The position numbers were made by a program, and so were the translations under genes. This document shows, piece after piece, positions 1-64,000 of a stretch of DNA of 64,000 nucleotides. The DNA is from Pelagomonas calceolata (Eukaryota; Sar; Pelagophyceae; Pelagomonadales; Pelagomonadaceae). The stretch is taken from assembly GCA_918797485.1 (NCBI GenBank), contig CAKKNE010000001.1, positions 2,914,001 through 2,978,000 of the forward strand, read 5' to 3'. Within the stretch, counting starts at the first letter, position 1, and each line of letters begins with the position of its first letter. Below the pieces are notes generated by a model that was given only the letters and a program-made list of their open reading frames with translations, made no database searches and was not told where the DNA came from.

Positions 1-889
1 CACGACGACGACGGCCGTCGTGCCCGAGTAGGTCGACTCGACGGCCGAGGCCGCGAGCGCCGCGTCGGCCTCGCGGAAGGCCGCCGCGAGCGCGGCCTCG
101 CAGGCCGCCGCGCCGGCGTCCGCGGCCACGGCCCGCTCGAGGGCCGCGACGACCGCGCGCGTGCAGAACTCGGCCACCTGCTCGCCGTGCTCGCCGTGGC
201 CGTCGAAGACGCCGTACAGGGCCCGCCGCGGCGACCCGCCGAAGGGCTGCACGACGACGCCCCGGTCCTGATTAATCTTGGCCACGCTGCCCACGGCAGC
301 GCCGACCGCGCGCGGCTCGATGCCGTGGTACGTGAGCGCGCCGACGGCGGCGGCGGGCCACGGCTGCGCGGGCGCCGCCGGCCGCAGCGGGTCGTAGGCC
401 GGGCTGCGGAACTCGACGCTCGCCGCCGCCTCCGCCCCGGCGCCGGCGCCGGCGCCGGCGCCGGCGTCGGCGCCCGCCCCGGCCGGCGCCGTCGCGTAAC
501 TTAGGCGCCGGCGCCGGAATGTCTCGGGGTCGGCCACGACGCCGCGCGCGGCGGCCTCGAACGCCTCCACCAGCGCGGGGCGCTCGCCCTCGGCCGCCTC
601 CGCCCACGCCCGATCGCCGCCGCGGCTCTCGTAGAGGTCGTCGAGCCGCGCCTCGACGAGGGCGCGCCGCTCGCCGGAGAGGGCCTCGAGCCCGAGCCGC
701 GTCCGCAGCGCCGTCACCTGTGTGGAAATCAAATTTCAGACGCCCCACCCATCGACGCGACGTTGTCCCCTTAGCTGCGTCTGCTCTATCCCCGTATATC
801 TGCGGCAGCACGAACCTAACTCACTGGTTGATTTCCACACAGGCCGCTACCACGGTCTCGTCGGCGCGGGCGCTCGCCGCCGCGCCCAT
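1..889 (-). CDS. PP2C-type protein phosphatase, N-terminal part, with introner intron
   Basis: Metal-dependent Ser/Thr phosphatase of the PPM/PP2C family, running off the left edge. ATG at 889 gives MGAAASARADETVVAAC, then an intron (838 to 718), then VTALRTRLGLEA onward. PP2C motifs seen on the minus strand are KINQDRG, the metal-binding YGVFDGHGEHGEQVAEF block and YSGTTAVVVV at the edge. A long Ala/Gly/Arg-rich insert lies between the N-terminus and the catalytic core. The start MGAAAS fits an N-myristoylation signal (Gly2, Ser6), so membrane attachment is inferred. The intron is a complete introner; splicing after CTGT is the choice that keeps the frame. The C-terminal half of the domain is outside the window. 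Confidence 0.85.
718..842 (-). mobile_element. Introner copy 1 (125 bp), intron of the PP2C gene
   Basis: Ends are perfect inverted repeats, CTGTGTGGAAATCAA and its complement. The intron proper is 838 to 718 on the minus strand (donor CTGT|GTGGAAATC, acceptor CACACAG|). Flanks GCCGTCAC (710-717) and GCCGCTAC (843-850) match at 6 of 8 bases, read as an eroded 8-bp target duplication. Relative to its host gene this copy is reversed compared with copies 2-4: the end carrying CAACCAGTG is at the donor side. Confidence 0.9.
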
Positions 890-1466
890 CCCGAGGCTGC
901 CCCGCGACCGCGACGCTCGGGCGCGTACGAAGTCGGCGGGCCGCCGACAAGGAGCGGACCTGCCGGGACCTGCCGCGCGGCGCGCAAGCAGCGCCGGAGA
1001 TTGGCGCGTGCGAAGGAGGAGAAGCAGGGGTCAGACGACTAGTGGCCGGCCCCAGGGACCAGTTTTTTTTTGTGTGTGCTCTAGATTTTCAATTCAATCC
1101 AAAACGGGTTTGCTTGAGAGTGCTTTTGCCTTGCTGCTTCGGCTTTGAGTGCTCGCCGAGATCCGAGCTCGCTGTTTCCACAGCCTAGTTAAACAGCAAC
1201 GCCGACCTTTTACTCTGCTGTGCTTCTTCCTGGCTCGGCCGTGCATCGCCCCGTCAATTAGCGTGTCGCGTGAGAGTGGGCGAAACGCGCGACCAGGAGA
1301 CGCTGTTTGGGCGTACCTGTCGAGCACATTTGGCTGCAGAGGAGACTAAGGCCAAAGATAAATCACGGCGATTGAGCCCCGAGAGCTCGCGGTTTTCTAC
1401 GTCGACAGCAACACGAGAGACAGCATACAAAGTACTAGCGTACAAAACTACAGCTGACTTACGTCG
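890..1466. other. Intergenic region between divergent genes
   Basis: Shared upstream region of the PP2C gene (leftward) and the RS-domain gene (rightward). GC falls towards 1050-1440, with a T-run at 1061-1070. I see no gene, RNA or repeat here; it probably holds both promoters. Confidence 0.4.
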
Positions 1467-1976
1467 ATGGAGCGCTCGCGCGACCGAGCGCGTGGCGAAC
1501 GGCACCGGTCGCGCTCCCGGTCGCGGCGGCACGAGCGCTCCCGAAGGCGCCGCCGACGTTCTCCCTCGTCGTCGTCTTCGTCGTCGTCCTCGTCGTCCTC
1601 GTCGTCGGGGTCCGAGGCCGCGCTCTACGAGGGCTTCCACAGCGACTCGGACGACCAGGACGACCGCGCGGTGGCGTGGATGCGGCGCTTCGGCCGCAAG
1701 GCGCACCTCGAACCGCGGCGGCCGGCGCCCATCCGCGGCGACTCGCTGCTCGAGGTCGTCAAGTCGGCGCAGCGCCTGAACGTCGTGGGCAAGTACGGCA
1801 ACTGGGACGATTACTTACGCTTCCTCCATCGGCACAGCCGTCGGTGCCGGCCACCTCCAGGACGTCGTCCAGACGAGCAAACCCAGTTTCTTTTGCGAAA
1901 CTTTTTACGCACGCTGCACGCCACCGACCGGCGTGGCCTCGTGGACCGGATCATCCGCGAGCACCGGGACGTCTGA
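1467..1976 (+). CDS. RS-domain (arginine/serine-rich) protein, function unknown
   Basis: A 169-residue protein from ATG 1467. Residues 1-35 are Arg/Ser/Glu-rich with RS dipeptides (RHRSRSRSRRHERSRRR), followed by a run of 14 serines and an acidic stretch, then a more ordered C-terminus containing the segment LLEVVKSAQRLNVVGKYGNW and ending IIREHRDV. RS repeats suggest a nuclear pre-mRNA processing role; that is inference. I do not recognise the C-terminal part as a named domain. The stretch near 1835-1875 (CRPPPGRRPDEQTQ) could be an unspliced in-frame intron, since it reads less like ordered protein than its surroundings. Confidence 0.65.
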   Translation: MERSRDRARGERHRSRSRSRRHERSRRRRRRSPSSSSSSSSSSSSSSGSEAALYEGFHSDSDDQDDRAVAWMRRFGRKAHLEPRRPAPIRGDSLLEVVKSAQRLNVVGKYGNWDDYLRFLHRHSRRCRPPPGRRPDEQTQFLLRNFLRTLHATDRRGLVDRIIREHRDV

Positions 1977-2730
1977 CCGAGTAAGGACCTCGTCCGTCGA
2001 GAGCGACTGCGAATAATGCAAGACCAAAGGAGTACGCACCTTTGGGAGTACGGCGGCTGAGATAGTCTGCCGCGGAGCTACCTTAAATACACTAGTAGTT
2101 TTGGTTTTAACTGTGTTTATTACGCGTTGCGTGTTGAAGGGTGATGTAAGTGTATAAGACCCTGTTCACGAACAATCTACTGCCAGGACAACGGCTCGTC
2201 CCCTCTCGTGATCCCCCGGCGGCGACGAAGGACGCACATTTCCTCAGATTGCGACCACCGGCGAAAATTCCGCTTCAAGCGAGAGCCCGCCGGCCGTCTA
2301 ACGACTTGGGGCGCGTCAAACCCTGACAACATTTGGGCGTGTCAAAACCACAAGGACCGCGCGGCCGAAGGAAGCGGCGCCCACTCGCGTGGCACGTCTC
2401 AGATGAGATCGTTGCATCTGAGTGTGCTAGGTACCAGCAGCAATCACACCGGCTGTGAATCGGACCCCCCCCCCCTCCTATCTGATAGTAGACTGATACT
2501 GCGGTAGTACCGTGCTTAAGCGGGGGGGGAAGCGCTTATAAGCGCTGCACGGCCTTGCCAAAAGAGCTCAGATCGCGCGTGGTGTGTAGACTGCCCAGCG
2601 CGGGGGCAGCGTGAGTGGGTGGCGGTCGCAGTCCTAGAGTGGAGGAGCAGGAGGCCAACAAGGAGCAGGAGGCGCACGCGCCGTTCCCTCGGCTGCCCCC
2701 GGGGAGCATCGGGCCGGCGGCGTGGAGCCC
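1977..2730. other. Intergenic region, no gene seen
   Basis: About 750 bases of mixed composition with homopolymer tracts (C-run at 2464-2474, G-run at 2522-2529) and an AT-richer part at 2080-2170. Short reading frames occur but none has protein-like composition. It likely holds the 3' end of the RS-domain gene and the promoter of the next gene. Confidence 0.4.
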
Positions 2731-3457
2731 ATGGACGCCTTCGCGAAGCCGCGGCGGCCCGTCGGCGGCGCCGGCCGGGGCGGGGCGCTCGCCGCCTTCG
2801 CCGCGCCGCCGGCGAACAGGATCACTGTCGGCAAGGGACGATGGGCGTCGGTACGCCAGGAGCTCGTGGACGTCGGCATCGGCACGGGCGAGAAGCTGTG
2901 TGGAAATCAAAATTTTACGGCGCGTTCGTGCTGAATCGCCGCGTCGTCCTCCACGCCATCGACGCGACGCCTACTCGATGGCGTGGTGATGCCGGTTCCT
3001 CACCGCTCGACAGAGCCAGGACGGCCGCGTCATCGCCGAGAAATTTAGTGAAGAATTGTCGGGTGCACCCGACGCACTGGTTGATTTCCACACAGGCGAG
3101 AAGTCCGCGCGGCTCGACGCGGCGCAGAAGGAGATTCTCGCGATCGGCAAGGAGCGGTGGGTCGAGAAGGTCGAGGAGACGCGCATGATTAGGAAAATGG
3201 CGGGCCTCGTGGCGCTGGGCATGTCGCTTTTGACAGTGTTCTACGCGCGCGAGATCCTCTGGCTCGTCCGCGGCAGCGTCAAGCGGCCTGGGCAAGTGAA
3301 GTGGCTGGCGGCGGGAGGCCTGGCCTGGGCCGGCGCGACGTTCGTCGTGCTCGCGGTCCAGTGCGCCCGGAGCGCGCGCGGCGACGCGATGCTCGACCAC
3401 ATAAAAGAAACCATCGAGGCGAAGCGCGACCGCGACGCCGCGCGTAATGCCGTCTAG
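2731..3457 (+). CDS. Small two-TM membrane protein with introner intron
   Basis: Spliced from exon 2731-2899 and exon 3096-3457, giving 176 residues. ATG 2731 follows a weaker in-frame GTG. The N-terminal third is soluble and Ala/Gly/Pro-rich. A charged helix (LDAAQKEILAIGKERWVEKV) precedes two hydrophobic segments, MAGLVALGMSLLTVFYAREI and WLAAGGLAWAGATFVVLAVQ, and a short basic tail. I do not recognise the family. The intron is introner copy 2; its removal joins GEKLC to EKSARL and leaves EK duplicated from the target site. The 3' end converges on the amidohydrolase gene. Confidence 0.75.
2896..3095 (+). mobile_element. Introner copy 2 (200 bp), complete, with perfect 8-bp TSD
   Basis: Inverted ends CTGTGTGGAAATCAA (2896-2910) and its exact complement (3081-3095). 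Target duplication GCGAGAAG at 2888-2895 and 3096-3103, perfect. Intron is 2900-3095 (196 nt), donor CTGT|GTGGAAATC, acceptor CACACAG|. The interior is homologous over nearly its full length to copy 4 in the nitrate reductase gene, sharing the CCATCGACGCGACGCCT block and the TCCTCACCGCTCGAC block. There is no coding capacity, so it must be mobilised in trans. Confidence 0.95.
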
Positions 3458-5349
3458 GCACGTCTAGCAGCCCGGGCGCCGGGGGAGCCACTGGCCCGGG
3501 GAGCCGGGTGGTGCCAGTGGCGGGGATAGGCGGCCAGTTAACCAAGACAGGCGCACACGTTAAAGCGGGGGGCGGGGGCGGCGGCGGCGCCGCGTCGCAG
3601 GGCAGCGTCTTCGCGAGGAAGGCCTCGTAGGCGCCGCCCAGCAGGGCGCGCGCGTCGCGCCGCACGTCGCCCCGCGTCAGGGTCCAGCCGGCGCCGAGGA
3701 GGTGCGCGTACTGGGCCGCGAGCGCCTCCGCGATGACAGCGCGCGAGTGGCGCCACTTGTAGACGAGCTGGTCGAGCACGCGGCAGTCCGAGTGCTGCGC
3801 GGTGAAGGCCGTCCCGAGCATCTCCAGCCGCATGCTCGTGAGCTCGCGGATGATGGACGGGTTGTTGCAGTACCACCAGCAGCCGTACAGGTGCAGGTTG
3901 GGGAACTTCTGGGCCAGGACGCAGGCCTCGTGCTGGTCCGCGCGCCCGAGCAGCGTCGCCAGGACCTTGAGCCGCGGCTGCGCCGTGAGCAGCCGCGCGA
4001 GCGGGCGGAGGTCGACGCGCCGCAGGCCGTCGCCGCCGCCGCACGGCGCGAGGTCCGGCGCCAGCCGCCGCACGCACCCGAGCTTGAGCGCGAGCGGGAG
4101 GTCCAGGTCGCGCGCGACGGGCACCAGGACCTCGTCGACGAGCCGCGTCGCCGACGGCCAGCCGGGCTCGAGGCCCGCGTCGCCGGCCGCGTACCGCAGG
4201 TCGCCGGGCGTCGAGGCCATGAGGTACTCCGCGCCGTAGCGCCGCGCCCACGCCGACAGGAAGAGCCGCGCCGCGCCGAGCGTCGCGTCGAGCCCGCGCG
4301 CGCGGAGCGCCGCGGCGACCGTGGCCCAGTCGCCCGCGAGGAGCGCGTCGACGCGCAGCGCGGTGCGGAAGCGGCCGTCGGCCGTCGCCGCGTCGTCGTC
4401 GCCGGGGCGCCAGCCCCGGAAGAGCCCCGTCGCCGGGTCCACGCAGCAGCCCGCGTCGACGAAGCGGCTCGCCTCGCGCGCGTCGAAGGGCACGTTCGTG
4501 CAGACGACCTGCGTGACGCCGTCGTCGGCCCGCCGACGCGAGTCGCGCGACTGGATTTCCACACGGCGAACGCACGTAGCGGACGTTCGCCGCGCGGAAG
4601 ACGGCGTCGACGTGGTCGCCGGGCGCGCGCGCCGCGTACCAGGCCCGCAGCGGCCCGAGGTCGCCCGCGCGCGCCGCGCGCATCGCGGCGCCGGGCGCGC
4701 CGAGGTCGGCCAGCGTCCGCAGCACGCCGACGCGCGCCTCGGAGACGGGCGTGCGCCGCACGAAGAGCGCGTCCCAGACGCGGTCCGCGCGCGCCGCGAG
4801 GGGCAGCGCGAAGAAGGCCGCGTGGCTCAGGCCGTCGTCGACCATGAAGTACTCCGCGACGAGGTAGTGGTACGTGAGCAGCGCGTCCAGGCCCCAGAGC
4901 ATGAGGTCCCCGTGCGCCGCCGGGAAGAGGTGCGTGTGCACGTCGACGCAGGGCGTCGCGTCCACGACCTCGCGCGCGACGGCGGCGACGTCCTCGCGGC
5001 GGACCTCGAGCGCGTCGTCGGCGAGGTGCACGGGCGGCGCGGCGGGCTTGGCCGCGGCGCGCGCGCCGGGCGCCGCGAGCGCCGCCGCGAGCGCCGCGAG
5101 CAGCTCCGCCTCCGTCACCTCGTCCGGCGCCCGGCGCACCGCGAACGCCGCCGGGTGCGCCGCGACCAGCACCTGCACCGCGACCTCGACGGGCGGGCAG
5201 CCCGGCTCGCGGCAGGGCAGCGCCGCGACCGTCGCGACCGCCCCCGGGACCGCCGCGTCCACGTACCGCTGCGCGGCCTCGCGGAGCCGGCGCGTGGCCG
5301 GCGCGTAGCGGCGCAGATTCTCGGCGAAGGCGCCGGGCACCGACGACAT
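3279..5349 (-). CDS. Uronate-isomerase-like amidohydrolase
   Basis: ATG at 5349 (MSSVPGAFAENLRRYAPATR). The metal-binding motif CVDVHTHLF near residue 140 and the C-terminal stretch LHLYGCWWYCNNPSIIREL ... FTAQHSDCRVLDQLVYKWRH match the layout of the UxaC/glucuronate isomerase branch of the amidohydrolase superfamily. An intron at 4575-4509 (GTGCGT...CACGCAG) joins ANVRY to VVCTNVPFD and restores the frame. Recognisable homology ends near 3590 (LAKTLPCDAAPPP); the frame then stays open to 3279, antisense to the previous gene, so the true 3' end may be near 3540 through an intron I cannot place. The substrate is unknown. Confidence 0.75.
4509..4575 (-). mobile_element. Decayed introner end inside a 67-nt intron
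   Basis: The intron contains CCGTGTGGAAATC 11 nt inside its donor and ends CACGCAG, as the introners do, but the second inverted end and the target duplication are not recognisable. The frame and the protein family both demand the upstream donor GTGCGT rather than the introner donor. Read as an old introner whose splice site has shifted. Its length equals the intron length of copy 3 (67 nt). Confidence 0.55.
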
Positions 5350-5632
5350 GGCTCGCACCGTAGCTCAGCTCTCCAGGCCTCTCATCCTCTCAAAACCGAC
5401 GAGGCAGTCGGCGGGCCGCGCATTGCACACAGTCTCGGCGCCGGGCCGGCTTGATTGTACAGCTCTACTGGTCGGCTGGCTTTTTGTGTCTGACCACCTG
5501 AGTCTAAGCACGCAAGCCAAGCAGTGGCGCCGGCTTGATTGTACAGCGACGAAGGGCTCCCGCGGGTCGAAGACTGCCAGTGCACTCCACCGGAGCAGCC
5601 ATAATCCCTGCAGCGGCACAGAGCAAAAAGTG

Positions 5633-6086
5633 ATGCGGCGCGCCCTTGCGTGCGCGGTCGTCGCGAGCGTAGCCGCGGCGTTCGGCCCCTTCGCGAAGAA
5701 ACCGACGCCGCCGCCCCGCGGCGCCGACCCCGAGAAGCAATTCGACGGTGCGACCCTCTCCTCCCGCGACAAGGTCTCGGCGTACAACCGGCCGCCCGAG
5801 GACTCGGCCCTGCTGAGCGAGCGGTGGAAGGCTGCGTGGAAATCAAACTTTGGACGCGCACGCCATCGACGAAACCGTGCTCACCATTCGATTTCCACGC
5901 AGGTGGAAGGAGGACGAGCCCGACGCGGCCGGCGGCCCGGGGCTCGGGGCCGCCTTCAAGGGCGCGGCGCTGGCGGTCGCGCTCGCCGCGTTCTCGCAGG
6001 TCCCCCTCGGCAAGCAGGACGTCTCGATCCCGGCGAACGACCCGTCGAGGGTCCCCGTGACGAACTTCGTCAAGGTCCTGGACTAG
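5633..6086 (+). CDS. Small plastid-targeted protein with introner intron
   Basis: Exons 5633-5835 and 5903-6086 give 128 residues. The N-terminus MRRALACAVVASVAAAFGPF is a signal peptide ending in an AxAF site, the stramenopile bipartite plastid signature with Phe at +1, followed by a basic, Pro-rich transit stretch. The mature part has one hydrophobic helix (AFKGAALAVALAAFSQVP) and ends VPVTNFVKVLD. This suggests a single-span thylakoid or envelope protein; I do not recognise the family. Introner copy 3 splits it, and splicing yields ERWKAAWKEDE with WK duplicated from the target site. An (AATA)n microsatellite follows the stop. Confidence 0.75.
5832..5902 (+). mobile_element. Introner copy 3 (71 bp), minimal size, perfect TSD
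   Basis: Inverted ends CTGCGTGGAAATC and GATTTCCACGCAG are exact complements, including the matching C/G change from the usual CTGT. Target duplication GTGGAAGG at 5824-5831 and 5903-5910 is perfect. Intron 5836-5902 is 67 nt. The interior keeps only the CACGCCATCGACGA block of the long copies, so it looks like an internally deleted relative still able to insert and splice. Confidence 0.93.
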
Positions 6087-6762
6087 TAATAAAATAAATA
6101 AATAAATAATAAATAAATAAATTAAGGAAGACCTAAAAAAGGAACAAGCTCCTAGGAGCCTTCTCCCTGCTCGGTCAGGATGCCCAACCGGAGCCTCGAA
6201 ATAGCAATAAGGTATCTATACTAAATAAATAAATAATTAATCAAGGAAGGAATATCTAGGTTGGCATTTACCCGAGGGGTTATTAACCCCAATCGTGGCC
6301 CGGGGTCAGTAACCCGGGTAATTACCCGTTAGTATGGGTTATTAACCCCGGGATCTTATAGAGGGGTAGGGGAGGGGGCCTCACGGGCCACTGGCGCGGG
6401 CCTGGGCCGCGCCGGGCCACATGACTTGGTACTTGCCCTGGCGCACCTGTACGTATCCAAAAGCCCAACGGGCTGCTTGCGCCCATCCGCTCGCCCGGAG
6501 GGGTCTTTCGCTAAACTCACTAAACGGGTTTAGTCGAAAACCCGTCGGGTTATTGAGCGGGTTATTAACCCCGGATCCCCTCCGAGGGGTAATTATAGGT
6601 TAATAACGGGTAATTAACAGGTTAATGACAACCTAGAGGAATATCCTATACTACAACGGATTTTCGATCTCCCGGGGTAACTCGTCCCCCATGACCAAGC
6701 GACATCGGCCCTCATCGGTCAATTGCCGTGCCGGGGGGCAAACCGAGTACTATGGAAGTTAC
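6087..6762. repeat. AT-rich repeat island with (AATA)n and GGGTTATTAACCCC palindromes
   Basis: Starts with an (AATA)n microsatellite (6088-6124). Further in, the palindrome GGTTATTAACC recurs near 6282, 6337 and 6560, with variants of GGTAATTA(C) around 6310-6330 and 6585-6625. Base composition is clearly lower in GC than the flanking genes. No gene is seen; a 60-codon frame at 6421 looks like chance. Confidence 0.6.
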
Positions 6763-7725
6763 CTAGTCCAGCTCCGCGGTGCCCCGGAACACGAACTCCG
6801 CGGGGCCCGTCATGTAGACGTGGTTGTCGCTCTCGCGCCACTCGATCGACAGGGGCCCGCCCGGCAGCATGACCTCGCAGGTCCGCTCGGTGCGGCCCGT
6901 CAGCACGCCGGCGACGGCGACGGCGCACGCGCCCGTGCCGCACGCCAGCGTGACGCCGCAGCCCCGCTCCCAGACGACCATGTTGACGTGCGCGGCGTCG
7001 ACGACGTCGACGAACTCGGCGTTGACCTTCTCGGGGAAGGCCGCCGTGTTCACCTCGACGGCGCGGCCCGTGACGGCCAGGTCGACGGCGCCGGCGTCGT
7101 CGACGAACGCCACCGAGTGCGGGTTGCCCATCGACACGGCCGTGACGCGGTACTCGCGCCCGGCGGCCTCGAGCGGCGCGTCCACGACGCGCGCGCCGTC
7201 CGTGGGGGCGAGCGCGCAGGGCACGGCGGGGCCGTCCAGGACCGGCTCGCCCATGTCGACGGTGATGCGGCCGTCCGGCAGCACGAGCGGCACGATGGGG
7301 CCCGCGCCCGTGGCGATGGTGAAGGCCTCGCCGCGCCCCCGCGGCGCGCCCGCCGCCCCGAGCTCGCCGAGGTACGCGGCGAGGCAGCGGATCCCGTTGC
7401 CGCACATCTCGGGCTCGGAGCCGTCCGAGTTGTAGATCGTCATGCGGAAGTCGTGCGCCGCGTCGCCGGGCATGACGAAGATGACGCCGTCCGCGCCCAC
7501 GCCGAAGTGGCGGTCGCAGAGCCGCTGCGCCTGCGCCGGCGTCGCCTTCGGCGCCGCGGCGTCGCGGTTGTCGACGAGCAGGAAGTCGTTGCCCAGGCCC
7601 TGGTACTTGGAGAACTCGAGCGAGGCCGCGCGCAGCGCCACGCGCCCGGGCCTCCGCCGCGCGGGCGCGACCAGCGCGTCGCAGGCGCTCGCGAGGAGGA
7701 GGGCGAGCAGCATCCTTAGTTGCAT
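6763..7725 (-). CDS. dapF: Diaminopimelate epimerase, plastid-targeted
   Basis: Converts LL- to meso-diaminopimelate, the penultimate step of lysine synthesis by the DAP route, in algae a plastid pathway. The 320-residue product starts MQLRMLLALLLASACDALVAPARRR, a signal peptide plus a DALVAP site and basic transit region. Both catalytic cysteines are present in PEMCGNGIRC and LACGTGACA; KYQGLGNDFLLVDN, FGVGADGVIF and SMGNPHSVAFV are family signatures. ATG 7725 was chosen because it begins the signal peptide; the frame is open further upstream. No intron. Confidence 0.93.
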   Translation of the reverse strand: MQLRMLLALLLASACDALVAPARRRPGRVALRAASLEFSKYQGLGNDFLLVDNRDAAAPKATPAQAQRLCDRHFGVGADGVIFVMPGDAAHDFRMTIYNSDGSEPEMCGNGIRCLAAYLGELGAAGAPRGRGEAFTIATGAGPIVPLVLPDGRITVDMGEPVLDGPAVPCALAPTDGARVVDAPLEAAGREYRVTAVSMGNPHSVAFVDDAGAVDLAVTGRAVEVNTAAFPEKVNAEFVDVVDAAHVNMVVWERGCGVTLACGTGACAVAVAGVLTGRTERTCEVMLPGGPLSIEWRESDNHVYMTGPAEFVFRGTAELD

Positions 7726-8988
7726 TTTGCGAGCCGTTTGCAGTGTTGATCCGCAAAAGAGTGCTTTCGCCGCAAAACAAACGCTTAAGCGGCAAGCCCA
7801 CGTGTACGCGTGATCACGCGACGACGGCGACGGGTTTTTAGCCCCGCACGAAACGCGCGCGGCGAATTCGCGAAGAGAATGGCGGCCTTGTCCGCCCCCA
7901 GGAAGCGTCAGCGGAGGCTTCACTCCAGCGCTCCGTAGAGTGTGCCTACAGGAGGCGAGTGCACCTGCGACTCCGTGGCCCTTCATTGCGCCGATTCCCC
8001 GCCAACCAACGATTTGGATCTATAGTTGAGCACCAAATTACCAGGGTAATTACCGTAATGGTAATTACCGGTAATTACTGGTAAAATTTTACCAGAGTCC
8101 ATTTTTGGCTACCGGGTAATGACCTTTGGGGCACCTGGAAGGGTAAAAAGCGTGAGGGTTAGGGTTAGGGTTGGGCGAGAGTCGGGTTAGAGCGGGTCCG
8201 AAACGGTCCTAGTGTCGGCGGCAGTTTCGCGGCAAGGTGGGCTCGGATGGTTTTGAAAAGGTGCTCATCGGAACGCGGGGATATAGTAGGCAATCAAATT
8301 ACCAGGGTAATTGCCGGTAGTGGAAATTACCGGTAATTACCGGTAATTACCGGAGTCGATTTTTGGCTACCGGGTAATGACCCCTGGGGTGGAAAGGTAA
8401 AACGCGTGAGTAAAGGGTGGACGCGGCAGACGCGTTTTGGACTATGGGCAGGATATGGCCAAGCCCATGCCCCAGGGGCATCGTCCCACGGTCCCAAGTG
8501 AGCTTTTTACGCGTCAGTCCCATTGGAAATGCTTATCTGGGTTCTGGGAGGCTGCCCCGGCCCGGCTCACCTTCCGCTTTGAGCACGCGACGCCCCAATC
8601 CCTGATGATCTCGCCCAAGACGCTACCATATCCCGTATCCTTCGTCACTGCGTCTACATCGCCCTCCGACATAGCTTCCTTGCTTATCACCTCCGCGCAA
8701 GCCTTCGCGTGAACCAACACGCTCGAGCTGGCCTCGCCAACAGCCCCGAAGGCCATGCCAATGACATCCCCGCGGCCCCCGATCGCACGGCACATAGGAC
8801 CAGTCATTGCATCCTCGTCGTAAATATTGGTCTAGGCTAGCGTCCCCAAAACCCGAGTAACTAGAATTGCCTCGGCATGCCCGTACGATCCGTAGCTTGA
8901 TTGACTAGCTATTTAAGCTTCCGGGCTAACCGAGCAGCTCGGCTTGCAGAGTAGCGCAAGGCACTGCAGCCATGTGGCTCTTCTAGCC
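7726..8988. repeat. Repeat-bearing intergenic region with two copies of a ~120-bp GGTAATTACC unit
   Basis: Copies at about 8033-8155 and 8290-8410 share CCAGGGTAATT, several GGTAATTACC palindromes, TTTTTGGCTACCGGGTAATGA and an end ...GTAAAAMGCGTGAG. Between them is a short telomere-like (GGGTTA)3 at 8156-8175. Palindrome-rich AT-cored units spaced in an otherwise GC-rich genome suggest a non-autonomous element family. The part after 8420 holds a coding-like fragment listed separately. Confidence 0.6.
8514..8807 (-). pseudogene. Coding-like fragment, function unknown
   Basis: A 97-codon minus-strand frame with protein-like composition (GRGDVIGMAFGAVGEASSSV ... EGDVDAVTKDTGYGSVLGEI). It lacks the extreme GC-rich codon usage of neighbouring genes and has no clear upstream or downstream partner. 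It may be a remnant of a larger enzyme gene or a transferred piece. The plus-strand frame over the same bases looks less natural. Confidence 0.3.
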
Positions 8989-10201
8989 ATGGGTGTTGCG
9001 AAGAGCAAAGGCGCCGGGCCGGGCGCCGGGCCGCCGCCGCCGACGCCGGCGACGGCGGCGGCGGATGCCGGCCCGGAGGGCCTCGGCGGCCGGCGCGCGA
9101 ACCGCGTCATGGTCACGCGCGACGGCCGGCACCTCAGCTTCGCCGAGGCCGGCGACCCAGCGGGGTTCCCAGTGCTATGCTTCTTCGGCGTCGGCTCGAG
9201 CCGCTACCTCGTGCTCCTCTTCGACGACGTGGCGCGGCGGCTGGGCCTGCGCGTCATCGCGTGCGACCGGCCGGGCTTCGGCCGCTCGAGCCCGGCGGCC
9301 GGCGGCGGCTTCGCAGCGTTCGCGCGGGACGTCGAGGCGCTCTGCGCCACGCTCCGGCTGCGCCGCGTGGCCCTCTGGGGGCACTCGGTGGGCTGCGCCT
9401 ACGTGGCCGCGTGCGCGCTCCACGAGCCGCTGCGGCGGCGGCGCCTCGCGGCGCGGCTGGCGCTCGTGTCGCCCTGGGTGCCGCTGGACAGCCCGGGCGT
9501 GCCGCTGCACTTCCGCGCGGCGCGGTTCTTCCCGCGCTCGCTCGCGGCGCTCGCGGCGCCCGGCGCCGTCGACGAGCAGCGGCGGCGGCTGCGCCGCGGC
9601 GGCGGCGCCGCCGACGAGGCGCTCTCGGCGCCGGCCGCCGCGCTCGCCGCGCTCGGCCTAGCGGGCGCCGCCCGGGGCGAGCTCCACCTCTGCGGCGCGC
9701 CGGCGGAGGGCGACGAGGACGAGGCGGACGCGGCGGCCTCGCGCGAGGAGCTCAGCGCCCGGGAGCTCCGCGCGCTCGAGGACATGCCGCTCGCACGGCG
9801 CGCGCGCCGCGGCGCGCGACTCACGCTCGTCGCGCCTCGCACTCTCATCCTTCCTCCTTCGCGCGCAGGTGCTCCTGGCGAGCGTCATCGAGGCGCAGCG
9901 CCAGGGCCCCCGCGGGTTCCGCGACGAGTTCGCGCTGTGCTGCGGCGCCTTCGGCTTCGCCTACGCGGACGTCCGGTGGCCGGCGCGGCTGTACCACGGG
10001 TCGGCGGACAGCCTCGTGGCGGGCGAGAGCGCGCGGTGGCTCCGCAGCGAGCTCCGGCGCGGCCTCGGCGACGCGGCCGCCGTCGAGCTCGTCGAGGAGC
10101 GGGGCGGGACGCACAACGGCATGGTCTTCGCGAGCCTGCGGCGGTCGCTCCAGGCGATCGCCCGCGACGTCGCCGCCGCCGCGGGCAGACCTGCCCCGTA
10201 G
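8989..10201 (+). CDS. Alpha/beta hydrolase, putatively N-myristoylated
   Basis: Exons 8989-9828 and 9869-10201, 390 residues. Residues 1-40 are MGVAKSKG followed by an Ala/Pro/Gly linker; MGVAKSK is a strong N-myristoylation start with basic residues (Gly2, Ser6, Lys7). The core shows the oxyanion region GVGSSRYLVLLFDD, the strand DRPGFGRSSPA, nucleophile elbow ALWGHSVGCA (Ser in GHSVG) and the late motif LYHGSADSLVAGESA, with THNGM carrying the likely catalytic His. Substrate unknown. Exon 2 starts VLLASVIEAQRQG after a pyrimidine-rich acceptor. An earlier in-frame TTG and an ATG in another frame upstream of 8989 were not used. Confidence 0.8.
9829..9868 (+). other. Very short intron (40 nt) of the hydrolase gene
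   Basis: Donor CTC|GTCGCG at 9829 and acceptor CGCGCAG|GTG ending 9868, with the tract TCTCATCCTTCCTCCTTC between. No other GT donor lies between the last clearly coding residues (LRALEDMPL) and the acceptor, and phase 0 fits. A longer intron with a GC donor is the alternative. Confidence 0.5.
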
Positions 10202-10312
10202 CCGTAGGTAGGTGTGTAATGATGTGCCCCGCCCCGTCGCCGTCCGCCGTCGACCAGGGCGGCGGCGCACGTGGCGGCGCGGACCGGCGGTGGCGAGGTA
10301 CGAGGTACAGAA

Positions 10313-11209
10313 TTACTCCGCCGGCCGCAGCCGGCTCGCGAGGCGCGCGGCGGCGGCGCGCCACGCCTCGACGGCCCCCGCCGCGCCGGATCCGCGGCGT
10401 GCGAGGAAGTCGGCGAGGCGCGCGCCGAGCGACTTCGGCGCGGGCGCCCCCGCGGCGGCGGCGGGCGGCGCGGCGGGCGGCCGCGGCGCGGCGTCGGCGT
10501 CGGCGCCGTCGTCGGGCAGGCCCACGAGCTCGTCGCGGAACTGCTCCTGCCGATCCCACCACGTGTTGGGCCGCGGCCGGGCCGAGTCGCGCTCGAGCCG
10601 CGGCCAGCGCGCCCGCCGGCGCTTCTCGAGCGTGAGGACGCCGCGGCCGACGGCGCCGGGCTCGTAGAGGCAGCGCGCCACGGGCGCGTAGGGCTCGAGC
10701 GCGAGGGCGAAGCGCGCGTTGCGGGCGGCGCTGGCCGCGTCGACGGCGACGGCCCGCGGCGCGCACGCGACGCGGACGTCCGCCACGTCCAGCGCCGGCG
10801 GCGCGGCGTCCGCCGTCGCCCACGTCACGCGGAGGAGGACGGCGTCCGCGCGCTGGGCCCACTCCAGGCGCGGCGCGGCCGTCGTCGGGGCGCGCGCGCC
10901 GCCCCCCGAGGCGTCACCGCCGCCGCCGACGATCCGCGCCCACCGCGCCGCCGCGTCGACCTCCACGTCGACGGCGCCGGCCGCGAGCGCCGCCGCGCCG
11001 GCCGCGTCCACGAGCGGCAGGACGCCCGCCACGCAGGTCGCGTTGGCGGTCCGCGCGAGCGCGCGCAGCTCGAGCGCCGACAGCCCGCGCGCCCACGCCG
11101 CCGCGCCGGCGCCCGCGAGGCGCCCCGCGCACTCCACCGAGGCCTCGGTCCGGTTCTGCGCGGCTCCCCGCGTGGCGAGGGCGGCGCTCACGACAACAAT
11201 CCATCGCAT
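10313..11209 (-). CDS. Secreted or ER-lumenal CS-domain (p23/NudC-like) protein
   Basis: 298 residues from ATG 11209. MRWIVVVSAALATRGAAQ is a signal peptide. After a helical Ala-rich region comes a CS-type beta-sandwich, from LEWAQRADAVLLRVTWAT to LEKRRRARWPRL, with the typical closing EK...W motif. Then a Trp-rich linker, a Pro/Ala stretch and a C-terminal amphipathic helix. CS domains act as co-chaperones, so a role in lumenal folding is inferred. An upstream in-frame ATG at 11236 would bury the signal peptide. Confidence 0.65.
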   Translation of the reverse strand: MRWIVVVSAALATRGAAQNRTEASVECAGRLAGAGAAAWARGLSALELRALARTANATCVAGVLPLVDAAGAAALAAGAVDVEVDAAARWARIVGGGGDASGGGARAPTTAAPRLEWAQRADAVLLRVTWATADAAPPALDVADVRVACAPRAVAVDAASAARNARFALALEPYAPVARCLYEPGAVGRGVLTLEKRRRARWPRLERDSARPRPNTWWDRQEQFRDELVGLPDDGADADAAPRPPAAPPAAAAGAPAPKSLGARLADFLARRGSGAAGAVEAWRAAAARLASRLRPAE

Positions 11210-11867
11210 ATGGTGGTCGAGGCTGCCACCACGCATGCGCGTGGCCGCCTCTGCGATCCGTTTGGGCTCAGGGAGGCCCCGCTCGCCGCTAATTATTTGT
11301 CTTATAGTTGAGACATCACAGCTGCGCCGCCGTCAAAGTGCAGCCCGAGGTCGTCGCTCTCGCGACGAAGGCAGCCCAAAATCTCCACTGTAAAACACTC
11401 TACGTCAATAGGCAGAACCCTGTGGGCCCATAACCTAGCAAGAGTATGTCGTAGCGTTATGTAAAGTAGCAGGGTCCTAGCTCACCAGCCGAGGGCTGGG
11501 CCAACCGTGACTTGAACCTCAGGCTGACTACGAGAGTGTTTTATAGTGAACTGTTATTACACCGTAGCGTCAAAGACACTCGCTGTATAGACTCAAATAT
11601 TAGAGAGTGGGAGATACATATCTAGGGTAGGAAGGGCTAGTATTCACTAGGCCTACTCTATCCGGGTATTTAACCAAGATAAGGGAGACAGATAAGTGAG
11701 ACTAGGATAGTGAAGCTAAGATAAAATTTTGGGAGATTTATAAGTGGAAAAGAGGCCGTTGCCACAACGGGCGCCAACCCCAGGGACCCCGGACCACGCG
11801 CCCCCGCGCCAAAACAACCAAGGGAGGGTGGGAGGGCCAAAAATTCTTGCTCCTTTGTCCTGCGCTC
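11210..11867. other. Low-GC intergenic region
   Basis: About 650 bases clearly less GC-rich than the genes. A tRNA-like stretch at 11470-11530 does not fold as a tRNA. No convincing gene or repeat seen. Confidence 0.35.
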
Positions 11868-12511
11868 TCACAATCGGAGCGCTGTTGGACACGAGCAAGT
11901 ATAAGAAAGTATCTTCATCGCGTCGCCGAGGGCGTGCGCCAGGCCCGGCAGGCCGACTGCTTTGCGCGTCTCGAGGCGGTACCGCGCGAGCCGCGGCGCG
12001 ACGTGGCCCTCGAGCCAGCTCAGCTTGGAGCAGTTCAGCACGACGTCCGCGGCGTAGGTCCGATCCCGCTTCGACGTGGCGTATTTCTACACGCATAGAT
12101 GTCCCGGGATGCGTGGGGTTTGTAAGAGTTGAAATCATCTCGTGAAACGTAATTAGGGCTCTCCTGGCAGTTTGGGCCGTCGGGGACGCGTTTAAATATC
12201 TGTCGAAAACTTGAAACTTCTGAGTTTCTATCTTTAACGGGATTCAGTGGTTGATTTCCACACAGGACGACTTCAGGCGCCCCATCCTCTGTGGGGCCAT
12301 CACCCACTTCTTCAAAATGAGCGACCTCTTCGACATCTGCCCTATCCGAGCCATCAACAAGAGGAAGGGGACGCTGCGTTCCTTTCGGGTACTCACAGTT
12401 CGCACAGAACAAATAATCTTTCGTATCGCTCTCGTGCCTCGTTGTACAAACGAGACAAGTCCATCCGCGTTTGAGTTGCATTTTGCGTAGCCAGCCGTCT
12501 AACGTGGCCAT
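11868..12511 (-). CDS. RanBP2-type zinc-finger protein, exon structure unresolved
   Basis: Exon 1 from ATG 12511 encodes MATLDGWLRKMQLKRGWTCLVCTTRHESD..YLFCANCEYPKG, a Cys4 finger of RanBP2 type (W-x-C-x2-C-x10-15-C-x2-C), then an acidic stretch. At 12262 the reading reaches CTGT|GTGGAAATCAACC, an introner donor. A second coding-like stretch at 12086-11868 (KYATSKRDRTYAADVVLNC ... GLAHALGDAMKIL) has normal codon use and ends at a stop. I could not find an acceptor that joins the two in frame, so they may be separate genes. RanBP2 fingers bind RNA or ubiquitin; which applies here is unknown. Confidence 0.5.
12251..12265 (-). mobile_element. Single introner end without visible partner
   Basis: CTGTGTGGAAATCAA read on the minus strand, followed by CCACTGAATCCC as in copy 1, so this is the same family in the reversed orientation. 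No matching inverted end or 8-bp duplication was found within about 1 kb downstream. The other end is either deleted or diverged. Confidence 0.6.
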
Positions 12512-13374
12512 GGTAGCAAACCAACTAGTCCTGCGAGGCCGCAGCGAGAGGTCGACGATTTGCTGCTGGGAGAGGCCTGAGTGGATCGTGACGGCGTCGA
12601 TGGCGTGCCATTGGCGTCACGCGATGGCGCGACGGCGCGGATGTGTGGCGTCGATGCACCGATAGCATAAGACGAGTAGCGCCGACGGCTTAGAAAACGT
12701 CGAGTCGATGGCGCATACGCGTATTTGAAACGATGGCGTGGACGTGGATCGCAGCGACGACGTGAAATGCGTATTGAGTCGACGGCAACGACACAACGTT
12801 CTCGAAGGACGCCGCGTCAGCACACAAGGTGTAGTCTTAATGCAAGCGCCGACGGCGGGTAGTCTTAATGCAGCGCCAAGGCAAGCGCGCCACCCTAAGA
12901 CCGACGGCGCCGCTTCTGACGCGCTATCACAAGAATTCTACCTCTCGTATTCGTCGATGTCCTGCGACAGCACAAGACCTGCGCGGGTAGAGGCGTTGTC
13001 GCGGTCGGTGACGCACGAAATTCGCGTGCGCGCGATGCGGGCCGCGCCGCGCGGACTTCCGGGCGTGTGTCCTTAGCGCGGGTGATGTTCCTTGATACGC
13101 CCGCGCAGCGTCTTCGACGTTAAAACGCTAAAGCGGGCTAGGCCACTGCTGTGGCCACAGCCGTAAACGCGGTACGGCGCGCAGGGCGGGGCTGCGCGAG
13201 AAGATAGCGCCATATGGGAAGGAGGCGGACGCGGCGTGTACCTCCCCAGGGGCTCCCAGGCAGAGCCGCCCTTTTTGGTATGAGCCTTCTACCCTGGCCA
13301 TAAATTAGTGGGCTAGCGGCCTGTAAGACACTAGCAAGCAAGTAAAAAAACCGTCACGACCCCCCCTTAAATGC
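12512..13374. repeat. Intergenic region with introner-interior-like and small duplicated motifs
   Basis: GTCGATGGCG-type motifs recur at 12595-12760 and resemble the CGCCATCGACG block inside the long introners, which may mean a decayed relative. GTAGTCTTAATGCA is duplicated at 12832 and 12861. A copy of the CTAGTGTCTTAC motif (minus sense) lies at 13312-13340. No gene is accepted here; a 112-codon plus frame at 12738 looks like chance. Confidence 0.4.
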
Positions 13375-15270
13375 CTACTGCGTCCCATGAAGCCTACCAG
13401 CGGCGGCGGCGGCCATCAGCTCGCGGCGGTGCGCCTGGACGCAGGCCGAGGAGCAGTAGACGAAGTCGAGGCGCGTGAAGGGCGCGCCGCGGACGGGCCC
13501 GGCGCACGCCGCGCACCGGTCCGCCTTCTCGTCGCGCGCCGCGCGCTCGGCCCGCCGCGCGGCGGCGGCCTCGGCACTGCTTGCCGCAGCCGCCGCCGCG
13601 GCCCGCGCCTCGGCCTTGCGCCGCCGCTGCGCCTCGCGCTGGCGCCGCTTCTTCTCGGCGTCGCGCTCGCGCCGGCGCCGAAGCTGGTCGGCGTCCGGCG
13701 GCGGCGGCACGCCGCCGCCGTCCCAGTCGCGCACGTCGTCGGCGCCGGCCGCGGCGCGCGCGCGGACGAACGCGTCGCGCGTCGGCCTGTCCTTGGCCGC
13801 GCGGTACGGCGGCCGCCCGCGGGCGTCGCGGCGCGCCGGGTCGGCGCCGGCGGCGAGCAGGCGCAGGACAGCGTCCGCGCGCCCGGCCGCGGCCGCGGCG
13901 TGCAGCGCCGTCGCGCCGTCGGCATCGACCGCGTCGACGTCCCCGCCGCGGAGGGCGGCGTCGAGGCGCGCCGCGTCGCCGGCCGCGGCCGCGGCGAGGA
14001 GCTCGGTCGTCGCCGGGTCGACCGCGGGCGCGGGCGCGGGCCCCGGCGGCGCGGGCTCCGGCGGCGCGGGCGGCGCGGGCGGCGCGGGCGGCGCGGGCGC
14101 GGGCGGCGCGGCCGGCGGAGGCGGCGGCGGCGCGTGGAGGAAGATCGTGGCGAGGCGTTCGTACGCGGCCGTCGCGTGCTTGAGCGTCGGCCGCGGCACG
14201 GCGAAGGGGAGCTTCTGCACGCGCGCGTCGGCCGCGTCGAGCGGCGGCGCGCCCGCGCCGCCGAACAGCAGCGGCCGCAGCGCCTTGGCGCAGGCGACCG
14301 CCACCAGCGCGCACGCGCCCAGGTCGGCGCGCCACTCGGCCAGGAGCGCGCGCACGTCGTCGGCGAGCGCGCGCTCGCCGTGGCGCCGCAGCGTCGATCC
14401 GACGCTGCTCACCTTCTTCCCGCTCGCGTCCAGGGCGCTCTGCGCGCCGCCCTGGCCGCGCCGCGTCGTGTACCGCGCGAGCGCGCGGTGCCGGAGCAGC
14501 CGGCCGTCGCCCGCGAAGATCGCGCCGGCGAAGCGGCCGCTCGCGAGCGCGACGACGGCGACGGCCGGGGCGCGCGGCGCGCGGCGCGCCGCGGCGAGCG
14601 CGCGCAGCGTCGCCGCCGCCCGGGCCGTCGTCGCGCGGCGCGCGGCGCGCCCGCCGCCGAAGCCGCACGCGCCGGCGACCGCCGCGCACACCGACGCGCA
14701 CGCCGCCGGCCCCGCCGGCAGGGCGACCGTCGACGACCGCGCGTCGCGCCGGAGCTCGCCGCCGCCGGCGTCGGCGTCGGCGTCGTCGTCCGACGACGCC
14801 GCGTCGTCGGCGCCGTCGTCGGCGCCGTCGTCGGCGCCGTCGTCGGCGCCGTCGTCGGCGCCGTCGCCGTCGCTGTCGTCGCCCTCGTCGTCGCCGGGGG
14901 CGACCTCGGCGCCCCCGTGGGCGGCGTCGCCCCCGCGCGCGGCGGGCCCCGCCGCGCCGCCCGCCGTCGCCGCGCGGTGCGCCGCCGACGCGAAGTGCGC
15001 CGCCTGCGCGCCGCGGTCGGCGAATTTTAGGCCGCACGCGACGCACGTGAGGCCGCGCGCCGACGGCGCCGCTTCCGCGGCGGCGGCGGCGGCGGCCGCC
15101 GGCCCGCGGCCGCCCGCGGCCGCGACAACTTCCGCGAGTTCGTCGAGCGCCTCCGCGGAGAGCGCCCAGGCCGCCGCTGCCGTCCCGCCCAGCGCGTAGT
15201 CGGGCGCCCACGAGTGGCTGCTCCGGCTGACGGCCTCGCGGCATTCCACGGCGAGGAGCGACGACGGCAT
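13375..15270 (-). CDS. Vms1/ANKZF1-type peptidyl-tRNA hydrolase (RQC)
   Basis: Cleaves peptidyl-tRNA on stalled 60S subunits in ribosome-associated quality control and binds Cdc48/p97. The 631-residue product has all family parts in order: N-terminal C2H2 finger (LTCVACGLKFADRGAQAAHF), an acidic (DDGA)n tract, the VLRF1 release-factor domain with ARYTTRRGQGGAQSALDASG (catalytic Gln in GGAQ), a Pro-rich linker, ankyrin repeats (GATALHAAAAAGRADAVLRL), a basic p97-binding-like helix (DADQLRRRRERDAEKKRRQR) and the C-terminal treble-clef finger CAACAGPVRG...YCSSACVQAHRREL. ATG 15270 was chosen over a TTG upstream. Confidence 0.92.
   Translation of the reverse strand: MPSSLLAVECREAVSRSSHSWAPDYALGGTAAAAWALSAEALDELAEVVAAAGGRGPAAAAAAAAEAAPSARGLTCVACGLKFADRGAQAAHFASAAHRAATAGGAAGPAARGGDAAHGGAEVAPGDDEGDDSDGDGADDGADDGADDGADDGADDAASSDDDADADAGGGELRRDARSSTVALPAGPAACASVCAAVAGACGFGGGRAARRATTARAAATLRALAAARRAPRAPAVAVVALASGRFAGAIFAGDGRLLRHRALARYTTRRGQGGAQSALDASGKKVSSVGSTLRRHGERALADDVRALLAEWRADLGACALVAVACAKALRPLLFGGAGAPPLDAADARVQKLPFAVPRPTLKHATAAYERLATIFLHAPPPPPPAAPPAPAPPAPPAPPAPPEPAPPGPAPAPAVDPATTELLAAAAAGDAARLDAALRGGDVDAVDADGATALHAAAAAGRADAVLRLLAAGADPARRDARGRPPYRAAKDRPTRDAFVRARAAAGADDVRDWDGGGVPPPPDADQLRRRRERDAEKKRRQREAQRRRKAEARAAAAAAASSAEAAAARRAERAARDEKADRCAACAGPVRGAPFTRLDFVYCSSACVQAHRRELMAAAAAGRLHGTQ
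14808..14872 (-). repeat. 12-bp tandem repeat coding (DDGA)n inside Vms1
   Basis: The 12-base unit GTCGTCGGCGCC repeats about five times without frame change and encodes DDGADDGADDGADDGADD between the zinc finger and the VLRF1 domain. A length-variable acidic linker is expected. Confidence 0.85.
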
Positions 15271-16345
15271 CTCGAGCGTCTCACTCCAGCGCGTCACGCA
15301 AACGCGTCGAAACCGATGCGTATCCCTAGTCCTTAGCAAAAGCACAGCCAAGCAGCTTTTTTCTGTCGGGTTCGGGTTTTACACGGCGCGCGACCGCTCC
15401 TCCGGGACCCATCCGTCGGGCTAGGACAGAGTAAGGTGGTCAAACGGACCTCCCTCCTTCTCCTCGAAAAGGGATGCAGTCTACGTGGCGGGTTTTGGCC
15501 CCACCCCGCCTAGCAGTGTAATGAGGCGCTTTTAGACTATTATGGCAAGTTAGGTTTTCATTCAGAACACCCCCACTAGACGGGGTCGCGGGGTCCCCGA
15601 GAGGTGGTGTTCGTCCCGGCCTACTCGGAGAGGCCGTGGCAGAGTCCTGAGAAGGGTGCCCATCCTCTGCTCCCCCGCAGCGAAGGGAGCGCGTAGTGGC
15701 CACATATCTCTGGGCACGAAACCCGATTAAGAGCATTTAGCCGCGACGTATAATTAGCCTGAGCCAGTCTGAGGAGACACCGTCCCCCTTCCAGGGTTTC
15801 GGGCTAGCGGCTGTACGACACTAGGGATGCCCAGCACAAAGACTACCTACTACTCACCCTAGGCCTGCCCAACTTTTGGGGCGGGCTGACAGGTGACGCC
15901 CCGTCCGAGCTTCGAACTCGGTGCGGGGCCCACTGGGATTTTCTCGTATTCTCTTTCTCGTCTTCACGTCAACTACTAGCCGGGAGCGGGCGTGGGGCCG
16001 CGACTCCCGGTTGGTGCCAGGAGATGGCGGTGGGTGGCTGTAAATGCGCGTAAAGGTGGCTTTTGATGATAGCGCCAAATTCGATGTCGATTTTCTCTAG
16101 CGTACTTCCCCGAAAGAAGAAGCGGACTCGGACCGCGCGGCCGCGTCTCGAGACCGGGCAAGCGCAGGGTACATCGTCATTAGGCTCGCGCGGGGCTTAT
16201 GGACAGGTGGGGGGGAGGGTTTTGTGCATGGTGTGCGGGGCCGGCGCGCGCCCCTAGGCCGACGAGCCCGTCGTCGCGCGGCGCCCCGCGGTCTTCCGGC
16301 GGTTTCACTTCACTGATACGACTCGTCTCCAGGCCCGACCGGCCC
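15271..16345. other. Intergenic region between Vms1 and nitrate reductase
   Basis: About 1 kb. Holds a minus-sense CTAGTGTC-like motif (15802-15830) and a strong hairpin at 15898-15929 (GCCCCG/CGGGGC stem enclosing CCGAG/CTCGG). No tRNA or protein gene can be supported. Confidence 0.4.
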
Positions 16346-19217
16346 CTAGAAGCAGAAGATCTGGTCGGCCGCGTGGCCGCGCGCCTCGAGCTTGGCGATG
16401 GCGCTCTTGACCATGGGCGGCGGCCCGCAGCAGAAGACGTAGGTCTCCGGCCCGGGCGGCGGCATCGTCTTCTCGAGCATGGGCGCGTCGACGAAGCCCG
16501 TGAAGTGCGGCCAGTCGGCCGGCGGCTGGTCGAGCGTGTAGTGGAGGTCCACGGCGCCCGCCGCCGCCGCGTCCTCGAGCTGCTCGCGGCACAGGATGTC
16601 GCCCTCCGTCCGGTTGCCCAGCAGCAGCGAGTACCTGGGCGCGCGCTTGCCCTCGGCCACCGCCGCCGTGATCAGCTGGAGCATGGGCGTCAGGCCCGTG
16701 CCCCCCGCGATGAGGCCGGCCCGCTTGCACGTGATGCGCCGCGTGCCGCCGCCGTGGGCGACGTCGAAGCGGCCCTTGCGGAGGTACTCGATCTCGCCGA
16801 GCGGCCCGCGGAACTCGACGTCCGTGTAGAGCGGGATGCGGTCGCACAGGTACTGGGAGAGGGCGCCGCCGGTCGGGAAGCGCGGCGGCAGCGGCCGGTA
16901 GGCCTTAATCACGAAGTCGACGTGGCCGCGGACCTCGTCGGCCGTCGCCGGCGTGTACGCGCGCGCGACCATCTTGCCGTCGCCGTCCTTGCCGTAGATG
17001 AGGACGTGCTTGCCCACCGGCAGGCCCAGCACCATGTCGGGCGCCGGCAGCGCGAAGCGCAGCCGGAAGGAGTCGTCCGACAGCGCGTCGCGCAGCACGA
17101 GCTTGAGCTTGACCTTGCTCTTGCCGAGCGCGACGCGCCGGCCCTGGGCGTCCGTCGGCGCGGCCTCCTCCTCGGCCCGGGCCGTCGCGCCGGCCGCGCT
17201 CACGACGCCGATGCGCCAGGCCTCGAGCTCGGCCCAGGCCTTCTTCGAGTGGATGGCCTCGAAGTCCTCGGTCGCGTCGGTGCCCGCGACCATGGTGATC
17301 GACTGCGCGCCGCCGGGGTGGCTCTCGAGGTACTTGGTCGCGTCGTAGACCGCGCCCTTGACGACGATCCAGCAGTCGTCGGGCCGGTCGTGCTTGGCGA
17401 CTTCGGCGAGCGTGTAGCTCGGCTCCTGGGGCGTCGCGGCGAGCGCGAGCGACTTGAGGTCCGTCGTCGACGCGGCGAGGCCCAGCGTCTTGATCTTGGA
17501 CAGCGCGAGGCCGCCGTCGGCCTCCTCGGCGATGGCCGCCGCGCGCGCCGCGTGCATGTCGCGCATGGCCTCCTTGTACTGCGTCTCGGCCGTGCGCACG
17601 GCGCCGCTGCGGCGCCGCGCCTCGGGCGTCATCCAGCCGCCCGTGGCCTGGCCGGCGAGCGTCGGGTGCTCGAACGTGAGGCGCGCGCCGCCCTCGGCGC
17701 ACTCGAAGTGCTTCACGACCGTGAACCAGGGGTTGTTGAGCATGCCCATGACGTTCCACGTGAGCTCCTTGGGCTGCGTGTTCATGGCGGCGTCCCACGC
17801 GCGGCACGCCACGTTCTCGGCCTTGAGCAGGTCGGCCGTCGGCACGGTGATGGTCCACATGCACCAGCCCCAGTACTTGCCGGCGGCCGTCGGCGTGTTC
17901 GGCGGGTGCGTCACGTTGCCGTCCTCGACGAGGTGCCACGACTGGCCCCCGTCGAGCGTCACCTCGACGCGGATGATCTTGCGGCCGCCGCCGCTGTAGG
18001 CGTAGCCCTTGACGTCGTACGTCTCGCCGCACCGGGCCAGGTCCAGCACCTCGCCGTGGCCGGGCCGCGAGATCGCGGAGTTGATGCCCAGCTCGTTGAT
18101 GATGTAGTCGGGCTTGAACCACCAGCCCTCGGCCTCGGCCTGCTCGGGCGTCACGTTCACGGGCAGCACGCGGTTGTCCTTGAAGTGGTAGTGGTTGTCC
18201 GAGCACGCGTCGCTCACGCTGATCTCCGAGAGCCACTTGATCATGCGCCCGCCGATGAAGCCGGGGATGATGATGCGCACGGGGAAGCCGTGGTCCGCCT
18301 GGAGCCGCTGGCCGTTCTGCTCCCAGCAGACCATGACGTCGTTGGACTTGTCCATGGCGTAGCGCAGCGGCACGGACGTGCCGTAGGAGCCGTCGGCGCC
18401 GGCGGGCAGCTCCTTGACGGGCCCGCGGAAGCAGACGTGGCGGCCGTCGTCCCACGTCGCCGGGTCCGTCGAGACGCCGTGGGCGGCCAGGACATCGGCG
18501 AGGTGGCAGCCGCCCCACGTCGACATGCCGAGGCCGGCGGCGCCCCAGTTGAAGCCGATCGTGCGCTTGACCATGTTCTGCTCCTTGCGGCGGTTGCCCG
18601 CGCAGACGAGGAGCACGGGCCGCTCGACGAAGGGCAGCTTCCGGAAGTCCGCGAGCGAGAGCGCCGCCGTCGAGGCGACGCCGTGGCCCGCCGGCAGCGC
18701 GACGCGCCACTCTCTTTCAATCTTCAAAATGTCGCTCTCGCCGGCGTAGGCGACGGGGACCTTGCCGTGGTTGCGCACGTAGTGGATCGAGGCCGGCGTG
18801 GAGTGGCCGTGCGCCATGAGCAGCGGCAGCGGCGGCTCGACGTTGAACGGGTGCTTGCCCGTGAGGCGCACCTGCGTGGACATCAACCGGTGTGTCGGGC
18901 GCGCCCGATGACTCTTCACGAAGTCATTTCTCGACGATGACGCGGCCGTGTTGGCTCCGTCGAGCGGTGAGGAATCGACACCGCCACGCCGTCGAGCAGG
19001 CGTCGCGTCGATGGCGCGGAGGTCATGATGCGGCCGAGGGCGGAGATGCGCCGCGACGTTTGATTTCCACACGGAGGCGCACCAGGGCGGGGTGGCGCTT
19101 GACCCACTTGTCGGGCGTCGTCGCATCTTTGGGGTCGGGCACGGGGTACTCCTCGGGCGCGCGCGCCTCGGCCTTGGAGGGCTGCTTCATGGACTTGCTC
19201 GTCGGTGGCACGCACAT
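16346..19217 (-). CDS. Assimilatory nitrate reductase (NAD(P)H) with introner intron
   Basis: Reduces nitrate to nitrite in the cytosol. Exon 1 is 19217-19071 and exon 2 18871-16346, total 890 residues, the usual eukaryotic length. Domains in order: molybdopterin domain with Mo-binding Cys139 in VLLVCAGNRR and GAAGLGMSTWGGCHL; dimerisation domain; cytochrome b5 domain with heme ligands in ESHPGGAQSI and AIHSKK; FAD domain with RAYTP; NAD(P)H domain with GGTGLTPMLQ and CCGPPPM, ending QIFCF. Splicing of introner copy 4 gives LVRLR|VRLTGK with VRL duplicated from the target site. The first 60 residues are basic and not conserved. Confidence 0.96.
18872..19074 (-). mobile_element. Introner copy 4 (203 bp), complete, perfect TSD
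   Basis: On the minus strand it begins CCGTGTGGAAATCAAA and ends GGTTGATGTCCACGCAG; the inverted ends differ at a few positions. Target duplication GTGCGCCT (plus strand AGGCGCAC at 18864-18871 and 19075-19082) is perfect. Intron 19070-18872 is 199 nt with donor CCGT|GTGGAAATC. The interior aligns with copy 2 throughout, so the two share a recent common ancestor. Confidence 0.94.
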
Positions 19218-19762
19218 GGTGCGCGCGGCGCGCGGGGGGGCTGCCCGACGCGCGGGCGGGGGCGGGGCTGGCGGAGGCGCTGCCGGGGCGTGTGTGCGCG
19301 GCTGCCGGGCGGGCCACTACGCAACTGCACGTCGTACCAGGGTGTGTTTTTTCCCTCGCACCAAATGCTGACAAGTTAGCATCATTTGACTACCCCGAAG
19401 TCGAAAGCTTACTGGCTTGGGCGACGACGCATCTAAGTCACGAGTCACGAAGCCGCTTTCGCTATCTACGCTTCTCGAAAAAACTGTCTCAAACACGTAT
19501 CCAGGGCGGAGTTTGAATGTGCCTCCCGAAGGTGCTTCGAGCTGTCCCTGGGGGAACCACAGAGCCCACTTGCGGTTCACATCACAAGGAAGCGCCATTA
19601 AATTTTACGCGTGAGTCGATGCTTGCTAGTGCCTGACTGGGCCTAGCTCGCAGAGCATAGAGCAGCCAGGAAGGACGCCCGCGCACAGCGAGTCAGCTAG
19701 AACTATCATTACGAGGACACGGATGGACGCTTCGGAGCGGGGGGCGGGCGGGGGCACATACG
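19218..19762. other. Intergenic region upstream of nitrate reductase
   Basis: About 545 bases between the nitrate reductase start and the 3' end of the next minus-strand gene. It must hold the nitrate reductase promoter. The part next to the start (19218-19310) is G/C-rich and repetitive, the rest has moderate GC. GCTTGCTAGTG at 19621-19631 is a partial copy of the dispersed motif. Confidence 0.35.
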
Positions 19763-20722
19763 TTAGATGGAGGGCGGCTCGTCGTCCGCTTCGCCGCCTG
19801 CAGCGAGGTCGGCGAAGAGGAAGTGGCGCGGCGCGTGGATGGAGGCGTCCATGGCGTCGGGGGCGAGCCCGCTCAGCCCGAGCGAGTGGCCCGAGTGGTC
19901 CAGGCCGAAGGAGTGGCCCGAGCCCGACGAGTGGCCCGAGCCGTCGAGGCCGAGCGAGTGGAGCGAGTCGTCGAGGCCCGCGGCGTCGGCCGGCGGCGGC
20001 GAGGCGCGCGAGCGCCGCCAGCGCGCCGAGTCGTCGAGGTCGCCGCGGTACGAGCCGCGCGCGCGGCCGCCGTCGGCCTTGTCGTCGAAGGAGACGCGCG
20101 GCCCCGCCCCGGCGGCGGCCTCCTCGGCGGCGGCGAGCGCCAGCAGGTTGCCCGTCGACGACGAGCCGCGGCCCGTGAGGCCCAGGCGCCGCGACAGCGT
20201 GCGGACCTCGTGACCCGACCCGGGCCGCGCCGGCACGACGTCGGGCGCCGCCGCGACGGCCTCCTGCGCGCCGGGCGAGCCCAGGCCCGCCGGCGGCGCG
20301 GGCGGCGCGGGCGCGCCGGGCGGCCGGGCCGCGCGGCGCTTGTCCCGGAAGGCCTGGAACCGCTTCCGGATCTTGCGCCGCACGCTCCGCGCCACGAACC
20401 AGGGCAGCTGCTCCAGGTAGTGGAGCGGGGGCAGCGACTGGATGCGCCGCCGCTGGTCCTCGACGATGCGCTTCCGCGCGGCCTCGATGTCCCCCTCCGA
20501 GAAGCCCGCCTCGCGCAGCAGGGCCCGCCGCGTGGCCGGCTCGAGCCACCTCGGCGGGCTGTGGCGCTCCGCGTCGCGCAGGCGCGCCTTCTCCGGCCGC
20601 GCGGCCAGCGCCGCGCCGAGCCGCACGGCGACGCCGCAGCTCACGGCCGGCGAGTCGCCGAGCCCGTAGTCGAAGTAGTGGACGTCCAGGTCGCCCCAGG
20701 TCACGCGCCGGCCGCCGGCCAT
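19763..20722 (-). CDS. Hypothetical protein with algal GDxPxxSxG N-terminal motif and GHS repeats
   Basis: 319 residues from ATG 20722. The N-terminal motif VTWGDLDVHYFDYGLGDSPA followed by VSCGVAVRLG resembles a module (V-x-[WF]-...-LGD-x-P-x-x-S-x-G) that I have seen in many uncharacterised stramenopile proteins; that comparison is from memory. Next comes a helical basic segment (LREAGFSEGDIEAARKRIVE ... WFVARSVRRKIRKRFQAFRD). The C-terminal third has imperfect LGLDGSGHSSGSGHSFGLD repeats rich in Asp, His, Ser and Gly. Function unknown. Confidence 0.7.
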   Translation of the reverse strand: MAGGRRVTWGDLDVHYFDYGLGDSPAVSCGVAVRLGAALAARPEKARLRDAERHSPPRWLEPATRRALLREAGFSEGDIEAARKRIVEDQRRRIQSLPPLHYLEQLPWFVARSVRRKIRKRFQAFRDKRRAARPPGAPAPPAPPAGLGSPGAQEAVAAAPDVVPARPGSGHEVRTLSRRLGLTGRGSSSTGNLLALAAAEEAAAGAGPRVSFDDKADGGRARGSYRGDLDDSARWRRSRASPPPADAAGLDDSLHSLGLDGSGHSSGSGHSFGLDHSGHSLGLSGLAPDAMDASIHAPRHFLFADLAAGGEADDEPPSI

Positions 20723-21049
20723 GGCGCCTCCAGGGTTTCACGCGAGCCGAAGCCAGCCCACGTCCCAGCCCGAGGCAGCCTCGCGACTCGTCGTACCACT
20801 GTGCCCCGCAGCCTCACCCTTGCTGGCAGTCTAACATGGCAACATGACACTTCGGACCCCCTCCAGCCTGGCCACGGCCTTCTTCGCAGGAAGTGTCCCC
20901 GGGGGGAGCCCAAGCAGGAATACCTAAAGGGCACCCGTGTCGGCGGTTGGAGTCTTCTCCAAAGAGCGGCGCGCGTGTCTTCGTGGGTGACCCATGAACC
21001 CCACGTCACCTACTAGTCACCTAGACTAGTCACCTACCACAAATAGTTA
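20723..21049. other. Intergenic region
   Basis: About 330 bases between two minus-strand genes. Contains a CACCTAGACTAGTCACCTA duplication at 21007-21035. Nothing else seen. Confidence 0.3.
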
Positions 21050-22492
21050 TCACGCGACCTCCACCGGCCGCGCGCTAGGCGACCCGTCGAGGTCCTCGAG
21101 GAAGATGCCGGCGTGGCCGCTGAACGTCCCGTCCATCGAGAGTCCGTGGACCCCGGCGCCGGGCGCGCCGCGCCGGCCCGGCGCCGACCGGCTCGAGCCC
21201 GACAGCGACGACAGCGCGTCGCTCGAGTGGCAGCGCTTCTCCGGCGAGAGCGGCGCGGCCGGCTCCTCCCGCGGCGGCGGCGCCGACAGCCGCGCGAGCA
21301 CGAACGGCGCGTGGACGAGCACGAGGTCCGGGTCGCGCTCGAGGTCCGCGAGGACGCCGCGCGCGCGCGCCCCCGCGGCGCCGAGCCGCGCCAGGCTCCG
21401 GATGACGTCGCCGAGCAGGGCGCAGTCGGGCGGGAGCCCCGGCGTCGGCTCGACGAGGGCCTCGGCGGCGGCGGCGGCGGCGCGGTCGAGCAGCGTCGAC
21501 AGCGCGACGCGCGCGGCGCGCTCGGTGGCGCGGAGCCGCAGCGCGGCCGCGGCCGGGTTCGCGAGGTGCCGGTCGCCGCGCGCCGCCGTCAGCCACTGCG
21601 ACCGGAGCGCGTCGGCCGCCGACGCGCGCGCCGCCTCAGGCGCCAGCAGCGCCTCCAGCAGGTCCCGCAGGTCCGCCGAGGGCTCCGCGCGCCGCGTGAA
21701 GGTCCGCTGGAGGCGGAGCAGCGCGGCGAGCCCGCCGCCGTGCAGCGTGCGGACCTCGTCGCCCGAGAGCATGCCGCGCGTCAGCACGAGCAGCACCACG
21801 CCGCAGGAGTAGACGTCGCCGCGGTGGTCGTAGTCGCGCGCCCAGACCTCGGGGGAGCTCCAGAAGGGCGAGCCGCACTCGCGCCGGAAGCGCTCGGTGC
21901 CGTCGGCGGCGAAGCGCGCCGCCGACCCGAAGTCCGCCAGGACGACGGCCGGCCGGCGCCGCTCGTACGTCACGAGCAGGTTCTCGGGCTTGACGTCGCG
22001 GTGCGCCACGCGGCGCCGGTGGCAGTGCGCGACGGCGCCGCAGAAGTCCCGGAAGAAGCGGCTCGCGTCCGCCTCGGTGAAGTGCTTCGCGCGCGCGAGG
22101 TGGCGCATGAGGTCGCCGCCGGCGCAGAGCGGCGTCAGCATCAGGAGCGCGTCCGACGTCTCGAGGACGCCCACGAGCCCGAGGCACCGGCCCTGGCCGC
22201 CGAGGAGCCGCAGGATCTCGATCTCGCGCCGTATCTTTTGCTCCGCCGGCGCGGCCCAGAGCACGTTGTCGTCGCTGATCGTGAGGCGCTTGCTGATGCG
22301 CTTCGCCGCGAGCCGCGCGCCGTCGCGCCGCCGGCGCACGGCGCGGACGACGGCGTAGGATCCCTCGCCCAGCTTCTCGCCCGGCTCGTAGTCGATCTCC
22401 AGCTGGATGCGGCTGCTGTACCAGACGTCGGCCTCGTCCCGGTACAGGTCCGCCGTGCAGCAGAGGCCGCCCACGCGGCGCAGGAGCCACAT
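21050..22492 (-). CDS. Ser/Thr protein kinase, CAMK-like
   Basis: 480 residues, ATG 22492. The kinase domain covers about residues 33-300: glycine loop KLGEGSYAVVRAV, Lys in LAAKRISKR, HRD loop VAHRDVKPENLLV, DFG in LADFGSAARF, and GSPFWSSPEVWARDYDHRGD as the activation/APE region (SPE replaces APE). All catalytic residues are present, so an active kinase is expected. The two-lobed layout and MLTPLCAGGDLMRHL hinge favour the CAMK group. The C-terminal 180 residues are helical, then Ser/Pro-rich (SSDALSSLSGSSRSAPGRRG). N-terminal cysteines (GLCC) might be acylated. Substrates unknown. Confidence 0.85.
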   Translation of the reverse strand: MWLLRRVGGLCCTADLYRDEADVWYSSRIQLEIDYEPGEKLGEGSYAVVRAVRRRRDGARLAAKRISKRLTISDDNVLWAAPAEQKIRREIEILRLLGGQGRCLGLVGVLETSDALLMLTPLCAGGDLMRHLARAKHFTEADASRFFRDFCGAVAHCHRRRVAHRDVKPENLLVTYERRRPAVVLADFGSAARFAADGTERFRRECGSPFWSSPEVWARDYDHRGDVYSCGVVLLVLTRGMLSGDEVRTLHGGGLAALLRLQRTFTRRAEPSADLRDLLEALLAPEAARASAADALRSQWLTAARGDRHLANPAAAALRLRATERAARVALSTLLDRAAAAAAEALVEPTPGLPPDCALLGDVIRSLARLGAAGARARGVLADLERDPDLVLVHAPFVLARLSAPPPREEPAAPLSPEKRCHSSDALSSLSGSSRSAPGRRGAPGAGVHGLSMDGTFSGHAGIFLEDLDGSPSARPVEVA

Positions 22493-22828
22493 GGGTCCGC
22501 CGGTTCGGCACTAGCGGTGCGGCCAGCGCCTCATGCCTTCGCTGCCCGTCAAACCACACGAAGCTGCCCCACCTCGGGCTGGTGCTTCGGACAGGGTGCT
22601 GATCTCAGAGTCTTGCTTTTCACCCCAAAAAAGTGTACGTTGGCGGTTTTCGGCACCCCTATTCGGTCCGAGGGTATCTTTCCGGGCGGCCCGAAGGACC
22701 GTGTGGTAGGCCGACGCGCCTAAGCGAAGCCGCAGGTCGTCCACACCACACACGTTGGTTGCCACGCGACGCGCACGCGGCATAACAAAACCTGGTGGGA
22801 CTGCGATAAGTGTTGTCCGATAATCGTC
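22493..22828. other. Divergent intergenic region
   Basis: About 335 bases of moderate GC separating the kinase (leftward) from the next gene (rightward). No repeat or RNA seen; presumably both promoters. Confidence 0.35.
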
Positions 22829-24133
22829 ATGGCGCTCCGCAGCCTGGCAAACCGCCTGCCGGCGCCCCTCCGCCAGCGGGCCTACAGCCTCACGCCCGGC
22901 GGCGCGGCCTTCCGGCGGCGCCAGGCGCAGAATCGCGGGGCCTCCACCAATGCGAAGCCCGTGGTCAGCGCGAAGGTCGCGGTCGGCGCGGGCGTGCTCA
23001 CGGGCGGCCTCGTGGCGGGCCAGTACTTCTTCGGGTCGGCGGACAACTTCTACGACCACCGCTTCATCACGAAGGCGGACCCCGACGCGATGGCCGAGTT
23101 CTACGGGAACGAGGACTTCATGGAGATCTTCTGCGTCTTCCCGTTCATGGTCGACTTCATGATGCGGAGCGGCTACTTCGACGACAACGGGCACGTGCAC
23201 ACCTTCGGCCTGCCCCCCATCGTCAGCAACATGGTCGTGTCGATGCAGTTCGACGAGCGCGAGGAGGAGGACGAGGACGGCGAGGCGCACACGGTCTGCT
23301 TCAACAAGAAGGAGCGCTTCAAGTGCTCGGCGGCCATCTTCGGCTGGACGCTCTGGGAGATGGTCCAGAACTTCGGCTACGCGCAGCGCGACGACGGCAC
23401 GAGCGAGGTCTACCACTACGGCCAGTCCTGGCGCGGGCCCTTCTTCATCCGCCTCATCTTCCAGACGCACGCGCGCTACGTCATCTACGCGACGGAGCAG
23501 CACCTCAACAGCCCGCGCTTCCTCGCGCAGGACGAGGACGAGGAGGACGACCTCGTCGCGCAGCGCCACAACATCCCCAAGCACCTGCTCGGCCAGTTCC
23601 TGGACGGCCTCGAGGTCGACGTGCAGGCCAAGCTCGGCGAGTCCGCCAGGGCGCTGGCGACGCTCGGCCAGGCCCCCAAGGACGCCGCCGAGCTCGCCGC
23701 GCTCAGGGCGCAGGTCGCGAGCCTCGAGAGCACGCTCAGGGACCTCCGCGAGGCCTCGCTGCGCCGCCAGCAGACGGCCGCGGCCGCCCCCAAGCGCGCG
23801 CTCCGCCGCGCGACGACGGCGCTCGAGCGCCGCGACACGGGCGTCGAGTCGCGCCGCCGCCCCAAGCCCGAGGGCTCGGCCAAGGGCTTCTACGACCGCG
23901 TGCTCCAGCGCCGCGCGACGCGCGCCGAGGAGGCGGCCGCCGCGGCCGACAACGCCGCCGCGACGGCCGCGATCACGGCCGCCGCCGCCAAGCAGCCCGG
24001 CCTCCACGAGACCATCGCCGCCGCGCTCGAGCACGCCGAGGACCTCTCGCCCGAGGAGGCCGACTCCGCCGGCGAGCTCAAGACGCGGATCCAGCGCCGC
24101 GTGACGGCCATCGAGGAGTCGGCGGAGGACTGA
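22829..24133 (+). CDS. Conserved-looking protein with organelle-type N-terminus and one TM, function unknown
   Basis: 434 residues from ATG 22829. The N-terminus (MALRSLANRLPAPLRQRAYS) is basic and Ser/Arg-rich, like a mitochondrial presequence, followed by a single hydrophobic segment (VAVGAGVLTGGLVAGQYFFG). The central part is well ordered and rich in Phe/Met (NEDFMEIFCVFPFMVDFMM; CSAAIFGWTLWEMVQNFGYA; FFIRLIFQTHARYVIYATEQ). The C-terminal 200 residues are a predicted coiled coil with basic linkers. I do not recognise the family. A mitochondrial inner-membrane or matrix-facing role is inferred only from the presequence. Confidence 0.75.
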   Translation: MALRSLANRLPAPLRQRAYSLTPGGAAFRRRQAQNRGASTNAKPVVSAKVAVGAGVLTGGLVAGQYFFGSADNFYDHRFITKADPDAMAEFYGNEDFMEIFCVFPFMVDFMMRSGYFDDNGHVHTFGLPPIVSNMVVSMQFDEREEEDEDGEAHTVCFNKKERFKCSAAIFGWTLWEMVQNFGYAQRDDGTSEVYHYGQSWRGPFFIRLIFQTHARYVIYATEQHLNSPRFLAQDEDEEDDLVAQRHNIPKHLLGQFLDGLEVDVQAKLGESARALATLGQAPKDAAELAALRAQVASLESTLRDLREASLRRQQTAAAAPKRALRRATTALERRDTGVESRRRPKPEGSAKGFYDRVLQRRATRAEEAAAAADNAAATAAITAAAAKQPGLHETIAAALEHAEDLSPEEADSAGELKTRIQRRVTAIEESAED

Positions 24134-24191
24134 GGGCCCTGCCTGTGAGTAACTAAATAAACTACAACTTCAAGTTGAAACGTCCGAGCCC

Positions 24192-24242
24192 GGTTACGGT
24201 GCTAGGACGAGTGGGCGGAGCCCCCGGGGGGGGAGGCACCTG
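24192..24242 (+). repeat. Dispersed ~55-bp repeat, copy A
   Basis: GGTTACGGTGCTAGGAC followed by GAGTGGGCGGAGCCCC, a G-run and AGGCAC. Related copies are at 29322-29390 (minus) and 33016-33074 (plus). It lies between two convergent genes. The element type is unknown. Confidence 0.7.
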
Positions 24243-24256
24243 CTGGGGAGAGGTTA

Positions 24257-25735
24257 TTACCCGGCCGCGCGGCGGCACCAGCGACGCAGCTCCGCGTCGA
24301 GGTCTTCGAAGCGGCGGGCGTCGAGCGCGGCGCGCGTGGCGGCGACGAACGCGCGGCGCCTGGCGAGGCTCGGCGCGCCCGCGTCGGGGTCCGTGTGGAG
24401 GTGGGCGTCGATCAACGACGTCCAGAGGTCGCGGTCCCACGCGCGCGGCGGCGTGCCCTGCCGGCGCCCGTCGCGCGTGGGCCAGGCGCCCGTCGCGATG
24501 AGGTGGAGGCACACGCCCACGGCGTACGTGTCGATTTCATGGACCCAGGGCGCGCGCGGGCGCGGAGCGCGCCGCCGGTCCGCGCGCGCGGGCGGCCACT
24601 CGAAGGCCGCGAGGTGCGCGTGGTCGAGCGCCGTGGAGAACTGGGTTCCCGCGCGGTGGCGCCGCCGGTCGACGCCGCGCCCGAAGTCCGTGAGGACGAG
24701 GCCGTGGCCGCGCCGCGCCGCCTCCACCGCCGCGGGCGCGTCGCGGTCGCCGGCCGCGGCGGCGCCGGCGGCGCCGGCGGCGGGCGCCCGGAGCAGGAAG
24801 TTGTCGGGCTTGACGTCGCAGTGGAGCACGCCCGCCTCGTGGCACGACAGGACGGCCTCCATGACGCCCGCGGCCAGGAGGAGCGCGACGGGCTCGGGCG
24901 GCCGCTCGCCCGCGCGCTCGCCGCCGCGGCGGAGCACGTCGGAGACCGTCGGCCCGAGGCGCGCCGCGGCGAGGGCGGCCGCGTCGCACCAGCGCCAGGT
25001 GGCGAGCGGCTCGACGATGGTCCCGAGCGCGGCGGGGCGCGGCGGCGCCCGCGCGCGCACCGCCGCCGCGAGCGCCGCCTCGGCCTCGAGGTCGTCGGCG
25101 GCCGCGCGGCGCGCGACCTTGAGGGCGACCTCGGGCGCCAGCGGCCGCACGTCGGCGCGCGCGACGGCGTCCTCGAAGTCGCCGTCGTCGTACGCCACGG
25201 CGACGCCGGCCGGGCCGGACGCGGCCTGCACGGTGCCCGGATACCACCGGTCGCCGCGCTGGTAGCGCGCCTCGACGCGCGCGCCGGGCCCGAGCGCCTC
25301 GCCGGCGTCGTTCGCGACGACGACGGCGAAGACGGCGCCGGACGCGCCGTGGCCGAGGTAATCGCCCACGGCGAACCGCGTCGGCCCGCAGTCCGCCTCC
25401 TCGCGCGGCCGCATCATGCATTTCTCGCGCGCCGTGCCGCAGGCGCGCTTCTTGACGACGACGAACGGCGCGCGCCGCGGCCGCTCGTCGTGGGCGGCGA
25501 AGGCGCCCTCGCCCGCGCCCTCGCCCGCCTCGCGCGCGTGGGCGCGCGCGGCCTCGCGGCGGTACTCCTTCGTGAACGGGTCCACCGGCGGCGGCGGCGG
25601 CGCCTCCGGCGCCGGGGCCGTCGTCTCGAGCCCAGGCAAACAGGGCACCGTGCGCTTTTGCCGACGGCGCTTGCGCTTCCTGTTGTGCCGCGGCGGCGGC
25701 ATCGGGAAGAGGGTTTGGAGCGAGTCGAGGGGCAT
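24257..25735 (-). CDS. BUB1-like kinase with Tudor/Agenet-like insert in the N-lobe
   Basis: Up to 492 residues. A basic, Pro-rich N-terminus (RHNRKRKRRRQKR) precedes a kinase domain: glycine loop LGHGASGAVF (127-136), Lys206 in VALKVA, GVLHCDVKPDNFLL, LTDFGRGVD, then AGTQFSTALD...FEW and PWVHEIDTYAVGVCLHLIAT. The last blocks match the distinctive BUB1 C-lobe order (GT-F-T, then QIDYFGVAATVYCM), so a spindle-checkpoint kinase is likely. Between glycine loop and Lys206, residues 151-199 read GARVEARYQRGDRWYPGTVQ...AYDDGDFEDAV, a Tudor/Agenet-like barrel, unusual in a kinase lobe. No Mad3/TPR region is present. A TATA box lies only 7 bp from this ATG; a second ATG at 25702 (MPPPRHNRK) may be the true start. 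Confidence 0.75.
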   Translation of the reverse strand: MPLDSLQTLFPMPPPRHNRKRKRRRQKRTVPCLPGLETTAPAPEAPPPPPVDPFTKEYRREAARAHAREAGEGAGEGAFAAHDERPRRAPFVVVKKRACGTAREKCMMRPREEADCGPTRFAVGDYLGHGASGAVFAVVVANDAGEALGPGARVEARYQRGDRWYPGTVQAASGPAGVAVAYDDGDFEDAVARADVRPLAPEVALKVARRAAADDLEAEAALAAAVRARAPPRPAALGTIVEPLATWRWCDAAALAAARLGPTVSDVLRRGGERAGERPPEPVALLLAAGVMEAVLSCHEAGVLHCDVKPDNFLLRAPAAGAAGAAAAGDRDAPAAVEAARRGHGLVLTDFGRGVDRRRHRAGTQFSTALDHAHLAAFEWPPARADRRRAPRPRAPWVHEIDTYAVGVCLHLIATGAWPTRDGRRQGTPPRAWDRDLWTSLIDAHLHTDPDAGAPSLARRRAFVAATRAALDARRFEDLDAELRRWCRRAAG

Positions 25736-25742
25736 GGTCGTC

Positions 25743-25750
25743 TATATATA
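25743..25750 (-). promoter_or_regulatory. TATA box of the BUB1-like kinase gene
   Basis: TATATATA sits 8-15 bp before the first ATG (25735). With initiation the usual 25-30 bp downstream, the transcript would begin near 25715 and use ATG 25702. Confidence 0.45.
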
Positions 25751-25959
25751 GCTTTTTGGCTTTTTGGCGCGGGTTAAAGCTTGAGAGTGTTACGGAGCGA
25801 GACTAGCTGGTTTGCACCCAGAGCTGTTATCTGATCGGCGAAGGCCTTCTCGTCGGGGTGGGCTATCTCGTCGGCAGTCTCGGCAGTCCGACGCTGTAAA
25901 TACTTTCGCCTGCTGCTCTCTCTACGATATCTCACGCTCTAGTATCTCTACCTCTAGTA

Positions 25960-26125
25960 GCCAGTGGAGCGCCGGCGAGGCGTCCGCGGACGTCCATCGA
26001 CTCGCCCGGGTCTGCGCCGACAAGATCGCCGGCAAGGGGTTCCGGAAGGGCCTCATCGACGCTGATTCGGTCGAGGACGCGGCGGCCATGATTCAGGCCC
26101 AGATCTACCGGTGGATCGTCTTGCA
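25960..26125 (+). pseudogene. Coding-like fragment abutting the GC-poor ORF
   Basis: Plus-strand reading SADVHRLARVCADKIAGKGF then RKGLIDADSVEDAAAMIQAQIYRW has the GC-rich codon use of genuine genes here. At about 26120 composition changes and the antisense GC-poor ORF begins. It looks like a gene piece cut off at a junction. No start or partner exon found. Confidence 0.3.
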
Positions 26126-27670
26126 GATCGAACAGTCGCACTCGCCGACGCCCCGTTTCTTGATGCAGGCACACCGTGTGTTGATGAGGGATGTCAGCCC
26201 AGGGATGATGCCTTCCTTTCCCGTAGTCTTTGCGGAGATCTCCTTGCACTGCTGCGCATAACTTGACCTCGTGAACGCCTCGTGCACCTGCTCGTTCGTA
26301 CCGTTCTGGTATCGTAAGGGATGCTTCTCATACATCTCCTCCTTCGTCTCTGGATGAGGCCCCAAAAACACGTTTGCGTGCCTTTTGTTGTCATTGTCAT
26401 AAGAGCTAGCTTCGGCCGACTCGTGCCAGAACCGTACCATGGGGGCTATGTCGACCTTGTCGTAGTGCCCTTTCGTATCTACACGCTTCCAGCCCTTGCC
26501 GCGGTCCTCGGCCTCCTGACGCGCCTTCACCGCTTGACTGGTAACGGCCCAGGTGGTGCCCATGGCCCTCATAAAGGACCGGCCTCGTTTCAACTCGAAA
26601 AGGTCCACAGGACACAAAGCGGCAACAGCTCCTAATAAAACGTTCCGTTCCAAGTCGTTGCGTCGTCCCTTCGCTTTCATCAACCGCTTTACAAAACTTT
26701 TACCCTGCTCCAGCATCAATCTAGCCGTCTCGGCGTCCTTCGACGTTTGTTGGAGATGGGCAGGGAGCACAGCTTTCATCTCTGGAGAATCCAGGAAGGC
26801 CTCAACAATCCTTCGCGTCGTTTCTAGATCGCCCATACCGAAAACTTGGTCCTGGATCTCCTTCGCCCGCCTAGTGATCAAACTATTTCCGGCCCGCTTC
26901 TTTGCATCAGCAATAGCGCCTTCGGTCTCGAGGCGGTCCGACGCAGCTGCCGCTTCTTTCATCTTTCCCGCGCGTCGTAGCCGGTTTATTTCGCGTATAA
27001 GTTCACGCAGTGCGCGTCCTGCACGTACTCGAGCAGCTTCCCGACGCCGTGGTGCCGGGGCTTCATCGAGTTCTTCTGGCGACGGCGTCTCCTCCTCGTC
27101 GCTGCTCTCGCTATCGCTGTCGTTCTCGCGGCCCAGGACCTCGAACAGGATTCCTTGGACTATTTGCGCCGCCGGCCGGTCATGCGATCTAATCATCTTG
27201 ATGATGTTGTCTCGCTGGTGGCGTAGTACTTGGACCTCGGCGTTGGTCTCCTCGACGATGGCAAGTTCTCGGCGACGACCGGTACCCCTGTTGCGCCGGT
27301 GTTCGGGGAGCTGCGGCACGTATTCTACTTGTGGTGGATGGCGTGGTCGTTGAACAGGTAGAGGTGGTTGTGGTGGTTCGGGTTCGGGAGTGGCGGCGTC
27401 CGGCTCTTGCTCGTAGACCATGCGCTCGAGGACGAACTTATCTGGCCAGAGTTTTGCGAGCTTGCGCCGGACAGCCATCTCCGCGGTGTCGTCGTCGCGA
27501 GGCCTTTTATTAGCCTTTCTGCGATGCGCTGGGATATGCTTCCAATTACCGATGCGCACGCTAACAAAACCGCTCGCGTCTTCGAAGAAGGTGCCCTCCG
27601 CCACCGTGCCGTCGTCAGTCTCGCCATCAGGGAAGGTGCCCAACAGGCGGCCGCGGCGCTGCGTCGTCAT
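26105..27670 (-). CDS. GC-poor 521-residue ORF with Cys cluster, possible mobile-element origin
   Basis: Starts MTTQRRGRLLGTFPDGETDD. Features: a Pro-rich linker near residues 95-125, an acidic Ser/Glu tract (DSDSESSDEEETPSPEELDE), long charged helices, the conserved-looking block ELKRGRSFMRAMGTTWAVTS, VDIAPMVRFWHESAEASSYD, and a C-terminal cluster CACIKKRGVGECDCSICKTI. Codon use is far less GC-rich than in neighbours, and it sits in a repeat-laden patch. Cys clusters of this kind accompany some eukaryotic transposases, but no catalytic triad is visible, so the assignment is tentative. The frame is intact. It may belong to a lineage-specific element family. Confidence 0.55.
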   Translation of the reverse strand: MTTQRRGRLLGTFPDGETDDGTVAEGTFFEDASGFVSVRIGNWKHIPAHRRKANKRPRDDDTAEMAVRRKLAKLWPDKFVLERMVYEQEPDAATPEPEPPQPPLPVQRPRHPPQVEYVPQLPEHRRNRGTGRRRELAIVEETNAEVQVLRHQRDNIIKMIRSHDRPAAQIVQGILFEVLGRENDSDSESSDEEETPSPEELDEAPAPRRREAARVRAGRALRELIREINRLRRAGKMKEAAAASDRLETEGAIADAKKRAGNSLITRRAKEIQDQVFGMGDLETTRRIVEAFLDSPEMKAVLPAHLQQTSKDAETARLMLEQGKSFVKRLMKAKGRRNDLERNVLLGAVAALCPVDLFELKRGRSFMRAMGTTWAVTSQAVKARQEAEDRGKGWKRVDTKGHYDKVDIAPMVRFWHESAEASSYDNDNKRHANVFLGPHPETKEEMYEKHPLRYQNGTNEQVHEAFTRSSYAQQCKEISAKTTGKEGIIPGLTSLINTRCACIKKRGVGECDCSICKTIHR

Positions 27671-27682
27671 GGCCGCGCGCGG

Positions 27683-27709
27683 TCAACAATGATGGCTAAG
27701 CATTGTTGA
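27683..27709. promoter_or_regulatory. Perfect 9-bp inverted repeat before the GC-poor ORF
   Basis: TCAACAATG and CATTGTTGA flank a 9-base loop, 13 bp upstream of the ATG at 27670 (minus strand). It could be an operator, an mRNA leader hairpin or part of an element end. Confidence 0.45.
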
Positions 27710-29492
27710 GACGCTGTGCTGTCACCGGCACAGCTCCGCGCGCACGCCAGGCCAGCGAGCGCCGCCAGCCAATTCGCCAGCCCTAGCGTGTGGACAGCTG
27801 TAGACACACTAGCCCTGTGTGCGAAACGCCGCTTGCAGTTGTTTGAGTACCGTTCGGTTCGGTACTGGTCCAAAGAGATCAATGGGACACGTACTGGGGG
27901 CCAAAAAATTGATTTTTTTAAATCGCGGCGACGAGGCCGCCATGGTCCATAGAGGCTGCGCCGGCTGAATCCTGTCAATCCCTGCCGGGGAGGTGTCCCT
28001 GGGGTCGCCTAGGGTCGGTACTATACACGAGCACGCGCCTACACCGCATACACCGCCGCTTCACTCATTCTTGGCCGATTTCTCTCAGCAGCCCGCGGCA
28101 CTTTAGCAATATTTAGCCAAGATTTGCTTTCAGAGCCCTCCGAGACCACTAGGCTGCTGCATCGATGGCGTATGCGGTACAGGCGCTTACCCACTACCAG
28201 ACCCACCCCGAGAGACGTCCGGGAGCCGATCTGCCCTCGAAAAAAGTGTGTAATTTGGACCCGATGGCGCCCCATTCCCGGCAAAAACGCCAATTACCTG
28301 AGGGCCCCCAGTAGTCGCCGTAGCGGTCTCGTTGGACCCTATACTACCCCACCGATAGTCAATTACGAGTATATGCCATCTACATTATAAGAAGGGTACT
28401 TTTTGCTGCCCACGCTCGGGACGTGAACATCTTTATCTGGAGCTCGCGTAAGTCGGTCGGTCATGGAACAAATGATCGCGTCAAGGTCCATGGTGATGGT
28501 ACACGGGCTGATGGTCGCAGGTCTGAGTAACTCGGCCGATTTGGCGAGATCGTGGGGTCGCGAGACTGACGAGGCGCGAGTTGGAAACGGGACCGGTCAT
28601 CTAATGTAGTAGACGTTCAGACCGGTTGTCTGGCCCATCCCACAACCGAAGCACCTCAAACGCGAATTTATTTTACAACTCACCGGTCTGGGGCCAATTC
28701 AGTGCCCCGCGTACGCACCGTCGTCCGCGGAGAACGGGCAAGTCGGTCGATTGTGAATAGAACAACGGCGTTATGGTCCATCTGGATGGTGTCGTCGCTG
28801 ATACTCGCGGGTCCAGGTCTTGAGCCATTCTTCATGAAAACGTGGGGGCGCGAATTCGCTTCGCGGCGAGGCTCTAACGGAGCCCCTAATATAGATAGGC
28901 AACTGTACTAGCGGTCTGGATGGACTCTACCACTAACAAACGAAAGGAAACGAACATAAACTCGGGAGTTGTCTCGTAGAATTTTTCTCCCGCCCTCCGA
29001 GCGCGGGCCGTCGGCTCTAGTTCCGTCAGATATGTTTGAAAACTGGGCTGGAGTATATATAATGTACCATCTGGACCGTAGATGGCGGCGTCAATCGCTG
29101 GTCTACTTTGGCAAGCCGTAAGTCTCATCCGCGAATGTCGCCGTCGGCTAGGGGGCCTCTTCACTAGAGGGACTTTGCTCCAATGGATCGGGCGGGACCC
29201 GCCCGTCTCAAAACCGTCGAGTCCCCCCTTCAGAAGTACCCGGAAGCCTGCGTATGGCAACCTACTAGTAACCTACTAGTATTCTTTGTTGAGTATACGT
29301 TTATGGTGAGTCGACCCGACGCGCGGTGTCTCCCCCCCAGGGGCTTCCCAGGGGCTCCGCCCACTAGTCCTAGCACCGTAACATCGACTAGCTCTGGCGT
29401 GATAATAAATATAAAGGAAGACTAAAAAAGAGGAAGTTGGTCAGGATGCGCAAAGAAGCGTAGCTAGGAATCGGCCCAATCGGGGTCCGTTC
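27710..29492. repeat. GC-poor accessory patch: diverged tandem repeats and dispersed repeat copy B
   Basis: Two diverged ~200-bp units at about 28440-28630 and 28725-28915 share AAGTCGGTCG, ATGGTCCAT..GATGGT and CGCGGGTC-type blocks. Dispersed repeat copy B is at 29322-29390. A GTACCG/CGGTAC inverted repeat is at 27847-27865. A minus-strand frame at 29260-28886 has partly protein-like sequence (DAAIYGPDGTLYILQPSFQT) but I would not call it a gene. Confidence 0.5.
29322..29390 (-). repeat. Dispersed ~55-bp repeat, copy B (longest)
   Basis: On the minus strand: AGTCGATGTTACGGTGCTAG, then GACTAGTGGGCGGAGCCCC, a short extra TGGGAAGCCCC-like duplication and a G-run. Identical to copy C over its first ~45 bases. 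Confidence 0.75.
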
Positions 29493-30698
29493 TTACGCCG
29501 CAGCGTACGAGTCGTCGGACGAGTCGTCGGCGGCGTCGTAGGCGTCGGGCGGCCGCGCGTCGAGCTCGGCCGGCGCCGCGGTGTACCGGTCGAACTCCTC
29601 GTCGTCGCGCGGCGCCTCGGGCAGCCGCGAGGGCGGCGCCCGCTTCGCCTTTGGCGACGACTCGTACGCCGCGGGGAGCCGCGCGCGGACCGACGCGGCG
29701 AACGCCCGGCGCGCCGCCGCCTCCTCGGCGGCCGCGGCCGCGCGGCGTCTGGCCGATTCGTCCGCGCGCGCCGCGGCGGTGGGCGCGGCGGCGGCGGCGG
29801 CGGCGCGCGCGCGCGCGGCCGCGCGCCGCTTTTCGACCGCGGCCGCCGCGGTCGCCCGCGCGCCGGCGAGCGCGCCGTCGACGCCGCGCGCGCACCGCGC
29901 GAGCGCGTCGCCCGTCTCCTCGATTTGGGCCTCGAGCCCGAGCGCGGCGCCGGCGTCCCCGCGGTCCGGGCCGACCAGCCGCGGGGGCGCGGCGGCGGCC
30001 GCGCGGCAGATCTCCGTCAGCTCGCGGACCGCGTCCGCGCCGTCGACGGCGTGCGCGGCGCAAAAGTCGCGCGCGACGCGCGCGACGTCGTCGGCGCGGC
30101 CGAAGCGGAGCGCCAGCGTCCGCTTCGCCGCCTCGCCGGGCCGGTTGCCGACCAGCGGCACGTAGACGACGCACTCGGACCGCGCGACGGGGCGCCGCAC
30201 CGCGTCCCCGACCGCCGTCACCGTCGAGCGGCCGCCGCCGGCCCGCGGGACCACCGCCTCGCCGTCCAGCTCCTCCAGGACGGGGCCCGCCGTCACGCGC
30301 GTCTTCCCGAAGGGGTTGCCCCGCAGGTCCAACACCGTCAGCGACGCGAGCGGCAGCTCGTCGGCGCCGGGGTCGCGCGCGAGCTCGTTCGCGCTGAGGT
30401 CCAGCACGCGGAGGCCGCGCAGCGCCGCCAGCCCGCGGACCTCCGCGAGCCGGTTCCGCGCCAGGTCCAGCACCGCCAGGTGGGGCGCCAGCGCGGCCAG
30501 CGCCTCGGCGCAGTCCAGCGTCTCCAGGCGGTTGTCGCGCAGGTACAGCTCGCGCAGCGAGCCGGCCAGCGCGTCGAGGGGGCAGAGGGCGGCGAGGCGC
30601 AGCCGCTCCAGGCGCAGCGTTTTTACGGTATGCAGCGCCTCTGGCTCGACGTCGAGCGTGCGGCAGACCAGGCCCAGCGTTAGCCTTTGACTCGCCAT
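29493..30698 (-). CDS. Leucine-rich repeat protein with C-terminal coiled coil
   Basis: 401 residues, ATG 30698. Five to six LRRs cover about residues 25-130 (LRELYLRDNRLETLDC, LAVLDLARNRLAEVRGL, LRVLDLSANELARD, LTVLDLRGNPFGKT), typical of SDS22/axonemal LC1-like proteins. A small mixed domain follows (VYVPLVGNRPGEAAKRTLAL then RFGRADDVARVARDFCAAHA), which has the pattern of ubiquitin-like domains that read phase-by-length in algal proteins; this is weak. Then an Ala/Arg coiled coil and an acidic tail ending DDSSDDSYAAA. A cytoskeletal or ciliary adaptor role is possible given MKS1 elsewhere in the window, but unproven. Confidence 0.75.
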   Translation of the reverse strand: MASQRLTLGLVCRTLDVEPEALHTVKTLRLERLRLAALCPLDALAGSLRELYLRDNRLETLDCAEALAALAPHLAVLDLARNRLAEVRGLAALRGLRVLDLSANELARDPGADELPLASLTVLDLRGNPFGKTRVTAGPVLEELDGEAVVPRAGGGRSTVTAVGDAVRRPVARSECVVYVPLVGNRPGEAAKRTLALRFGRADDVARVARDFCAAHAVDGADAVRELTEICRAAAAAPPRLVGPDRGDAGAALGLEAQIEETGDALARCARGVDGALAGARATAAAAVEKRRAAARARAAAAAAAPTAAARADESARRRAAAAAEEAAARRAFAASVRARLPAAYESSPKAKRAPPSRLPEAPRDDEEFDRYTAAPAELDARPPDAYDAADDSSDDSYAAA

Positions 30699-31050
30699 GG
30701 TTTACGGAGCGGTTCGTGTGCTGTGCGGGCAGCCCCTTGCCGACGGTGCCGACGAGCGCGCGGCTTTTGTTAAATTTGTACAGATTTTGTACATAAAGCT
30801 ACCGTACATACGGTATGCAGTCTATATCTAAGGGAGCCCGCCGCGCGCGGCGGCGAGACGCTGCCCGACGGGAGGGAACGGCAGATTTCGGGTGCACATG
30901 ACCTCGGGATCTGGAGTCCCTCGCGGCGGAGCCCCTCGCCCGCCCGGCTCGCGTCGGGCGTGGCGAGCGGTCCGCGTTCGGGGCACGTCCGTCGGAAGCC
31001 CCCGAGGGGGCGAGGCGCCCGCCTAAAATTTAGCCAACTAACCGCGGCGC
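30699..31050. other. Intergenic region with palindromic site
   Basis: About 350 bases between two minus-strand genes. Contains TACCGTA-CA-TACGGTA at 30800-30815, roughly 105 bp upstream of the LRR gene start, a candidate binding site, and a GTACA/TGTACA-rich AT stretch at 30770-30800. Confidence 0.4.
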
Positions 31051-31983
31051 CTAGAGGAAGTAGTCCGGCATCCGCTGGTTGAGCTCCTTCTTGTCGCCCT
31101 GGTCGGGCGAGGCCTCGTACATGACGAAGTCGGGGCGCGCCTCGATGGAGTCGCCGACCTCCATGATGGCCGCCATGTTGCCGCAGCGGTAGCAGTAGTT
31201 CGGCGCGGAGAAGACGGTGACGCACGTGTTCGGGTGCGTCCAGCTGTAGCCCTCCATGACGAGCTGGTGCGCGCGCACGATGAACTTGAAGTCGTTCGTC
31301 GCCAGGAACTGCTCCGTGATGTCCGCGCCGAAGGTGTAGCCCGCGCCGCGCGGCGAGATGCCCCACCCGCAGCGCTCGTCGGGGTCCGACCAGACGAGGT
31401 CGCACATGGGCCCCTCGTGGGGGATCTCCTGGAAGCGGTTCAGCTGCTGCACGTGGTCCACCGTGTCCAGCGACGGCGAAAGGCCCGCGTGCGGGCAGAA
31501 CACTCGGTTCTCGACCGCCGCGCTCAGCGGCAGCGTGTCGAAGAGCTGCGTGAAGGCCTGCCAGACGCGCGCGTCGCCGTACTTGCGCAGGCACTCATCA
31601 TAAAATCCATAGACCTGCGTGATCTGCCGGCTTTCGTGGTTGCCGCGGATCATCGTCACGCGCCGCGGGTGCCGCGCCTTCAGCAGCACCATCAGCGTCG
31701 CGCACTCGAGCGAGTAGTGGCCCCGGTCGACGTAGTCGCCCAAAAATAAGTAATTTGTGTGCGGCGGGCGCCCCGCGATGTGGAACAACTCCAAGAGGTC
31801 GTAGAACTGGCCGTGAATATCTCCGACGACGACGACGGGCGCGGTCACGAGCTGCATGTTCGACTCCCTTTTCAATATTTCCTTGACGTGGTCGCAGACG
31901 CCCGTGATCTCGCGCTCGCTCAGCGTCTCCTTGCGGAAGACGCGCTCGAGCAGCGCGTCGATGTCCGCGTTGCTGGCCGTCAT
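31051..31983 (-). CDS. PP2A-family Ser/Thr phosphatase catalytic subunit
   Basis: 310 residues, normal length. All metal and catalytic motifs are present: [86 protein letters not shown] and [12 protein letters not shown]. The C-terminus RMPDYFL keeps the DYFL methylation tail of PP2A/PP4. The body is intermediate between PP2A and PP4; PP2A is favoured by the tail (human TPDYFL). It would act as a holoenzyme with scaffold and B subunits. ATG 31983. Confidence 0.92.
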
Positions 31984-32415
31984 GGCGCGCCGGGCGCGGC
32001 GCGCCGCGCCGGGGCGGTCGGGCGGGCCCGATTGATTGAACGGTCACCTAGGGTGCGCCGGCGGTGCCGCGCTCGCTCTTGTTTTATTTGGATGCCGCCC
32101 CCGGCGCCGCCTATTGCGCGGTGGGGGGCAGAGGGGTAGAGTTTTTTGTTTCGGAGTAGGTCCACCCCTCCTTTTACCCCTCCGCGCGGCCGGCCACGAC
32201 GACGGGCGTGGGCCCCGCACCTTCCGCAGAGGCTTGCGCAATTGCATGCTTTGCCTAATAGAATCGCCTCGCCGGCTCGGGCAGCCTAATACTCGCCTCG
32301 CCCGGCCTTCCATTAACAGCCGCAGCACCGAGGACGTATACATCATCGCTGGCCCAGCGTGACTGGCCCAGCGCGCGAGGCGCTTCTGCCGCCGAAGCAA
32401 GAGGCCCGAGCGACC
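31984..32415. other. Divergent intergenic region
   Basis: About 430 bases between the PP2A-type gene (leftward) and the small UBA/CUE gene (rightward). GCCCAGCGTGACTGGCCCAGCG near 32350-32372 is a short tandem duplication. No gene seen. Confidence 0.35.
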
Positions 32416-32577
32416 ATGGCCGAGGCGAAACCGCCGCGCCCGCGCAATGTCCTCCTCGCCGAGTTCCCGGGCCTGTCGAAGGACGACGCGAGCCAGGCGC
32501 TCCGCGACACTGGCGGCGACCTCGACAGGGCGAGGAAGCTCATCAGAAATGCGAAGCCACACGCGCGGGAGCAATGA
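32416..32577 (+). CDS. Small UBA/CUE-domain protein (53 residues)
   Basis: ATG 32416 in a strong context (ACCATGG). The product is almost only a three-helix ubiquitin-binding fold: VLLAEFPGLSKDDASQALRD then TGGDLDRARKLIRNAK, matching the CUE/UBA pattern (FP-x-L ... AL-x-x-GG-x-x-x-x-A-x-x-L). Such tiny stand-alone UBA proteins could act as ubiquitin adaptors. An in-frame upstream frame exists but lacks composition. It might be one exon of a larger gene; no splice sites were evident. Confidence 0.6.
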   Translation: MAEAKPPRPRNVLLAEFPGLSKDDASQALRDTGGDLDRARKLIRNAKPHAREQ

Positions 32578-33310
32578 GAACGCACCAAACCTCGCCGGCG
32601 CCGAGCGGTTGGCAATCTCTGCCAGCCCTCGTGCAAAAATCATTCCATCCCCTTGGAGGTCGAATCGCGTATTTTCGAGTCGTCGAGGCCTTTGCCTCAA
32701 CTATTCACGAAGCTGCGGTTCAAGCCGTCGATGCGGACAGGGCGCAAGGCCAGGTCGACGCACTGCCGTAGTACTATTGAGAGGCGAGCGGTCGGGAACG
32801 GATCGGGCTGGTTATCACGACTGGACCGGACTGTTAGGGCCGCCCCGGGCCACGGCTGCTGTGCGACGCACTCCCTCCGGAGGCATCACGTACGCGGCCG
32901 TGTTAGTGTAATGTCTATAACAAGTATTATCTACAGAACCACAACCCGCTTTGAGCGCGGCCTGCTCGACGGAGTCGACGTGCCGCGCGTCTAGCTGCAA
33001 GACCTAGTAGTATAGTCGATGTTACGGTGCTAGGACTAGTGGGCGGAGCCCCTGGGGGGGAGGCACCGCGCGTCGCCAATTCATCGGCGGCGGGCGCGGG
33101 CCACTTCTTTCATAACAGCGGAGCCTCCGCAAGTGATCTAGCGTATCGACACACTAGGAAATTTATGGTGCGCGGGTTTTGCTGGTTGTAGGTTGCGCCG
33201 GTTCAAGCGTCCGTAGGTTGTACGAAAGGCGCTCGGGACGCGTCCGAAAGCGCGCGCGATGCGCAACCCGAACACACTTTTGGGAGAGACGTCGCCGTCG
33301 CGGGCAGCCC
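32578..33310. other. Intergenic region with dispersed repeat copy C
   Basis: About 730 bases with moderate GC. Only the repeat at 33016-33074 stands out. Confidence 0.4.
33016..33074 (+). repeat. Dispersed ~55-bp repeat, copy C
   Basis: GTCGATGTTACGGTGCTAGG, then ACTAGTGGGCGGAGCCCC, a G-run and AGGCACCGCGCG. See copies A and B. Confidence 0.75.
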
Positions 33311-34700
33311 ATGGAGCGGCGGAGCCCCTACCACGTCAAGCTGAGCGGCGAGACGAATCGCAAGGTGAAGCGCAACATGGTCAAGCGCTGGCAGAACCGC
33401 CTCATCAAGCAGCGGCCCGGGGACATCCTCGACAGCCACGTACCACCCCGCGCGGAATCCATTCGTGGGGGCCCTCGGCCGCGCGGCCGCGCCGCGCCGC
33501 GCCCCCGGCCCACAACCCGCACGCCGCCCGCCGCCGCAGGTCGTCGTGCCGCTCTCGGAGAAGGAGAAGCCCGAGACCGTCGACGTGAGCATCAACGGCG
33601 GCTGGAAGGTCTTCGTCGTCGTGCTCACCTGGGTCCTCGTGGGCGCGGCCGTCTACAAGGCCATCAACAAGTGGAGCTTCGGGGCGTCGGTCTACTACAC
33701 GGTGCAGGCGGGCTTCAGCATCGGCTTCGGCGCGCTGAGCGAGGACAAGTGGGAGAGCCAGCTCTGGTCCATCTTCATGATCGCGACGGGCGCGACGGCG
33801 GCGGCCGCGGCCCTCGGCTACTACGTCGAGAGCTGGTTCCAGCACCTCGACAAGCTCGACGAGAACGCGACGAACAGCTCGATGACGCTCATCGGCGTGC
33901 TCACGGGCGCGGAGATCGAGGACGTCGACGGCGACGGCAAGACGGACTGCTGGGACGTCCTGGACAAGCTCTGGCACGAGTCGTGCGGCAAGCACCTCAC
34001 GTTCACGCGCAAGGCGCTGCTGGCGATGGTCCTCTGGGTCGGCGTGGGCGTCGTCTTCGGCATGGTCGACCAGAAGTGGGGCTTCGTGCGCTCGCTCTAC
34101 TTCTCGGTGGCGGCCATGTCGACGGCGGGCCTCCAGGCGCCGGCCATCCGGGGCGACGGCACGGGCCTCGGCGACGACTTCTCGGCCTACTTCGTCGCGG
34201 TCTTCTGCCTGCTCGGCGTGCCGCTCTTCGGCGTGGCCATGGGCCTGGTGGCGAACATCTTCGTGGACTCGCTGGTCCAGGCGCGCGTGACGCTGCCCTC
34301 GGACCTGACGGACGAGGAGTTCAACCGCGTCGCGGGCCTGAGCATCGACGACGGCACCGTGCAGTTCGGCGAGTTCTTCATCCTCGAGCTCCTGCGCCAG
34401 GGCAAGGTCGACATGGAGGGCGTCCACGCCATCAAGCGCGCCTACGACCGCATCGACTCCAACGGCGACGGCTCGCTGAGCGCGCACGAGGTCCGGCGCT
34501 TCCACAAGATCTGCGCGCTGCGGCACCGCTACGCGCAGTACCTGGCCACCGAGAAGCACATGCAGCACGACTTCGCCATCGCCGTCGTCATCGAGATGGA
34601 CACGCAGGCGCTCGTCCAGAAGAGCCTCGACCTCGGCTGGCTCGAGCGCGCGTCGGACGCGGACGCCGCGTCGCGCGTCGGCGCCGCCGAGAACGTCTAG
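33311..34700 (+). CDS. Two-pore-domain K+ channel (TPK-like) with EF-hand
   Basis: Exons 33311-33439 and 33540-34700, 429 residues; the 100-nt intron has donor CAC|GTACCA and acceptor CCGCAG|GTC, phase 0. Topology is TM-pore-TM, loop, TM-pore-TM. Pore 1 is TVQAGFSIGFGALSED (filter SIGFG); pore 2 is FSVAAMSTAGLQAP, where the filter TxGYG is replaced by STAGLQ. An acidic loop (EDVDGDGKTDCWD) joins the halves, and a canonical EF-hand (DRIDSNGDGSLSAHEVRRF) follows pore 2, so Ca2+ control is likely as in plant TPKs. The very different second filter suggests altered selectivity. The N-terminus is basic. Confidence 0.85.
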
Positions 34701-35220
34701 GCCAGGCGGCCCCGCGGGGGCCCCCCGCCGTAACCTCTAATTCACTCACCACCACGCGAGCCCCTGCGGCGCCGCCCGGCGGGGCGGGCGCCGGGCGGCA
34801 CGCGCCGGCTACGCGCGCCGGCCGGCCTATACCGTGGCGTGCCGAGGGCGTATTCGCCGCCGCCCGCCGGCGCGCATCTTCCGCCGCGACGACGCGCCGA
34901 GAGCCTACCCTGTGGAAGCTCCTGTGGACCAGGGAGTGGACGGGGCGCGGCAGAAACGCCGGCGGTAGCCTGCTCGGCGCGGGAGGACGTCTCCCGCGCG
35001 CCGCACGACATATACTCTACGCGGCCGGGGAGCCGTATCCGCGCGCGCGCGTCCGGGTTGCCAGTTTTTTTTGCCTTTTGCACGCCGTCGCGAGCGGCGC
35101 AAAAAGTAGCGCGCCGGACCGGGCAGCCGTCGCCGGGACACCGCGCGCCGCGCTCGTACATCCCGCGGCCGGGGGCAGCGTCCTCGGCGCCGGACGCCGC
35201 GCGCCGGACGCCTAGCCGCC
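34701..35220. other. GC-rich intergenic region
   Basis: About 520 bases between two plus-strand genes. Very GC-rich with long chance frames. A T-run near 35065 is the only low-GC spot. Nothing supported. Confidence 0.3.
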
Positions 35221-37638
35221 ATGCGGCGCCCGGAAGCGGAGGAGGAGGAGGCCGCGCCGGAGCAGGTCACGCTGAACGACCCCGTCGAGGACGTCGAGGC
35301 CTGCGCCGACTCGACGTACGGCCGCTGGGACGTGTGCTTCGTCCTCGCGGCGCCGGACTGGCACCGCGACGGCGACGCCGACGCCGAGGACGGCGGCGTC
35401 GCGCGCACGGCGCACGCCGGGGACACGGCGTCGCTCGTGGAGCGCGCCGACGGCGCGACGGCGGGCGCGCTCCAGCACCGGCCCAAGGCCTCGCTCACGC
35501 TCGACGACCTGCTCCTGCGGCTCACGGCGTCGGGCCTGGACCACTACTGCTACCGCAGCGTCCAGGGCGACGAGATCTACGTCAAGGTCCGCGCGTCGCT
35601 CGGCCGCCTCGAGCAGCACGCCGAGGCGACGCGCGCGCGGTTCCGGCTGCACGCGGGCGTCGTCGAGCGGCGCGCGCGGCGGGGCTTCCCGCGCCAGGGC
35701 ATCCAGCCCATCATCATCGGCGAGGAGTGCCGCGGCGTGAAGATGGCGCGGTGGCGGCCCTACGAGCACCTCTACGCGAAGTACGACCGCGCGCCGGACC
35801 TCGCGGGCATCTACGACGTGCCCCGCAGCGAGCAGGACACGGCCTGGCCCTTCTCGAGCATGCAGCGCGTGAAGCTGATCTGGGACCTGCTACACGCCAA
35901 GCGCAGCGACGGCGGCTGCGAGCTCGACGTGGCGACGCTGACGTACCACGGCGACGTCCTGGCCTTCCTGGCGCTCCACGACGCCGTGGAGAGGCACGAG
36001 CTGCACCGCGAGTTCTGCTACCACTCGGCGGGCCGGTCGCCGCTCGAGCTGCCCCTGGACCGGTACGCGGCGTACTTCGGCGAGATGCACGGGCTCCGCA
36101 TGTACTTCACGGCGCACGTGACGACGTGGTACTACCCGCTGTCGATCGCCGGACTCGCCGTCTTCCTGGAGCGGCGCATCAAGCAGGAGATGAGCACGCA
36201 CGGCGTCATCGGGTACTCGGCGGTGCTCGTCGTGTGGTCGGTCCTGGCGGTCGAGTACTGGGGCCACCGCCAGGCCGTGATCTCCGTGCTCTGGGGCACG
36301 CGGGGGTTCGAGGAGCGGGAGAAGGCGCGGCCGCAGCACCGGGGCTACCTGGCGCGGTCGCCCGTCGACGGGCGGGACGAGATCTGGTACCCGCCGCGCG
36401 AGCGGCGGTACAAGGTCTGGGCGTCGACGGCCATCGTCTTCCTGATGGTCGTGGCCAACCTGTTATTCCTCTACCTGGTGTTTTGGTGCAAGGCGGAGCA
36501 GCCCGGCGCGCTCAAGTTCGTCGCGCACCAGCACTTCGTGCTGGCCACGGCGGTCGTGAACTCGATCGGGATCCAGGTCTTCAAGCTGGCCTTCACGCGC
36601 GTCGCCGAGTGGTGCACGAACCGCGAGAACTGGCGCACGGAGACGGAGCACCACGACGCGTTCACGCAGAAGCTCTTCTACTTCTTCCTCGTGAACTACT
36701 ACGTGCCCCTCTTCTACCTGACCTTCATCCAGTACTACGCGAACCCCTGGGTGTCCCAGCGCGAGGCGCGCGGCTGCACGGGCAAGCACGCCGGGGGGGG
36801 CAAGGACCCGCTGGACGGCGCCGCGGCGAACCCCTGCGACGACACGGTGGCCTCGCAGGTCCTCAAGGAGGTCTGGACGTCGCTGGCCATCATCCTGTCG
36901 ACGGCCCTGTCCGGCAGCTTCGTGGGGCGGCTCATCGCGCCGCTCGTCCAGGAGACGCTGCGGAAGAAGAAGGAGGGCGGCATCTCCGTGGCCATGTCCG
37001 TGCCCGAGCTCCAGTACATCTTGATGGAGTACGACGAACTGAAGCACACCACCGTCGACTACATGCAGACGACGATCCAGTACGGCTACATCGTGCTGCT
37101 CAGCGCGGCGTTCCCGCTCGGGCCGTTCGTCGCGCTGCTGGTGAACAACGTGCAGGTGCGCACGGACTGCTACGCGTTCATCCATCTGTACAGGAGGGTC
37201 ATGCCCTCGTCGGCGGAGGACATCGGCGTCTTCGAGAAGTTCTTCCAGATGCTGAACGTCGCGGGCGTCGTGACGAACGCGGCGCTCTCCGTCTACGTGT
37301 CCAAGCCCTTCTCGGAGAACAAGGGCTGGTCGGACCACAACCGCCACAACCTCTTCATCGTCGTCGTGACCGTCGGCCTCTCCTTCTACGCGTCCTGCCG
37401 GCTCCTGCTCGACGCGGTGCCGCCGTCCGTCGAGATCCAGGTGAAGCGCCAGGAGTTCATCGAGTCCAAGATCGTCGACCGCGAGAAGGACTTCGACGTC
37501 CACGAGGACCTCAAGGTGGCCTCGATCGACTACCGCGTGCACGCCATGGACGACGGCGCGTACCACACGAACATGCTCATGTTCGACGAGGAGGACCACG
37601 CGCCGCCGCGGACGAGCCCCTCCGCCGTCGAGGACTAG
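35221..37638 (+). CDS. Anoctamin (TMEM16) family membrane protein 1
   Basis: 805 residues, ATG 35221 directly after an acidic-rich start (MRRPEAEEEEAAPEQ). A soluble N-terminal domain is followed by about ten TM segments. Family blocks: YFGEMHGLRMYFTAHVTTWY, EWCTNRENWRTETEHHDAF, LFYFFLVNYYVPLFYLTFIQ, VDYMQTTIQYGYIVLLSAAF with PLGPFVALLVNNVQVRTD. Anoctamins are Ca2+-activated chloride channels or lipid scramblases. At the TM7-TM8 Ca2+ site the usual E-x-x-E...E-x-x-x-D reads D-x-x-Q...Q-x-x-x-D, so Ca2+ binding may be weak. A second anoctamin lies 413 bp downstream on the same strand. Confidence 0.88.
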   Translation: MRRPEAEEEEAAPEQVTLNDPVEDVEACADSTYGRWDVCFVLAAPDWHRDGDADAEDGGVARTAHAGDTASLVERADGATAGALQHRPKASLTLDDLLLRLTASGLDHYCYRSVQGDEIYVKVRASLGRLEQHAEATRARFRLHAGVVERRARRGFPRQGIQPIIIGEECRGVKMARWRPYEHLYAKYDRAPDLAGIYDVPRSEQDTAWPFSSMQRVKLIWDLLHAKRSDGGCELDVATLTYHGDVLAFLALHDAVERHELHREFCYHSAGRSPLELPLDRYAAYFGEMHGLRMYFTAHVTTWYYPLSIAGLAVFLERRIKQEMSTHGVIGYSAVLVVWSVLAVEYWGHRQAVISVLWGTRGFEEREKARPQHRGYLARSPVDGRDEIWYPPRERRYKVWASTAIVFLMVVANLLFLYLVFWCKAEQPGALKFVAHQHFVLATAVVNSIGIQVFKLAFTRVAEWCTNRENWRTETEHHDAFTQKLFYFFLVNYYVPLFYLTFIQYYANPWVSQREARGCTGKHAGGGKDPLDGAAANPCDDTVASQVLKEVWTSLAIILSTALSGSFVGRLIAPLVQETLRKKKEGGISVAMSVPELQYILMEYDELKHTTVDYMQTTIQYGYIVLLSAAFPLGPFVALLVNNVQVRTDCYAFIHLYRRVMPSSAEDIGVFEKFFQMLNVAGVVTNAALSVYVSKPFSENKGWSDHNRHNLFIVVVTVGLSFYASCRLLLDAVPPSVEIQVKRQEFIESKIVDREKDFDVHEDLKVASIDYRVHAMDDGAYHTNMLMFDEEDHAPPRTSPSAVED

Positions 37639-38051
37639 TAGGCCCCGCGCCCCCCAGTAATTCGCCTCTTTAAAAGTACCACCGATCATGATGCCACCGG
37701 GGCGCGCTGGTCGCGCGCGCGGCGTGCCGCCCCCGAGGCGTCGGCGGGCGGCACCGTTCGTGGTCGCATGGGTTCCTCGGTAGGAAGTTGTTACTGGGCT
37801 CAGGCTAGTTACGTCGCAGGGTTCCCCGTACCCCTCCGCTAGTGAGGCTACGCTATGGCTGCTGAAAAAGCGGCTTCCACTCGTGAGCGGCGGGCATCCG
37901 CGACCGCCTGAGTTATCAAAGCTCTTCTTTACAATAGGCACGCTTCCAACTCGGTGTCTTCTCCAACCAGCCAAAAGCGCTACACACCGGCGTGCCGCCG
38001 CACGACGTAAAACGCCAGCCCGGCCCTTGGAGAGCGCACAGCCAGAGAGAG
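37639..38051. other. Intergenic region between tandem anoctamin genes
   Basis: 413 bases, moderate GC. No feature seen besides likely terminator and promoter functions. Confidence 0.3.
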
Positions 38052-41000
38052 ATGGGCCTCGGCGCCAGCCGGGCCGACCACAAGAAGGACGACGGCTACG
38101 TCCCGCCGTCGGACCGCGCGCGCGCGCGCCAGGCGCCCGCGCCCAGCGCCGTGCTCACGGATCCGGACGTCGCCGCGTTCGACCCGACGGCCGACAAGCA
38201 CGACTACCTGCTCGTCTTCGCGACGGAGCGGTCGCGGTCGAGCGAGACGCTGAAGTGGAACGAGGTGCGGGAGACCTGGTTCCAGGCCATCCCCGGCGAC
38301 GAGGAGAAGAAGACGGCCGGCGTCGAACTCCTGAGGCGCGACTGGGTCCAAAGGTTCGGGGAGGAGGAGGAGTGCCCCAAGGGCGACGTGCTGGGGTTAT
38401 GTCGGGAGCACGTCGTGGACCTGCTGGCGCGGCGGAGCGGGCTGCAGCTCAAGCTGTCTTTGCCGAGCGACGGCGCGCGGCGCGTCTACTGCCAGCTGCG
38501 CGCGCCCGTGTCGCTTCTAGAGAGGAAGGCCGACGCGCTCGACTACAAGTTCAAGTTCAAGGACGAGATCGACCCGGGGCCGGCGTTCTGGAGAAGGTCG
38601 TCGGGCACGGATCGCGTTAGCGGAAGGCCCGTCTACGACGAGATCATCGAAGACGCGACGATCCTGGACCGAGAAAAGGCCCAAGAGACGCTGCAGCAGC
38701 TGTACGCCCAGGGGCGCTGCGGGCCGGCCGACGTCGCGGTGTTCGCGGACGCGGAGCCCACGCCGCGACACTGGAGTCGGCGCGTGCACGCGCTCGAACG
38801 AATTTCCGACCGTGTCCCGTGCCACAACGCCTATGCGGCCTACGCGCCCTACGACGCGGCGCCGCGGGAACGGCACCTGTACGAGGAGTACCCGTCCGTG
38901 AGGGGCAGGACGCTCTTTCTGCCCAAAGACCGGTTGTACCTCACGAAGCGTATCGTGGACGAGGTCTTCGACTTCGCGGTCCTGAAGGAGAGGGGCCTCG
39001 TGGAGACGTTCGTCGCGCTCCACGACGCGAACCACGGCGAGATGCCGACGACCGACTGGCTCCAGAAGCGGTGGGTCTTCTTCTGGCGGGCCGAGGCGAC
39101 GCGGGCCGGCGCGCCCCTGCTCAGTCAGACGTACATGCTCAAGGGCAGGAGCTGCCCGTGCTACATGCGGCCGTGGGCGCAGCCGCTCATGGAGGTGAGG
39201 GCGTACTTCGGGGAAAAGGTCGCGCTCTATTTCGCGTGGCTGGCGTTCTACGGGTATTACCTGATCTATCCGGCGCTGTTCTGCGCGGCGGTCTACGCGT
39301 ACGACAGCGCGAAAGACGTCGACGACGAGGAGGAGGGCGTGCACGTCGAGCAGTTTTTGGTCGCGGGCTTTCTGGTCGCGTGGAGCGCGTACTACAAGGA
39401 GTCCTGGGACATCGAATCGCAGTACTGTGCGGTGCGGTGGGGCACCTTACGGTTCGAGGCCGAGGAGGCCGACCGGCCGCAGTTCGAGGGCGACCCCGCG
39501 GAGCCCCGGCGCGTGTCGCCCATCACGAACCAGTCCGAGACCTACTACCCCGAGTCGAAGCGCACGCGCACGAGAATCGTTTCGCTCGCGTTCGTGACGC
39601 TGAGCATCGCGGCCCTCGTGACGCTCATCGCGGTGATCTTCTGGTTGCAGTACTTCTTCACCTACATTTTGGGCGGGACCTTCTGGGGCGGCGTCGGGTC
39701 GTGCATGTCCGGCGTCCAGGCGCTGCTGATCCAGGTCGCGTCGTCCATCTACGGCAGCGTAGCCGTGGCCCGGAACGACGCCGAGAACTACCGGACCCAG
39801 ACCGCCTACGAGAACAACCTCATCATCAAGAAGTTCGCCTTCGAGGTCTTCAACAACTACACGGCGCTGGTCATCACGGCGTTCTTCAAGGGCACCTACT
39901 TCAAGTGCGACGGCGGGTTCTCGGGCGACGCCGGGAACTGCCTGGGCGACCTCGAGGAGTTGCTCGCGGTGATCTTCATCACGCGGTACGCGCTCGCGTT
40001 GATCGGCGCGTTCTCGCGGCCGATCAACGACCTGATCGCGTACTGCACGCCGTCGTGTCTAGGAGCCGAGGAGGAGCTCCCGGGCGAAGACGACGACGAC
40101 GTTGAAAATGACCAGGAGGAGGGCCCGCCGGCGGAGGCGCCGCGCTTCGAGTCCGAACTGAAACTCGAGGAGTACGAGGGCATGTTCGACGACTACGCGG
40201 AGATCGCGCGCCCGCGGCGTCCCGTCGTGCGGAGGCGCCTTCCCGTCATCGGCATGCGTCGTCTCCGGGAACGATGGGCGTGGGTGGTCGCTTCTTCGAT
40301 GTTGAGCTCCGCGCAGGTGCTGCAGATGGGCCTCGTGAGCATGTTCACGCTGGGGCTGTATTTGACGCCCTTGCTGGGCGCGGGGGAAGTCTTGTTGCAA
40401 ATAAGGGTCGACGCCTACAAATTAACCGCTTTGAGCCAGAGGCCGGACCCGACGCCCGCGGAATCGGTGGGTTCCTGGGGCGTGCTCATGGAGTCCATGG
40501 GGTTGTTGGCGGTCTATTGTAACGCGGGCATCATCGTGGCCACGACGAAGTCGTTCCACGCGTATAGCTCGCTGCAACGGGTCATCATCTTCTTCGTGGT
40601 GGAGCAGTGCCTGCTGGCGCTGAAGCTCGCGGTGCACGCGTACATAGACGACGAACCGACGCCCCTGGCCGAACTGAAGAAGCGCAACGCCCACGTGGTC
40701 GCGAGGCACAAGAACGCGGTGTTCGACGACGACCTGGACGTGGGCGGAGACGCGATCGCGGTCGACGCGGACGCTCTGAGCGTCGCCGCGCTACGCGCTA
40801 AACGAGTAGCGCGGCCCGAAGCGAAGCGGCTCGAGTACTTGAGAAGGAAGTTGCTGGGATGCGACAAGGATCTAAGGGACCTACGGCAGCAGTACCGGGA
40901 CGCGACGGCGCAAGAAGTCTACAACGAGACGGAGGGCGTTTCGTACTCGCGGGAGCACCCGGACCTGGCCCTGGGCATGGTGTCCCTGCAGGTGCAGGAC

Positions 41001-41594
41001 GTGGTGGGTTTAGGTTCTGCGGGCGACCCCGTCGACGCGGCGTCGACGCGATTGGTAATTCATGTCCGCGGCACGGAGCCCGGACGGGCGGCGGGGCCCG
41101 CGCCCCAGGTCTCGCGGCCCGCGCGCCAGCCGCGCGCCGAGGAGGGCGGCGCGGACGATTTGAACGTCGGCGCGCGTTTAGTGTTCGACCAGCATTTTAG
41201 CGTCGCGCCCGTGCGCACGACGCGGGCGGAGCTGCGGATAGAAGTGGTGGACGACGCCAAGAAGCTGCGAAGGGGCTTCGCGGCGCTGCCGCTGCCCGCG
41301 TTAGGTGATCAGAAGCAGCAAGCCTTAGATCTGGAATTGGCGCGGCCGGGCGGCCAGGGCGGGCGGCCGGCCTTTTTGCGGGCGACGGCGCAGTTCCAGT
41401 ATTCAAAGGTCGTGCCCATCAAGGCGGAGATCACGGCCAAGCTCGAGGAGCAGCGCCGGCTGCACCGCGACGTCACGAACTTGCAGATCGGGAGGGACGT
41501 CGAGTACGAGGACGACTGGGACTTCCCCGACCGCCAGGGCACGGAGGACGCCAAGGAGGCCGACGACGACGACGGGGGCGGCGCGGGGGCGTAA
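38052..41594 (+). CDS. Anoctamin (TMEM16) family protein 2 with C-terminal C2-like domain
   Basis: 1180 residues. ATG 38052 gives MGLGASRADHKKDDG, an N-myristoylation-like start (Gly2, Ser6). The cytosolic N-domain leads to YFGEKVALYFAWLAFYGYYL, the family hallmark, then DAENYRTQTAYENNLIIKKF, FNNYTALVITAFFKGTYFKC and LLLQIRVDAYKLTALSQRPD. Between FDDYAEIARP and VLQMGLVSMFTLGLY about 35 basic residues (RRRLPVIGMRRLRERW) interrupt TM7; the stretch ends in a good acceptor (CTCCGCGCAG|GTG at 40316), so it is probably an in-frame intron. After the last TM come a coiled coil and a C2-like beta domain (LGMVSLQVQDVVGLGSAG ... AELRIEVVDDAKKL), unusual for anoctamins. Confidence 0.85.
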   Translation: MGLGASRADHKKDDGYVPPSDRARARQAPAPSAVLTDPDVAAFDPTADKHDYLLVFATERSRSSETLKWNEVRETWFQAIPGDEEKKTAGVELLRRDWVQRFGEEEECPKGDVLGLCREHVVDLLARRSGLQLKLSLPSDGARRVYCQLRAPVSLLERKADALDYKFKFKDEIDPGPAFWRRSSGTDRVSGRPVYDEIIEDATILDREKAQETLQQLYAQGRCGPADVAVFADAEPTPRHWSRRVHALERISDRVPCHNAYAAYAPYDAAPRERHLYEEYPSVRGRTLFLPKDRLYLTKRIVDEVFDFAVLKERGLVETFVALHDANHGEMPTTDWLQKRWVFFWRAEATRAGAPLLSQTYMLKGRSCPCYMRPWAQPLMEVRAYFGEKVALYFAWLAFYGYYLIYPALFCAAVYAYDSAKDVDDEEEGVHVEQFLVAGFLVAWSAYYKESWDIESQYCAVRWGTLRFEAEEADRPQFEGDPAEPRRVSPITNQSETYYPESKRTRTRIVSLAFVTLSIAALVTLIAVIFWLQYFFTYILGGTFWGGVGSCMSGVQALLIQVASSIYGSVAVARNDAENYRTQTAYENNLIIKKFAFEVFNNYTALVITAFFKGTYFKCDGGFSGDAGNCLGDLEELLAVIFITRYALALIGAFSRPINDLIAYCTPSCLGAEEELPGEDDDDVENDQEEGPPAEAPRFESELKLEEYEGMFDDYAEIARPRRPVVRRRLPVIGMRRLRERWAWVVASSMLSSAQVLQMGLVSMFTLGLYLTPLLGAGEVLLQIRVDAYKLTALSQRPDPTPAESVGSWGVLMESMGLLAVYCNAGIIVATTKSFHAYSSLQRVIIFFVVEQCLLALKLAVHAYIDDEPTPLAELKKRNAHVVARHKNAVFDDDLDVGGDAIAVDADALSVAALRAKRVARPEAKRLEYLRRKLLGCDKDLRDLRQQYRDATAQEVYNETEGVSYSREHPDLALGMVSLQVQDVVGLGSAGDPVDAASTRLVIHVRGTEPGRAAGPAPQVSRPARQPRAEEGGADDLNVGARLVFDQHFSVAPVRTTRAELRIEVVDDAKKLRRGFAALPLPALGDQKQQALDLELARPGGQGGRPAFLRATAQFQYSKVVPIKAEITAKLEEQRRLHRDVTNLQIGRDVEYEDDWDFPDRQGTEDAKEADDDDGGGAGA

Positions 41595-41909
41595 ATTTTC
41601 TGAGTTACTGGAAACCGGAAAGGTCTTCACTTTCGCTTCCTAGATGTCTCGCGGCACGGCGTTCGCGACAGGCAGAAACGGCAGAGGCAGGCAGAGGCAG
41701 ATTTGCTGAGGCATTAACTCTGGCATTTAGCTCCGCCCGAAAAAACAGACAGAGGAGGAATTCGCGCGTCCGCGGCGTCCACACGGGTCCACACAAAGCC
41801 CCCAAGCAAAGTCCCGCCGCCGCGGCGCCGCGGCGTCCGCCGCGAGCCCCTGAAGCTTTGGCGCCAGCCTACCCCAGCGCCCGCGCAGGCCCTTAAGAAC
41901 GCTAAGACC
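41595..41909. other. Intergenic region
   Basis: 315 bases. AGGCAGAAACGGCAGAGGCA-type short purine repeats at 41670-41700. No gene seen. Confidence 0.3.
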
Positions 41910-43182
41910 ATGTCCGCGGCGACCTGGGACGACCTCGGCCCCGAGGCCCGCGTCCTGCGCGACGTCATGCGCTCCAGGGCCTTCGGCGCCGTCTCGGGCG
42001 AGGCCGGCCTACAGGAAACGCAGGGCACGTGCCACGTGGCGGACGCCGCGGCGCGGCGCCTCGCGGCCCGGCGCGAGGCGGCGGCGCCCGCCGCGGCCGC
42101 GGCCCCCGCGCGCGGCGACGACGTCCGGCCCGGTTCGCCGACCGTCGACGCCGAGCTCAACTGGCGCCACCTCACGCGCGTCTCGCGCTACCACGACCTC
42201 CGCGCGGCCCTCGACGCGTGCCTCGGCGCGGCGGCGGCGGCGGCCGCCGCGCTCTGGCCCGCCGAGGGCGCGCGCGGCGCGCGCGCGGCGCTCTGTCTGG
42301 CACCGCTCTGGGCCGACGAGGCCTTCCTCCGCGCCGCCGCGGCCCCCGCCGCCGCGTCGGCGCCGCCGACCGACCTCGCCGCCGCGGCGCTCAACATCTA
42401 CGCGGCGGCGCCGCCCGCGGCCGCGGCGGTGCGCCGCGGCGGGCCGCGCCCGGGGCCGCGCGCGCCGCCGCGCGGCGGCGCGACGCGCGGCGGCGGCGCG
42501 CGGTCGCTCCTGCCCGAGCTCGACGCCGCGGCCGAGGACGCGCCGCCGCGCGCGGGCCGCCGCGGCGCCGCGCCAGGCGCGGGCGCCGCGGACGCGCGCC
42601 CGCGGCTCGCTCCTCGACCCGGCGCTGCCGCCGCCGCCCGGCGCGGCCGCGGCCCCGCGGGCCACGTTCCCCGGGCCGCCGCCCCCGCCGCCGCCGGCGC
42701 CGCCCGCGACGCTCCCGCCGCCGACCGCCGCGTCCGTCGCGGCGCGGCGCCCGGTCCGCGCGGCGCGCAAGCGCGCGCGGCCGCTGTCGCCGGCGCCGGC
42801 GCGCCCGGCGCGGTACGACGCCTCGCCCGAGGACCCGCCGAGCACGCCGGCGCAGATCTTCCCGAGCAAGCTCCGGCGCATCGTCGAGGGCTTCGGCGAC
42901 TACTGCAGCTACTCGCCGACCGCGCGCAAGCTCGTGATCCCGGACCGCGCCCGCTTCGCCGAGCGCGTGCTCCCCAAGTTCTTCAAGGCAGCGCCGGGCG
43001 CCGCGCCCGCGGCGCGGCGCAAGACCATGTGGGAGTCGTTCGCGCGCCAGATGAACTACTACTCGTGGTTCGTGGAGCGCGGCCGCGCCGGCGGGGACGC
43101 GTTCGTCTGCGCGGATCCGGCCGTGCGGCACGCGGCCGACTTCGAGCGCCGCCTGCGGCGCCGCTCGACGCAGTACCGCTGA
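41910..43182 (+). CDS. HSF-type DNA-binding domain protein (C-terminal domain)
   Basis: The N-terminal part from ATG 41910 (MSAATWDDLGPEARVLRDVM) reads in one frame to about 42560. The recognisable domain is in another frame: QIFPSKLRRIVEGFGDYCSY, LVIPDRARFAERVLPKFFKA, MWESFARQMNYYSWFVERG and a final helix to the stop at 43182. This follows the heat-shock-factor winged helix (KL...F-x-x-x-LP-x-x-FK...SF-x-RQ-x-N-x-Y). An intron between about 42440 and 42620 must join the frames; I could not choose its ends in this extremely GC-rich stretch. The HSF domain at the C-terminus instead of the N-terminus is unusual, though HSF-like expansions are common in stramenopiles. Confidence 0.7.
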
Positions 43183-43410
43183 ACGGCCCGGTCGCCAAGT
43201 TCCAAGTCCCCCCCCCCGTCGTTGCCCTTTGCCATTGCCGAACCTCCGGCGTCGCCGACCGCCGCGAGGGGCTCTTGACCATTCCCCCGTCGTCCCTTCC
43301 CCCATCTTCTGGAGTTTCCGGAGCGCGCAAGGCGCTCCGATCGTTCTACTCGAAATAAGCTGTCTCCCCCATCTTCCCGGGGGTCCGGGTCGCGACCCAA
43401 AACGAAACTC

Positions 43411-44592
43411 CTACCTCTTAGACCCGTAGCACATCCACGTCGTCATCGCGGCCTCGAGCTGCTCGATGGTGCGCCCGCGCCGCAGCTCGTCGTACTCCGG
43501 TTTCGTGAGCAGGGCGTCCCAATCTTCCTGCTCCTTGTACAAAGCTTTCACGATCCACCCGTCGTTGTCGACCTGGGCCTTTTCGGCGTCCGACGACGGC
43601 CGGTGGATCGTCGGGGCCGGCGCCGGCGCGGGCGGCGGCTCGTCGACGTCCATCGGCGCCGGGCCCTCGTCCGACGACGACGACGACGACGACGAGCCGG
43701 CCGGGGCCGGCGGCGGCGCGGGCGGCGCGGGCGGCGGGCTGGGCGGCGCCGGGTACTTGGCCCGAAGCGCCTCGAGCTCCTTTTCGTCGATCTCGCGCGG
43801 CACGCGCGTGTCCGGGTCCGCGACACCCAAATACGTGTCCGCGTCGCGCGCCGGGCCGGGCGCCCTCTTGCCGACAGCCATTGTTAAGGGATCCAGAAAG
43901 CTCGTGACGATGTCGTCGTCGCTCTCGGCCAGGTCGAGCACGCCCTCGGCCTTCTCGTCGTAGCCGTAGGCGCCCCACCGCCAGAGCGCGCGGCACCGCG
44001 CGGGCGTCCACCTTTGTTGTCTCTTCTCCTCGGCGTCCGCCGCCTTGCGCGCCTCCGGGACCCAATCTGGGACGATCTCCTCGGGCACGCCCTCGTCCCA
44101 GAGCCGCACCTCCTCCTTCAGCTTTTCAATATACTTCACGCGCGCCGGCTCCTCCTTTAGTAGAATGGCCGAGGCCGCCTCGTAGTCCAGCGACCCGTCG
44201 CCGCGCATCGTCACTTCGAGCGCCTTCGCCAACCGGATAAAGTCCTTGCACACAAACGTCTCGCCCCCGATGACGCGGGGCGGCGGCGGCGCCTTCGCGT
44301 GCTTCGCCGCCTCGGCGCGGCACCGCTCGGCCGCGAGCTGGCCCTCGAGGCCGCCGCCCTTCTGCTCCTCGCCGCCCTTGTACGTGCCGTACTCTGATTT
44401 TGGTTTGTTCCGCTCGGCGACCTCCTTCTTCGTCGGCGCGGCCTGGATCGCGCGGCAGACGCGGTCGACGCAGGGCCGCCGCAGGTTGCCGGGCCCGCCG
44501 TTCTTCTTCATGTCCAGGCAGTGCTTGCACTTCCGGCACTCCACGGCCAGGCAGCCGTCGCACTTGCCGCAGCGCGTGCGGCGGGTCGACAT
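43411..44592 (-). CDS. CXXC zinc-finger protein (CpG-DNA binding)
   Basis: 393 residues, ATG 44592. The finger lies at the very N-terminus: RCGKCDGCLAVECRKCKHCL then DMKKNGGPGNLRRPCVDRVC, the CGxCxxC...CxxC...GG...C...C pattern of CFP1, MLL and DNMT1 that reads unmethylated CpG. The KFGG motif appears as KNGG. The rest is mostly charged helices, with a Pro/Ser/Asp low-complexity stretch near residues 275-325 and a C-terminal conserved-looking helix (DDIVTSFLDPLTMA; LTKPEYDELRRGRTIEQLEA). No SET, PHD or methyltransferase domain is present. Role: a CpG-targeted chromatin adaptor, inferred. Confidence 0.85.
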   Translation of the reverse strand: MSTRRTRCGKCDGCLAVECRKCKHCLDMKKNGGPGNLRRPCVDRVCRAIQAAPTKKEVAERNKPKSEYGTYKGGEEQKGGGLEGQLAAERCRAEAAKHAKAPPPPRVIGGETFVCKDFIRLAKALEVTMRGDGSLDYEAASAILLKEEPARVKYIEKLKEEVRLWDEGVPEEIVPDWVPEARKAADAEEKRQQRWTPARCRALWRWGAYGYDEKAEGVLDLAESDDDIVTSFLDPLTMAVGKRAPGPARDADTYLGVADPDTRVPREIDEKELEALRAKYPAPPSPPPAPPAPPPAPAGSSSSSSSSDEGPAPMDVDEPPPAPAPAPTIHRPSSDAEKAQVDNDGWIVKALYKEQEDWDALLTKPEYDELRRGRTIEQLEAAMTTWMCYGSKR

Positions 44593-45054
44593 GGTGCTTG
44601 CTCACTAAAATGCCGCAGTGGGCCCGCACTGCTCGATGCTGGCGTCTGGCGGTGGCGCGGGCGGCGCCGCAGTGCCGCGCGCGCGTATGAGAGTGACCCA
44701 AACTCAAAATCCGCAGTGGGCCCTCACTGCTAGATTGCTGGCGTCTGGCTTGGCGCGGGCGGCAGCGCCAGGCCACGAGACAGACGGGGGGCTTGGAGCG
44801 CTGGCGGCGGTGCCCCTCGGCTCGCGCGAAAAGGATAGAATCGAGGCGCGCCCGGCAGAGCTAAGCGGTAAGACACTAGACAGGCAGTGGGCGCGGGCGG
44901 CCTTATCAGCCCAAAAACTGCACCCATAGCCAAGCTTGGGTACAACTGAGACCCATCACAGCCCGCACGTGTGGATAGCACTCGAACGACGAGGGTCAAA
45001 TAGCACAGAGGCTCAATATCCGTCCGGAGGAGGAGGAGAGCGGTGTTTAAATCC
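44593..45054. repeat. Divergent promoter region with ~65-bp tandem duplication
   Basis: Two similar units at about 44605-44670 and 44703-44768 share CCGCAGTGGGCC, CACTGCT and GCTGGCGTCTGG. They lie between the CXXC gene (leftward) and RNASEH2C (rightward). A CTAGTGTCTTAC motif in minus sense is at 44861-44880. Confidence 0.55.
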
Positions 45055-45444
45055 ATGGCGACGACGACGACGACCGGCGGACCCATGGCGACGACGACGA
45101 CGACCGGCAGCGAAGCAACCCACGCGCACGTGCAGAGCCTGCCCTGCAACATCAAGTACGACGGCCCCGCGGACGTCTCCGGCCGCCTCATCGTGAAGCA
45201 ACACGCCGACGGCGGCCTCGAGACCGCGTTCCGCGGCCGCGAGCTGCGGGGCGTCGACGCGCCGCTGCGTAAAGGCACCACGGGCCTCGTCGTCGACACG
45301 GGCGACGGCACCGCGCGCGTCCGCGGCACGTTCGACCGGATCCGGGTCTGGGAGTACGACGCGCCGCCGGGCCCGTCGAACAGCGTCATGGACGCGCTCG
45401 CCAAGGTCGACGCGCTCACGGCGCTCCACGCGCCCGAGGACTAA
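45055..45444 (+). CDS. RNASEH2C: Ribonuclease H2 subunit C
   Basis: Accessory subunit of RNase H2, which removes single ribonucleotides and RNA:DNA hybrids from nuclear DNA. 129 residues. Matches to the family: HVQSLPCNIKYDGPADVSG, ETAFRGRELRGVDAPL, GTTGLVV, and the end WEYDAPPGPSN...LTALHAPED, close to the human IPGPDAKV...IHAQVPED. The N-terminus holds a 30-bp tandem duplication that includes the start codon (MATTTTTGGP MATTTTTGSE), giving a second start at 45085. Short length is normal. Confidence 0.88.
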   Translation: MATTTTTGGPMATTTTTGSEATHAHVQSLPCNIKYDGPADVSGRLIVKQHADGGLETAFRGRELRGVDAPLRKGTTGLVVDTGDGTARVRGTFDRIRVWEYDAPPGPSNSVMDALAKVDALTALHAPED

Positions 45445-45458
45445 TTTAATTCGTGTAC

Positions 45459-47603
45459 TTACCCCGCGGCGAGCCGCCGCTGCGCCTGCTCCCACTTCGC
45501 GCGGTAGAGCTTCTTGTAGCGGCCGAGGAGCGCGTCGCGGCGCAGCTGCAGCCCGAAGGCCTCGACCCAGAGGTCGCCGATGAGCCCGTAGAGCGCCGCC
45601 ACGCTCTGGGCTTCCTGGTCGCCGCCGGCCAGGAGCGCGGGCGCCGGCGGCGCCTCCAGTAAAATCGTGTCGTGCGAGCTCGTGCCCTCGTCGCTCACGG
45701 CCCGCGCCAGGATCTCCTCCTCGCCCCGCAGCGTGTGCGGCGTCCGCGCGCGCGTCGACACGGCCACGGCGCCGCCCGTGCCCGCGACCGGAGACAGCGT
45801 CATCGGGATGATCGCGTAGGCGCCTACATCTAAATCGTCGAGGTACATGTCCACGGCGGGACCTTTCACGAAGCGCTCCGTCAGGCCCACGACGCGGTCC
45901 TGCTTGACGTCCACGACCTTCTCGACGGCGGCGCCGTCGTCGCCGCGGTCCTGCCGGACGACGCACAGGCCGATCGCATGAGTGCCGTTCTGCGTGAGCG
46001 TGAGCTGGACCGGCGTCTTGTGGGGCAGGTCCAGGAAGAACTGCGGGTTCGCGACCCAGGTCGTCTGGTTGAGGCAGCCGCCCCCTTGATCGGGGAACGC
46101 CGCCGCGCGCCGCTGCGTCGTCCACATTTCCGGGTCGTAGAGCTTGCAGGACCAGCCGCAGTCGAACACTTGTTGCACTTCATCCAACTCCAACCAGAAG
46201 ACGGCCTCGTCCTTGGCGCGGAAGCCGCACTCCTTCGCGACCACCGGGTCGTCCCACCTTTCGTCGTCCAAAGACCATCGCCCGCCGGGCCGCGGCCCCG
46301 CCCAGCCCCGACAAAACTGGACCAGACGCACGCGCTTCGGCCCCGCCTCGACGACCTTCAGGACGCCGTAGGCGCGCCCGGCGACGACGCCGCAGCCGCG
46401 CGGCCGCCCGCCCCGCGGCGTCGCGGCGAGGCCCGCGCGCCCCCGCGCCGTCCAGGCCTTGAGGAGGTCCCAGAGCGCCGTCGCGTCGCCCGGGAGCTCC
46501 GCAAATTCCTCCCAGGCGTCGCCCGTCAGCGCCCGCAGGCAGTCGAGCGTCGACGCGGCCGCGGCCGCGTCGGCCGAGCCCCGCAGCTTGAAAAAGGCCT
46601 TCTCGAGCAGGGGCAGCCAGAGACTCTCGGCCGGGTCCTCCGTCCGCGCGAGGAGGGGCCGGTTCAGCGACGAGCACGCGAGGCGGTCGTCGACGCAGAC
46701 GACGCGCTCGCGCCCGCCTATAATAAACCGCAGCGCGAAGCGCCCGTGGGGGTCCTCCTGGCCCGTCGGCACGAAGAGGTTTTTGATCAGCTTTGGCGCC
46801 GTCGACAAGATGGCGACGGCGCCCAAGAAACCCCGGTCCTGGACGAGGCCCGGCCGGATGAGGCCCAGTCTAGTCCCCCCGAAGAGTGCAGGAGACAGCT
46901 CCAGGCACTCGTCGGGCCTCTTACTATGCAAGGACTCGCCCTCGAAGGGCATGCCCTTTAATGGCGAGCCGGCGTCCGCGAAGAGCCGCCAACCCTTATC
47001 GGTCCACTTCGCCCCTGTTAACAGAGGCACCTGCCGCGTGTCCCCCGAGAAGTACTCGAGGAAGTGCAAGATCCGCGGGTCCGTAAACACAAATTCGTCG
47101 AATTCCCGCTTCGCGAGCTCCATGGACAAAGATCGGTCCGCCTTCGTGAAGCACCACTTCGCCGTCTTCTCCAATTCCGCGACGGTCGGCGCGACGACGT
47201 TGCCGTCGACCTTACTACAGCCGCTCGACACGCACCGGAAGAAGATCGTGAGCTCATCTACCGTAAGTTCGCCCGTCCGCGAGAAATCGAACAACGCGTG
47301 TAGCACATCAATTTTCTGTCGGATCGTCAAGCCGCTCAAGGTCACGATCGTCGCAATGAGTTCGAAGGCATCCACCAGGTCATTATGATCCGTGTCCATG
47401 AGCTCGAAGATCGGCGCGGCCTCGTCGTCCGTCATGCCCAATAAAACCGCCGCGTGCCGCGGCCCGAGGGCGAAGCGCCCGCCCAGGTCGTGCTCGTGCG
47501 CAATCAGCATGTCGTCGACCTGCCTCTCCTTCCATTTGGTGAGGTGTAGGAGGCGAGGGTCGACGACGGCGCGGCCTGTCAGCGTGCTGGCGCGCACGCC
47601 CAT
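45459..47603 (-). CDS. Catalytically dead calpain-like protein with N-terminal EF-hands
   Basis: 714 residues. MGVRAS at the start fits N-myristoylation. EF-hand loops are DTDHNDLVDAFE and DFSRTGELTVDE (about residues 70-115). The calpain core follows: GLVQDRGFLGAVAILSTAPK aligns with the usual GDCWFLAAIA, so the catalytic Cys is missing; ERVVCVDDRLAC and LWLPLLEKAFFKLRGS are well conserved; GRAYGVLKV replaces GHAYSV (His lost); VRLVQFCRGWAG replaces VRLRNPWG (Asn lost). A beta-sandwich like calpain domain III follows (NPQFFLDL...VQLTLTQ). A membrane-linked Ca2+-binding adaptor is inferred. Starts at ATG 47603. Confidence 0.85.
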   Translation of the reverse strand: MGVRASTLTGRAVVDPRLLHLTKWKERQVDDMLIAHEHDLGGRFALGPRHAAVLLGMTDDEAAPIFELMDTDHNDLVDAFELIATIVTLSGLTIRQKIDVLHALFDFSRTGELTVDELTIFFRCVSSGCSKVDGNVVAPTVAELEKTAKWCFTKADRSLSMELAKREFDEFVFTDPRILHFLEYFSGDTRQVPLLTGAKWTDKGWRLFADAGSPLKGMPFEGESLHSKRPDECLELSPALFGGTRLGLIRPGLVQDRGFLGAVAILSTAPKLIKNLFVPTGQEDPHGRFALRFIIGGRERVVCVDDRLACSSLNRPLLARTEDPAESLWLPLLEKAFFKLRGSADAAAAASTLDCLRALTGDAWEEFAELPGDATALWDLLKAWTARGRAGLAATPRGGRPRGCGVVAGRAYGVLKVVEAGPKRVRLVQFCRGWAGPRPGGRWSLDDERWDDPVVAKECGFRAKDEAVFWLELDEVQQVFDCGWSCKLYDPEMWTTQRRAAAFPDQGGGCLNQTTWVANPQFFLDLPHKTPVQLTLTQNGTHAIGLCVVRQDRGDDGAAVEKVVDVKQDRVVGLTERFVKGPAVDMYLDDLDVGAYAIIPMTLSPVAGTGGAVAVSTRARTPHTLRGEEEILARAVSDEGTSSHDTILLEAPPAPALLAGGDQEAQSVAALYGLIGDLWVEAFGLQLRRDALLGRYKKLYRAKWEQAQRRLAAG

Positions 47604-48115
47604 CTTTTACTGTGTCTCGATGGCTTGATGGCTGCCTCGCGGAGCCGCGTTCTCGACCTCTTGCGTGCCGGCCGCGACGGCTCGATGGCTGCCTCGTGCG
47701 AGGTGTTCTCCGGACCGCTTGCACCGATTTGGGCAGCCCTTTGGTTTGGCGCTGCCCCTCTCCCTCCGCGGGTCCCACGATGATGTTGCGCTAGGAGGTC
47801 CTCGCCGGGGCGCGCTACGGCTCCGTGAACGGATCTCCGAGCTTGAATTCATAAAAATATTAAAACGGGTTCTGTCAAGAGGTACTATACTTATAGGGTA
47901 GGTACCTTGGCTGGTACCGTGGTCGGCGCCTCACTTAGTGGCATCGACAGAGTTCATCGGTATATTTTTGCGACTACATTACTGCAAGCCAGCTGCAACG
48001 CGGCTTACTTCGCAGCTGCAACGCGGCTTACTTCGTCGAGTTTAGACTTTCAGCACTGCAGGCTGCCAGGTGCAGCTGCATTCTCGCATCGATCAATCAT
48101 CGGTGCCAAATCGTA
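47604..48115. repeat. Divergent intergenic region with short tandem duplications
   Basis: A perfect 23-bp tandem repeat at 47990-48035 (unit CAGCTGCAACGCGGCTTACT plus TCG) lies 80 bp before the PDCD2 start. GATGGCTGCCTCG is duplicated at 47627 and 47684. An A/T-rich stretch (47848-47905) separates the two promoters. Confidence 0.6.
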
Positions 48116-49123
48116 ATGTGCAGCCTCGCCGTGCCGACCGGCCGCGGCGGCGACGGCCCCGCGGACTCGTGGCTCGGCGGGCGGCCGCGCTACCTGGACG
48201 GGCGGGAGCGGCCGCCGCCGACGTGCGGCGCCTGCGCGGCGCCGCTCCCGCTCGTCGCGCAGATCTCGGCGCCGGTCGACGGCCGCGCGCGGGCGCTGCA
48301 CGTCTTCGGCTGCCCGCCGTGCGCCGGCGACGCGCGCGCGTGGTGCGTGCGGCGTACGCAGGCCGCCGCTGTCGATGCGCTTTCCGTCGAGGCGCTTTCT
48401 ATCGAGCCGGCGGCGGCGACCGCAGCACCGGCGCCCGCGGCCGACGCCTGGACCTGGGACGACGACGAGGACGACGACGAGGCGGACCTGGAGGCGCTCC
48501 TCCGCAGCCACGAGGCCGGCGCCGCCGCGCCGCCCGCCCCGCGACGACCGGCGCCGCCGCCGCCACCGCCAGAACGGGAACCGGAACCGGCGGCGGCGGG
48601 CCCGGTCCTCCCGCGCGTGGCGCTGGACTGGGTCGCGGAGCCCGAGGTGGCGGCCGTCGACTCGGACGACGACGGCGACGACGCGGGCGGCGACGACGCG
48701 GCGATGCGCCGCCGCCTCGCCGCGTACCTCGCCGAGGGCGACGACGCCGCGGCGCTCCGCGCCGCGCTCGACGGGGGCGCGCCGCCGGGCCCGGCCGCCG
48801 ACGGCGACGGCTACGAGGCCGCAGGCGCGGACGACAGGTTCGCGCGCCGCCTCGCGCGGTGCCCGGACCAGGTCGTCCGCTACGCCTACGGCGCGGCGCC
48901 GCTCTGGCCCGCGGCCGACGGCCCGCCGGCCGCGCCGCCGTGCGCGTGCGGCGCGCCGCGCGACTTCGAGCTGCAGCTCATGCCGACGCTCGCGTACGTG
49001 CTCAGGCACGACGCGCTCGACGTCCACACCGTCCTCGTCTGCTCGTGCCGCGCGAGCTGCGACGCGTCCGACGCCGAGGCGGCGGTCGTGCGGGCCGCGC
49101 CGAGCCTCCAGGACCTGTCCTAG
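48116..49123 (+). CDS. PDCD2/TSR4-type ribosomal protein chaperone
   Basis: Co-translational chaperone of uS5/RPS2 in 40S assembly. 335 residues. N-terminal half: SWLGGRPRYLDG and the zinc-binding CGACAAPLPLVAQISAPVDG with LHVFGCPPCAGDARAWCVRR. C-terminal half: RFARRLARCPDQVVRYAYG, PCACGAPRDFELQLMPTL, the PDCD2_C signature. A long acidic, Pro/Ala-rich linker (residues 90-200) separates them. ATG 48116. No intron. Confidence 0.88.
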   Translation: MCSLAVPTGRGGDGPADSWLGGRPRYLDGRERPPPTCGACAAPLPLVAQISAPVDGRARALHVFGCPPCAGDARAWCVRRTQAAAVDALSVEALSIEPAAATAAPAPAADAWTWDDDEDDDEADLEALLRSHEAGAAAPPAPRRPAPPPPPPEREPEPAAAGPVLPRVALDWVAEPEVAAVDSDDDGDDAGGDDAAMRRRLAAYLAEGDDAAALRAALDGGAPPGPAADGDGYEAAGADDRFARRLARCPDQVVRYAYGAAPLWPAADGPPAAPPCACGAPRDFELQLMPTLAYVLRHDALDVHTVLVCSCRASCDASDAEAAVVRAAPSLQDLS

Positions 49124-49173
49124 TTTGTTTCTAAGAGTGGTTGTCCGGTGGCTGATGGGTCGTATGTTTCTCT

Positions 49174-49200
49174 GCTTGCTAGTGTCTTACAGCCGCTAGC
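49174..49200 (+). promoter_or_regulatory. Dispersed GCTTGCTAGTGTCTTAC motif, best copy
   Basis: GCTTGCTAGTGTCTTACAGC followed by CGCTAGC, 168 bp before the ATG at 49368. Other copies in the same sense relative to the next start codon: 53433-53458 (+), 58279-58302 (-), 44861-44880 (-), 15802-15830 (-), 13312-13340 (-). Confidence 0.5.
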
Positions 49201-49367
49201 CTCGAGCTGCTGCGGAGCCTAGCGTGCGGGTTGCGTAAGCAGCGGGACCTGGGAGAGGGAGCCTTTGCTCAAGCGGCCCCCGAGCTCGCGGTTACCAGTC
49301 GAGAGCGTAAGCGGAGAGCCTTTGTTTGATTGCCAAAACCAGCCTCACTGTTTTATCGAGGTGAACT

Positions 49368-51251
49368 ATGGCTCTCGAATACAAGGCGGAGCTGGAGAGA
49401 GTCGCCTCGCGCGACGGTGCCCACGGACTGAAGCGCGTGTGCCTTCTACAAAATGAAGCAAGTGAAGAGACGCAGCAATGCGAAACGCCGCTGCAGTGGG
49501 CTGTCACGACGCCGCGCACGTACTTCATGCTAGAACCGAGCCAGAAACGCGCCGCCACGGTCGCCGCGCGGCCGATGGAAGACGCGGCGTTCCTGCGCCG
49601 CCTGCGCTTGTTCGCCGGTTCGGCCGGAACGAGCGAGGTGGAAGACGGCGCGTTGGCGGAGGGCGCGGCCGAAACCGCCGGTCCGCTCGCGCAAGCGATC
49701 GCGCAAGCGCCGCTGCGGCTCGTGAGCAAGAGCTGGGCCCGCATGTTCTCGGCCGCGGCGATCCACGCCGACGCGTTCGGTGCCGCGCGCCGCCTGCTGC
49801 AACCCGTCGAGGCGGCGGAAGGTCTCAGTCGCGTCTTCGACCAGAAGCTCAACTACGTGAGAGCGGAATTCGAAGGCGAAGAGTCGGTCCCCCACCATAT
49901 AGGAGGGGGCCTCGTCACGCACATCCCCTTCGCCGACTGCGCATGGCGCTCCGCCCTGGGATACGTTCCTGATGGCATGCACGACGAAGAACAACAGGGT
50001 CCGGAATTCGCGACGCAGCCGATTTTCGCCTGGGAGCGGCGGACGGCGCACGAGGAGCTGATCGCGCGCGCCACGACCGGCCTCGAGTTCCACGAGGCGG
50101 CCTGCTCGTGGGATTCCGGATTCGACACGCCAGGCGAATACTGCAACGAGATCCAGAACCTGCGGAAGGATTTCGCCGACGCGCTCGTGCAGCGCGAGTG
50201 GTTCGTCGACGTCGAGGACGTGACGTGCACGAAGTGGGTTCGCGGCGTCGAGGACTTTTTGGACAAACTCATGCCCCGCTGGGATGAGCAGGTGGGTTGT
50301 TCGGAGATGACGCGACGCGCGGAGCCCGCGCGCAAGGTGTTCCGCGTCGTGCCGCTCGCCTACTCCGTGGCGGAACTCGCGCACGAGCGGGCCCGCGGCA
50401 GCTTGTATAATGAAACTCCCTACGGAGACAGGCGCTCCTGTGTCGAATTTCACGGAGGGTTCGTGCTGACGGCCGACGGCGCGCTTCCGCTGCTTCCCTC
50501 CGGCGACGGGCATGGGAACGGGCGCGGCATGGGGCCGGGCGCGACGGCGAAAGTCCTCGAACGGGCGGCGGAGCGAGACCGGCGCGCCGCCGAAGAGCTG
50601 CGGGACGAGGAGGGGTGGAACACCGCACTCGCGACCGCGGCCCTCGCGGCGAGCAGCGCGGCGTTCACGGCGCAGGCGGCCGCCTGTCGCCGGACGTCGG
50701 TGGCGCCAACGATCTACGCGCTTTGCGCGATGCGCGCGCTCGTGGCAGCGGGGCGCGCCGAGGTGCCCGAGCAATCGATTCTCGGACGGTTCTGCGGCGT
50801 GGGTCTGCCACCGGAGTTATTCCGCCGCATAGCCCTCATGATCGGCGTCGGCGACGAGCGCGACGCGAGTCAAGGGAGTGCTGTTCTGCGAAGGATGGAG
50901 ATCTCCATGGAGAAGGTCGATGCTCCGTGGGGGGACTGGGATAAACGGGAGAACTATTGCACGAGCGACCACGGTCGAGACAAGTGGGAAAAACGCCGCT
51001 TGATCATCCCGCAGGTCGTCCTTAAGTTAGACCTGCACGGCCAGGAGCTGGAGATAAAAGGTCGGCTCTCGGGCTTTGAGGTGCCCTGCACCCACGAAAC
51101 GCCCTACTTTGGATGGGGCCGGAACTATCTGATCGGCGACAAGAAAAAGCTGATGCGCAACCGCAAGAAGTTTGCCACGTACAAGAAGAAGGCCTTGCCC
51201 CTGCAGATCGACCGCGACGCCATGATCCCGGTGACATTTACCGGCGGGTGA
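49368..51251 (+). CDS. Large hypothetical protein (627 residues)
   Basis: Starts MALEYKAELERVASRDGAHG. No recognised domain. Segments with ordered character are LRLVSKSWARMFSAAAIHAD, ADALVQREWFVDVEDVTCTK, a Gly/His loop (SGDGHGNGRGMGPG), an Ala-rich helical region, a LPPELFRRIALMIG motif like the start of an F-box or stramenopile LPPELW-type helix, and a basic C-terminus (KKLMRNRKKFATYKKKALPL). Codon use is a little less GC-rich than neighbours. Function unknown. Confidence 0.65.
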   Translation: MALEYKAELERVASRDGAHGLKRVCLLQNEASEETQQCETPLQWAVTTPRTYFMLEPSQKRAATVAARPMEDAAFLRRLRLFAGSAGTSEVEDGALAEGAAETAGPLAQAIAQAPLRLVSKSWARMFSAAAIHADAFGAARRLLQPVEAAEGLSRVFDQKLNYVRAEFEGEESVPHHIGGGLVTHIPFADCAWRSALGYVPDGMHDEEQQGPEFATQPIFAWERRTAHEELIARATTGLEFHEAACSWDSGFDTPGEYCNEIQNLRKDFADALVQREWFVDVEDVTCTKWVRGVEDFLDKLMPRWDEQVGCSEMTRRAEPARKVFRVVPLAYSVAELAHERARGSLYNETPYGDRRSCVEFHGGFVLTADGALPLLPSGDGHGNGRGMGPGATAKVLERAAERDRRAAEELRDEEGWNTALATAALAASSAAFTAQAAACRRTSVAPTIYALCAMRALVAAGRAEVPEQSILGRFCGVGLPPELFRRIALMIGVGDERDASQGSAVLRRMEISMEKVDAPWGDWDKRENYCTSDHGRDKWEKRRLIIPQVVLKLDLHGQELEIKGRLSGFEVPCTHETPYFGWGRNYLIGDKKKLMRNRKKFATYKKKALPLQIDRDAMIPVTFTGG

Positions 51252-51301
51252 GAGATAGCGACACTGTGTAAGTGTATCAGAGACATAACTAGGGAACCTA
51301 C

Positions 51302-53278
51302 TCACAGCTCGTCGCCGGGAGCGGGCCGCGGCGCGGGGCCCGGCGGCTCGAGGGGCGGCTCCTCCTCCTCCTCCTCCGACGGCGGCTCGGGCACTGGCGC
51401 GCCGCCCGGCGGCCCGCCGACGCCCTTGGCGCGCCGCCGCTCGCGCTCCGCGGCGTCGCGCAGCGCCGCGTCCGCCCGCGCGCGCTGGTCGGCCTCGCGC
51501 CGCGCGGCGACGGCCGCTGCGCGCTCCTTCATCTTCGCCGCCTTCGCCGCGGCCTCGGCGGCCGGCGTGCGCACGGCGTCGGTCTCGGGCTCCGGAGGCG
51601 CCGCCTCGTCGACGGGTTCTGGCTCCGGCGCGACGGGCTCGTCGACGGGCTCCGGCTGCTCGGGCTCCGGCGCGGCGGGCTCGGGGCCGTCGCCGGGCAC
51701 CGGCCGGTCCGGTTCCGGTGCCGGTGCCGCGGCGGCCGCTTCGGCCTCGGCAGCAGCAGCGGCTTCGGCCTCGGCCGCCGCGGCGGCCTCGGCGCGCGCC
51801 GCCTCCTCCGCCGCCGCCGCCGCCTGATCGGCGGCTAATCGCTCGGCATCGACGCGCTCGGCCTCGAGGCGTTCAGCTTCCAACCTTTCAGCCTCCAGGC
51901 GCTCGAGCTCGGCCTTCTCGGCGGCGAGGCGCTCCGCTTCCAGCCGCTCCGCTTCTAGTCTCTCAGCTTCGAGCCGTTCCGCTTCCAAGCGCTCGGCCTC
52001 GAGCCGCTCGGCCTCGAGGCGCTCCGCTTCCAAGCGCTCGGCATCGAGGCGCGCTGCCTCCTCCGCGGCCGCCCGGTCGGCCTCCGCCTGGCGGGCGGCC
52101 TCGGCCGCGGCCTCCTTGCTCGGGTCCGCGCGGCCGCCCCACCACGACCGGCGCGGCGGCGGCGCCGGCGTCGCGTCCTCGGCGGGCTCCGGCTCGGGCT
52201 CGGGCTCGGGCTCCGGTTCCGGTTCCTCCCACTCGGGCACCGGGTCGTCGGCGGGCGGCGGCGGCGGCGGCGGCGCCTCGTCGACGTCGACGGGCGGCGC
52301 CGGCTCGGCGGCGGCCGCGCTCGCCGCCGCGGCCGGCGGCGCGGGGCAGCGGCACGGGTACAGCCGGTCGTATTCGCCGCGCGTCGCCCAGGCGGCGACG
52401 GCGACGGCGGCGAGCACGACGCCGAAGCGAATCTTGGCCCAGCGCGACTCCGACCGCGCCGCGATGGCCCGGACCTCGGCCAGGGCCTCGGCGTGGCGCG
52501 CGCCCTGGCGCTGGAACGCGATGAGGTACGTCCGCTCGACGGCGGCCACGGTCCCGACCTCGCCGAACTTGTGCTCCGTGCCGCCGGCGGCGGCCGCGGG
52601 CGGCGGCGCGCCGTTCGGCGCGTCCGGCGGCGCGGCCTCGAGCCGCGGCGGCGACCGCGGCGGCGCCGGGCGCTGCGGCGACGCGGCCACGAGCGACTGC
52701 ATCATTGCGCGGTTCCGCGCGCGCAGCGACTCGAGCTGCGCGCGCCGCTGCGCGATGAGGCGGTCCACGGCGGCGTCGCCGTACGCGCCGGCGGGCTCGT
52801 CGGCGGCGCCCGGGTAGGGCGCGTCGGCCGGCGCCGCAGGCGCGAAGGGCGCCGGCGCGTCGGCCGCCGGCGCGCCGAACGCCGCGTAGGTCGGCTGCGG
52901 CGGCGCGTCCGCGGGCTCGGGCCGGCCGCCCGGGGAGCGCGGCGGCCCCGCGGCGTCCGACGCGTCGTAGCTCGGCCGCGGCGGCGCGGCGGGCTCGTCG
53001 GCGGCCGGCTCGTCCTTCACCGGCGAGGCGAACGTCGCGTAGCGCGGCGGCGCCTCGCGCGGGGGCGAGCGCGGCGCCTCGTCGTAGCTCGGCCGCGGCG
53101 GCGGCATCTCGTAGCTCGGCTGCGGCGGCGGGCCGCCGGCGGGGTCGCGCCGACCGCCGGGCGAGCGCGGCGGCGGCATCTCGTAGCTCGGCTGCGGCGG
53201 CGGGCCGCCGGCGGGGTCGCGCCCACCGGGCGAGCGCGGCGGCGGCATCTCGTAGCTCGGCTGCGGAGGGCCGTCCAT
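51302..53278 (-). CDS. Low-complexity single-TM protein with PSYEMPPPR and RLEAE repeats
   Basis: 658 residues, ATG 53278. N-terminus: four PSYEMPPPR-type repeats in a Pro/Gly-rich stretch. Centre: a Gln/Arg coiled segment and one hydrophobic helix ([20 protein letters not shown]) at about residue 290. C-terminal half: Pro/Glu-rich (EPEPEP), then an uninterrupted coiled coil of about twelve RLEAE units, then Ala/Glu helices and an acidic Pro-rich tail ending GDEL. Cytosolic tether or scaffold on a membrane is likely. No family recognised. The final DEL is not a canonical retrieval signal. Confidence 0.65.
51840..52060 (-). repeat. 15-bp tandem repeat coding (RLEAE)n
   Basis: About twelve units of a 15-base repeat coding ERLEA, with synonymous variation between units, so it is not recent. 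Confidence 0.85.
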
Positions 53279-53386
53279 CGTGGCTCAGCAGAGGACAATA
53301 ATATTGCCTTATCAAGCTCTCGTGCGCAAACGCAAGCCACAGCGAACAATTGTATGTGGACTACTATTGCAAATAAAACACTGCCG

Positions 53387-54148
53387 ATGCTGCAGCATGG
53401 ACCAGCTCCACCCTCGCCGCGATTACTTTTGTGCTTTCTAGTGTCTTACATCGCTAGTTCACGATGCGGCGTCTCGCGAGTGCGGCGTTCGCTCGCGATT
53501 AATCCGACCGAACCCGTTCTGTACAGATGGCGGCTGGACGCGCAGACCGAAGATGATGTCAACAAGGTCTCAAAGATGCATTTGATTGATAACTGCTCCC
53601 ATTTCACACTGAGCCAACATCGGAGGGCGGTCCTCCTTGGCGAGTCCGGTGTCGTGGTAAGTTTTAGTAGAACATTTAGTTACCCTTTTCACAATAATTT
53701 GACGATCACATTTGAGGATGAAAATGGAGCGAGTGTCGACTTCCACGCCTGGTGTGCCCGTCGCCCGCTCTGGCCGCTTGAATATGGCCTAAATAATGCA
53801 AAGGAGTGGCGCCTTTATGCAAAGGAGTGGACGTGTATGGGCAAAGATAATTATAGCGTCGATGAAACCGTAGTATTCCACCAACTTCGCTTCACCGTGA
53901 GCAGCATCGGCAGGGAAAACCACGGTTTCATCATCAAGGTGTATGCGAAACAGACGTATGCCAGGGCGCAGTATGCAAGGTCGCAGCGAAATGAGCTTTT
54001 CGTTCTCCGCGCTCTCGTCTCTCGCCGCCGGGCGAAGGCAACGTCGCGGACGGCGCCGTGGTTAAAGTGGCTCCTCGGTGCCGGATCGCTCGCCCTCCCC
54101 GATGAGCTCGCGCGGCAGGTTCTCGGCTTCTGGCGGCCGACCGAGTAG
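53387..54148 (+). CDS. Hypothetical protein, C-terminal LPDELARQVLGFW motif
   Basis: About 253 residues. The start is uncertain: ATG 53354, 53387 or 53576 are in frame. The middle reads like a beta-rich domain (RTFSYPFHNNLTITFEDENG, DFHAWCARRPLWPLEYGLNN, TVVFHQLRFTVSSI) and the end LPDELARQVLGFWRP resembles F-box-like helices. A 20-bp direct repeat (AAGGAGTGG) duplicates AKEWRLYAKEW. Codon use is the least GC-rich of the accepted genes in this part. A copy of the dispersed motif at 53433-53458 overlaps the first codons, which favours a start further down. Confidence 0.5.
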   Translation: MLQHGPAPPSPRLLLCFLVSYIASSRCGVSRVRRSLAINPTEPVLYRWRLDAQTEDDVNKVSKMHLIDNCSHFTLSQHRRAVLLGESGVVVSFSRTFSYPFHNNLTITFEDENGASVDFHAWCARRPLWPLEYGLNNAKEWRLYAKEWTCMGKDNYSVDETVVFHQLRFTVSSIGRENHGFIIKVYAKQTYARAQYARSQRNELFVLRALVSRRRAKATSRTAPWLKWLLGAGSLALPDELARQVLGFWRPTE

Positions 54149-54206
54149 AAGTAACGAAACATGAATGAACGTCCCCCTCCCTCAGTGAATGAACGTGGCA
54201 GAAACA

Positions 54207-55886
54207 CTACTCACCCCTCGCAAACAGCGCGGCGCGCGCGCGCTCGCCGACGCACGGCGCCGCCGCGTTCACGCGCGCCGTCACGCCGGAGTCGCACGCC
54301 GCGCGGTCGCGCGCGGACGCGCCGTGCTGGCAGGCGAGCAGCTCTAGGAGCGCCTCCCGCAGGCCCCGCAGCGCGCAGGCCGCGTCCGCGTGCGCGGCGA
54401 CGTTCCGGCGCTCGAACGCGTCGAAGTCGTCCTCGATGGTCTCGGGGAGCGCGTAGAGCTCCGTCGCGATCGGTGTAGAGACGCGGCCGCGCGGCGGCCC
54501 GCCCTCAAAAATAGGCGCGCCCGGGTCGCGCTCCCAGCGGTACCACTCCGTGAACCGCCAGCCGGGGACACGCAGCGAGTAGCCCATCACCGGTATATCC
54601 TTGGCGCTCAGGCGCTTGCAGTTCGCGTCCCACATCTTGCTCCAGTCCCGCGGGCAGCGCGGGTACTGCGTCAGGCTGAAATTTCGTATTTGCGAGCGAG
54701 TATCGCGGAGGACGGGCACCAGGGAAGACCCCTGGACGTCCTCCGGGACCTTTGACAAGTGCGCCAGGTCGGCGAGCGTCCGGTAGATGTCAATTAACTC
54801 AACGGGGGCTCGAGTCCGTCCCGGTTTGATACCCGGCGCCCGGATCACGAACGGCACGCGCGCCGAATGTTCAAATAACGTATGCTTCGTCCAGGACGCC
54901 TGCTCGCCCAGATGGAAGCCGTGGTCCGAGCTCAACAACACAATTGTATCCTCCTTCCCTCCACGAGCGTCGAGCGCGTCCAACACTTCCCCCGACAACT
55001 GGTCGACCCACGACACGCACGCCATGTACCCGCGCACCAAGTCCCGCTGCATTTGGACAGGCAGAGGCCGATTGATCATAACCTTCTTCGTCCCGTATTC
55101 ACGGGTGGTCATCGTGTGGCACCCTTCGTTCGCCCACGCGACGTCTGGCATGTCCACGGGCACCTGCCTCGTTCTTCTAGGTGCTCTTATGTTCGACGTT
55201 CCGTACAAGTCGTAAAATCTTTTGGGGACGTGCCAGCGCAGGTGCGGCCGGTAGAGGCCACACGCGACGAAGAACGGTTTTTTTTTTGTTCGGGCAATTG
55301 ACATGGCCTCGATACTATAATCCGCCGTCCGCCGGTCCATGAAGTCCACGTCGGGACCCTCCGTCGGGCAGACGTCCAGGAACTTGTTTGATTGAGGATG
55401 GCGCTCCGCGCACCGCGTCAGGTTCTTCGTTAAATGTAAATAGGGCATCTCGCCCGACCAGCTCCTTCCTTCGTCGTACATCGGCGGCTTGCCCGGCTGG
55501 TAGGTCTTGCCCGCGCCCAGCGTCACGTAGCCCTTGCTCCGGAAGAACTCGGGCAGCGCGATCGCGTCAGGCGTCGTCGACCGGAAGTGGTCCACGAAGT
55601 TGTACACTCTCAACGAGTCGGGCCGCCGGCCCGTCATGAACGAGTTGCGCGACGGCGCGCAGACGCTCAGCTGGCAGTAGGCCCGCTCGAAGACCACGCC
55701 CTCGCGCGCGAGCGCGTCGAGGCGCGGCGTCTGCGTCTCGCGCTGGCCGTAGGCGCCGAGCTGCGGCCGCAGGTCGTCGACGAGCAGCCAGAGCACGTTG
55801 ACGGGCTTCTTTTTTTGCTTCTTCTTGCTGCTGGCCGCAGCGGCGGCCGCGCCGAGCAGCACGGCCAAAGAGGTGCTCCGCCTCAT
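54207..55886 (-). CDS. Iduronate-2-sulfatase-like sulfatase, secreted
   Basis: 559 residues, ATG 55886. MRRSTSLAVLLGAAAAAAS is a signal peptide. The sulfatase core starts NVLWLLVDDLRPQLGAYG; the formylglycine site is CQLSVCAPSRNSFMTGRRPD (CxPSR). Other blocks are GLYRPHLRWHVPKRF, SSDHGFHLGEQASWTKHTLF and LIDIYRTLADLA, all typical of iduronate-2-sulfatases. It desulfates extracellular or lysosomal sulfated polysaccharides or steroids; the substrate is open. C-terminal 80 residues are variable with several cysteines. The frame is open upstream to 56150 but the signal peptide fixes the start. Confidence 0.9.
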   Translation of the reverse strand: MRRSTSLAVLLGAAAAAASSKKKQKKKPVNVLWLLVDDLRPQLGAYGQRETQTPRLDALAREGVVFERAYCQLSVCAPSRNSFMTGRRPDSLRVYNFVDHFRSTTPDAIALPEFFRSKGYVTLGAGKTYQPGKPPMYDEGRSWSGEMPYLHLTKNLTRCAERHPQSNKFLDVCPTEGPDVDFMDRRTADYSIEAMSIARTKKKPFFVACGLYRPHLRWHVPKRFYDLYGTSNIRAPRRTRQVPVDMPDVAWANEGCHTMTTREYGTKKVMINRPLPVQMQRDLVRGYMACVSWVDQLSGEVLDALDARGGKEDTIVLLSSDHGFHLGEQASWTKHTLFEHSARVPFVIRAPGIKPGRTRAPVELIDIYRTLADLAHLSKVPEDVQGSSLVPVLRDTRSQIRNFSLTQYPRCPRDWSKMWDANCKRLSAKDIPVMGYSLRVPGWRFTEWYRWERDPGAPIFEGGPPRGRVSTPIATELYALPETIEDDFDAFERRNVAAHADAACALRGLREALLELLACQHGASARDRAACDSGVTARVNAAAPCVGERARAALFARGE

Positions 55887-56256
55887 GGCCGCCGCGACTT
55901 GCGGATGCTTCGCGTATTTATCGTGGCATTTTGCAATTGTCCACAGAGCTGTGCATGCGTATATATGCGAGCAGCACCACCCAAAAAAAAATTGACGAAA
56001 ACCCGCCAGTTGCGCAGTGTTTGCTGCACTCGTGCCATACGGCCCGCCTGGCTCCGCTGTTTGCACAGAAAACTTAGCGAGGAGAGCCTGGCACACGGTG
56101 TATCCGTACGCATTGGAAAAAATTGCACGCTTAGCGCGGTTCAGAGACAACCTACAGCAGTGAGAGCATTTTGCCTCAACCTCGGTGCTCAGCGTCAGAA
56201 AGCATCAACGACTGCTTGCACGTCACGCACGTAGCCGCTAGCAAGTATACGCAGCA
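55887..56256. other. Divergent intergenic region
   Basis: 370 bases, low GC for this window, between the sulfatase and the lumen-protein gene. Contains an A-run at 55982-55990. GCCGCTAGCAAG at 56234 is a partial motif copy. Confidence 0.35.
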
Positions 56257-56814
56257 ATGCCGACCCGTCTACTGCTCGCCCTTGCCGCGGTGCAAGCCTT
56301 GCGGCACGCGCCTTGCCGGCCGGCGCCCACGCCGCGCCGGCCGGCGCCCGCGCCGTGCCGGCCGGCGCCCGCGCCCGCGGCCGTCGGCCGCCGCGCGGCG
56401 CTCGCGGCATCATTGATGATCCTGCCGCGCAAAACACACGCCGAGGAGGCGAAGAACGAGGTCGTCCCCGGCAGCGACGAGTTCCTCGCGGCGGCCGGCC
56501 TCAAGAAGAAGACGGTCCTGAACGCCGACGGCGAGTACTTCGACGAGGCGAAGGAGGCCGGCAGCTGGCAGGATGCCTGGGCCCAGCGCGCCGCCAAGGC
56601 GTCGAAGATGTCCGGCGACGACATCCTGAACGCCGCGCGCGGCGCGGGCAACGTCGACGCGAGCCAGCCGGAGTCGGCGAAGGCCCGGAAGCGGCGCGCG
56701 GTCGCGGCCTGCCGGACGGACGCGGTGCGCGAGCGCATGGCCGCGGGGACCGCGGGCGAGTGCCTCGAGCGCGCGCTCGCCGGCGAGACGGACTTCGTGC
56801 TGGGTAAGTCCTGA
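56257..56814 (+). CDS. Thylakoid-lumen protein with Tat signal, function unknown
   Basis: 185 residues. The presequence is tripartite: signal peptide MPTRLLLALAAVQALRHA, a Pro/Arg transit region with three PxPxxRPAP repeats, and VGRRAALAASLMILPRKTHA, a twin-arginine lumen signal with an AxA-like cleavage. The mature part is helical and charged (EEAKNEVVPGSDEFLAAAGL; DEAKEAGSWQDAWAQRAAKA) with two cysteines. No family recognised. Imported through the secondary plastid and Tat route by inference. The stop is at 56812-56814. Confidence 0.75.
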   Translation: MPTRLLLALAAVQALRHAPCRPAPTPRRPAPAPCRPAPAPAAVGRRAALAASLMILPRKTHAEEAKNEVVPGSDEFLAAAGLKKKTVLNADGEYFDEAKEAGSWQDAWAQRAAKASKMSGDDILNAARGAGNVDASQPESAKARKRRAVAACRTDAVRERMAAGTAGECLERALAGETDFVLGKS

Positions 56815-56917
56815 CTCATGATGTGAGAGAATCAGAGAGATCATTGTGAGAGGCTGAAAACTTGAAACCCGTCTCGTAGGCGGTCTCAACGCGGCAGGAT
56901 AAAATATTCGGACCTAG

Positions 56918-58108
56918 TTAGCATATCGCCCCCGCCAATAACCTCCTGTCGCCCTCGGGGAGCCGCGCGGCCGCCGCCGCGAGCGCGCGCCAGCCCTCGG
57001 GCTCGGCGATGAACGTCTTGTGGTAGACGTAGACGAAGAGCGCCATGATGAACTCGCAGTCCACGCGATCCGTGACGCCGCCGTGGCCCGGGATCAGCGA
57101 GTCGAAGTCCTTCACCTCGTACGCGCGCTTGATCGCCGACGCGAGGAAGCCGCCGAACGGCGCGACGACCGACGCGAACAGCCCGAAGACCACGGCGTGG
57201 AGCTGGATCGGGCTCACGTCACGTAACGTGACGAAACCGAGCTTCATCTCGCTCCGCGTCCGGAACACGGCCGCGGGCTCGCACGCGAGCGGCTCGTGGA
57301 ACCGTAACGTCAGGGACGTGGCCGGGCAGCTCAGCCACCTGCTCCTCGCGAAGAGGGGCGCCGTGTAGAACGCGACGACGATCGTCGACACCAGCGCGCC
57401 CACGAAGCCCTCCCACGTTTTCTTCGGCGAGAGCGAGAAGAACGGCTGCGTGATGAACCGCCTCCCCAGTAACGCCCCCCAGGCATAGGCCCAGCAGTCG
57501 TTGTGCACGACGAGCCAGACGGGGAAGAAGAACCAAAAGAGCCCCTCGAAGATGTTGTGCGCGACGAACTTCATCTGCCCCACGACGATACACAGCGTCA
57601 CGATGGTCCAGCTTAATTGACCGACCTGATATCTGACAGCATCCACCCGCAGCGTGTAGACCGATAAGGTGAAAACCACACAATATAGGAAGAACGAGAT
57701 CGCCTCCCAGTACCGCGAGAAGGGCTGCGTGAGTTTATGCTGCGTGTGGTTCTGGAGGGCAAACTCATGCACAAAGTCCGCATAAACATAAAACTGGGCC
57801 GCGTAGAACCAGCCCCACTGTAAGGTACGAAACAAGGGCATCGCCTTCTCGGTGTCCTTCTTGTAGTCCTGGTACCTCACATTAAGTAATTCCCGGAAAC
57901 TCAAAACTTGGAGCATCAATATCAATAACCACACATAAAAGTGGCCCGCCCACAGGATACATAAGAAGCAGACCATCATCGCGAGCGCCGCTTTTGCTCT
58001 TGTGGCAAAGGACCGCCAGAAGCCCGGCTGCGTCACGGCCGGCGGCGGCCGCGGCGGCTTTTCGGGCGCGGCTTTACCAGAGGCGCTGCTGCGCCGCGTC
58101 GCGACCAT
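56918..58108 (-). CDS. Phosphatidate cytidylyltransferase (CDP-diacylglycerol synthase)
   Basis: Makes CDP-DAG from phosphatidic acid and CTP, the precursor of PI, PG and cardiolipin, in the ER. 396 residues with a basic cytosolic N-terminus and about eight TM segments. Signatures: VHNDCWAYAWGALLGRRFIT, FSLSPKKTWEGFVGAL and SAIKRAYEVKDFDSLIPGHG with GGVTDRVDCEF, matching the CDS signature (S-x-x-KR...KD-x-x-x-x-IPGHGG-x-x-DR-x-D). ATG 58108. Frame intact. Confidence 0.94.
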   Translation of the reverse strand: MVATRRSSASGKAAPEKPPRPPPAVTQPGFWRSFATRAKAALAMMVCFLCILWAGHFYVWLLILMLQVLSFRELLNVRYQDYKKDTEKAMPLFRTLQWGWFYAAQFYVYADFVHEFALQNHTQHKLTQPFSRYWEAISFFLYCVVFTLSVYTLRVDAVRYQVGQLSWTIVTLCIVVGQMKFVAHNIFEGLFWFFFPVWLVVHNDCWAYAWGALLGRRFITQPFFSLSPKKTWEGFVGALVSTIVVAFYTAPLFARSRWLSCPATSLTLRFHEPLACEPAAVFRTRSEMKLGFVTLRDVSPIQLHAVVFGLFASVVAPFGGFLASAIKRAYEVKDFDSLIPGHGGVTDRVDCEFIMALFVYVYHKTFIAEPEGWRALAAAAARLPEGDRRLLAGAIC

Positions 58109-58552
58109 GGTGCAAGGCCAAGTCCTCTGCTATGGGTGAAGCTCGCCGGGAGGCGCCGGGCGCGACGTGCGGCGCCCCGTGGCAGCGCTGGGCCGGGACG
58201 TTGCAAGGCTGCTCTAATTGCGTGTCAACGGGCTTGCAACTGCTCGTTCCTGGGCCGCTGCTGCGTACGTGTGACGGGATAGCGTGTAAGACACTAGCAA
58301 GCACGGCGACGAACCTCGTCGTCCCCTGTGCACGTCAGTGCACGTCAGAGGTTCCTCGGTGACCCCTTTCAACACAGCGCTGCGGTGCTGCATCCTGCGA
58401 CGCGTCTAAATGCCCCACGCCCACGCCATCGGGCTAGGCTACAGCGGGCCGACGCGCCGATGGCGCAACGACGGACGGCCATCCGCAGGGCGGTGATCTA
58501 TTCTTATCGCTGCGACGTCCACCAAAAAAACTAAGGGGCGCCCGGCCAAAAA
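58109..58552. other. Divergent intergenic region
   Basis: 444 bases between CDS synthase (leftward) and the MFS gene (rightward). Minus-sense dispersed motif at 58279-58302. CACGTCAGTG(C)ACGTCAGAG at 58331 is a short direct repeat. CGCCATCGG/CCGATGGCG at 58425 and 58457 form an inverted pair resembling the introner interior. Confidence 0.4.
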
Positions 58553-59956
58553 ATGCCGCCCGCGCGGGCCGCCGACGAGGCGCACCTCTCCTGGATCCTG
58601 CCCGTGCTCTTCCTCGAGTTTTTGGCGATTGCCATCACCAAATCATTACTTCCGGAGAGGCTGAACGCCTTCTTCGGCGATAACGTCTACGTGTGGCTCG
58701 GCGCGGGCGAGACCGCGAAAGGTTTTTTGGCTTTTTTAGCATGCCCCATGATGGGGCGGCTGAGCGATTCTACGGGAAGACGACCCTGCCTGCTGTTCAC
58801 GATACTAGGAACGACGGCGCCCTGCTGGGTCCTGGCTTTCACGGACAACTTGATCATCTACATCGTCGCCTTGGCGGCGTCGGGCGCGGCCGCGGCGACG
58901 TTCACGCTCGTCTTCGCCTACATATCGGACGTCACGCCGCCGTCGGACCGAGCGGCGGCCTACGGGTCGGCCTTGGCGACCCTGGGCCTCTCGTTCACCG
59001 TCGGGCCGCCCCTTGGCGCGTTACTATCAAGACGCGTCGGCGACCGGCGCGTCTTCCTCGTGGCTCTAGCTATCGCGTTGTTCGACACATTTCTGGTCGG
59101 GGCCGCGCTGCCCGAGAGCCTGCCCCCTGCGAAGAGACATCACAAACCTATGTGGGACCCGCGGCGGACGTTCCAATTACTAGAGAAGGACTTGTACCTG
59201 CGACGCGTCGCGGGCGTCGTGTTGTGCTACTATTCGGGTGTCTGGGCCCTAGTGACAACATTAGTAGTGTACGCGGTGCGCGTGTTCGGATTGAGTACGG
59301 TGCAGGTGGGCTACTTACTAAGTCTCTACGGGCTGTGCACCATGGTGGCCGAATCCGTGATTGTGAGGTACGCCGTGCCTCTATTGGGCGAGCTCCCGAC
59401 GGCGCGTTTGGGTCTGCTGGCGTTCGCGGCGCAATGTTGCATCGTGGCGGGCGCGACGTCACCAGAACCGCTCTTCGCCTCGGTGGCGCTTTCATTAGTT
59501 TCTAACCTCGTATATCCCGCGCTCTCGGCCCTCGTCGCGCGGCGCGCGGAGGCGACGGAGGTGGGCGAGGCCCTCGGCGCGCTGAACGGCGTCAAGGCCC
59601 TCACGGAGGGCGTCGGGCCCCTCGGTTTTGGCCTGGTCATGGTCGAGTTCGAGCGGACGGCCCTGCCGGGCCTGCCCTACCTGGCGTGCGCGGCCCTGGC
59701 GCTCCTCGCGTGGGCGCTCTCGCACCGGCTGCCCGATTTACAAAAGGACGAGGACGAGGGCGACGAGGAGCTCGTCGGGCTCCTCGCGGCGGACGACGGC
59801 GGCGTGGCGGCGGAGGACGCGGCGGCGATGGAGAAGCGGCGGCTCAAGGCGCTCGTCGCGGGCTACGCGCCGCCGCTGACGCTCTCCCCGGCGGCCTTCG
59901 CGGCGGGCGGTAGTAGTAGTAGCGCGCCGGAGCGGGAGGTGCCCCCTGCTGCCTAA
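58553..59956 (+). CDS. Major facilitator superfamily transporter, MFSD14/HIAT1-like
   Basis: 467 residues, 11-12 TM segments. MFS motif A between TM2 and TM3 is PMMGRLSDSTGRRPCLL; the second half carries LSLVSNLVYPALSALVARR. The layout with GETAKGFLAFL and GVKALTEGVGPLGFG resembles the HIAT1/MFSD14 and tetracycline-resistance type group. Substrate unknown. A charged C-terminal tail (residues 400-467) is cytosolic. The ATG is preceded by an A-run (AAAAAATG). Confidence 0.85.
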   Translation: MPPARAADEAHLSWILPVLFLEFLAIAITKSLLPERLNAFFGDNVYVWLGAGETAKGFLAFLACPMMGRLSDSTGRRPCLLFTILGTTAPCWVLAFTDNLIIYIVALAASGAAAATFTLVFAYISDVTPPSDRAAAYGSALATLGLSFTVGPPLGALLSRRVGDRRVFLVALAIALFDTFLVGAALPESLPPAKRHHKPMWDPRRTFQLLEKDLYLRRVAGVVLCYYSGVWALVTTLVVYAVRVFGLSTVQVGYLLSLYGLCTMVAESVIVRYAVPLLGELPTARLGLLAFAAQCCIVAGATSPEPLFASVALSLVSNLVYPALSALVARRAEATEVGEALGALNGVKALTEGVGPLGFGLVMVEFERTALPGLPYLACAALALLAWALSHRLPDLQKDEDEGDEELVGLLAADDGGVAAEDAAAMEKRRLKALVAGYAPPLTLSPAAFAAGGSSSSAPEREVPPAA

Positions 59957-60351
59957 TATTTGTGGTTGTTAATTAAATTTCGTCGTGACTCTCGTGTTGC
60001 GGCCTGTCGAGCGCGATGCTCGCGACTAGATTTTCCGCCGCATCGCGAATCAGCAGGTGCTCGCCGTGCTGGAGGCGCCAGCCCTCGGCGCCGCCAGGCG
60101 GCACCTGCCGCGGTGGCGCGAGGGCGTGCGTGACGCCGAACGCCTCCTGCATGCGGTTCCGGAGCGCGAGCGCGGTATGCCACTGTCTGTGTCGGATGAA
60201 AAAGGGCTTTAACTAGTGACTAGTGGTGTGAGGCACTAGAATTCAGGTGAGAGCGGAAAATACCCTGTCTTCTTGTCCCAAGCAGGGATGCATGCCCTAC
60301 GCGGAGGCCTACAGCTGGGTGCGCGCCGTCCCAGCTTAGAAATAAATTACA
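59957..60351. other. Intergenic region with a coding-like minus-strand stretch
   Basis: Between the MFS gene and POLR3K, convergent. The minus-strand reading 60192-59973 (QWHTALALRNRMQEAFGVTH, then EGWRLQHGEHLLIRDAAENL and a stop) has real-protein composition, and a pyrimidine-rich CCCTTTTTCATCCGACACAG just upstream looks like a 3' splice acceptor. It may be the last exon of an unseen gene or a fragment. Confidence 0.35.
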
Positions 60352-60684
60352 TTACTCGTTCCACCGGTGGCCGCATTTCTTGTCGCAGCACCGGTAGAAG
60401 ATCGTCATGGGCTCGTCGGCGGACCGGATCTGCAGCTGCTTGAAGAACGCCTCGCCGTGGCCGCAGGCCGGGCACCGCACGCTCGTGCGGTCCTGGCCGT
60501 CGTCGTCGGCGCCGATGATGTCCTCCACGGCCTTCTTCCGCGTCGGCACGTCGACCTTGCGCTTCCGCCGCGGCCGGTGCACGTACGGGCAGAGCGGGCA
60601 GAAGAACTGGAGCCGCGCGACGGGCGTGCCCTTGTCCTCGACGTGCACCTGCAGCAACGTCCCGTCGTGCGGGCAGAACTGCAT
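60352..60684 (-). CDS. POLR3K: RNA polymerase III subunit POLR3K/RPC10
   Basis: TFIIS-like subunit needed for RNA cleavage, termination and reinitiation by Pol III. 110 residues, as usual. N-terminal zinc ribbon: MQFCPHDGTLL...FFCPLCPYVHRP. C-terminal ribbon: VRCPACGHGEAFFKQLQIRS then ADEPMTIFYRCCDKKCGHRW, with the acidic cleavage dipeptide DE and the RSADEPMT block nearly invariant in eukaryotes. ATG 60684. Confidence 0.95.
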   Translation of the reverse strand: MQFCPHDGTLLQVHVEDKGTPVARLQFFCPLCPYVHRPRRKRKVDVPTRKKAVEDIIGADDDGQDRTSVRCPACGHGEAFFKQLQIRSADEPMTIFYRCCDKKCGHRWNE

Positions 60685-61342
60685 GGCGCGCGCGGCCGCC
60701 TGAGCGGCGGCTCGCTCGCGCGGCTCCGGCCGCTCTCGCGCCGCGCCCCGCGCGTCGGGCGCGGCCGCGCGTCACGCTGTTTTTTCGCGTCGCGCAGCCT
60801 ACGGTCGCCGTGCCACGCGCCGCGGAGGCGCACCGCTGCGTCCTGCACCGCTCCGGGCGCACCGCTGCTTGCTGACCCTGGGTGCCGCTACCTAGAAATC
60901 AGTGCACCGAGGGCCGTTTCGCTCGCTCGCAACGCACGAATGCGCACGCGACGCGCAGATGACTTCTGCCGATGACTTCTGCGGTACCAAATGCTATGTC
61001 TCGCAAAGCACAGCGGGGGCCCAAGCCTTAGAGCTAGATGATAGACACTAGACTCAAGACAACTAACCCCTGCCGGATCGTCTCTACGGAAAAAGAACAC
61101 CGCCCACCCGTCCAAAGAGAGTCGGGCAAAAACCAGGCGGCCGGCAGGAGTGCGGGGCGCGGGCCGGCGCCATCCTTAATTCCCGGCCGGCGCGCGCGAA
61201 CCCGGGTCGGGCGCAAGAAGCCACGCGGCGGGACCGACCGGCCGGGCGCGAAGCCACGAACGCAGCCCCGCGCGCGACGCCCCAGCCCAAGCCAACCAAG
61301 GAGCAGGACAGCACTGCAGCCGGGGGCGCCCCCGACTAAACC
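60685..61342. other. Divergent intergenic region
   Basis: About 660 bases between POLR3K and the HIR gene. GATGACTTCTGC is duplicated at 60958 and 60970. The part from 61130 on is very GC-rich, the 5' flank of HIR. No gene seen. Confidence 0.35.
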
Positions 61343-62137
61343 ATGTCCGGCTGCGCCTGCATCGAGTGCGTCCAGCAGAGCGACGCCGCCGTCGTGGAGA
61401 GGTGGGGCGGCTTCAGCCACACGCTGGGCCCGGGCATGAACTTCGTGCTGTGGCCCGTGTACCAGGTCGCCGGCACGCTCTCCCTGAAAGTGCAGCAGCT
61501 CGAGGTCAAGTGCGAGACGAAGACCCTGGACAACGTGTTCATCGAGGTCATCGTCGCGATCCAGTACAACGTGCTCCAGGAGAAAGTGCGCGAGGCGTTC
61601 TACGAGCTCACGAACCCGCGGCGCCAGATCACGGCCTACGTGTACGACGTCGTGCGCTCGACGCTGCCGCGGAATACGTTGGATAGGGCCTTCGAGTCGA
61701 AAGAAGAGATCGCCGTCGCCATCAAGAAGTCGCTGTCCGCGACGATGCACCGCTTCGGCTACCTCATCGTGAACGCGCTGGTCACGGACATGACGCCGGA
61801 CTCGCGCGTCCGCGCGGCGATGAACGAGATCAACGCGTCGAAGCGCTTGAAAGAGGCGTCGGCCGAGAAGGCCGAGGGCGACAAGGTTCTGGTGGTCAAG
61901 TCCGCCGAGGCCGAGGCCGAGTCGAAGTATTTGTCGGGCGTCGGCGTCGCGCGGCAGAGAAAAGCTATCGTGGACGGCCTCAAGGGCAGCATCGCGGGGT
62001 TCACGTCGAACATCACGGGCACGTCGCCCAAGGACGTCGTGGACCTGCTGCTGATCACGCAGTACTTCGACATGCTCCGCGACATCGGGTCGCGGCCCGA
62101 GTGCTCCACGGTCTACATCCCCGAGGAGGACGAGTAA
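61343..62137 (+). CDS. HIR-type SPFH/stomatin-prohibitin family protein
   Basis: 264 residues, strongly like plant hypersensitive-induced-reaction proteins: DAAVVERWGGFSHTLGPGMN, LSLKVQQLEVKCETKTLDNV, TNPRRQITAYVYDVVRSTLP, TPDSRVRAAMNEINASKRLK, EAEAESKYLSGVGVARQRKA and KDVVDLLLITQYFDMLRDIG. HIRs form oligomers on membrane microdomains. The N-terminal MSGCACIEC is likely palmitoylated, replacing a TM. In plants they scaffold immune signalling; in algae the role is unknown. Confidence 0.94.
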   Translation: MSGCACIECVQQSDAAVVERWGGFSHTLGPGMNFVLWPVYQVAGTLSLKVQQLEVKCETKTLDNVFIEVIVAIQYNVLQEKVREAFYELTNPRRQITAYVYDVVRSTLPRNTLDRAFESKEEIAVAIKKSLSATMHRFGYLIVNALVTDMTPDSRVRAAMNEINASKRLKEASAEKAEGDKVLVVKSAEAEAESKYLSGVGVARQRKAIVDGLKGSIAGFTSNITGTSPKDVVDLLLITQYFDMLRDIGSRPECSTVYIPEEDE

Positions 62138-62274
62138 TTTTCTCAGTTAAGTTAATCATATCCCGTCGACGGGATAGTTATAGTACGGCGCTCTCCCCAA
62201 GGAGGTCGTCACGAGAGACTCCTGAAGGCGGCGGCGGTGTACACAACAGCAGGGACAGGCAGGCGGGCGAAAGA

Positions 62275-62613
62275 CTAGCCGTTGCCGGCGGCGGAGATGC
62301 GCGGGATGTCGTTGTGCTCCGTCATTGTCGACAATTTTTCGTTGAGGTCGTCGACGCGCTCGCGGTGCGACTTCGCCGCGCCGCTCGCGGCGGCCTCCTT
62401 CCGCCGGGCCACGAGGCGCCGCTTGTGTGCGCGCTCGGTCTCCGTCAGGCCGTCGTCCCGCGCGGCGGCCGCGGGCGCGGCGGCCGCGGCGGGCGCCGCG
62501 GGCGCGAGCTCGACGAGCGCGGCCGCGTCGAGGCCGCGCTTCTTGTTTTTCTTCTTCTTGCCGCCCTTGAGCTTCAGGCCGCCGCCGCGGACCACGTTCT
62601 TGTAGGCGTCCAT
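62275..62613 (-). CDS. FAM32A-like spliceosomal protein
   Basis: 112 residues. Layout as in FAM32A: basic N-terminus (KLKGGKKKKNKKRG), variable Ala-rich linker, then the conserved end SHRERVDDLNEKLSTMTEHN followed by DIPRIS (human SHKQRVEDFNRHLDTLTEHYDIPKVS). In the human C* complex the C-terminus reaches the active site and helps exon ligation. The family's C-terminal WTK is not seen here; the end is AAGNG. ATG 62613. Confidence 0.88.
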   Translation of the reverse strand: MDAYKNVVRGGGLKLKGGKKKKNKKRGLDAAALVELAPAAPAAAAAPAAAARDDGLTETERAHKRRLVARRKEAAASGAAKSHRERVDDLNEKLSTMTEHNDIPRISAAGNG

Positions 62614-62964
62614 GTCGCGCGGCGCTTGTGCTTACCCCAAAAGCTCTTTGTAAAGGGCCAGGCGCTCGCGCTCTGAAGGCAATACGACTAGTGTGGGCGA
62701 ATCTGCGGCAGACCGAGCTCAGCTTTCGGCCAAGAATCGCTGGCGGCTATAGCCCAAAAACACTCGGGCGCACCCGATAGCGAGAGACACTCTAGACGAT
62801 TTTAGGCGGACTTTCCTTTCGAGACCAGTCCTCCCTGGAGTCGTCGTCATCGCCGCCCAAGGGTGTCGTCGGGGGTCGCGGGCGCCGGGCAGGGTTCCAA
62901 TTTTGGGCGGGTACCGGGTGGCTGCCGGCGCGCCGCGCACGGGCAGCCCGGCTAGGCAAAAACC
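62614..62964. other. Divergent intergenic region
   Basis: About 350 bases between FAM32A and MKS1; no features seen. Confidence 0.3.
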
Positions 62965-64000
62965 ATGTCGGGCAGCTACCGCGTGGTGGACCCGCTGAAC
63001 CGCCTGCGCCTGCGCGTCCGCCTGCGCCTCATCCAGGACGTGCGCCTCGCGGCCAGGGACAAACAAACCCAGGACGACCATGACGCGACGGGCCGCGTCT
63101 ACACCTACGAGCTGCGGTGGCAGGAGCGCGTGCCGGGCCCGCGCCACGCGTTGGGGGAACGAAGCCTCGCGCCCACCAAGAAGAAGAAGAAGGGCAAGGA
63201 CGACGGCGACGACGACGCGAAGGAGCAGGTCCTCGAGCACCTCAAAGAAAGGCAGCACCGCGTCTTCGCCTACGCCGCCGCCGAGGGCTACACCCTGACG
63301 GAGGAGCGGAGTTTGGTGCGGGACGCGACGGGCGCCGCGGCGCCGCTCGTGCCGCACGCGCTCGCGGCGTCGCGCGCGCCGCTACAACACGCGCGCAAGG
63401 CGGGCTTCGGCAAGTCGAAGGAAAGAAAGAAGATGACCGTCGCCGACCGGCGGACGGGCGGCGACCCCGGGACGTGCTACTACATCATGCTGGGCGCGGA
63501 CGTCGACGTCGACGCGTTCGAGGGCTGCGCGAAGCCCGAGGATTCTACGGATGCGGCCCGGGGCTTCGAGGGCGTGCTCTGCAAGCTGGAGCACTTCACG
63601 AACGGGCGGCTCGAGGTGACGCCGGCCTTCGCCGGTCCCGATCCGAGATTCGTGGGCATGGTCTTCGACGGCTCGGACGGCGGCGACGATAAAGATGATT
63701 TTTACGTGGGCAACGGCGCTCCATTACTCACGTCGCGCATCGCCACGCCGGCGGGGCGCGTTTTTGAATACGTCGTCGAGAACGCGTCGGCGCCGACCGA
63801 CGAGGAGCTGGTCCAGCTGCTCGAGGAGGAGCTCAAGGAGGAGGTCCAACGGATGGAGGAGCGCAGGGATAGGGACCCCATCATCCCGCCCCTCGTGCCG
63901 CCTCCTCCCCAATGCAGGGGCTTCGGCGTGTCGATGGAGCTCGTGAGTCTCGTAGGCTTCCCGCCGGGCGTGGAATTATACGCGGAGTACGAGGTCCACC
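62965..64000 (+). CDS. MKS1: MKS1-like B9-domain ciliary transition-zone protein, N-terminal part
   Basis: Component of the MKS/B9 complex that gates the cilium at the transition zone. The frame is open from ATG 62965 to the edge. The N-terminus YRVVDPLNRLRLRVRLRLIQ matches human YRSRDPVRNLRLRVHLQ; RVFAYAAAEGYTLTEE matches RRIFTYTDSDRYTNLEE; YYIMLGADVDVDAFEG and GVLCKLEHFTNGRLEVTPAF fit the MKS1 N-terminal module; FGVSMELVSLVGFPPGVELY begins the B9 (C2-like) domain, cut by the edge. A Lys/Asp-rich loop (KKKKKGKDDGDDD) is local. Confidence 0.85.
   Translation, partial: MSGSYRVVDPLNRLRLRVRLRLIQDVRLAARDKQTQDDHDATGRVYTYELRWQERVPGPRHALGERSLAPTKKKKKGKDDGDDDAKEQVLEHLKERQHRVFAYAAAEGYTLTEERSLVRDATGAAAPLVPHALAASRAPLQHARKAGFGKSKERKKMTVADRRTGGDPGTCYYIMLGADVDVDAFEGCAKPEDSTDAARGFEGVLCKLEHFTNGRLEVTPAFAGPDPRFVGMVFDGSDGGDDKDDFYVGNGAPLLTSRIATPAGRVFEYVVENASAPTDEELVQLLEEELKEEVQRMEERRDRDPIIPPLVPPPPQCRGFGVSMELVSLVGFPPGVELYAEYEVH

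What the first reader, a model, noticed from the sequence alone, without database searches (positions are those of the whole stretch)
718..19074. Family of spliced DNA-transposon introners with TIRs and 8-bp TSDs
Four complete elements (718-842, 2896-3095, 5832-5902, 18872-19074) carry inverted ends of the CTGTGTGGAAATC type; three have perfect 8-bp target duplications (GCGAGAAG, GTGGAAGG, GTGCGCCT) and one a 6/8 remnant. Each one lies inside a gene and its removal restores the frame. TIR-bearing introners are known from Aureococcus and Micromonas (Huff, Zilberman and Roy 2016); whether this exact family has been described I cannot tell. Four complete copies in about 19 kb is a high local density.
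Basis: partly seen in the sequence, partly recalled or inferred. Interest (0 to 1): 0.9.

Follow-up and report, generated by a model that had tools for sequence, protein, structure and literature searches.

The report
Small transposons that become introns
Short DNA transposons have inserted themselves many times into the coding parts of an alga's genes and appear to be cut out of the messenger RNA as introns; this is a new family of a known kind (introners), in which one can read off which splice signal the element brings and which one it borrows from the target gene.

Summary
The four elements, their inverted ends and their flanking duplications (6/8, 8/8, 8/8, 8/8) lie where stated. They belong to a genome-wide family, extrapolated to about 2,600 copies. 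By size and contig number the genome is almost certainly Pelagomonas calceolata, for which an introner-like intron-length peak near 210 bp is already in print.

Mechanism: a MITE-like element makes an 8-bp target duplication. Bases 1-2 of the upstream copy (GT or GC) serve as splice donor; the last two bases of the inverted end (..CACAG) serve as acceptor. Splicing leaves one target copy. Both orientations occur (22 same, 24 opposite).

Evidence: 46 of 46 sampled pairs have a possible donor against 32% of random positions; donor strand equals coding strand in 31 of 33; the acceptor AG is lost in 0 of 45 but its mirror CT in 9 of 45, with genome-wide support; an MMETSP transcript protein is contiguous across element 3, though the donor strain's DNA was not seen.

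No autonomous partner was found. New member of a known kind. The claimed high local density is ordinary for this genome.

The parts
718..842 (+). Element 1, 125 bp, subfamily B, opposite to its gene (gene on minus)
   Evidence: 13-bp ends exact on both sides; subfamily and orientation
710..717 (.). Target copy GCCGTCAC beside element 1 (exonic copy in gene sense)
   Evidence: 6/8 match to 843-850
843..850 (.). Target copy GCCGCTAC beside element 1; on the minus strand GTAGCGGC, the GT donor
1..889 (-). Gene with element 1: protein phosphatase 2C (runs off the window start); intron 850-718
   Evidence: frame open after removal; PF00481 E 7.3e-05 at residues 172-252; no relative examined across the junction
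2896..3095 (+). Element 2, 200 bp, subfamily A, same sense as its gene
2888..2895 (.). Target copy GCGAGAAG before element 2; GC donor
   Evidence: 8/8 match to 3096-3103
3096..3103 (.). Target copy GCGAGAAG after element 2 (exonic)
2731..3457 (+). Gene with element 2 (172-aa protein, no Pfam match); intron 2888-3095
   Evidence: full-length contiguous relatives P0001, P0002, P0003, P0008
5832..5902 (+). Element 3, 71 bp, shortened, subfamily B (orientation call weak)
5824..5831 (.). Target copy GTGGAAGG before element 3; GT donor
   Evidence: 8/8 match to 5903-5910
5903..5910 (.). Target copy GTGGAAGG after element 3 (exonic)
5633..6086 (+). Gene with element 3 (124-aa protein, no Pfam match); intron 5824-5902
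   Evidence: MMETSP transcript protein P0025 contiguous across the junction
18872..19074 (-). Element 4, 203 bp, subfamily A, same sense as its gene (minus)
19075..19082 (.). Target copy AGGCGCAC; on the minus strand GTGCGCCT, the GT donor
   Evidence: 8/8 match to 18864-18871
18864..18871 (.). Target copy AGGCGCAC (exonic in gene sense)
16500..19217 (-). Gene with element 4: assimilatory nitrate reductase (3' end beyond 16500 not traced); intron 19082-18872
   Evidence: 835 residues from the first Met, open to the end of the stretch read; five Pfam domains; junction gapless against 2bih
4509..4566 (-). Probable decayed fifth copy, one clear end (CCGTGTGGAAATC on the minus strand); donor apparently shifted by one base
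   Evidence: listed and not; partner read by eye
12253..12265 (-). Unpaired exact end
   Evidence: no partner found

Best explanation
These are introners: non-autonomous DNA transposons (MITE-like, two subfamilies, mostly 60-211 bp) that insert by cut-and-paste with an 8-bp target duplication and are removed from pre-mRNA by the spliceosome. Shown by sequence: inverted ends, duplications, dispersal, both orientations, coding context, a GT or GC at bases 1-2 of the upstream target copy, and AG at the gene-sense 3' end of the element. Because the inverted end begins CTG and therefore ends CAG, an acceptor is present on both strands; the target only has to supply GY at the right place, and exact splicing leaves one target copy, i.e. 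the gene as before. Supported at transcript level for element 3. Inferred: the transposase acting in trans (not found), splicing of most other copies, and purifying selection as the reason why nearly all copies seen are donor-competent.
For: Structure: (target positions 1-8 match in 33-43 of 46, the nine neighbouring offsets in 6-21 of 46). Donor: 46 of 46 pairs have GY or RC in the proper copy against 32% of random positions, and none has neither; 98 of the 100 ends listed. Strand: coding strand agrees with donor strand in 31 of 33 unambiguous pairs. Mirror control: acceptor AG lost in 0 of 45, mirror CT lost in 9 of 45 (sign test 0.004); genome-wide 139 of 161 ends that lost the AG potential are on the GY side, against 1,074 of 1,721 intact ends (p 1.5e-10). 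Only 38 of 1,721 ends neither start with G nor end with C in the outer 8-mer, about 45% being expected from base composition (composition). Protein: gapless junctions for element 4 against 2bih and in 7 of 10 related proteins; transcript protein P0025 for element 3.
Against: No RNA reads were mapped. P0025 is 98% identical, so its strain might lack the element. P0016 ('merc') reads through element 2. 22 of 161 AG-less ends lack GY at -8, not examined one by one. Two of 33 strands disagree. In 13 of 28 exceptional elements the GY is only in the exonic copy, so the donor at -8 was lost or moved. No mobilising transposase was found.
Confidence: 0.95

Rival explanations
1. Ordinary MITEs in genes that are not spliced; the GY/RC rule is only a target preference of the transposase.
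For: The palindromic look of the target (GYSNNSRC) suggested a preference; base 7 is a purine in 67 of 100 unambiguous donor-side ends.
Against: A target preference would not follow the gene's strand (31 of 33), nor protect AG on one side only. On AG-less, GY-side ends, RC is present in 26 of 100 (background 20%) and C at base 8 in 33 of 100 (genome 32.5%), so the preference is not symmetrical. Unspliced copies would break the frames (one search shows stops in two of three frames of element 2).
Confidence: 0.03
2. Introns copied through RNA (reverse splicing), as proposed for some fungal introners.
For: Nearly every copy sits where splicing is possible, as reverse splicing would give.
Against: It predicts no locus-specific 8-bp duplication and a single orientation; duplications are found and orientation is even, 22 same and 24 opposite.
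Confidence: 0.02

Closest known systems
Introner Elements of Aureococcus anophagefferens (Huff, Zilberman and Roy 2016; not held; recalled, and cited in PMC9481584)
   Same: A pelagophyte; DNA-transposon introners of about 210 bp (length as stated in PMC9481584)
   Different: Sequence relation could not be tested; PMC9860276 (passages) reports no homology between introners except in closely related species
Pelagomonas calceolata intron-length peak near 210 bp (Guerin et al. 2022, PMC9481584; sections 6 and 7 and passages read)
   Same: Almost certainly the same genome and the same elements: 203 bp plus 8 bp is 211
   Different: The main text gives no ends, duplications, splice-site origin or family; Supplementary Note 3 was not seen
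Introners of Symbiodinium microadriaticum (PMC9860276 Fig. 2B, legend seen)
   Same: TIRs, acceptor carried by the element, donor taken from the target duplication
   Different: 4-bp duplication there, 8 bp here
Introner family 4 of Aureococcus sp. TARA_AOS_82_MAG_00129 (PMC9860276 Fig. 2F, legend seen)
   Same: 8-bp target duplication in a pelagophyte
   Different: Carries both splice sites and adds 12 bp to the transcript; here one target copy remains and nothing is added

Membership tests
Introner (intron-generating transposable element) | Similar sequence at many unrelated positions in genes | tested here: met
   1,721 exact ends; 42 of 46 pairs with coding score on both flanks against 1,753 of 2,482 random positions
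Introner (intron-generating transposable element) | Element boundaries coincide with splice sites | tested here: met
   46 of 46 with GT or GC donor and AG acceptor in the proper place (one of the 46, L075, is a doubtful pair)
Introner (intron-generating transposable element) | Removed from mRNA | tested here: inconclusive
   Transcript protein P0025 contiguous at element 3, DNA of that strain not seen; P0016 reads through element 2; no reads mapped
Introner (intron-generating transposable element) | Recent gain: empty site in relatives | tested here: inconclusive
   P0008, 75% identical, contiguous at element 2, contigs up to 10,943 bp; its DNA was not seen
Cut-and-paste DNA transposon (MITE) | Terminal inverted repeats and constant-length target duplication | tested here: met
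   21 of 46 duplications perfect
hAT superfamily | TIR beginning CANNG (recalled) and 8-bp duplication | tested here: not met
   8 bp met; ends begin CTGTG, A at base 2 not met. The one hAT transposase found lies in its own element with ends CAGGGCAGCAGAAG
MULE, Merlin | Matching transposase domain in the genome | tested here: not met
   PF10551 and PF12762: no match; controls rang in 3 and 1 of 14 genomes
KDZ, P element | Matching transposase domain in the genome | tested here: inconclusive
   PF18758 and PF21787: no match, but no control rang

The most novel reading that the evidence does not exclude
Introners of this family mature after insertion. In RNA the two inverted ends pair and bury the acceptor AG in a stem (element 2: minimum free energy -91.8 kcal/mol, z -4.6; one element folded). 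Base 2 of the donor-side end, which pairs with the A of that AG, is altered in 8 of 45 elements, the next highest donor-side position in 3 (inner acceptor-side positions reach 5). Losing that base would free the acceptor and at the same time spoil the transposon end, turning a mobile element into a fixed, better-spliced intron.
Probability: 0.2. Interest if true: 0.65.

Novelty: new member of a known kind. Interest (0 to 1): 0.45.

Why it matters
How new introns arise is an old question. This family allows the parts to be read separately in well over a thousand copies in a 32-Mb genome of an abundant ocean alga: the acceptor comes with the element, the donor from the target, and the mirror-image end is a built-in control without splicing duty. 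Only about 18% of random positions carry GY where a given strand needs it, so most coding insertions should fail and be lost; that is a testable cost of intron gain. If the maturation idea holds, it would link loss of mobility to better splicing.

Tried and rejected
hAT origin: the target consensus GYSNNSRC first looked like a hAT-type palindromic preference (recalled). One search showed that it comes largely from mixing donor-side and acceptor-side ends; dropped. The single hAT transposase found lies in its own 3,651-bp element with other ends.

Viral spread: 43 IMG/VR stretches hold the 15-mer; none of the 43 has a partner end within 300 bp. Judged chance; the tool warns that records near the window's genome may be left out.

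Autonomous partner: five Pfam families and one protein were searched. The 38 ends were followed up in 36 loci. In one search, L113 (two ends) was left out; of the other 35 loci 28 have a partner with up to 3 mismatches and 7 do not (L111, L118, L121, L122, L126, L127, L128). Two of these seven were read 1.6 kb inward: L118 looks like an introner with a damaged far end (by eye), L126 has no partner and runs into a coding region; no transposase-like frame was seen, but no domain search was made on either. L128 looks like a 47-bp element with a cut-down far end (by eye).

Branch point: CTAAC or CTGAC in the last 40 bases in 3 of 22 same-sense and 0 of 24 opposite elements; too few to use.

Literature: searches listed only PMC9481584 as holding both introners and Pelagomonas. 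Seen: PMC9481584 outline, sections 6 and 7 and passages; PMC9860276 passages; PMC12768974 passages (no pelagophyte named). Huff 2016 is not held. A later introner survey by Gozashti and colleagues is recalled only.

Own slips mended: an earlier count said 8 of 14 for (it is 7) and about 31 of 33 for the exceptional elements (it is 28 of 28).
Full report
WHAT WAS CHECKED. A scan without knowledge of the motif over the window and twenty 10-kb stretches (264 kb) found 14 structures with an 8-bp repeat flanking a 12-bp inverted repeat; 7 belong to this family; five shuffled controls gave 0, 2, 1, 0 and 0.

WHERE IT IS. The genome has 32,445,274 bases in 8 contigs. [quoted passage not shown] The identification rests on these numbers, not on a name. 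In the sample the long elements cluster at 200-206 bp; 203 plus 8 is 211.

THE FAMILY. The exact 13-bp end occurs 1,721 times. Twenty 10-kb stretches, ten each of C1 and C2, hold 16 paired elements, which extrapolates to about 2,600 (95% range 1,484-4,215). Two subfamilies share the ends and differ inside. Most copies are shorter than full length (60-211 bp, and one doubtful pair of 440).

THE 46 PAIRS. For the finer tests 46 distinct pairs were used: the 20 and 26 from loci chosen because they hold an exact end. The latter choice under-samples elements with both ends altered. Pair detection uses the ends only, not the duplication or GY. Of the 46, 21 have a perfect duplication.

HOW IT SPLICES. 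In gene sense the intron begins with the first two bases of the upstream target copy and ends with the AG of the downstream inverted end, so one target copy remains. All 46 have GY in the left copy or RC in the right copy, against 32% of random positions; 13 have both, 16 GY only, 17 RC only, 0 neither (Fisher p 7.7e-5). This is the pattern expected if one donor, on whichever strand is transcribed, is enough. The same holds for 98 of the 100 ends listed, which all lie on C1. Coding strand, scored by codon usage without reference to the donor, agrees with the donor strand in 31 of 33 unambiguous pairs. The two that disagree (L067:6931 and L077:734) have duplications of 2/8. Donors are GT in 32 and GC in 14; elements lie in the same sense as the gene in 22 and opposite in 24 (the strand of 13 ambiguous pairs was taken from the coding score).

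INTERNAL CONTROL. The ends are mirror images, so the acceptor AG and the CT on the donor side are the same sequence with different duty. Without the doubtful pair, AG is lost in 0 of 45 and CT in 9 of 45. In the 20 pairs not chosen by an exact end the figures, read, are 0 and 6. Genome-wide, 161 ends have a changed second base that would leave no AG; 139 of them (86%) have GY at -8, against 1,074 of 1,721 (62%) intact ends (p 1.5e-10). The other 22 were not examined one by one; the window copy at about 4509-4566 is one of them, with its donor apparently one base further out.

NO SYMMETRICAL TARGET RULE. Among 100 listed AG-less ends with GY, RC is present in 26 (background 20%), against 50 of 100 listed intact ends with GY. 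So the palindromic look of the target is largely a mixture of the two sides. A weak excess of purine at base 7 remains (67 of 100).

EXCEPTIONS. Ends whose outer 8-mer neither starts with G nor ends with C number 38 of 1,721; base composition would give about 45%. In 28 of 35 loci counted a partner end was found, and in 28 of 28 the other target copy has GY or RC: 11 RC only, 13 GY only, 4 both. L102/L130 and L103/L129 are the same two insertions in duplicated chromosome ends, so 26 are independent. The RC-only cases fit an intact donor with a drifted exonic copy. The GY-only cases mean that the donor at -8 was lost or moved while the exonic copy kept the original GY. So insertion at GY looks nearly universal, and later donor change does occur. 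Of the seven loci without a partner, two were followed further, without result.

TRANSCRIPTS AND RELATIVES. Element 3: P0025, with source mmetsp and a transcript name, is contiguous across the junction and 98% identical; P0024, P0026 and P0027 are contiguous too, as are the more distant P0030, P0036, P0040, P0042, P0044, P0045 and P0031 (merc). P0029 and P0035 read into the intron as DNA-based predictions would, and P0028 has an in-frame insert there. That MMETSP is a transcriptome collection and merc a metatranscriptome catalogue is recalled. A contiguous transcript means either splicing or an allele without the element. Element 2: P0002 and P0003 contiguous; P0001 contiguous but lacking two residues (EK) within the target copy; P0008, 75% identical, contiguous, from contigs of up to 10,943 bp, which suggests an empty site in a relative; P0004, P0005 and P0007 begin inside the intron; P0016 (merc) reads through it. 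Element 4: the joined frame gives 835 residues from the first Met with five nitrate-reductase domains; the junction L45/V46 aligns without gap to the solved nitrate reductase 2bih. Of 10 related proteins, 7 are contiguous there (P0050, P0052, P0054, P0055, P0057 from Aureococcus, P0058 from Chrysophaeum taylorii, P0059), P0051 begins at the intron, and P0053 and P0056 were not resolved. Element 1: frame restored; its PP2C domain match does not reach the junction, and no relatives were examined.

WHERE IT INSERTS. 42 of 46 have coding score on both flanks, against 1,753 of 2,482 random positions (p 0.001). Copies outside coding sequence are thus fewer than expected; insertion preference and later loss cannot be told apart here. 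Intron phases 0, 1, 2: 17, 11, 18.

WHAT MOVES IT. Not found. One hAT transposase exists, in its own element with other ends. MULE and Merlin domains gave no match with working controls; KDZ and P element gave no match but no control rang. The searches are six-frame and limited, so absence is not shown.

VERDICT. A well-supported introner family and a new member of a known kind. That this species has introner-like introns is in print; the ends, the origin of each splice site and the constraint are not in the text I could read. The boldest open reading is maturation by loss of base 2 on the donor side (the section on the most novel reading).

Noticed in passing
window 6256-6636: A 381-bp intergenic MITE-like element with duplication AGGAATAT, ends CTAGGTTGGCAT/CTAGGTTGTCAT and many GGGTTATTAACCCC-like palindromes.
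   Followed up: no
window 8069-8342: Long palindromic structure with repeats GTAATTAC and ends around CGGTAATTACTG.
   Followed up: no
L073:3549-7199 (G000 C4:4496001-4505500): Complete 3,651-bp hAT element with 714-aa transposase, duplication TTGCTCGC and 14-bp ends CAGGGCAGCAGAAG; the only copy found by protein search.
   Followed up: partly
P0001, relative of the protein at window 2731-3457: Contiguous at element 2 but lacks six bases' worth (EK) within the target copy; could be an excision footprint or a simple deletion.
   Followed up: no
P0028 and P0005: Protein records showing length or sequence variants of the introns at elements 3 and 2, suggesting variation between strains.
   Followed up: no
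L128 (G000 C6:3188360-3188765): A very short element of 47 bp that still ends in CACACAG before GTGCGTCG, perhaps near the lower size limit of an intron here (by eye).
   Followed up: no
G000 C3:13359 and C6:3896065; C3:118873 and C6:3790631: The same two insertions at both ends of the chromosome-end duplication described in PMC9481584, so they predate that duplication.
   Followed up: partly
L101 (G000 C2:2598080-2598620): Two ends 140 bp apart with the same outer 8-mer AGGAGCAT, a tandem duplication that includes the element.
   Followed up: no
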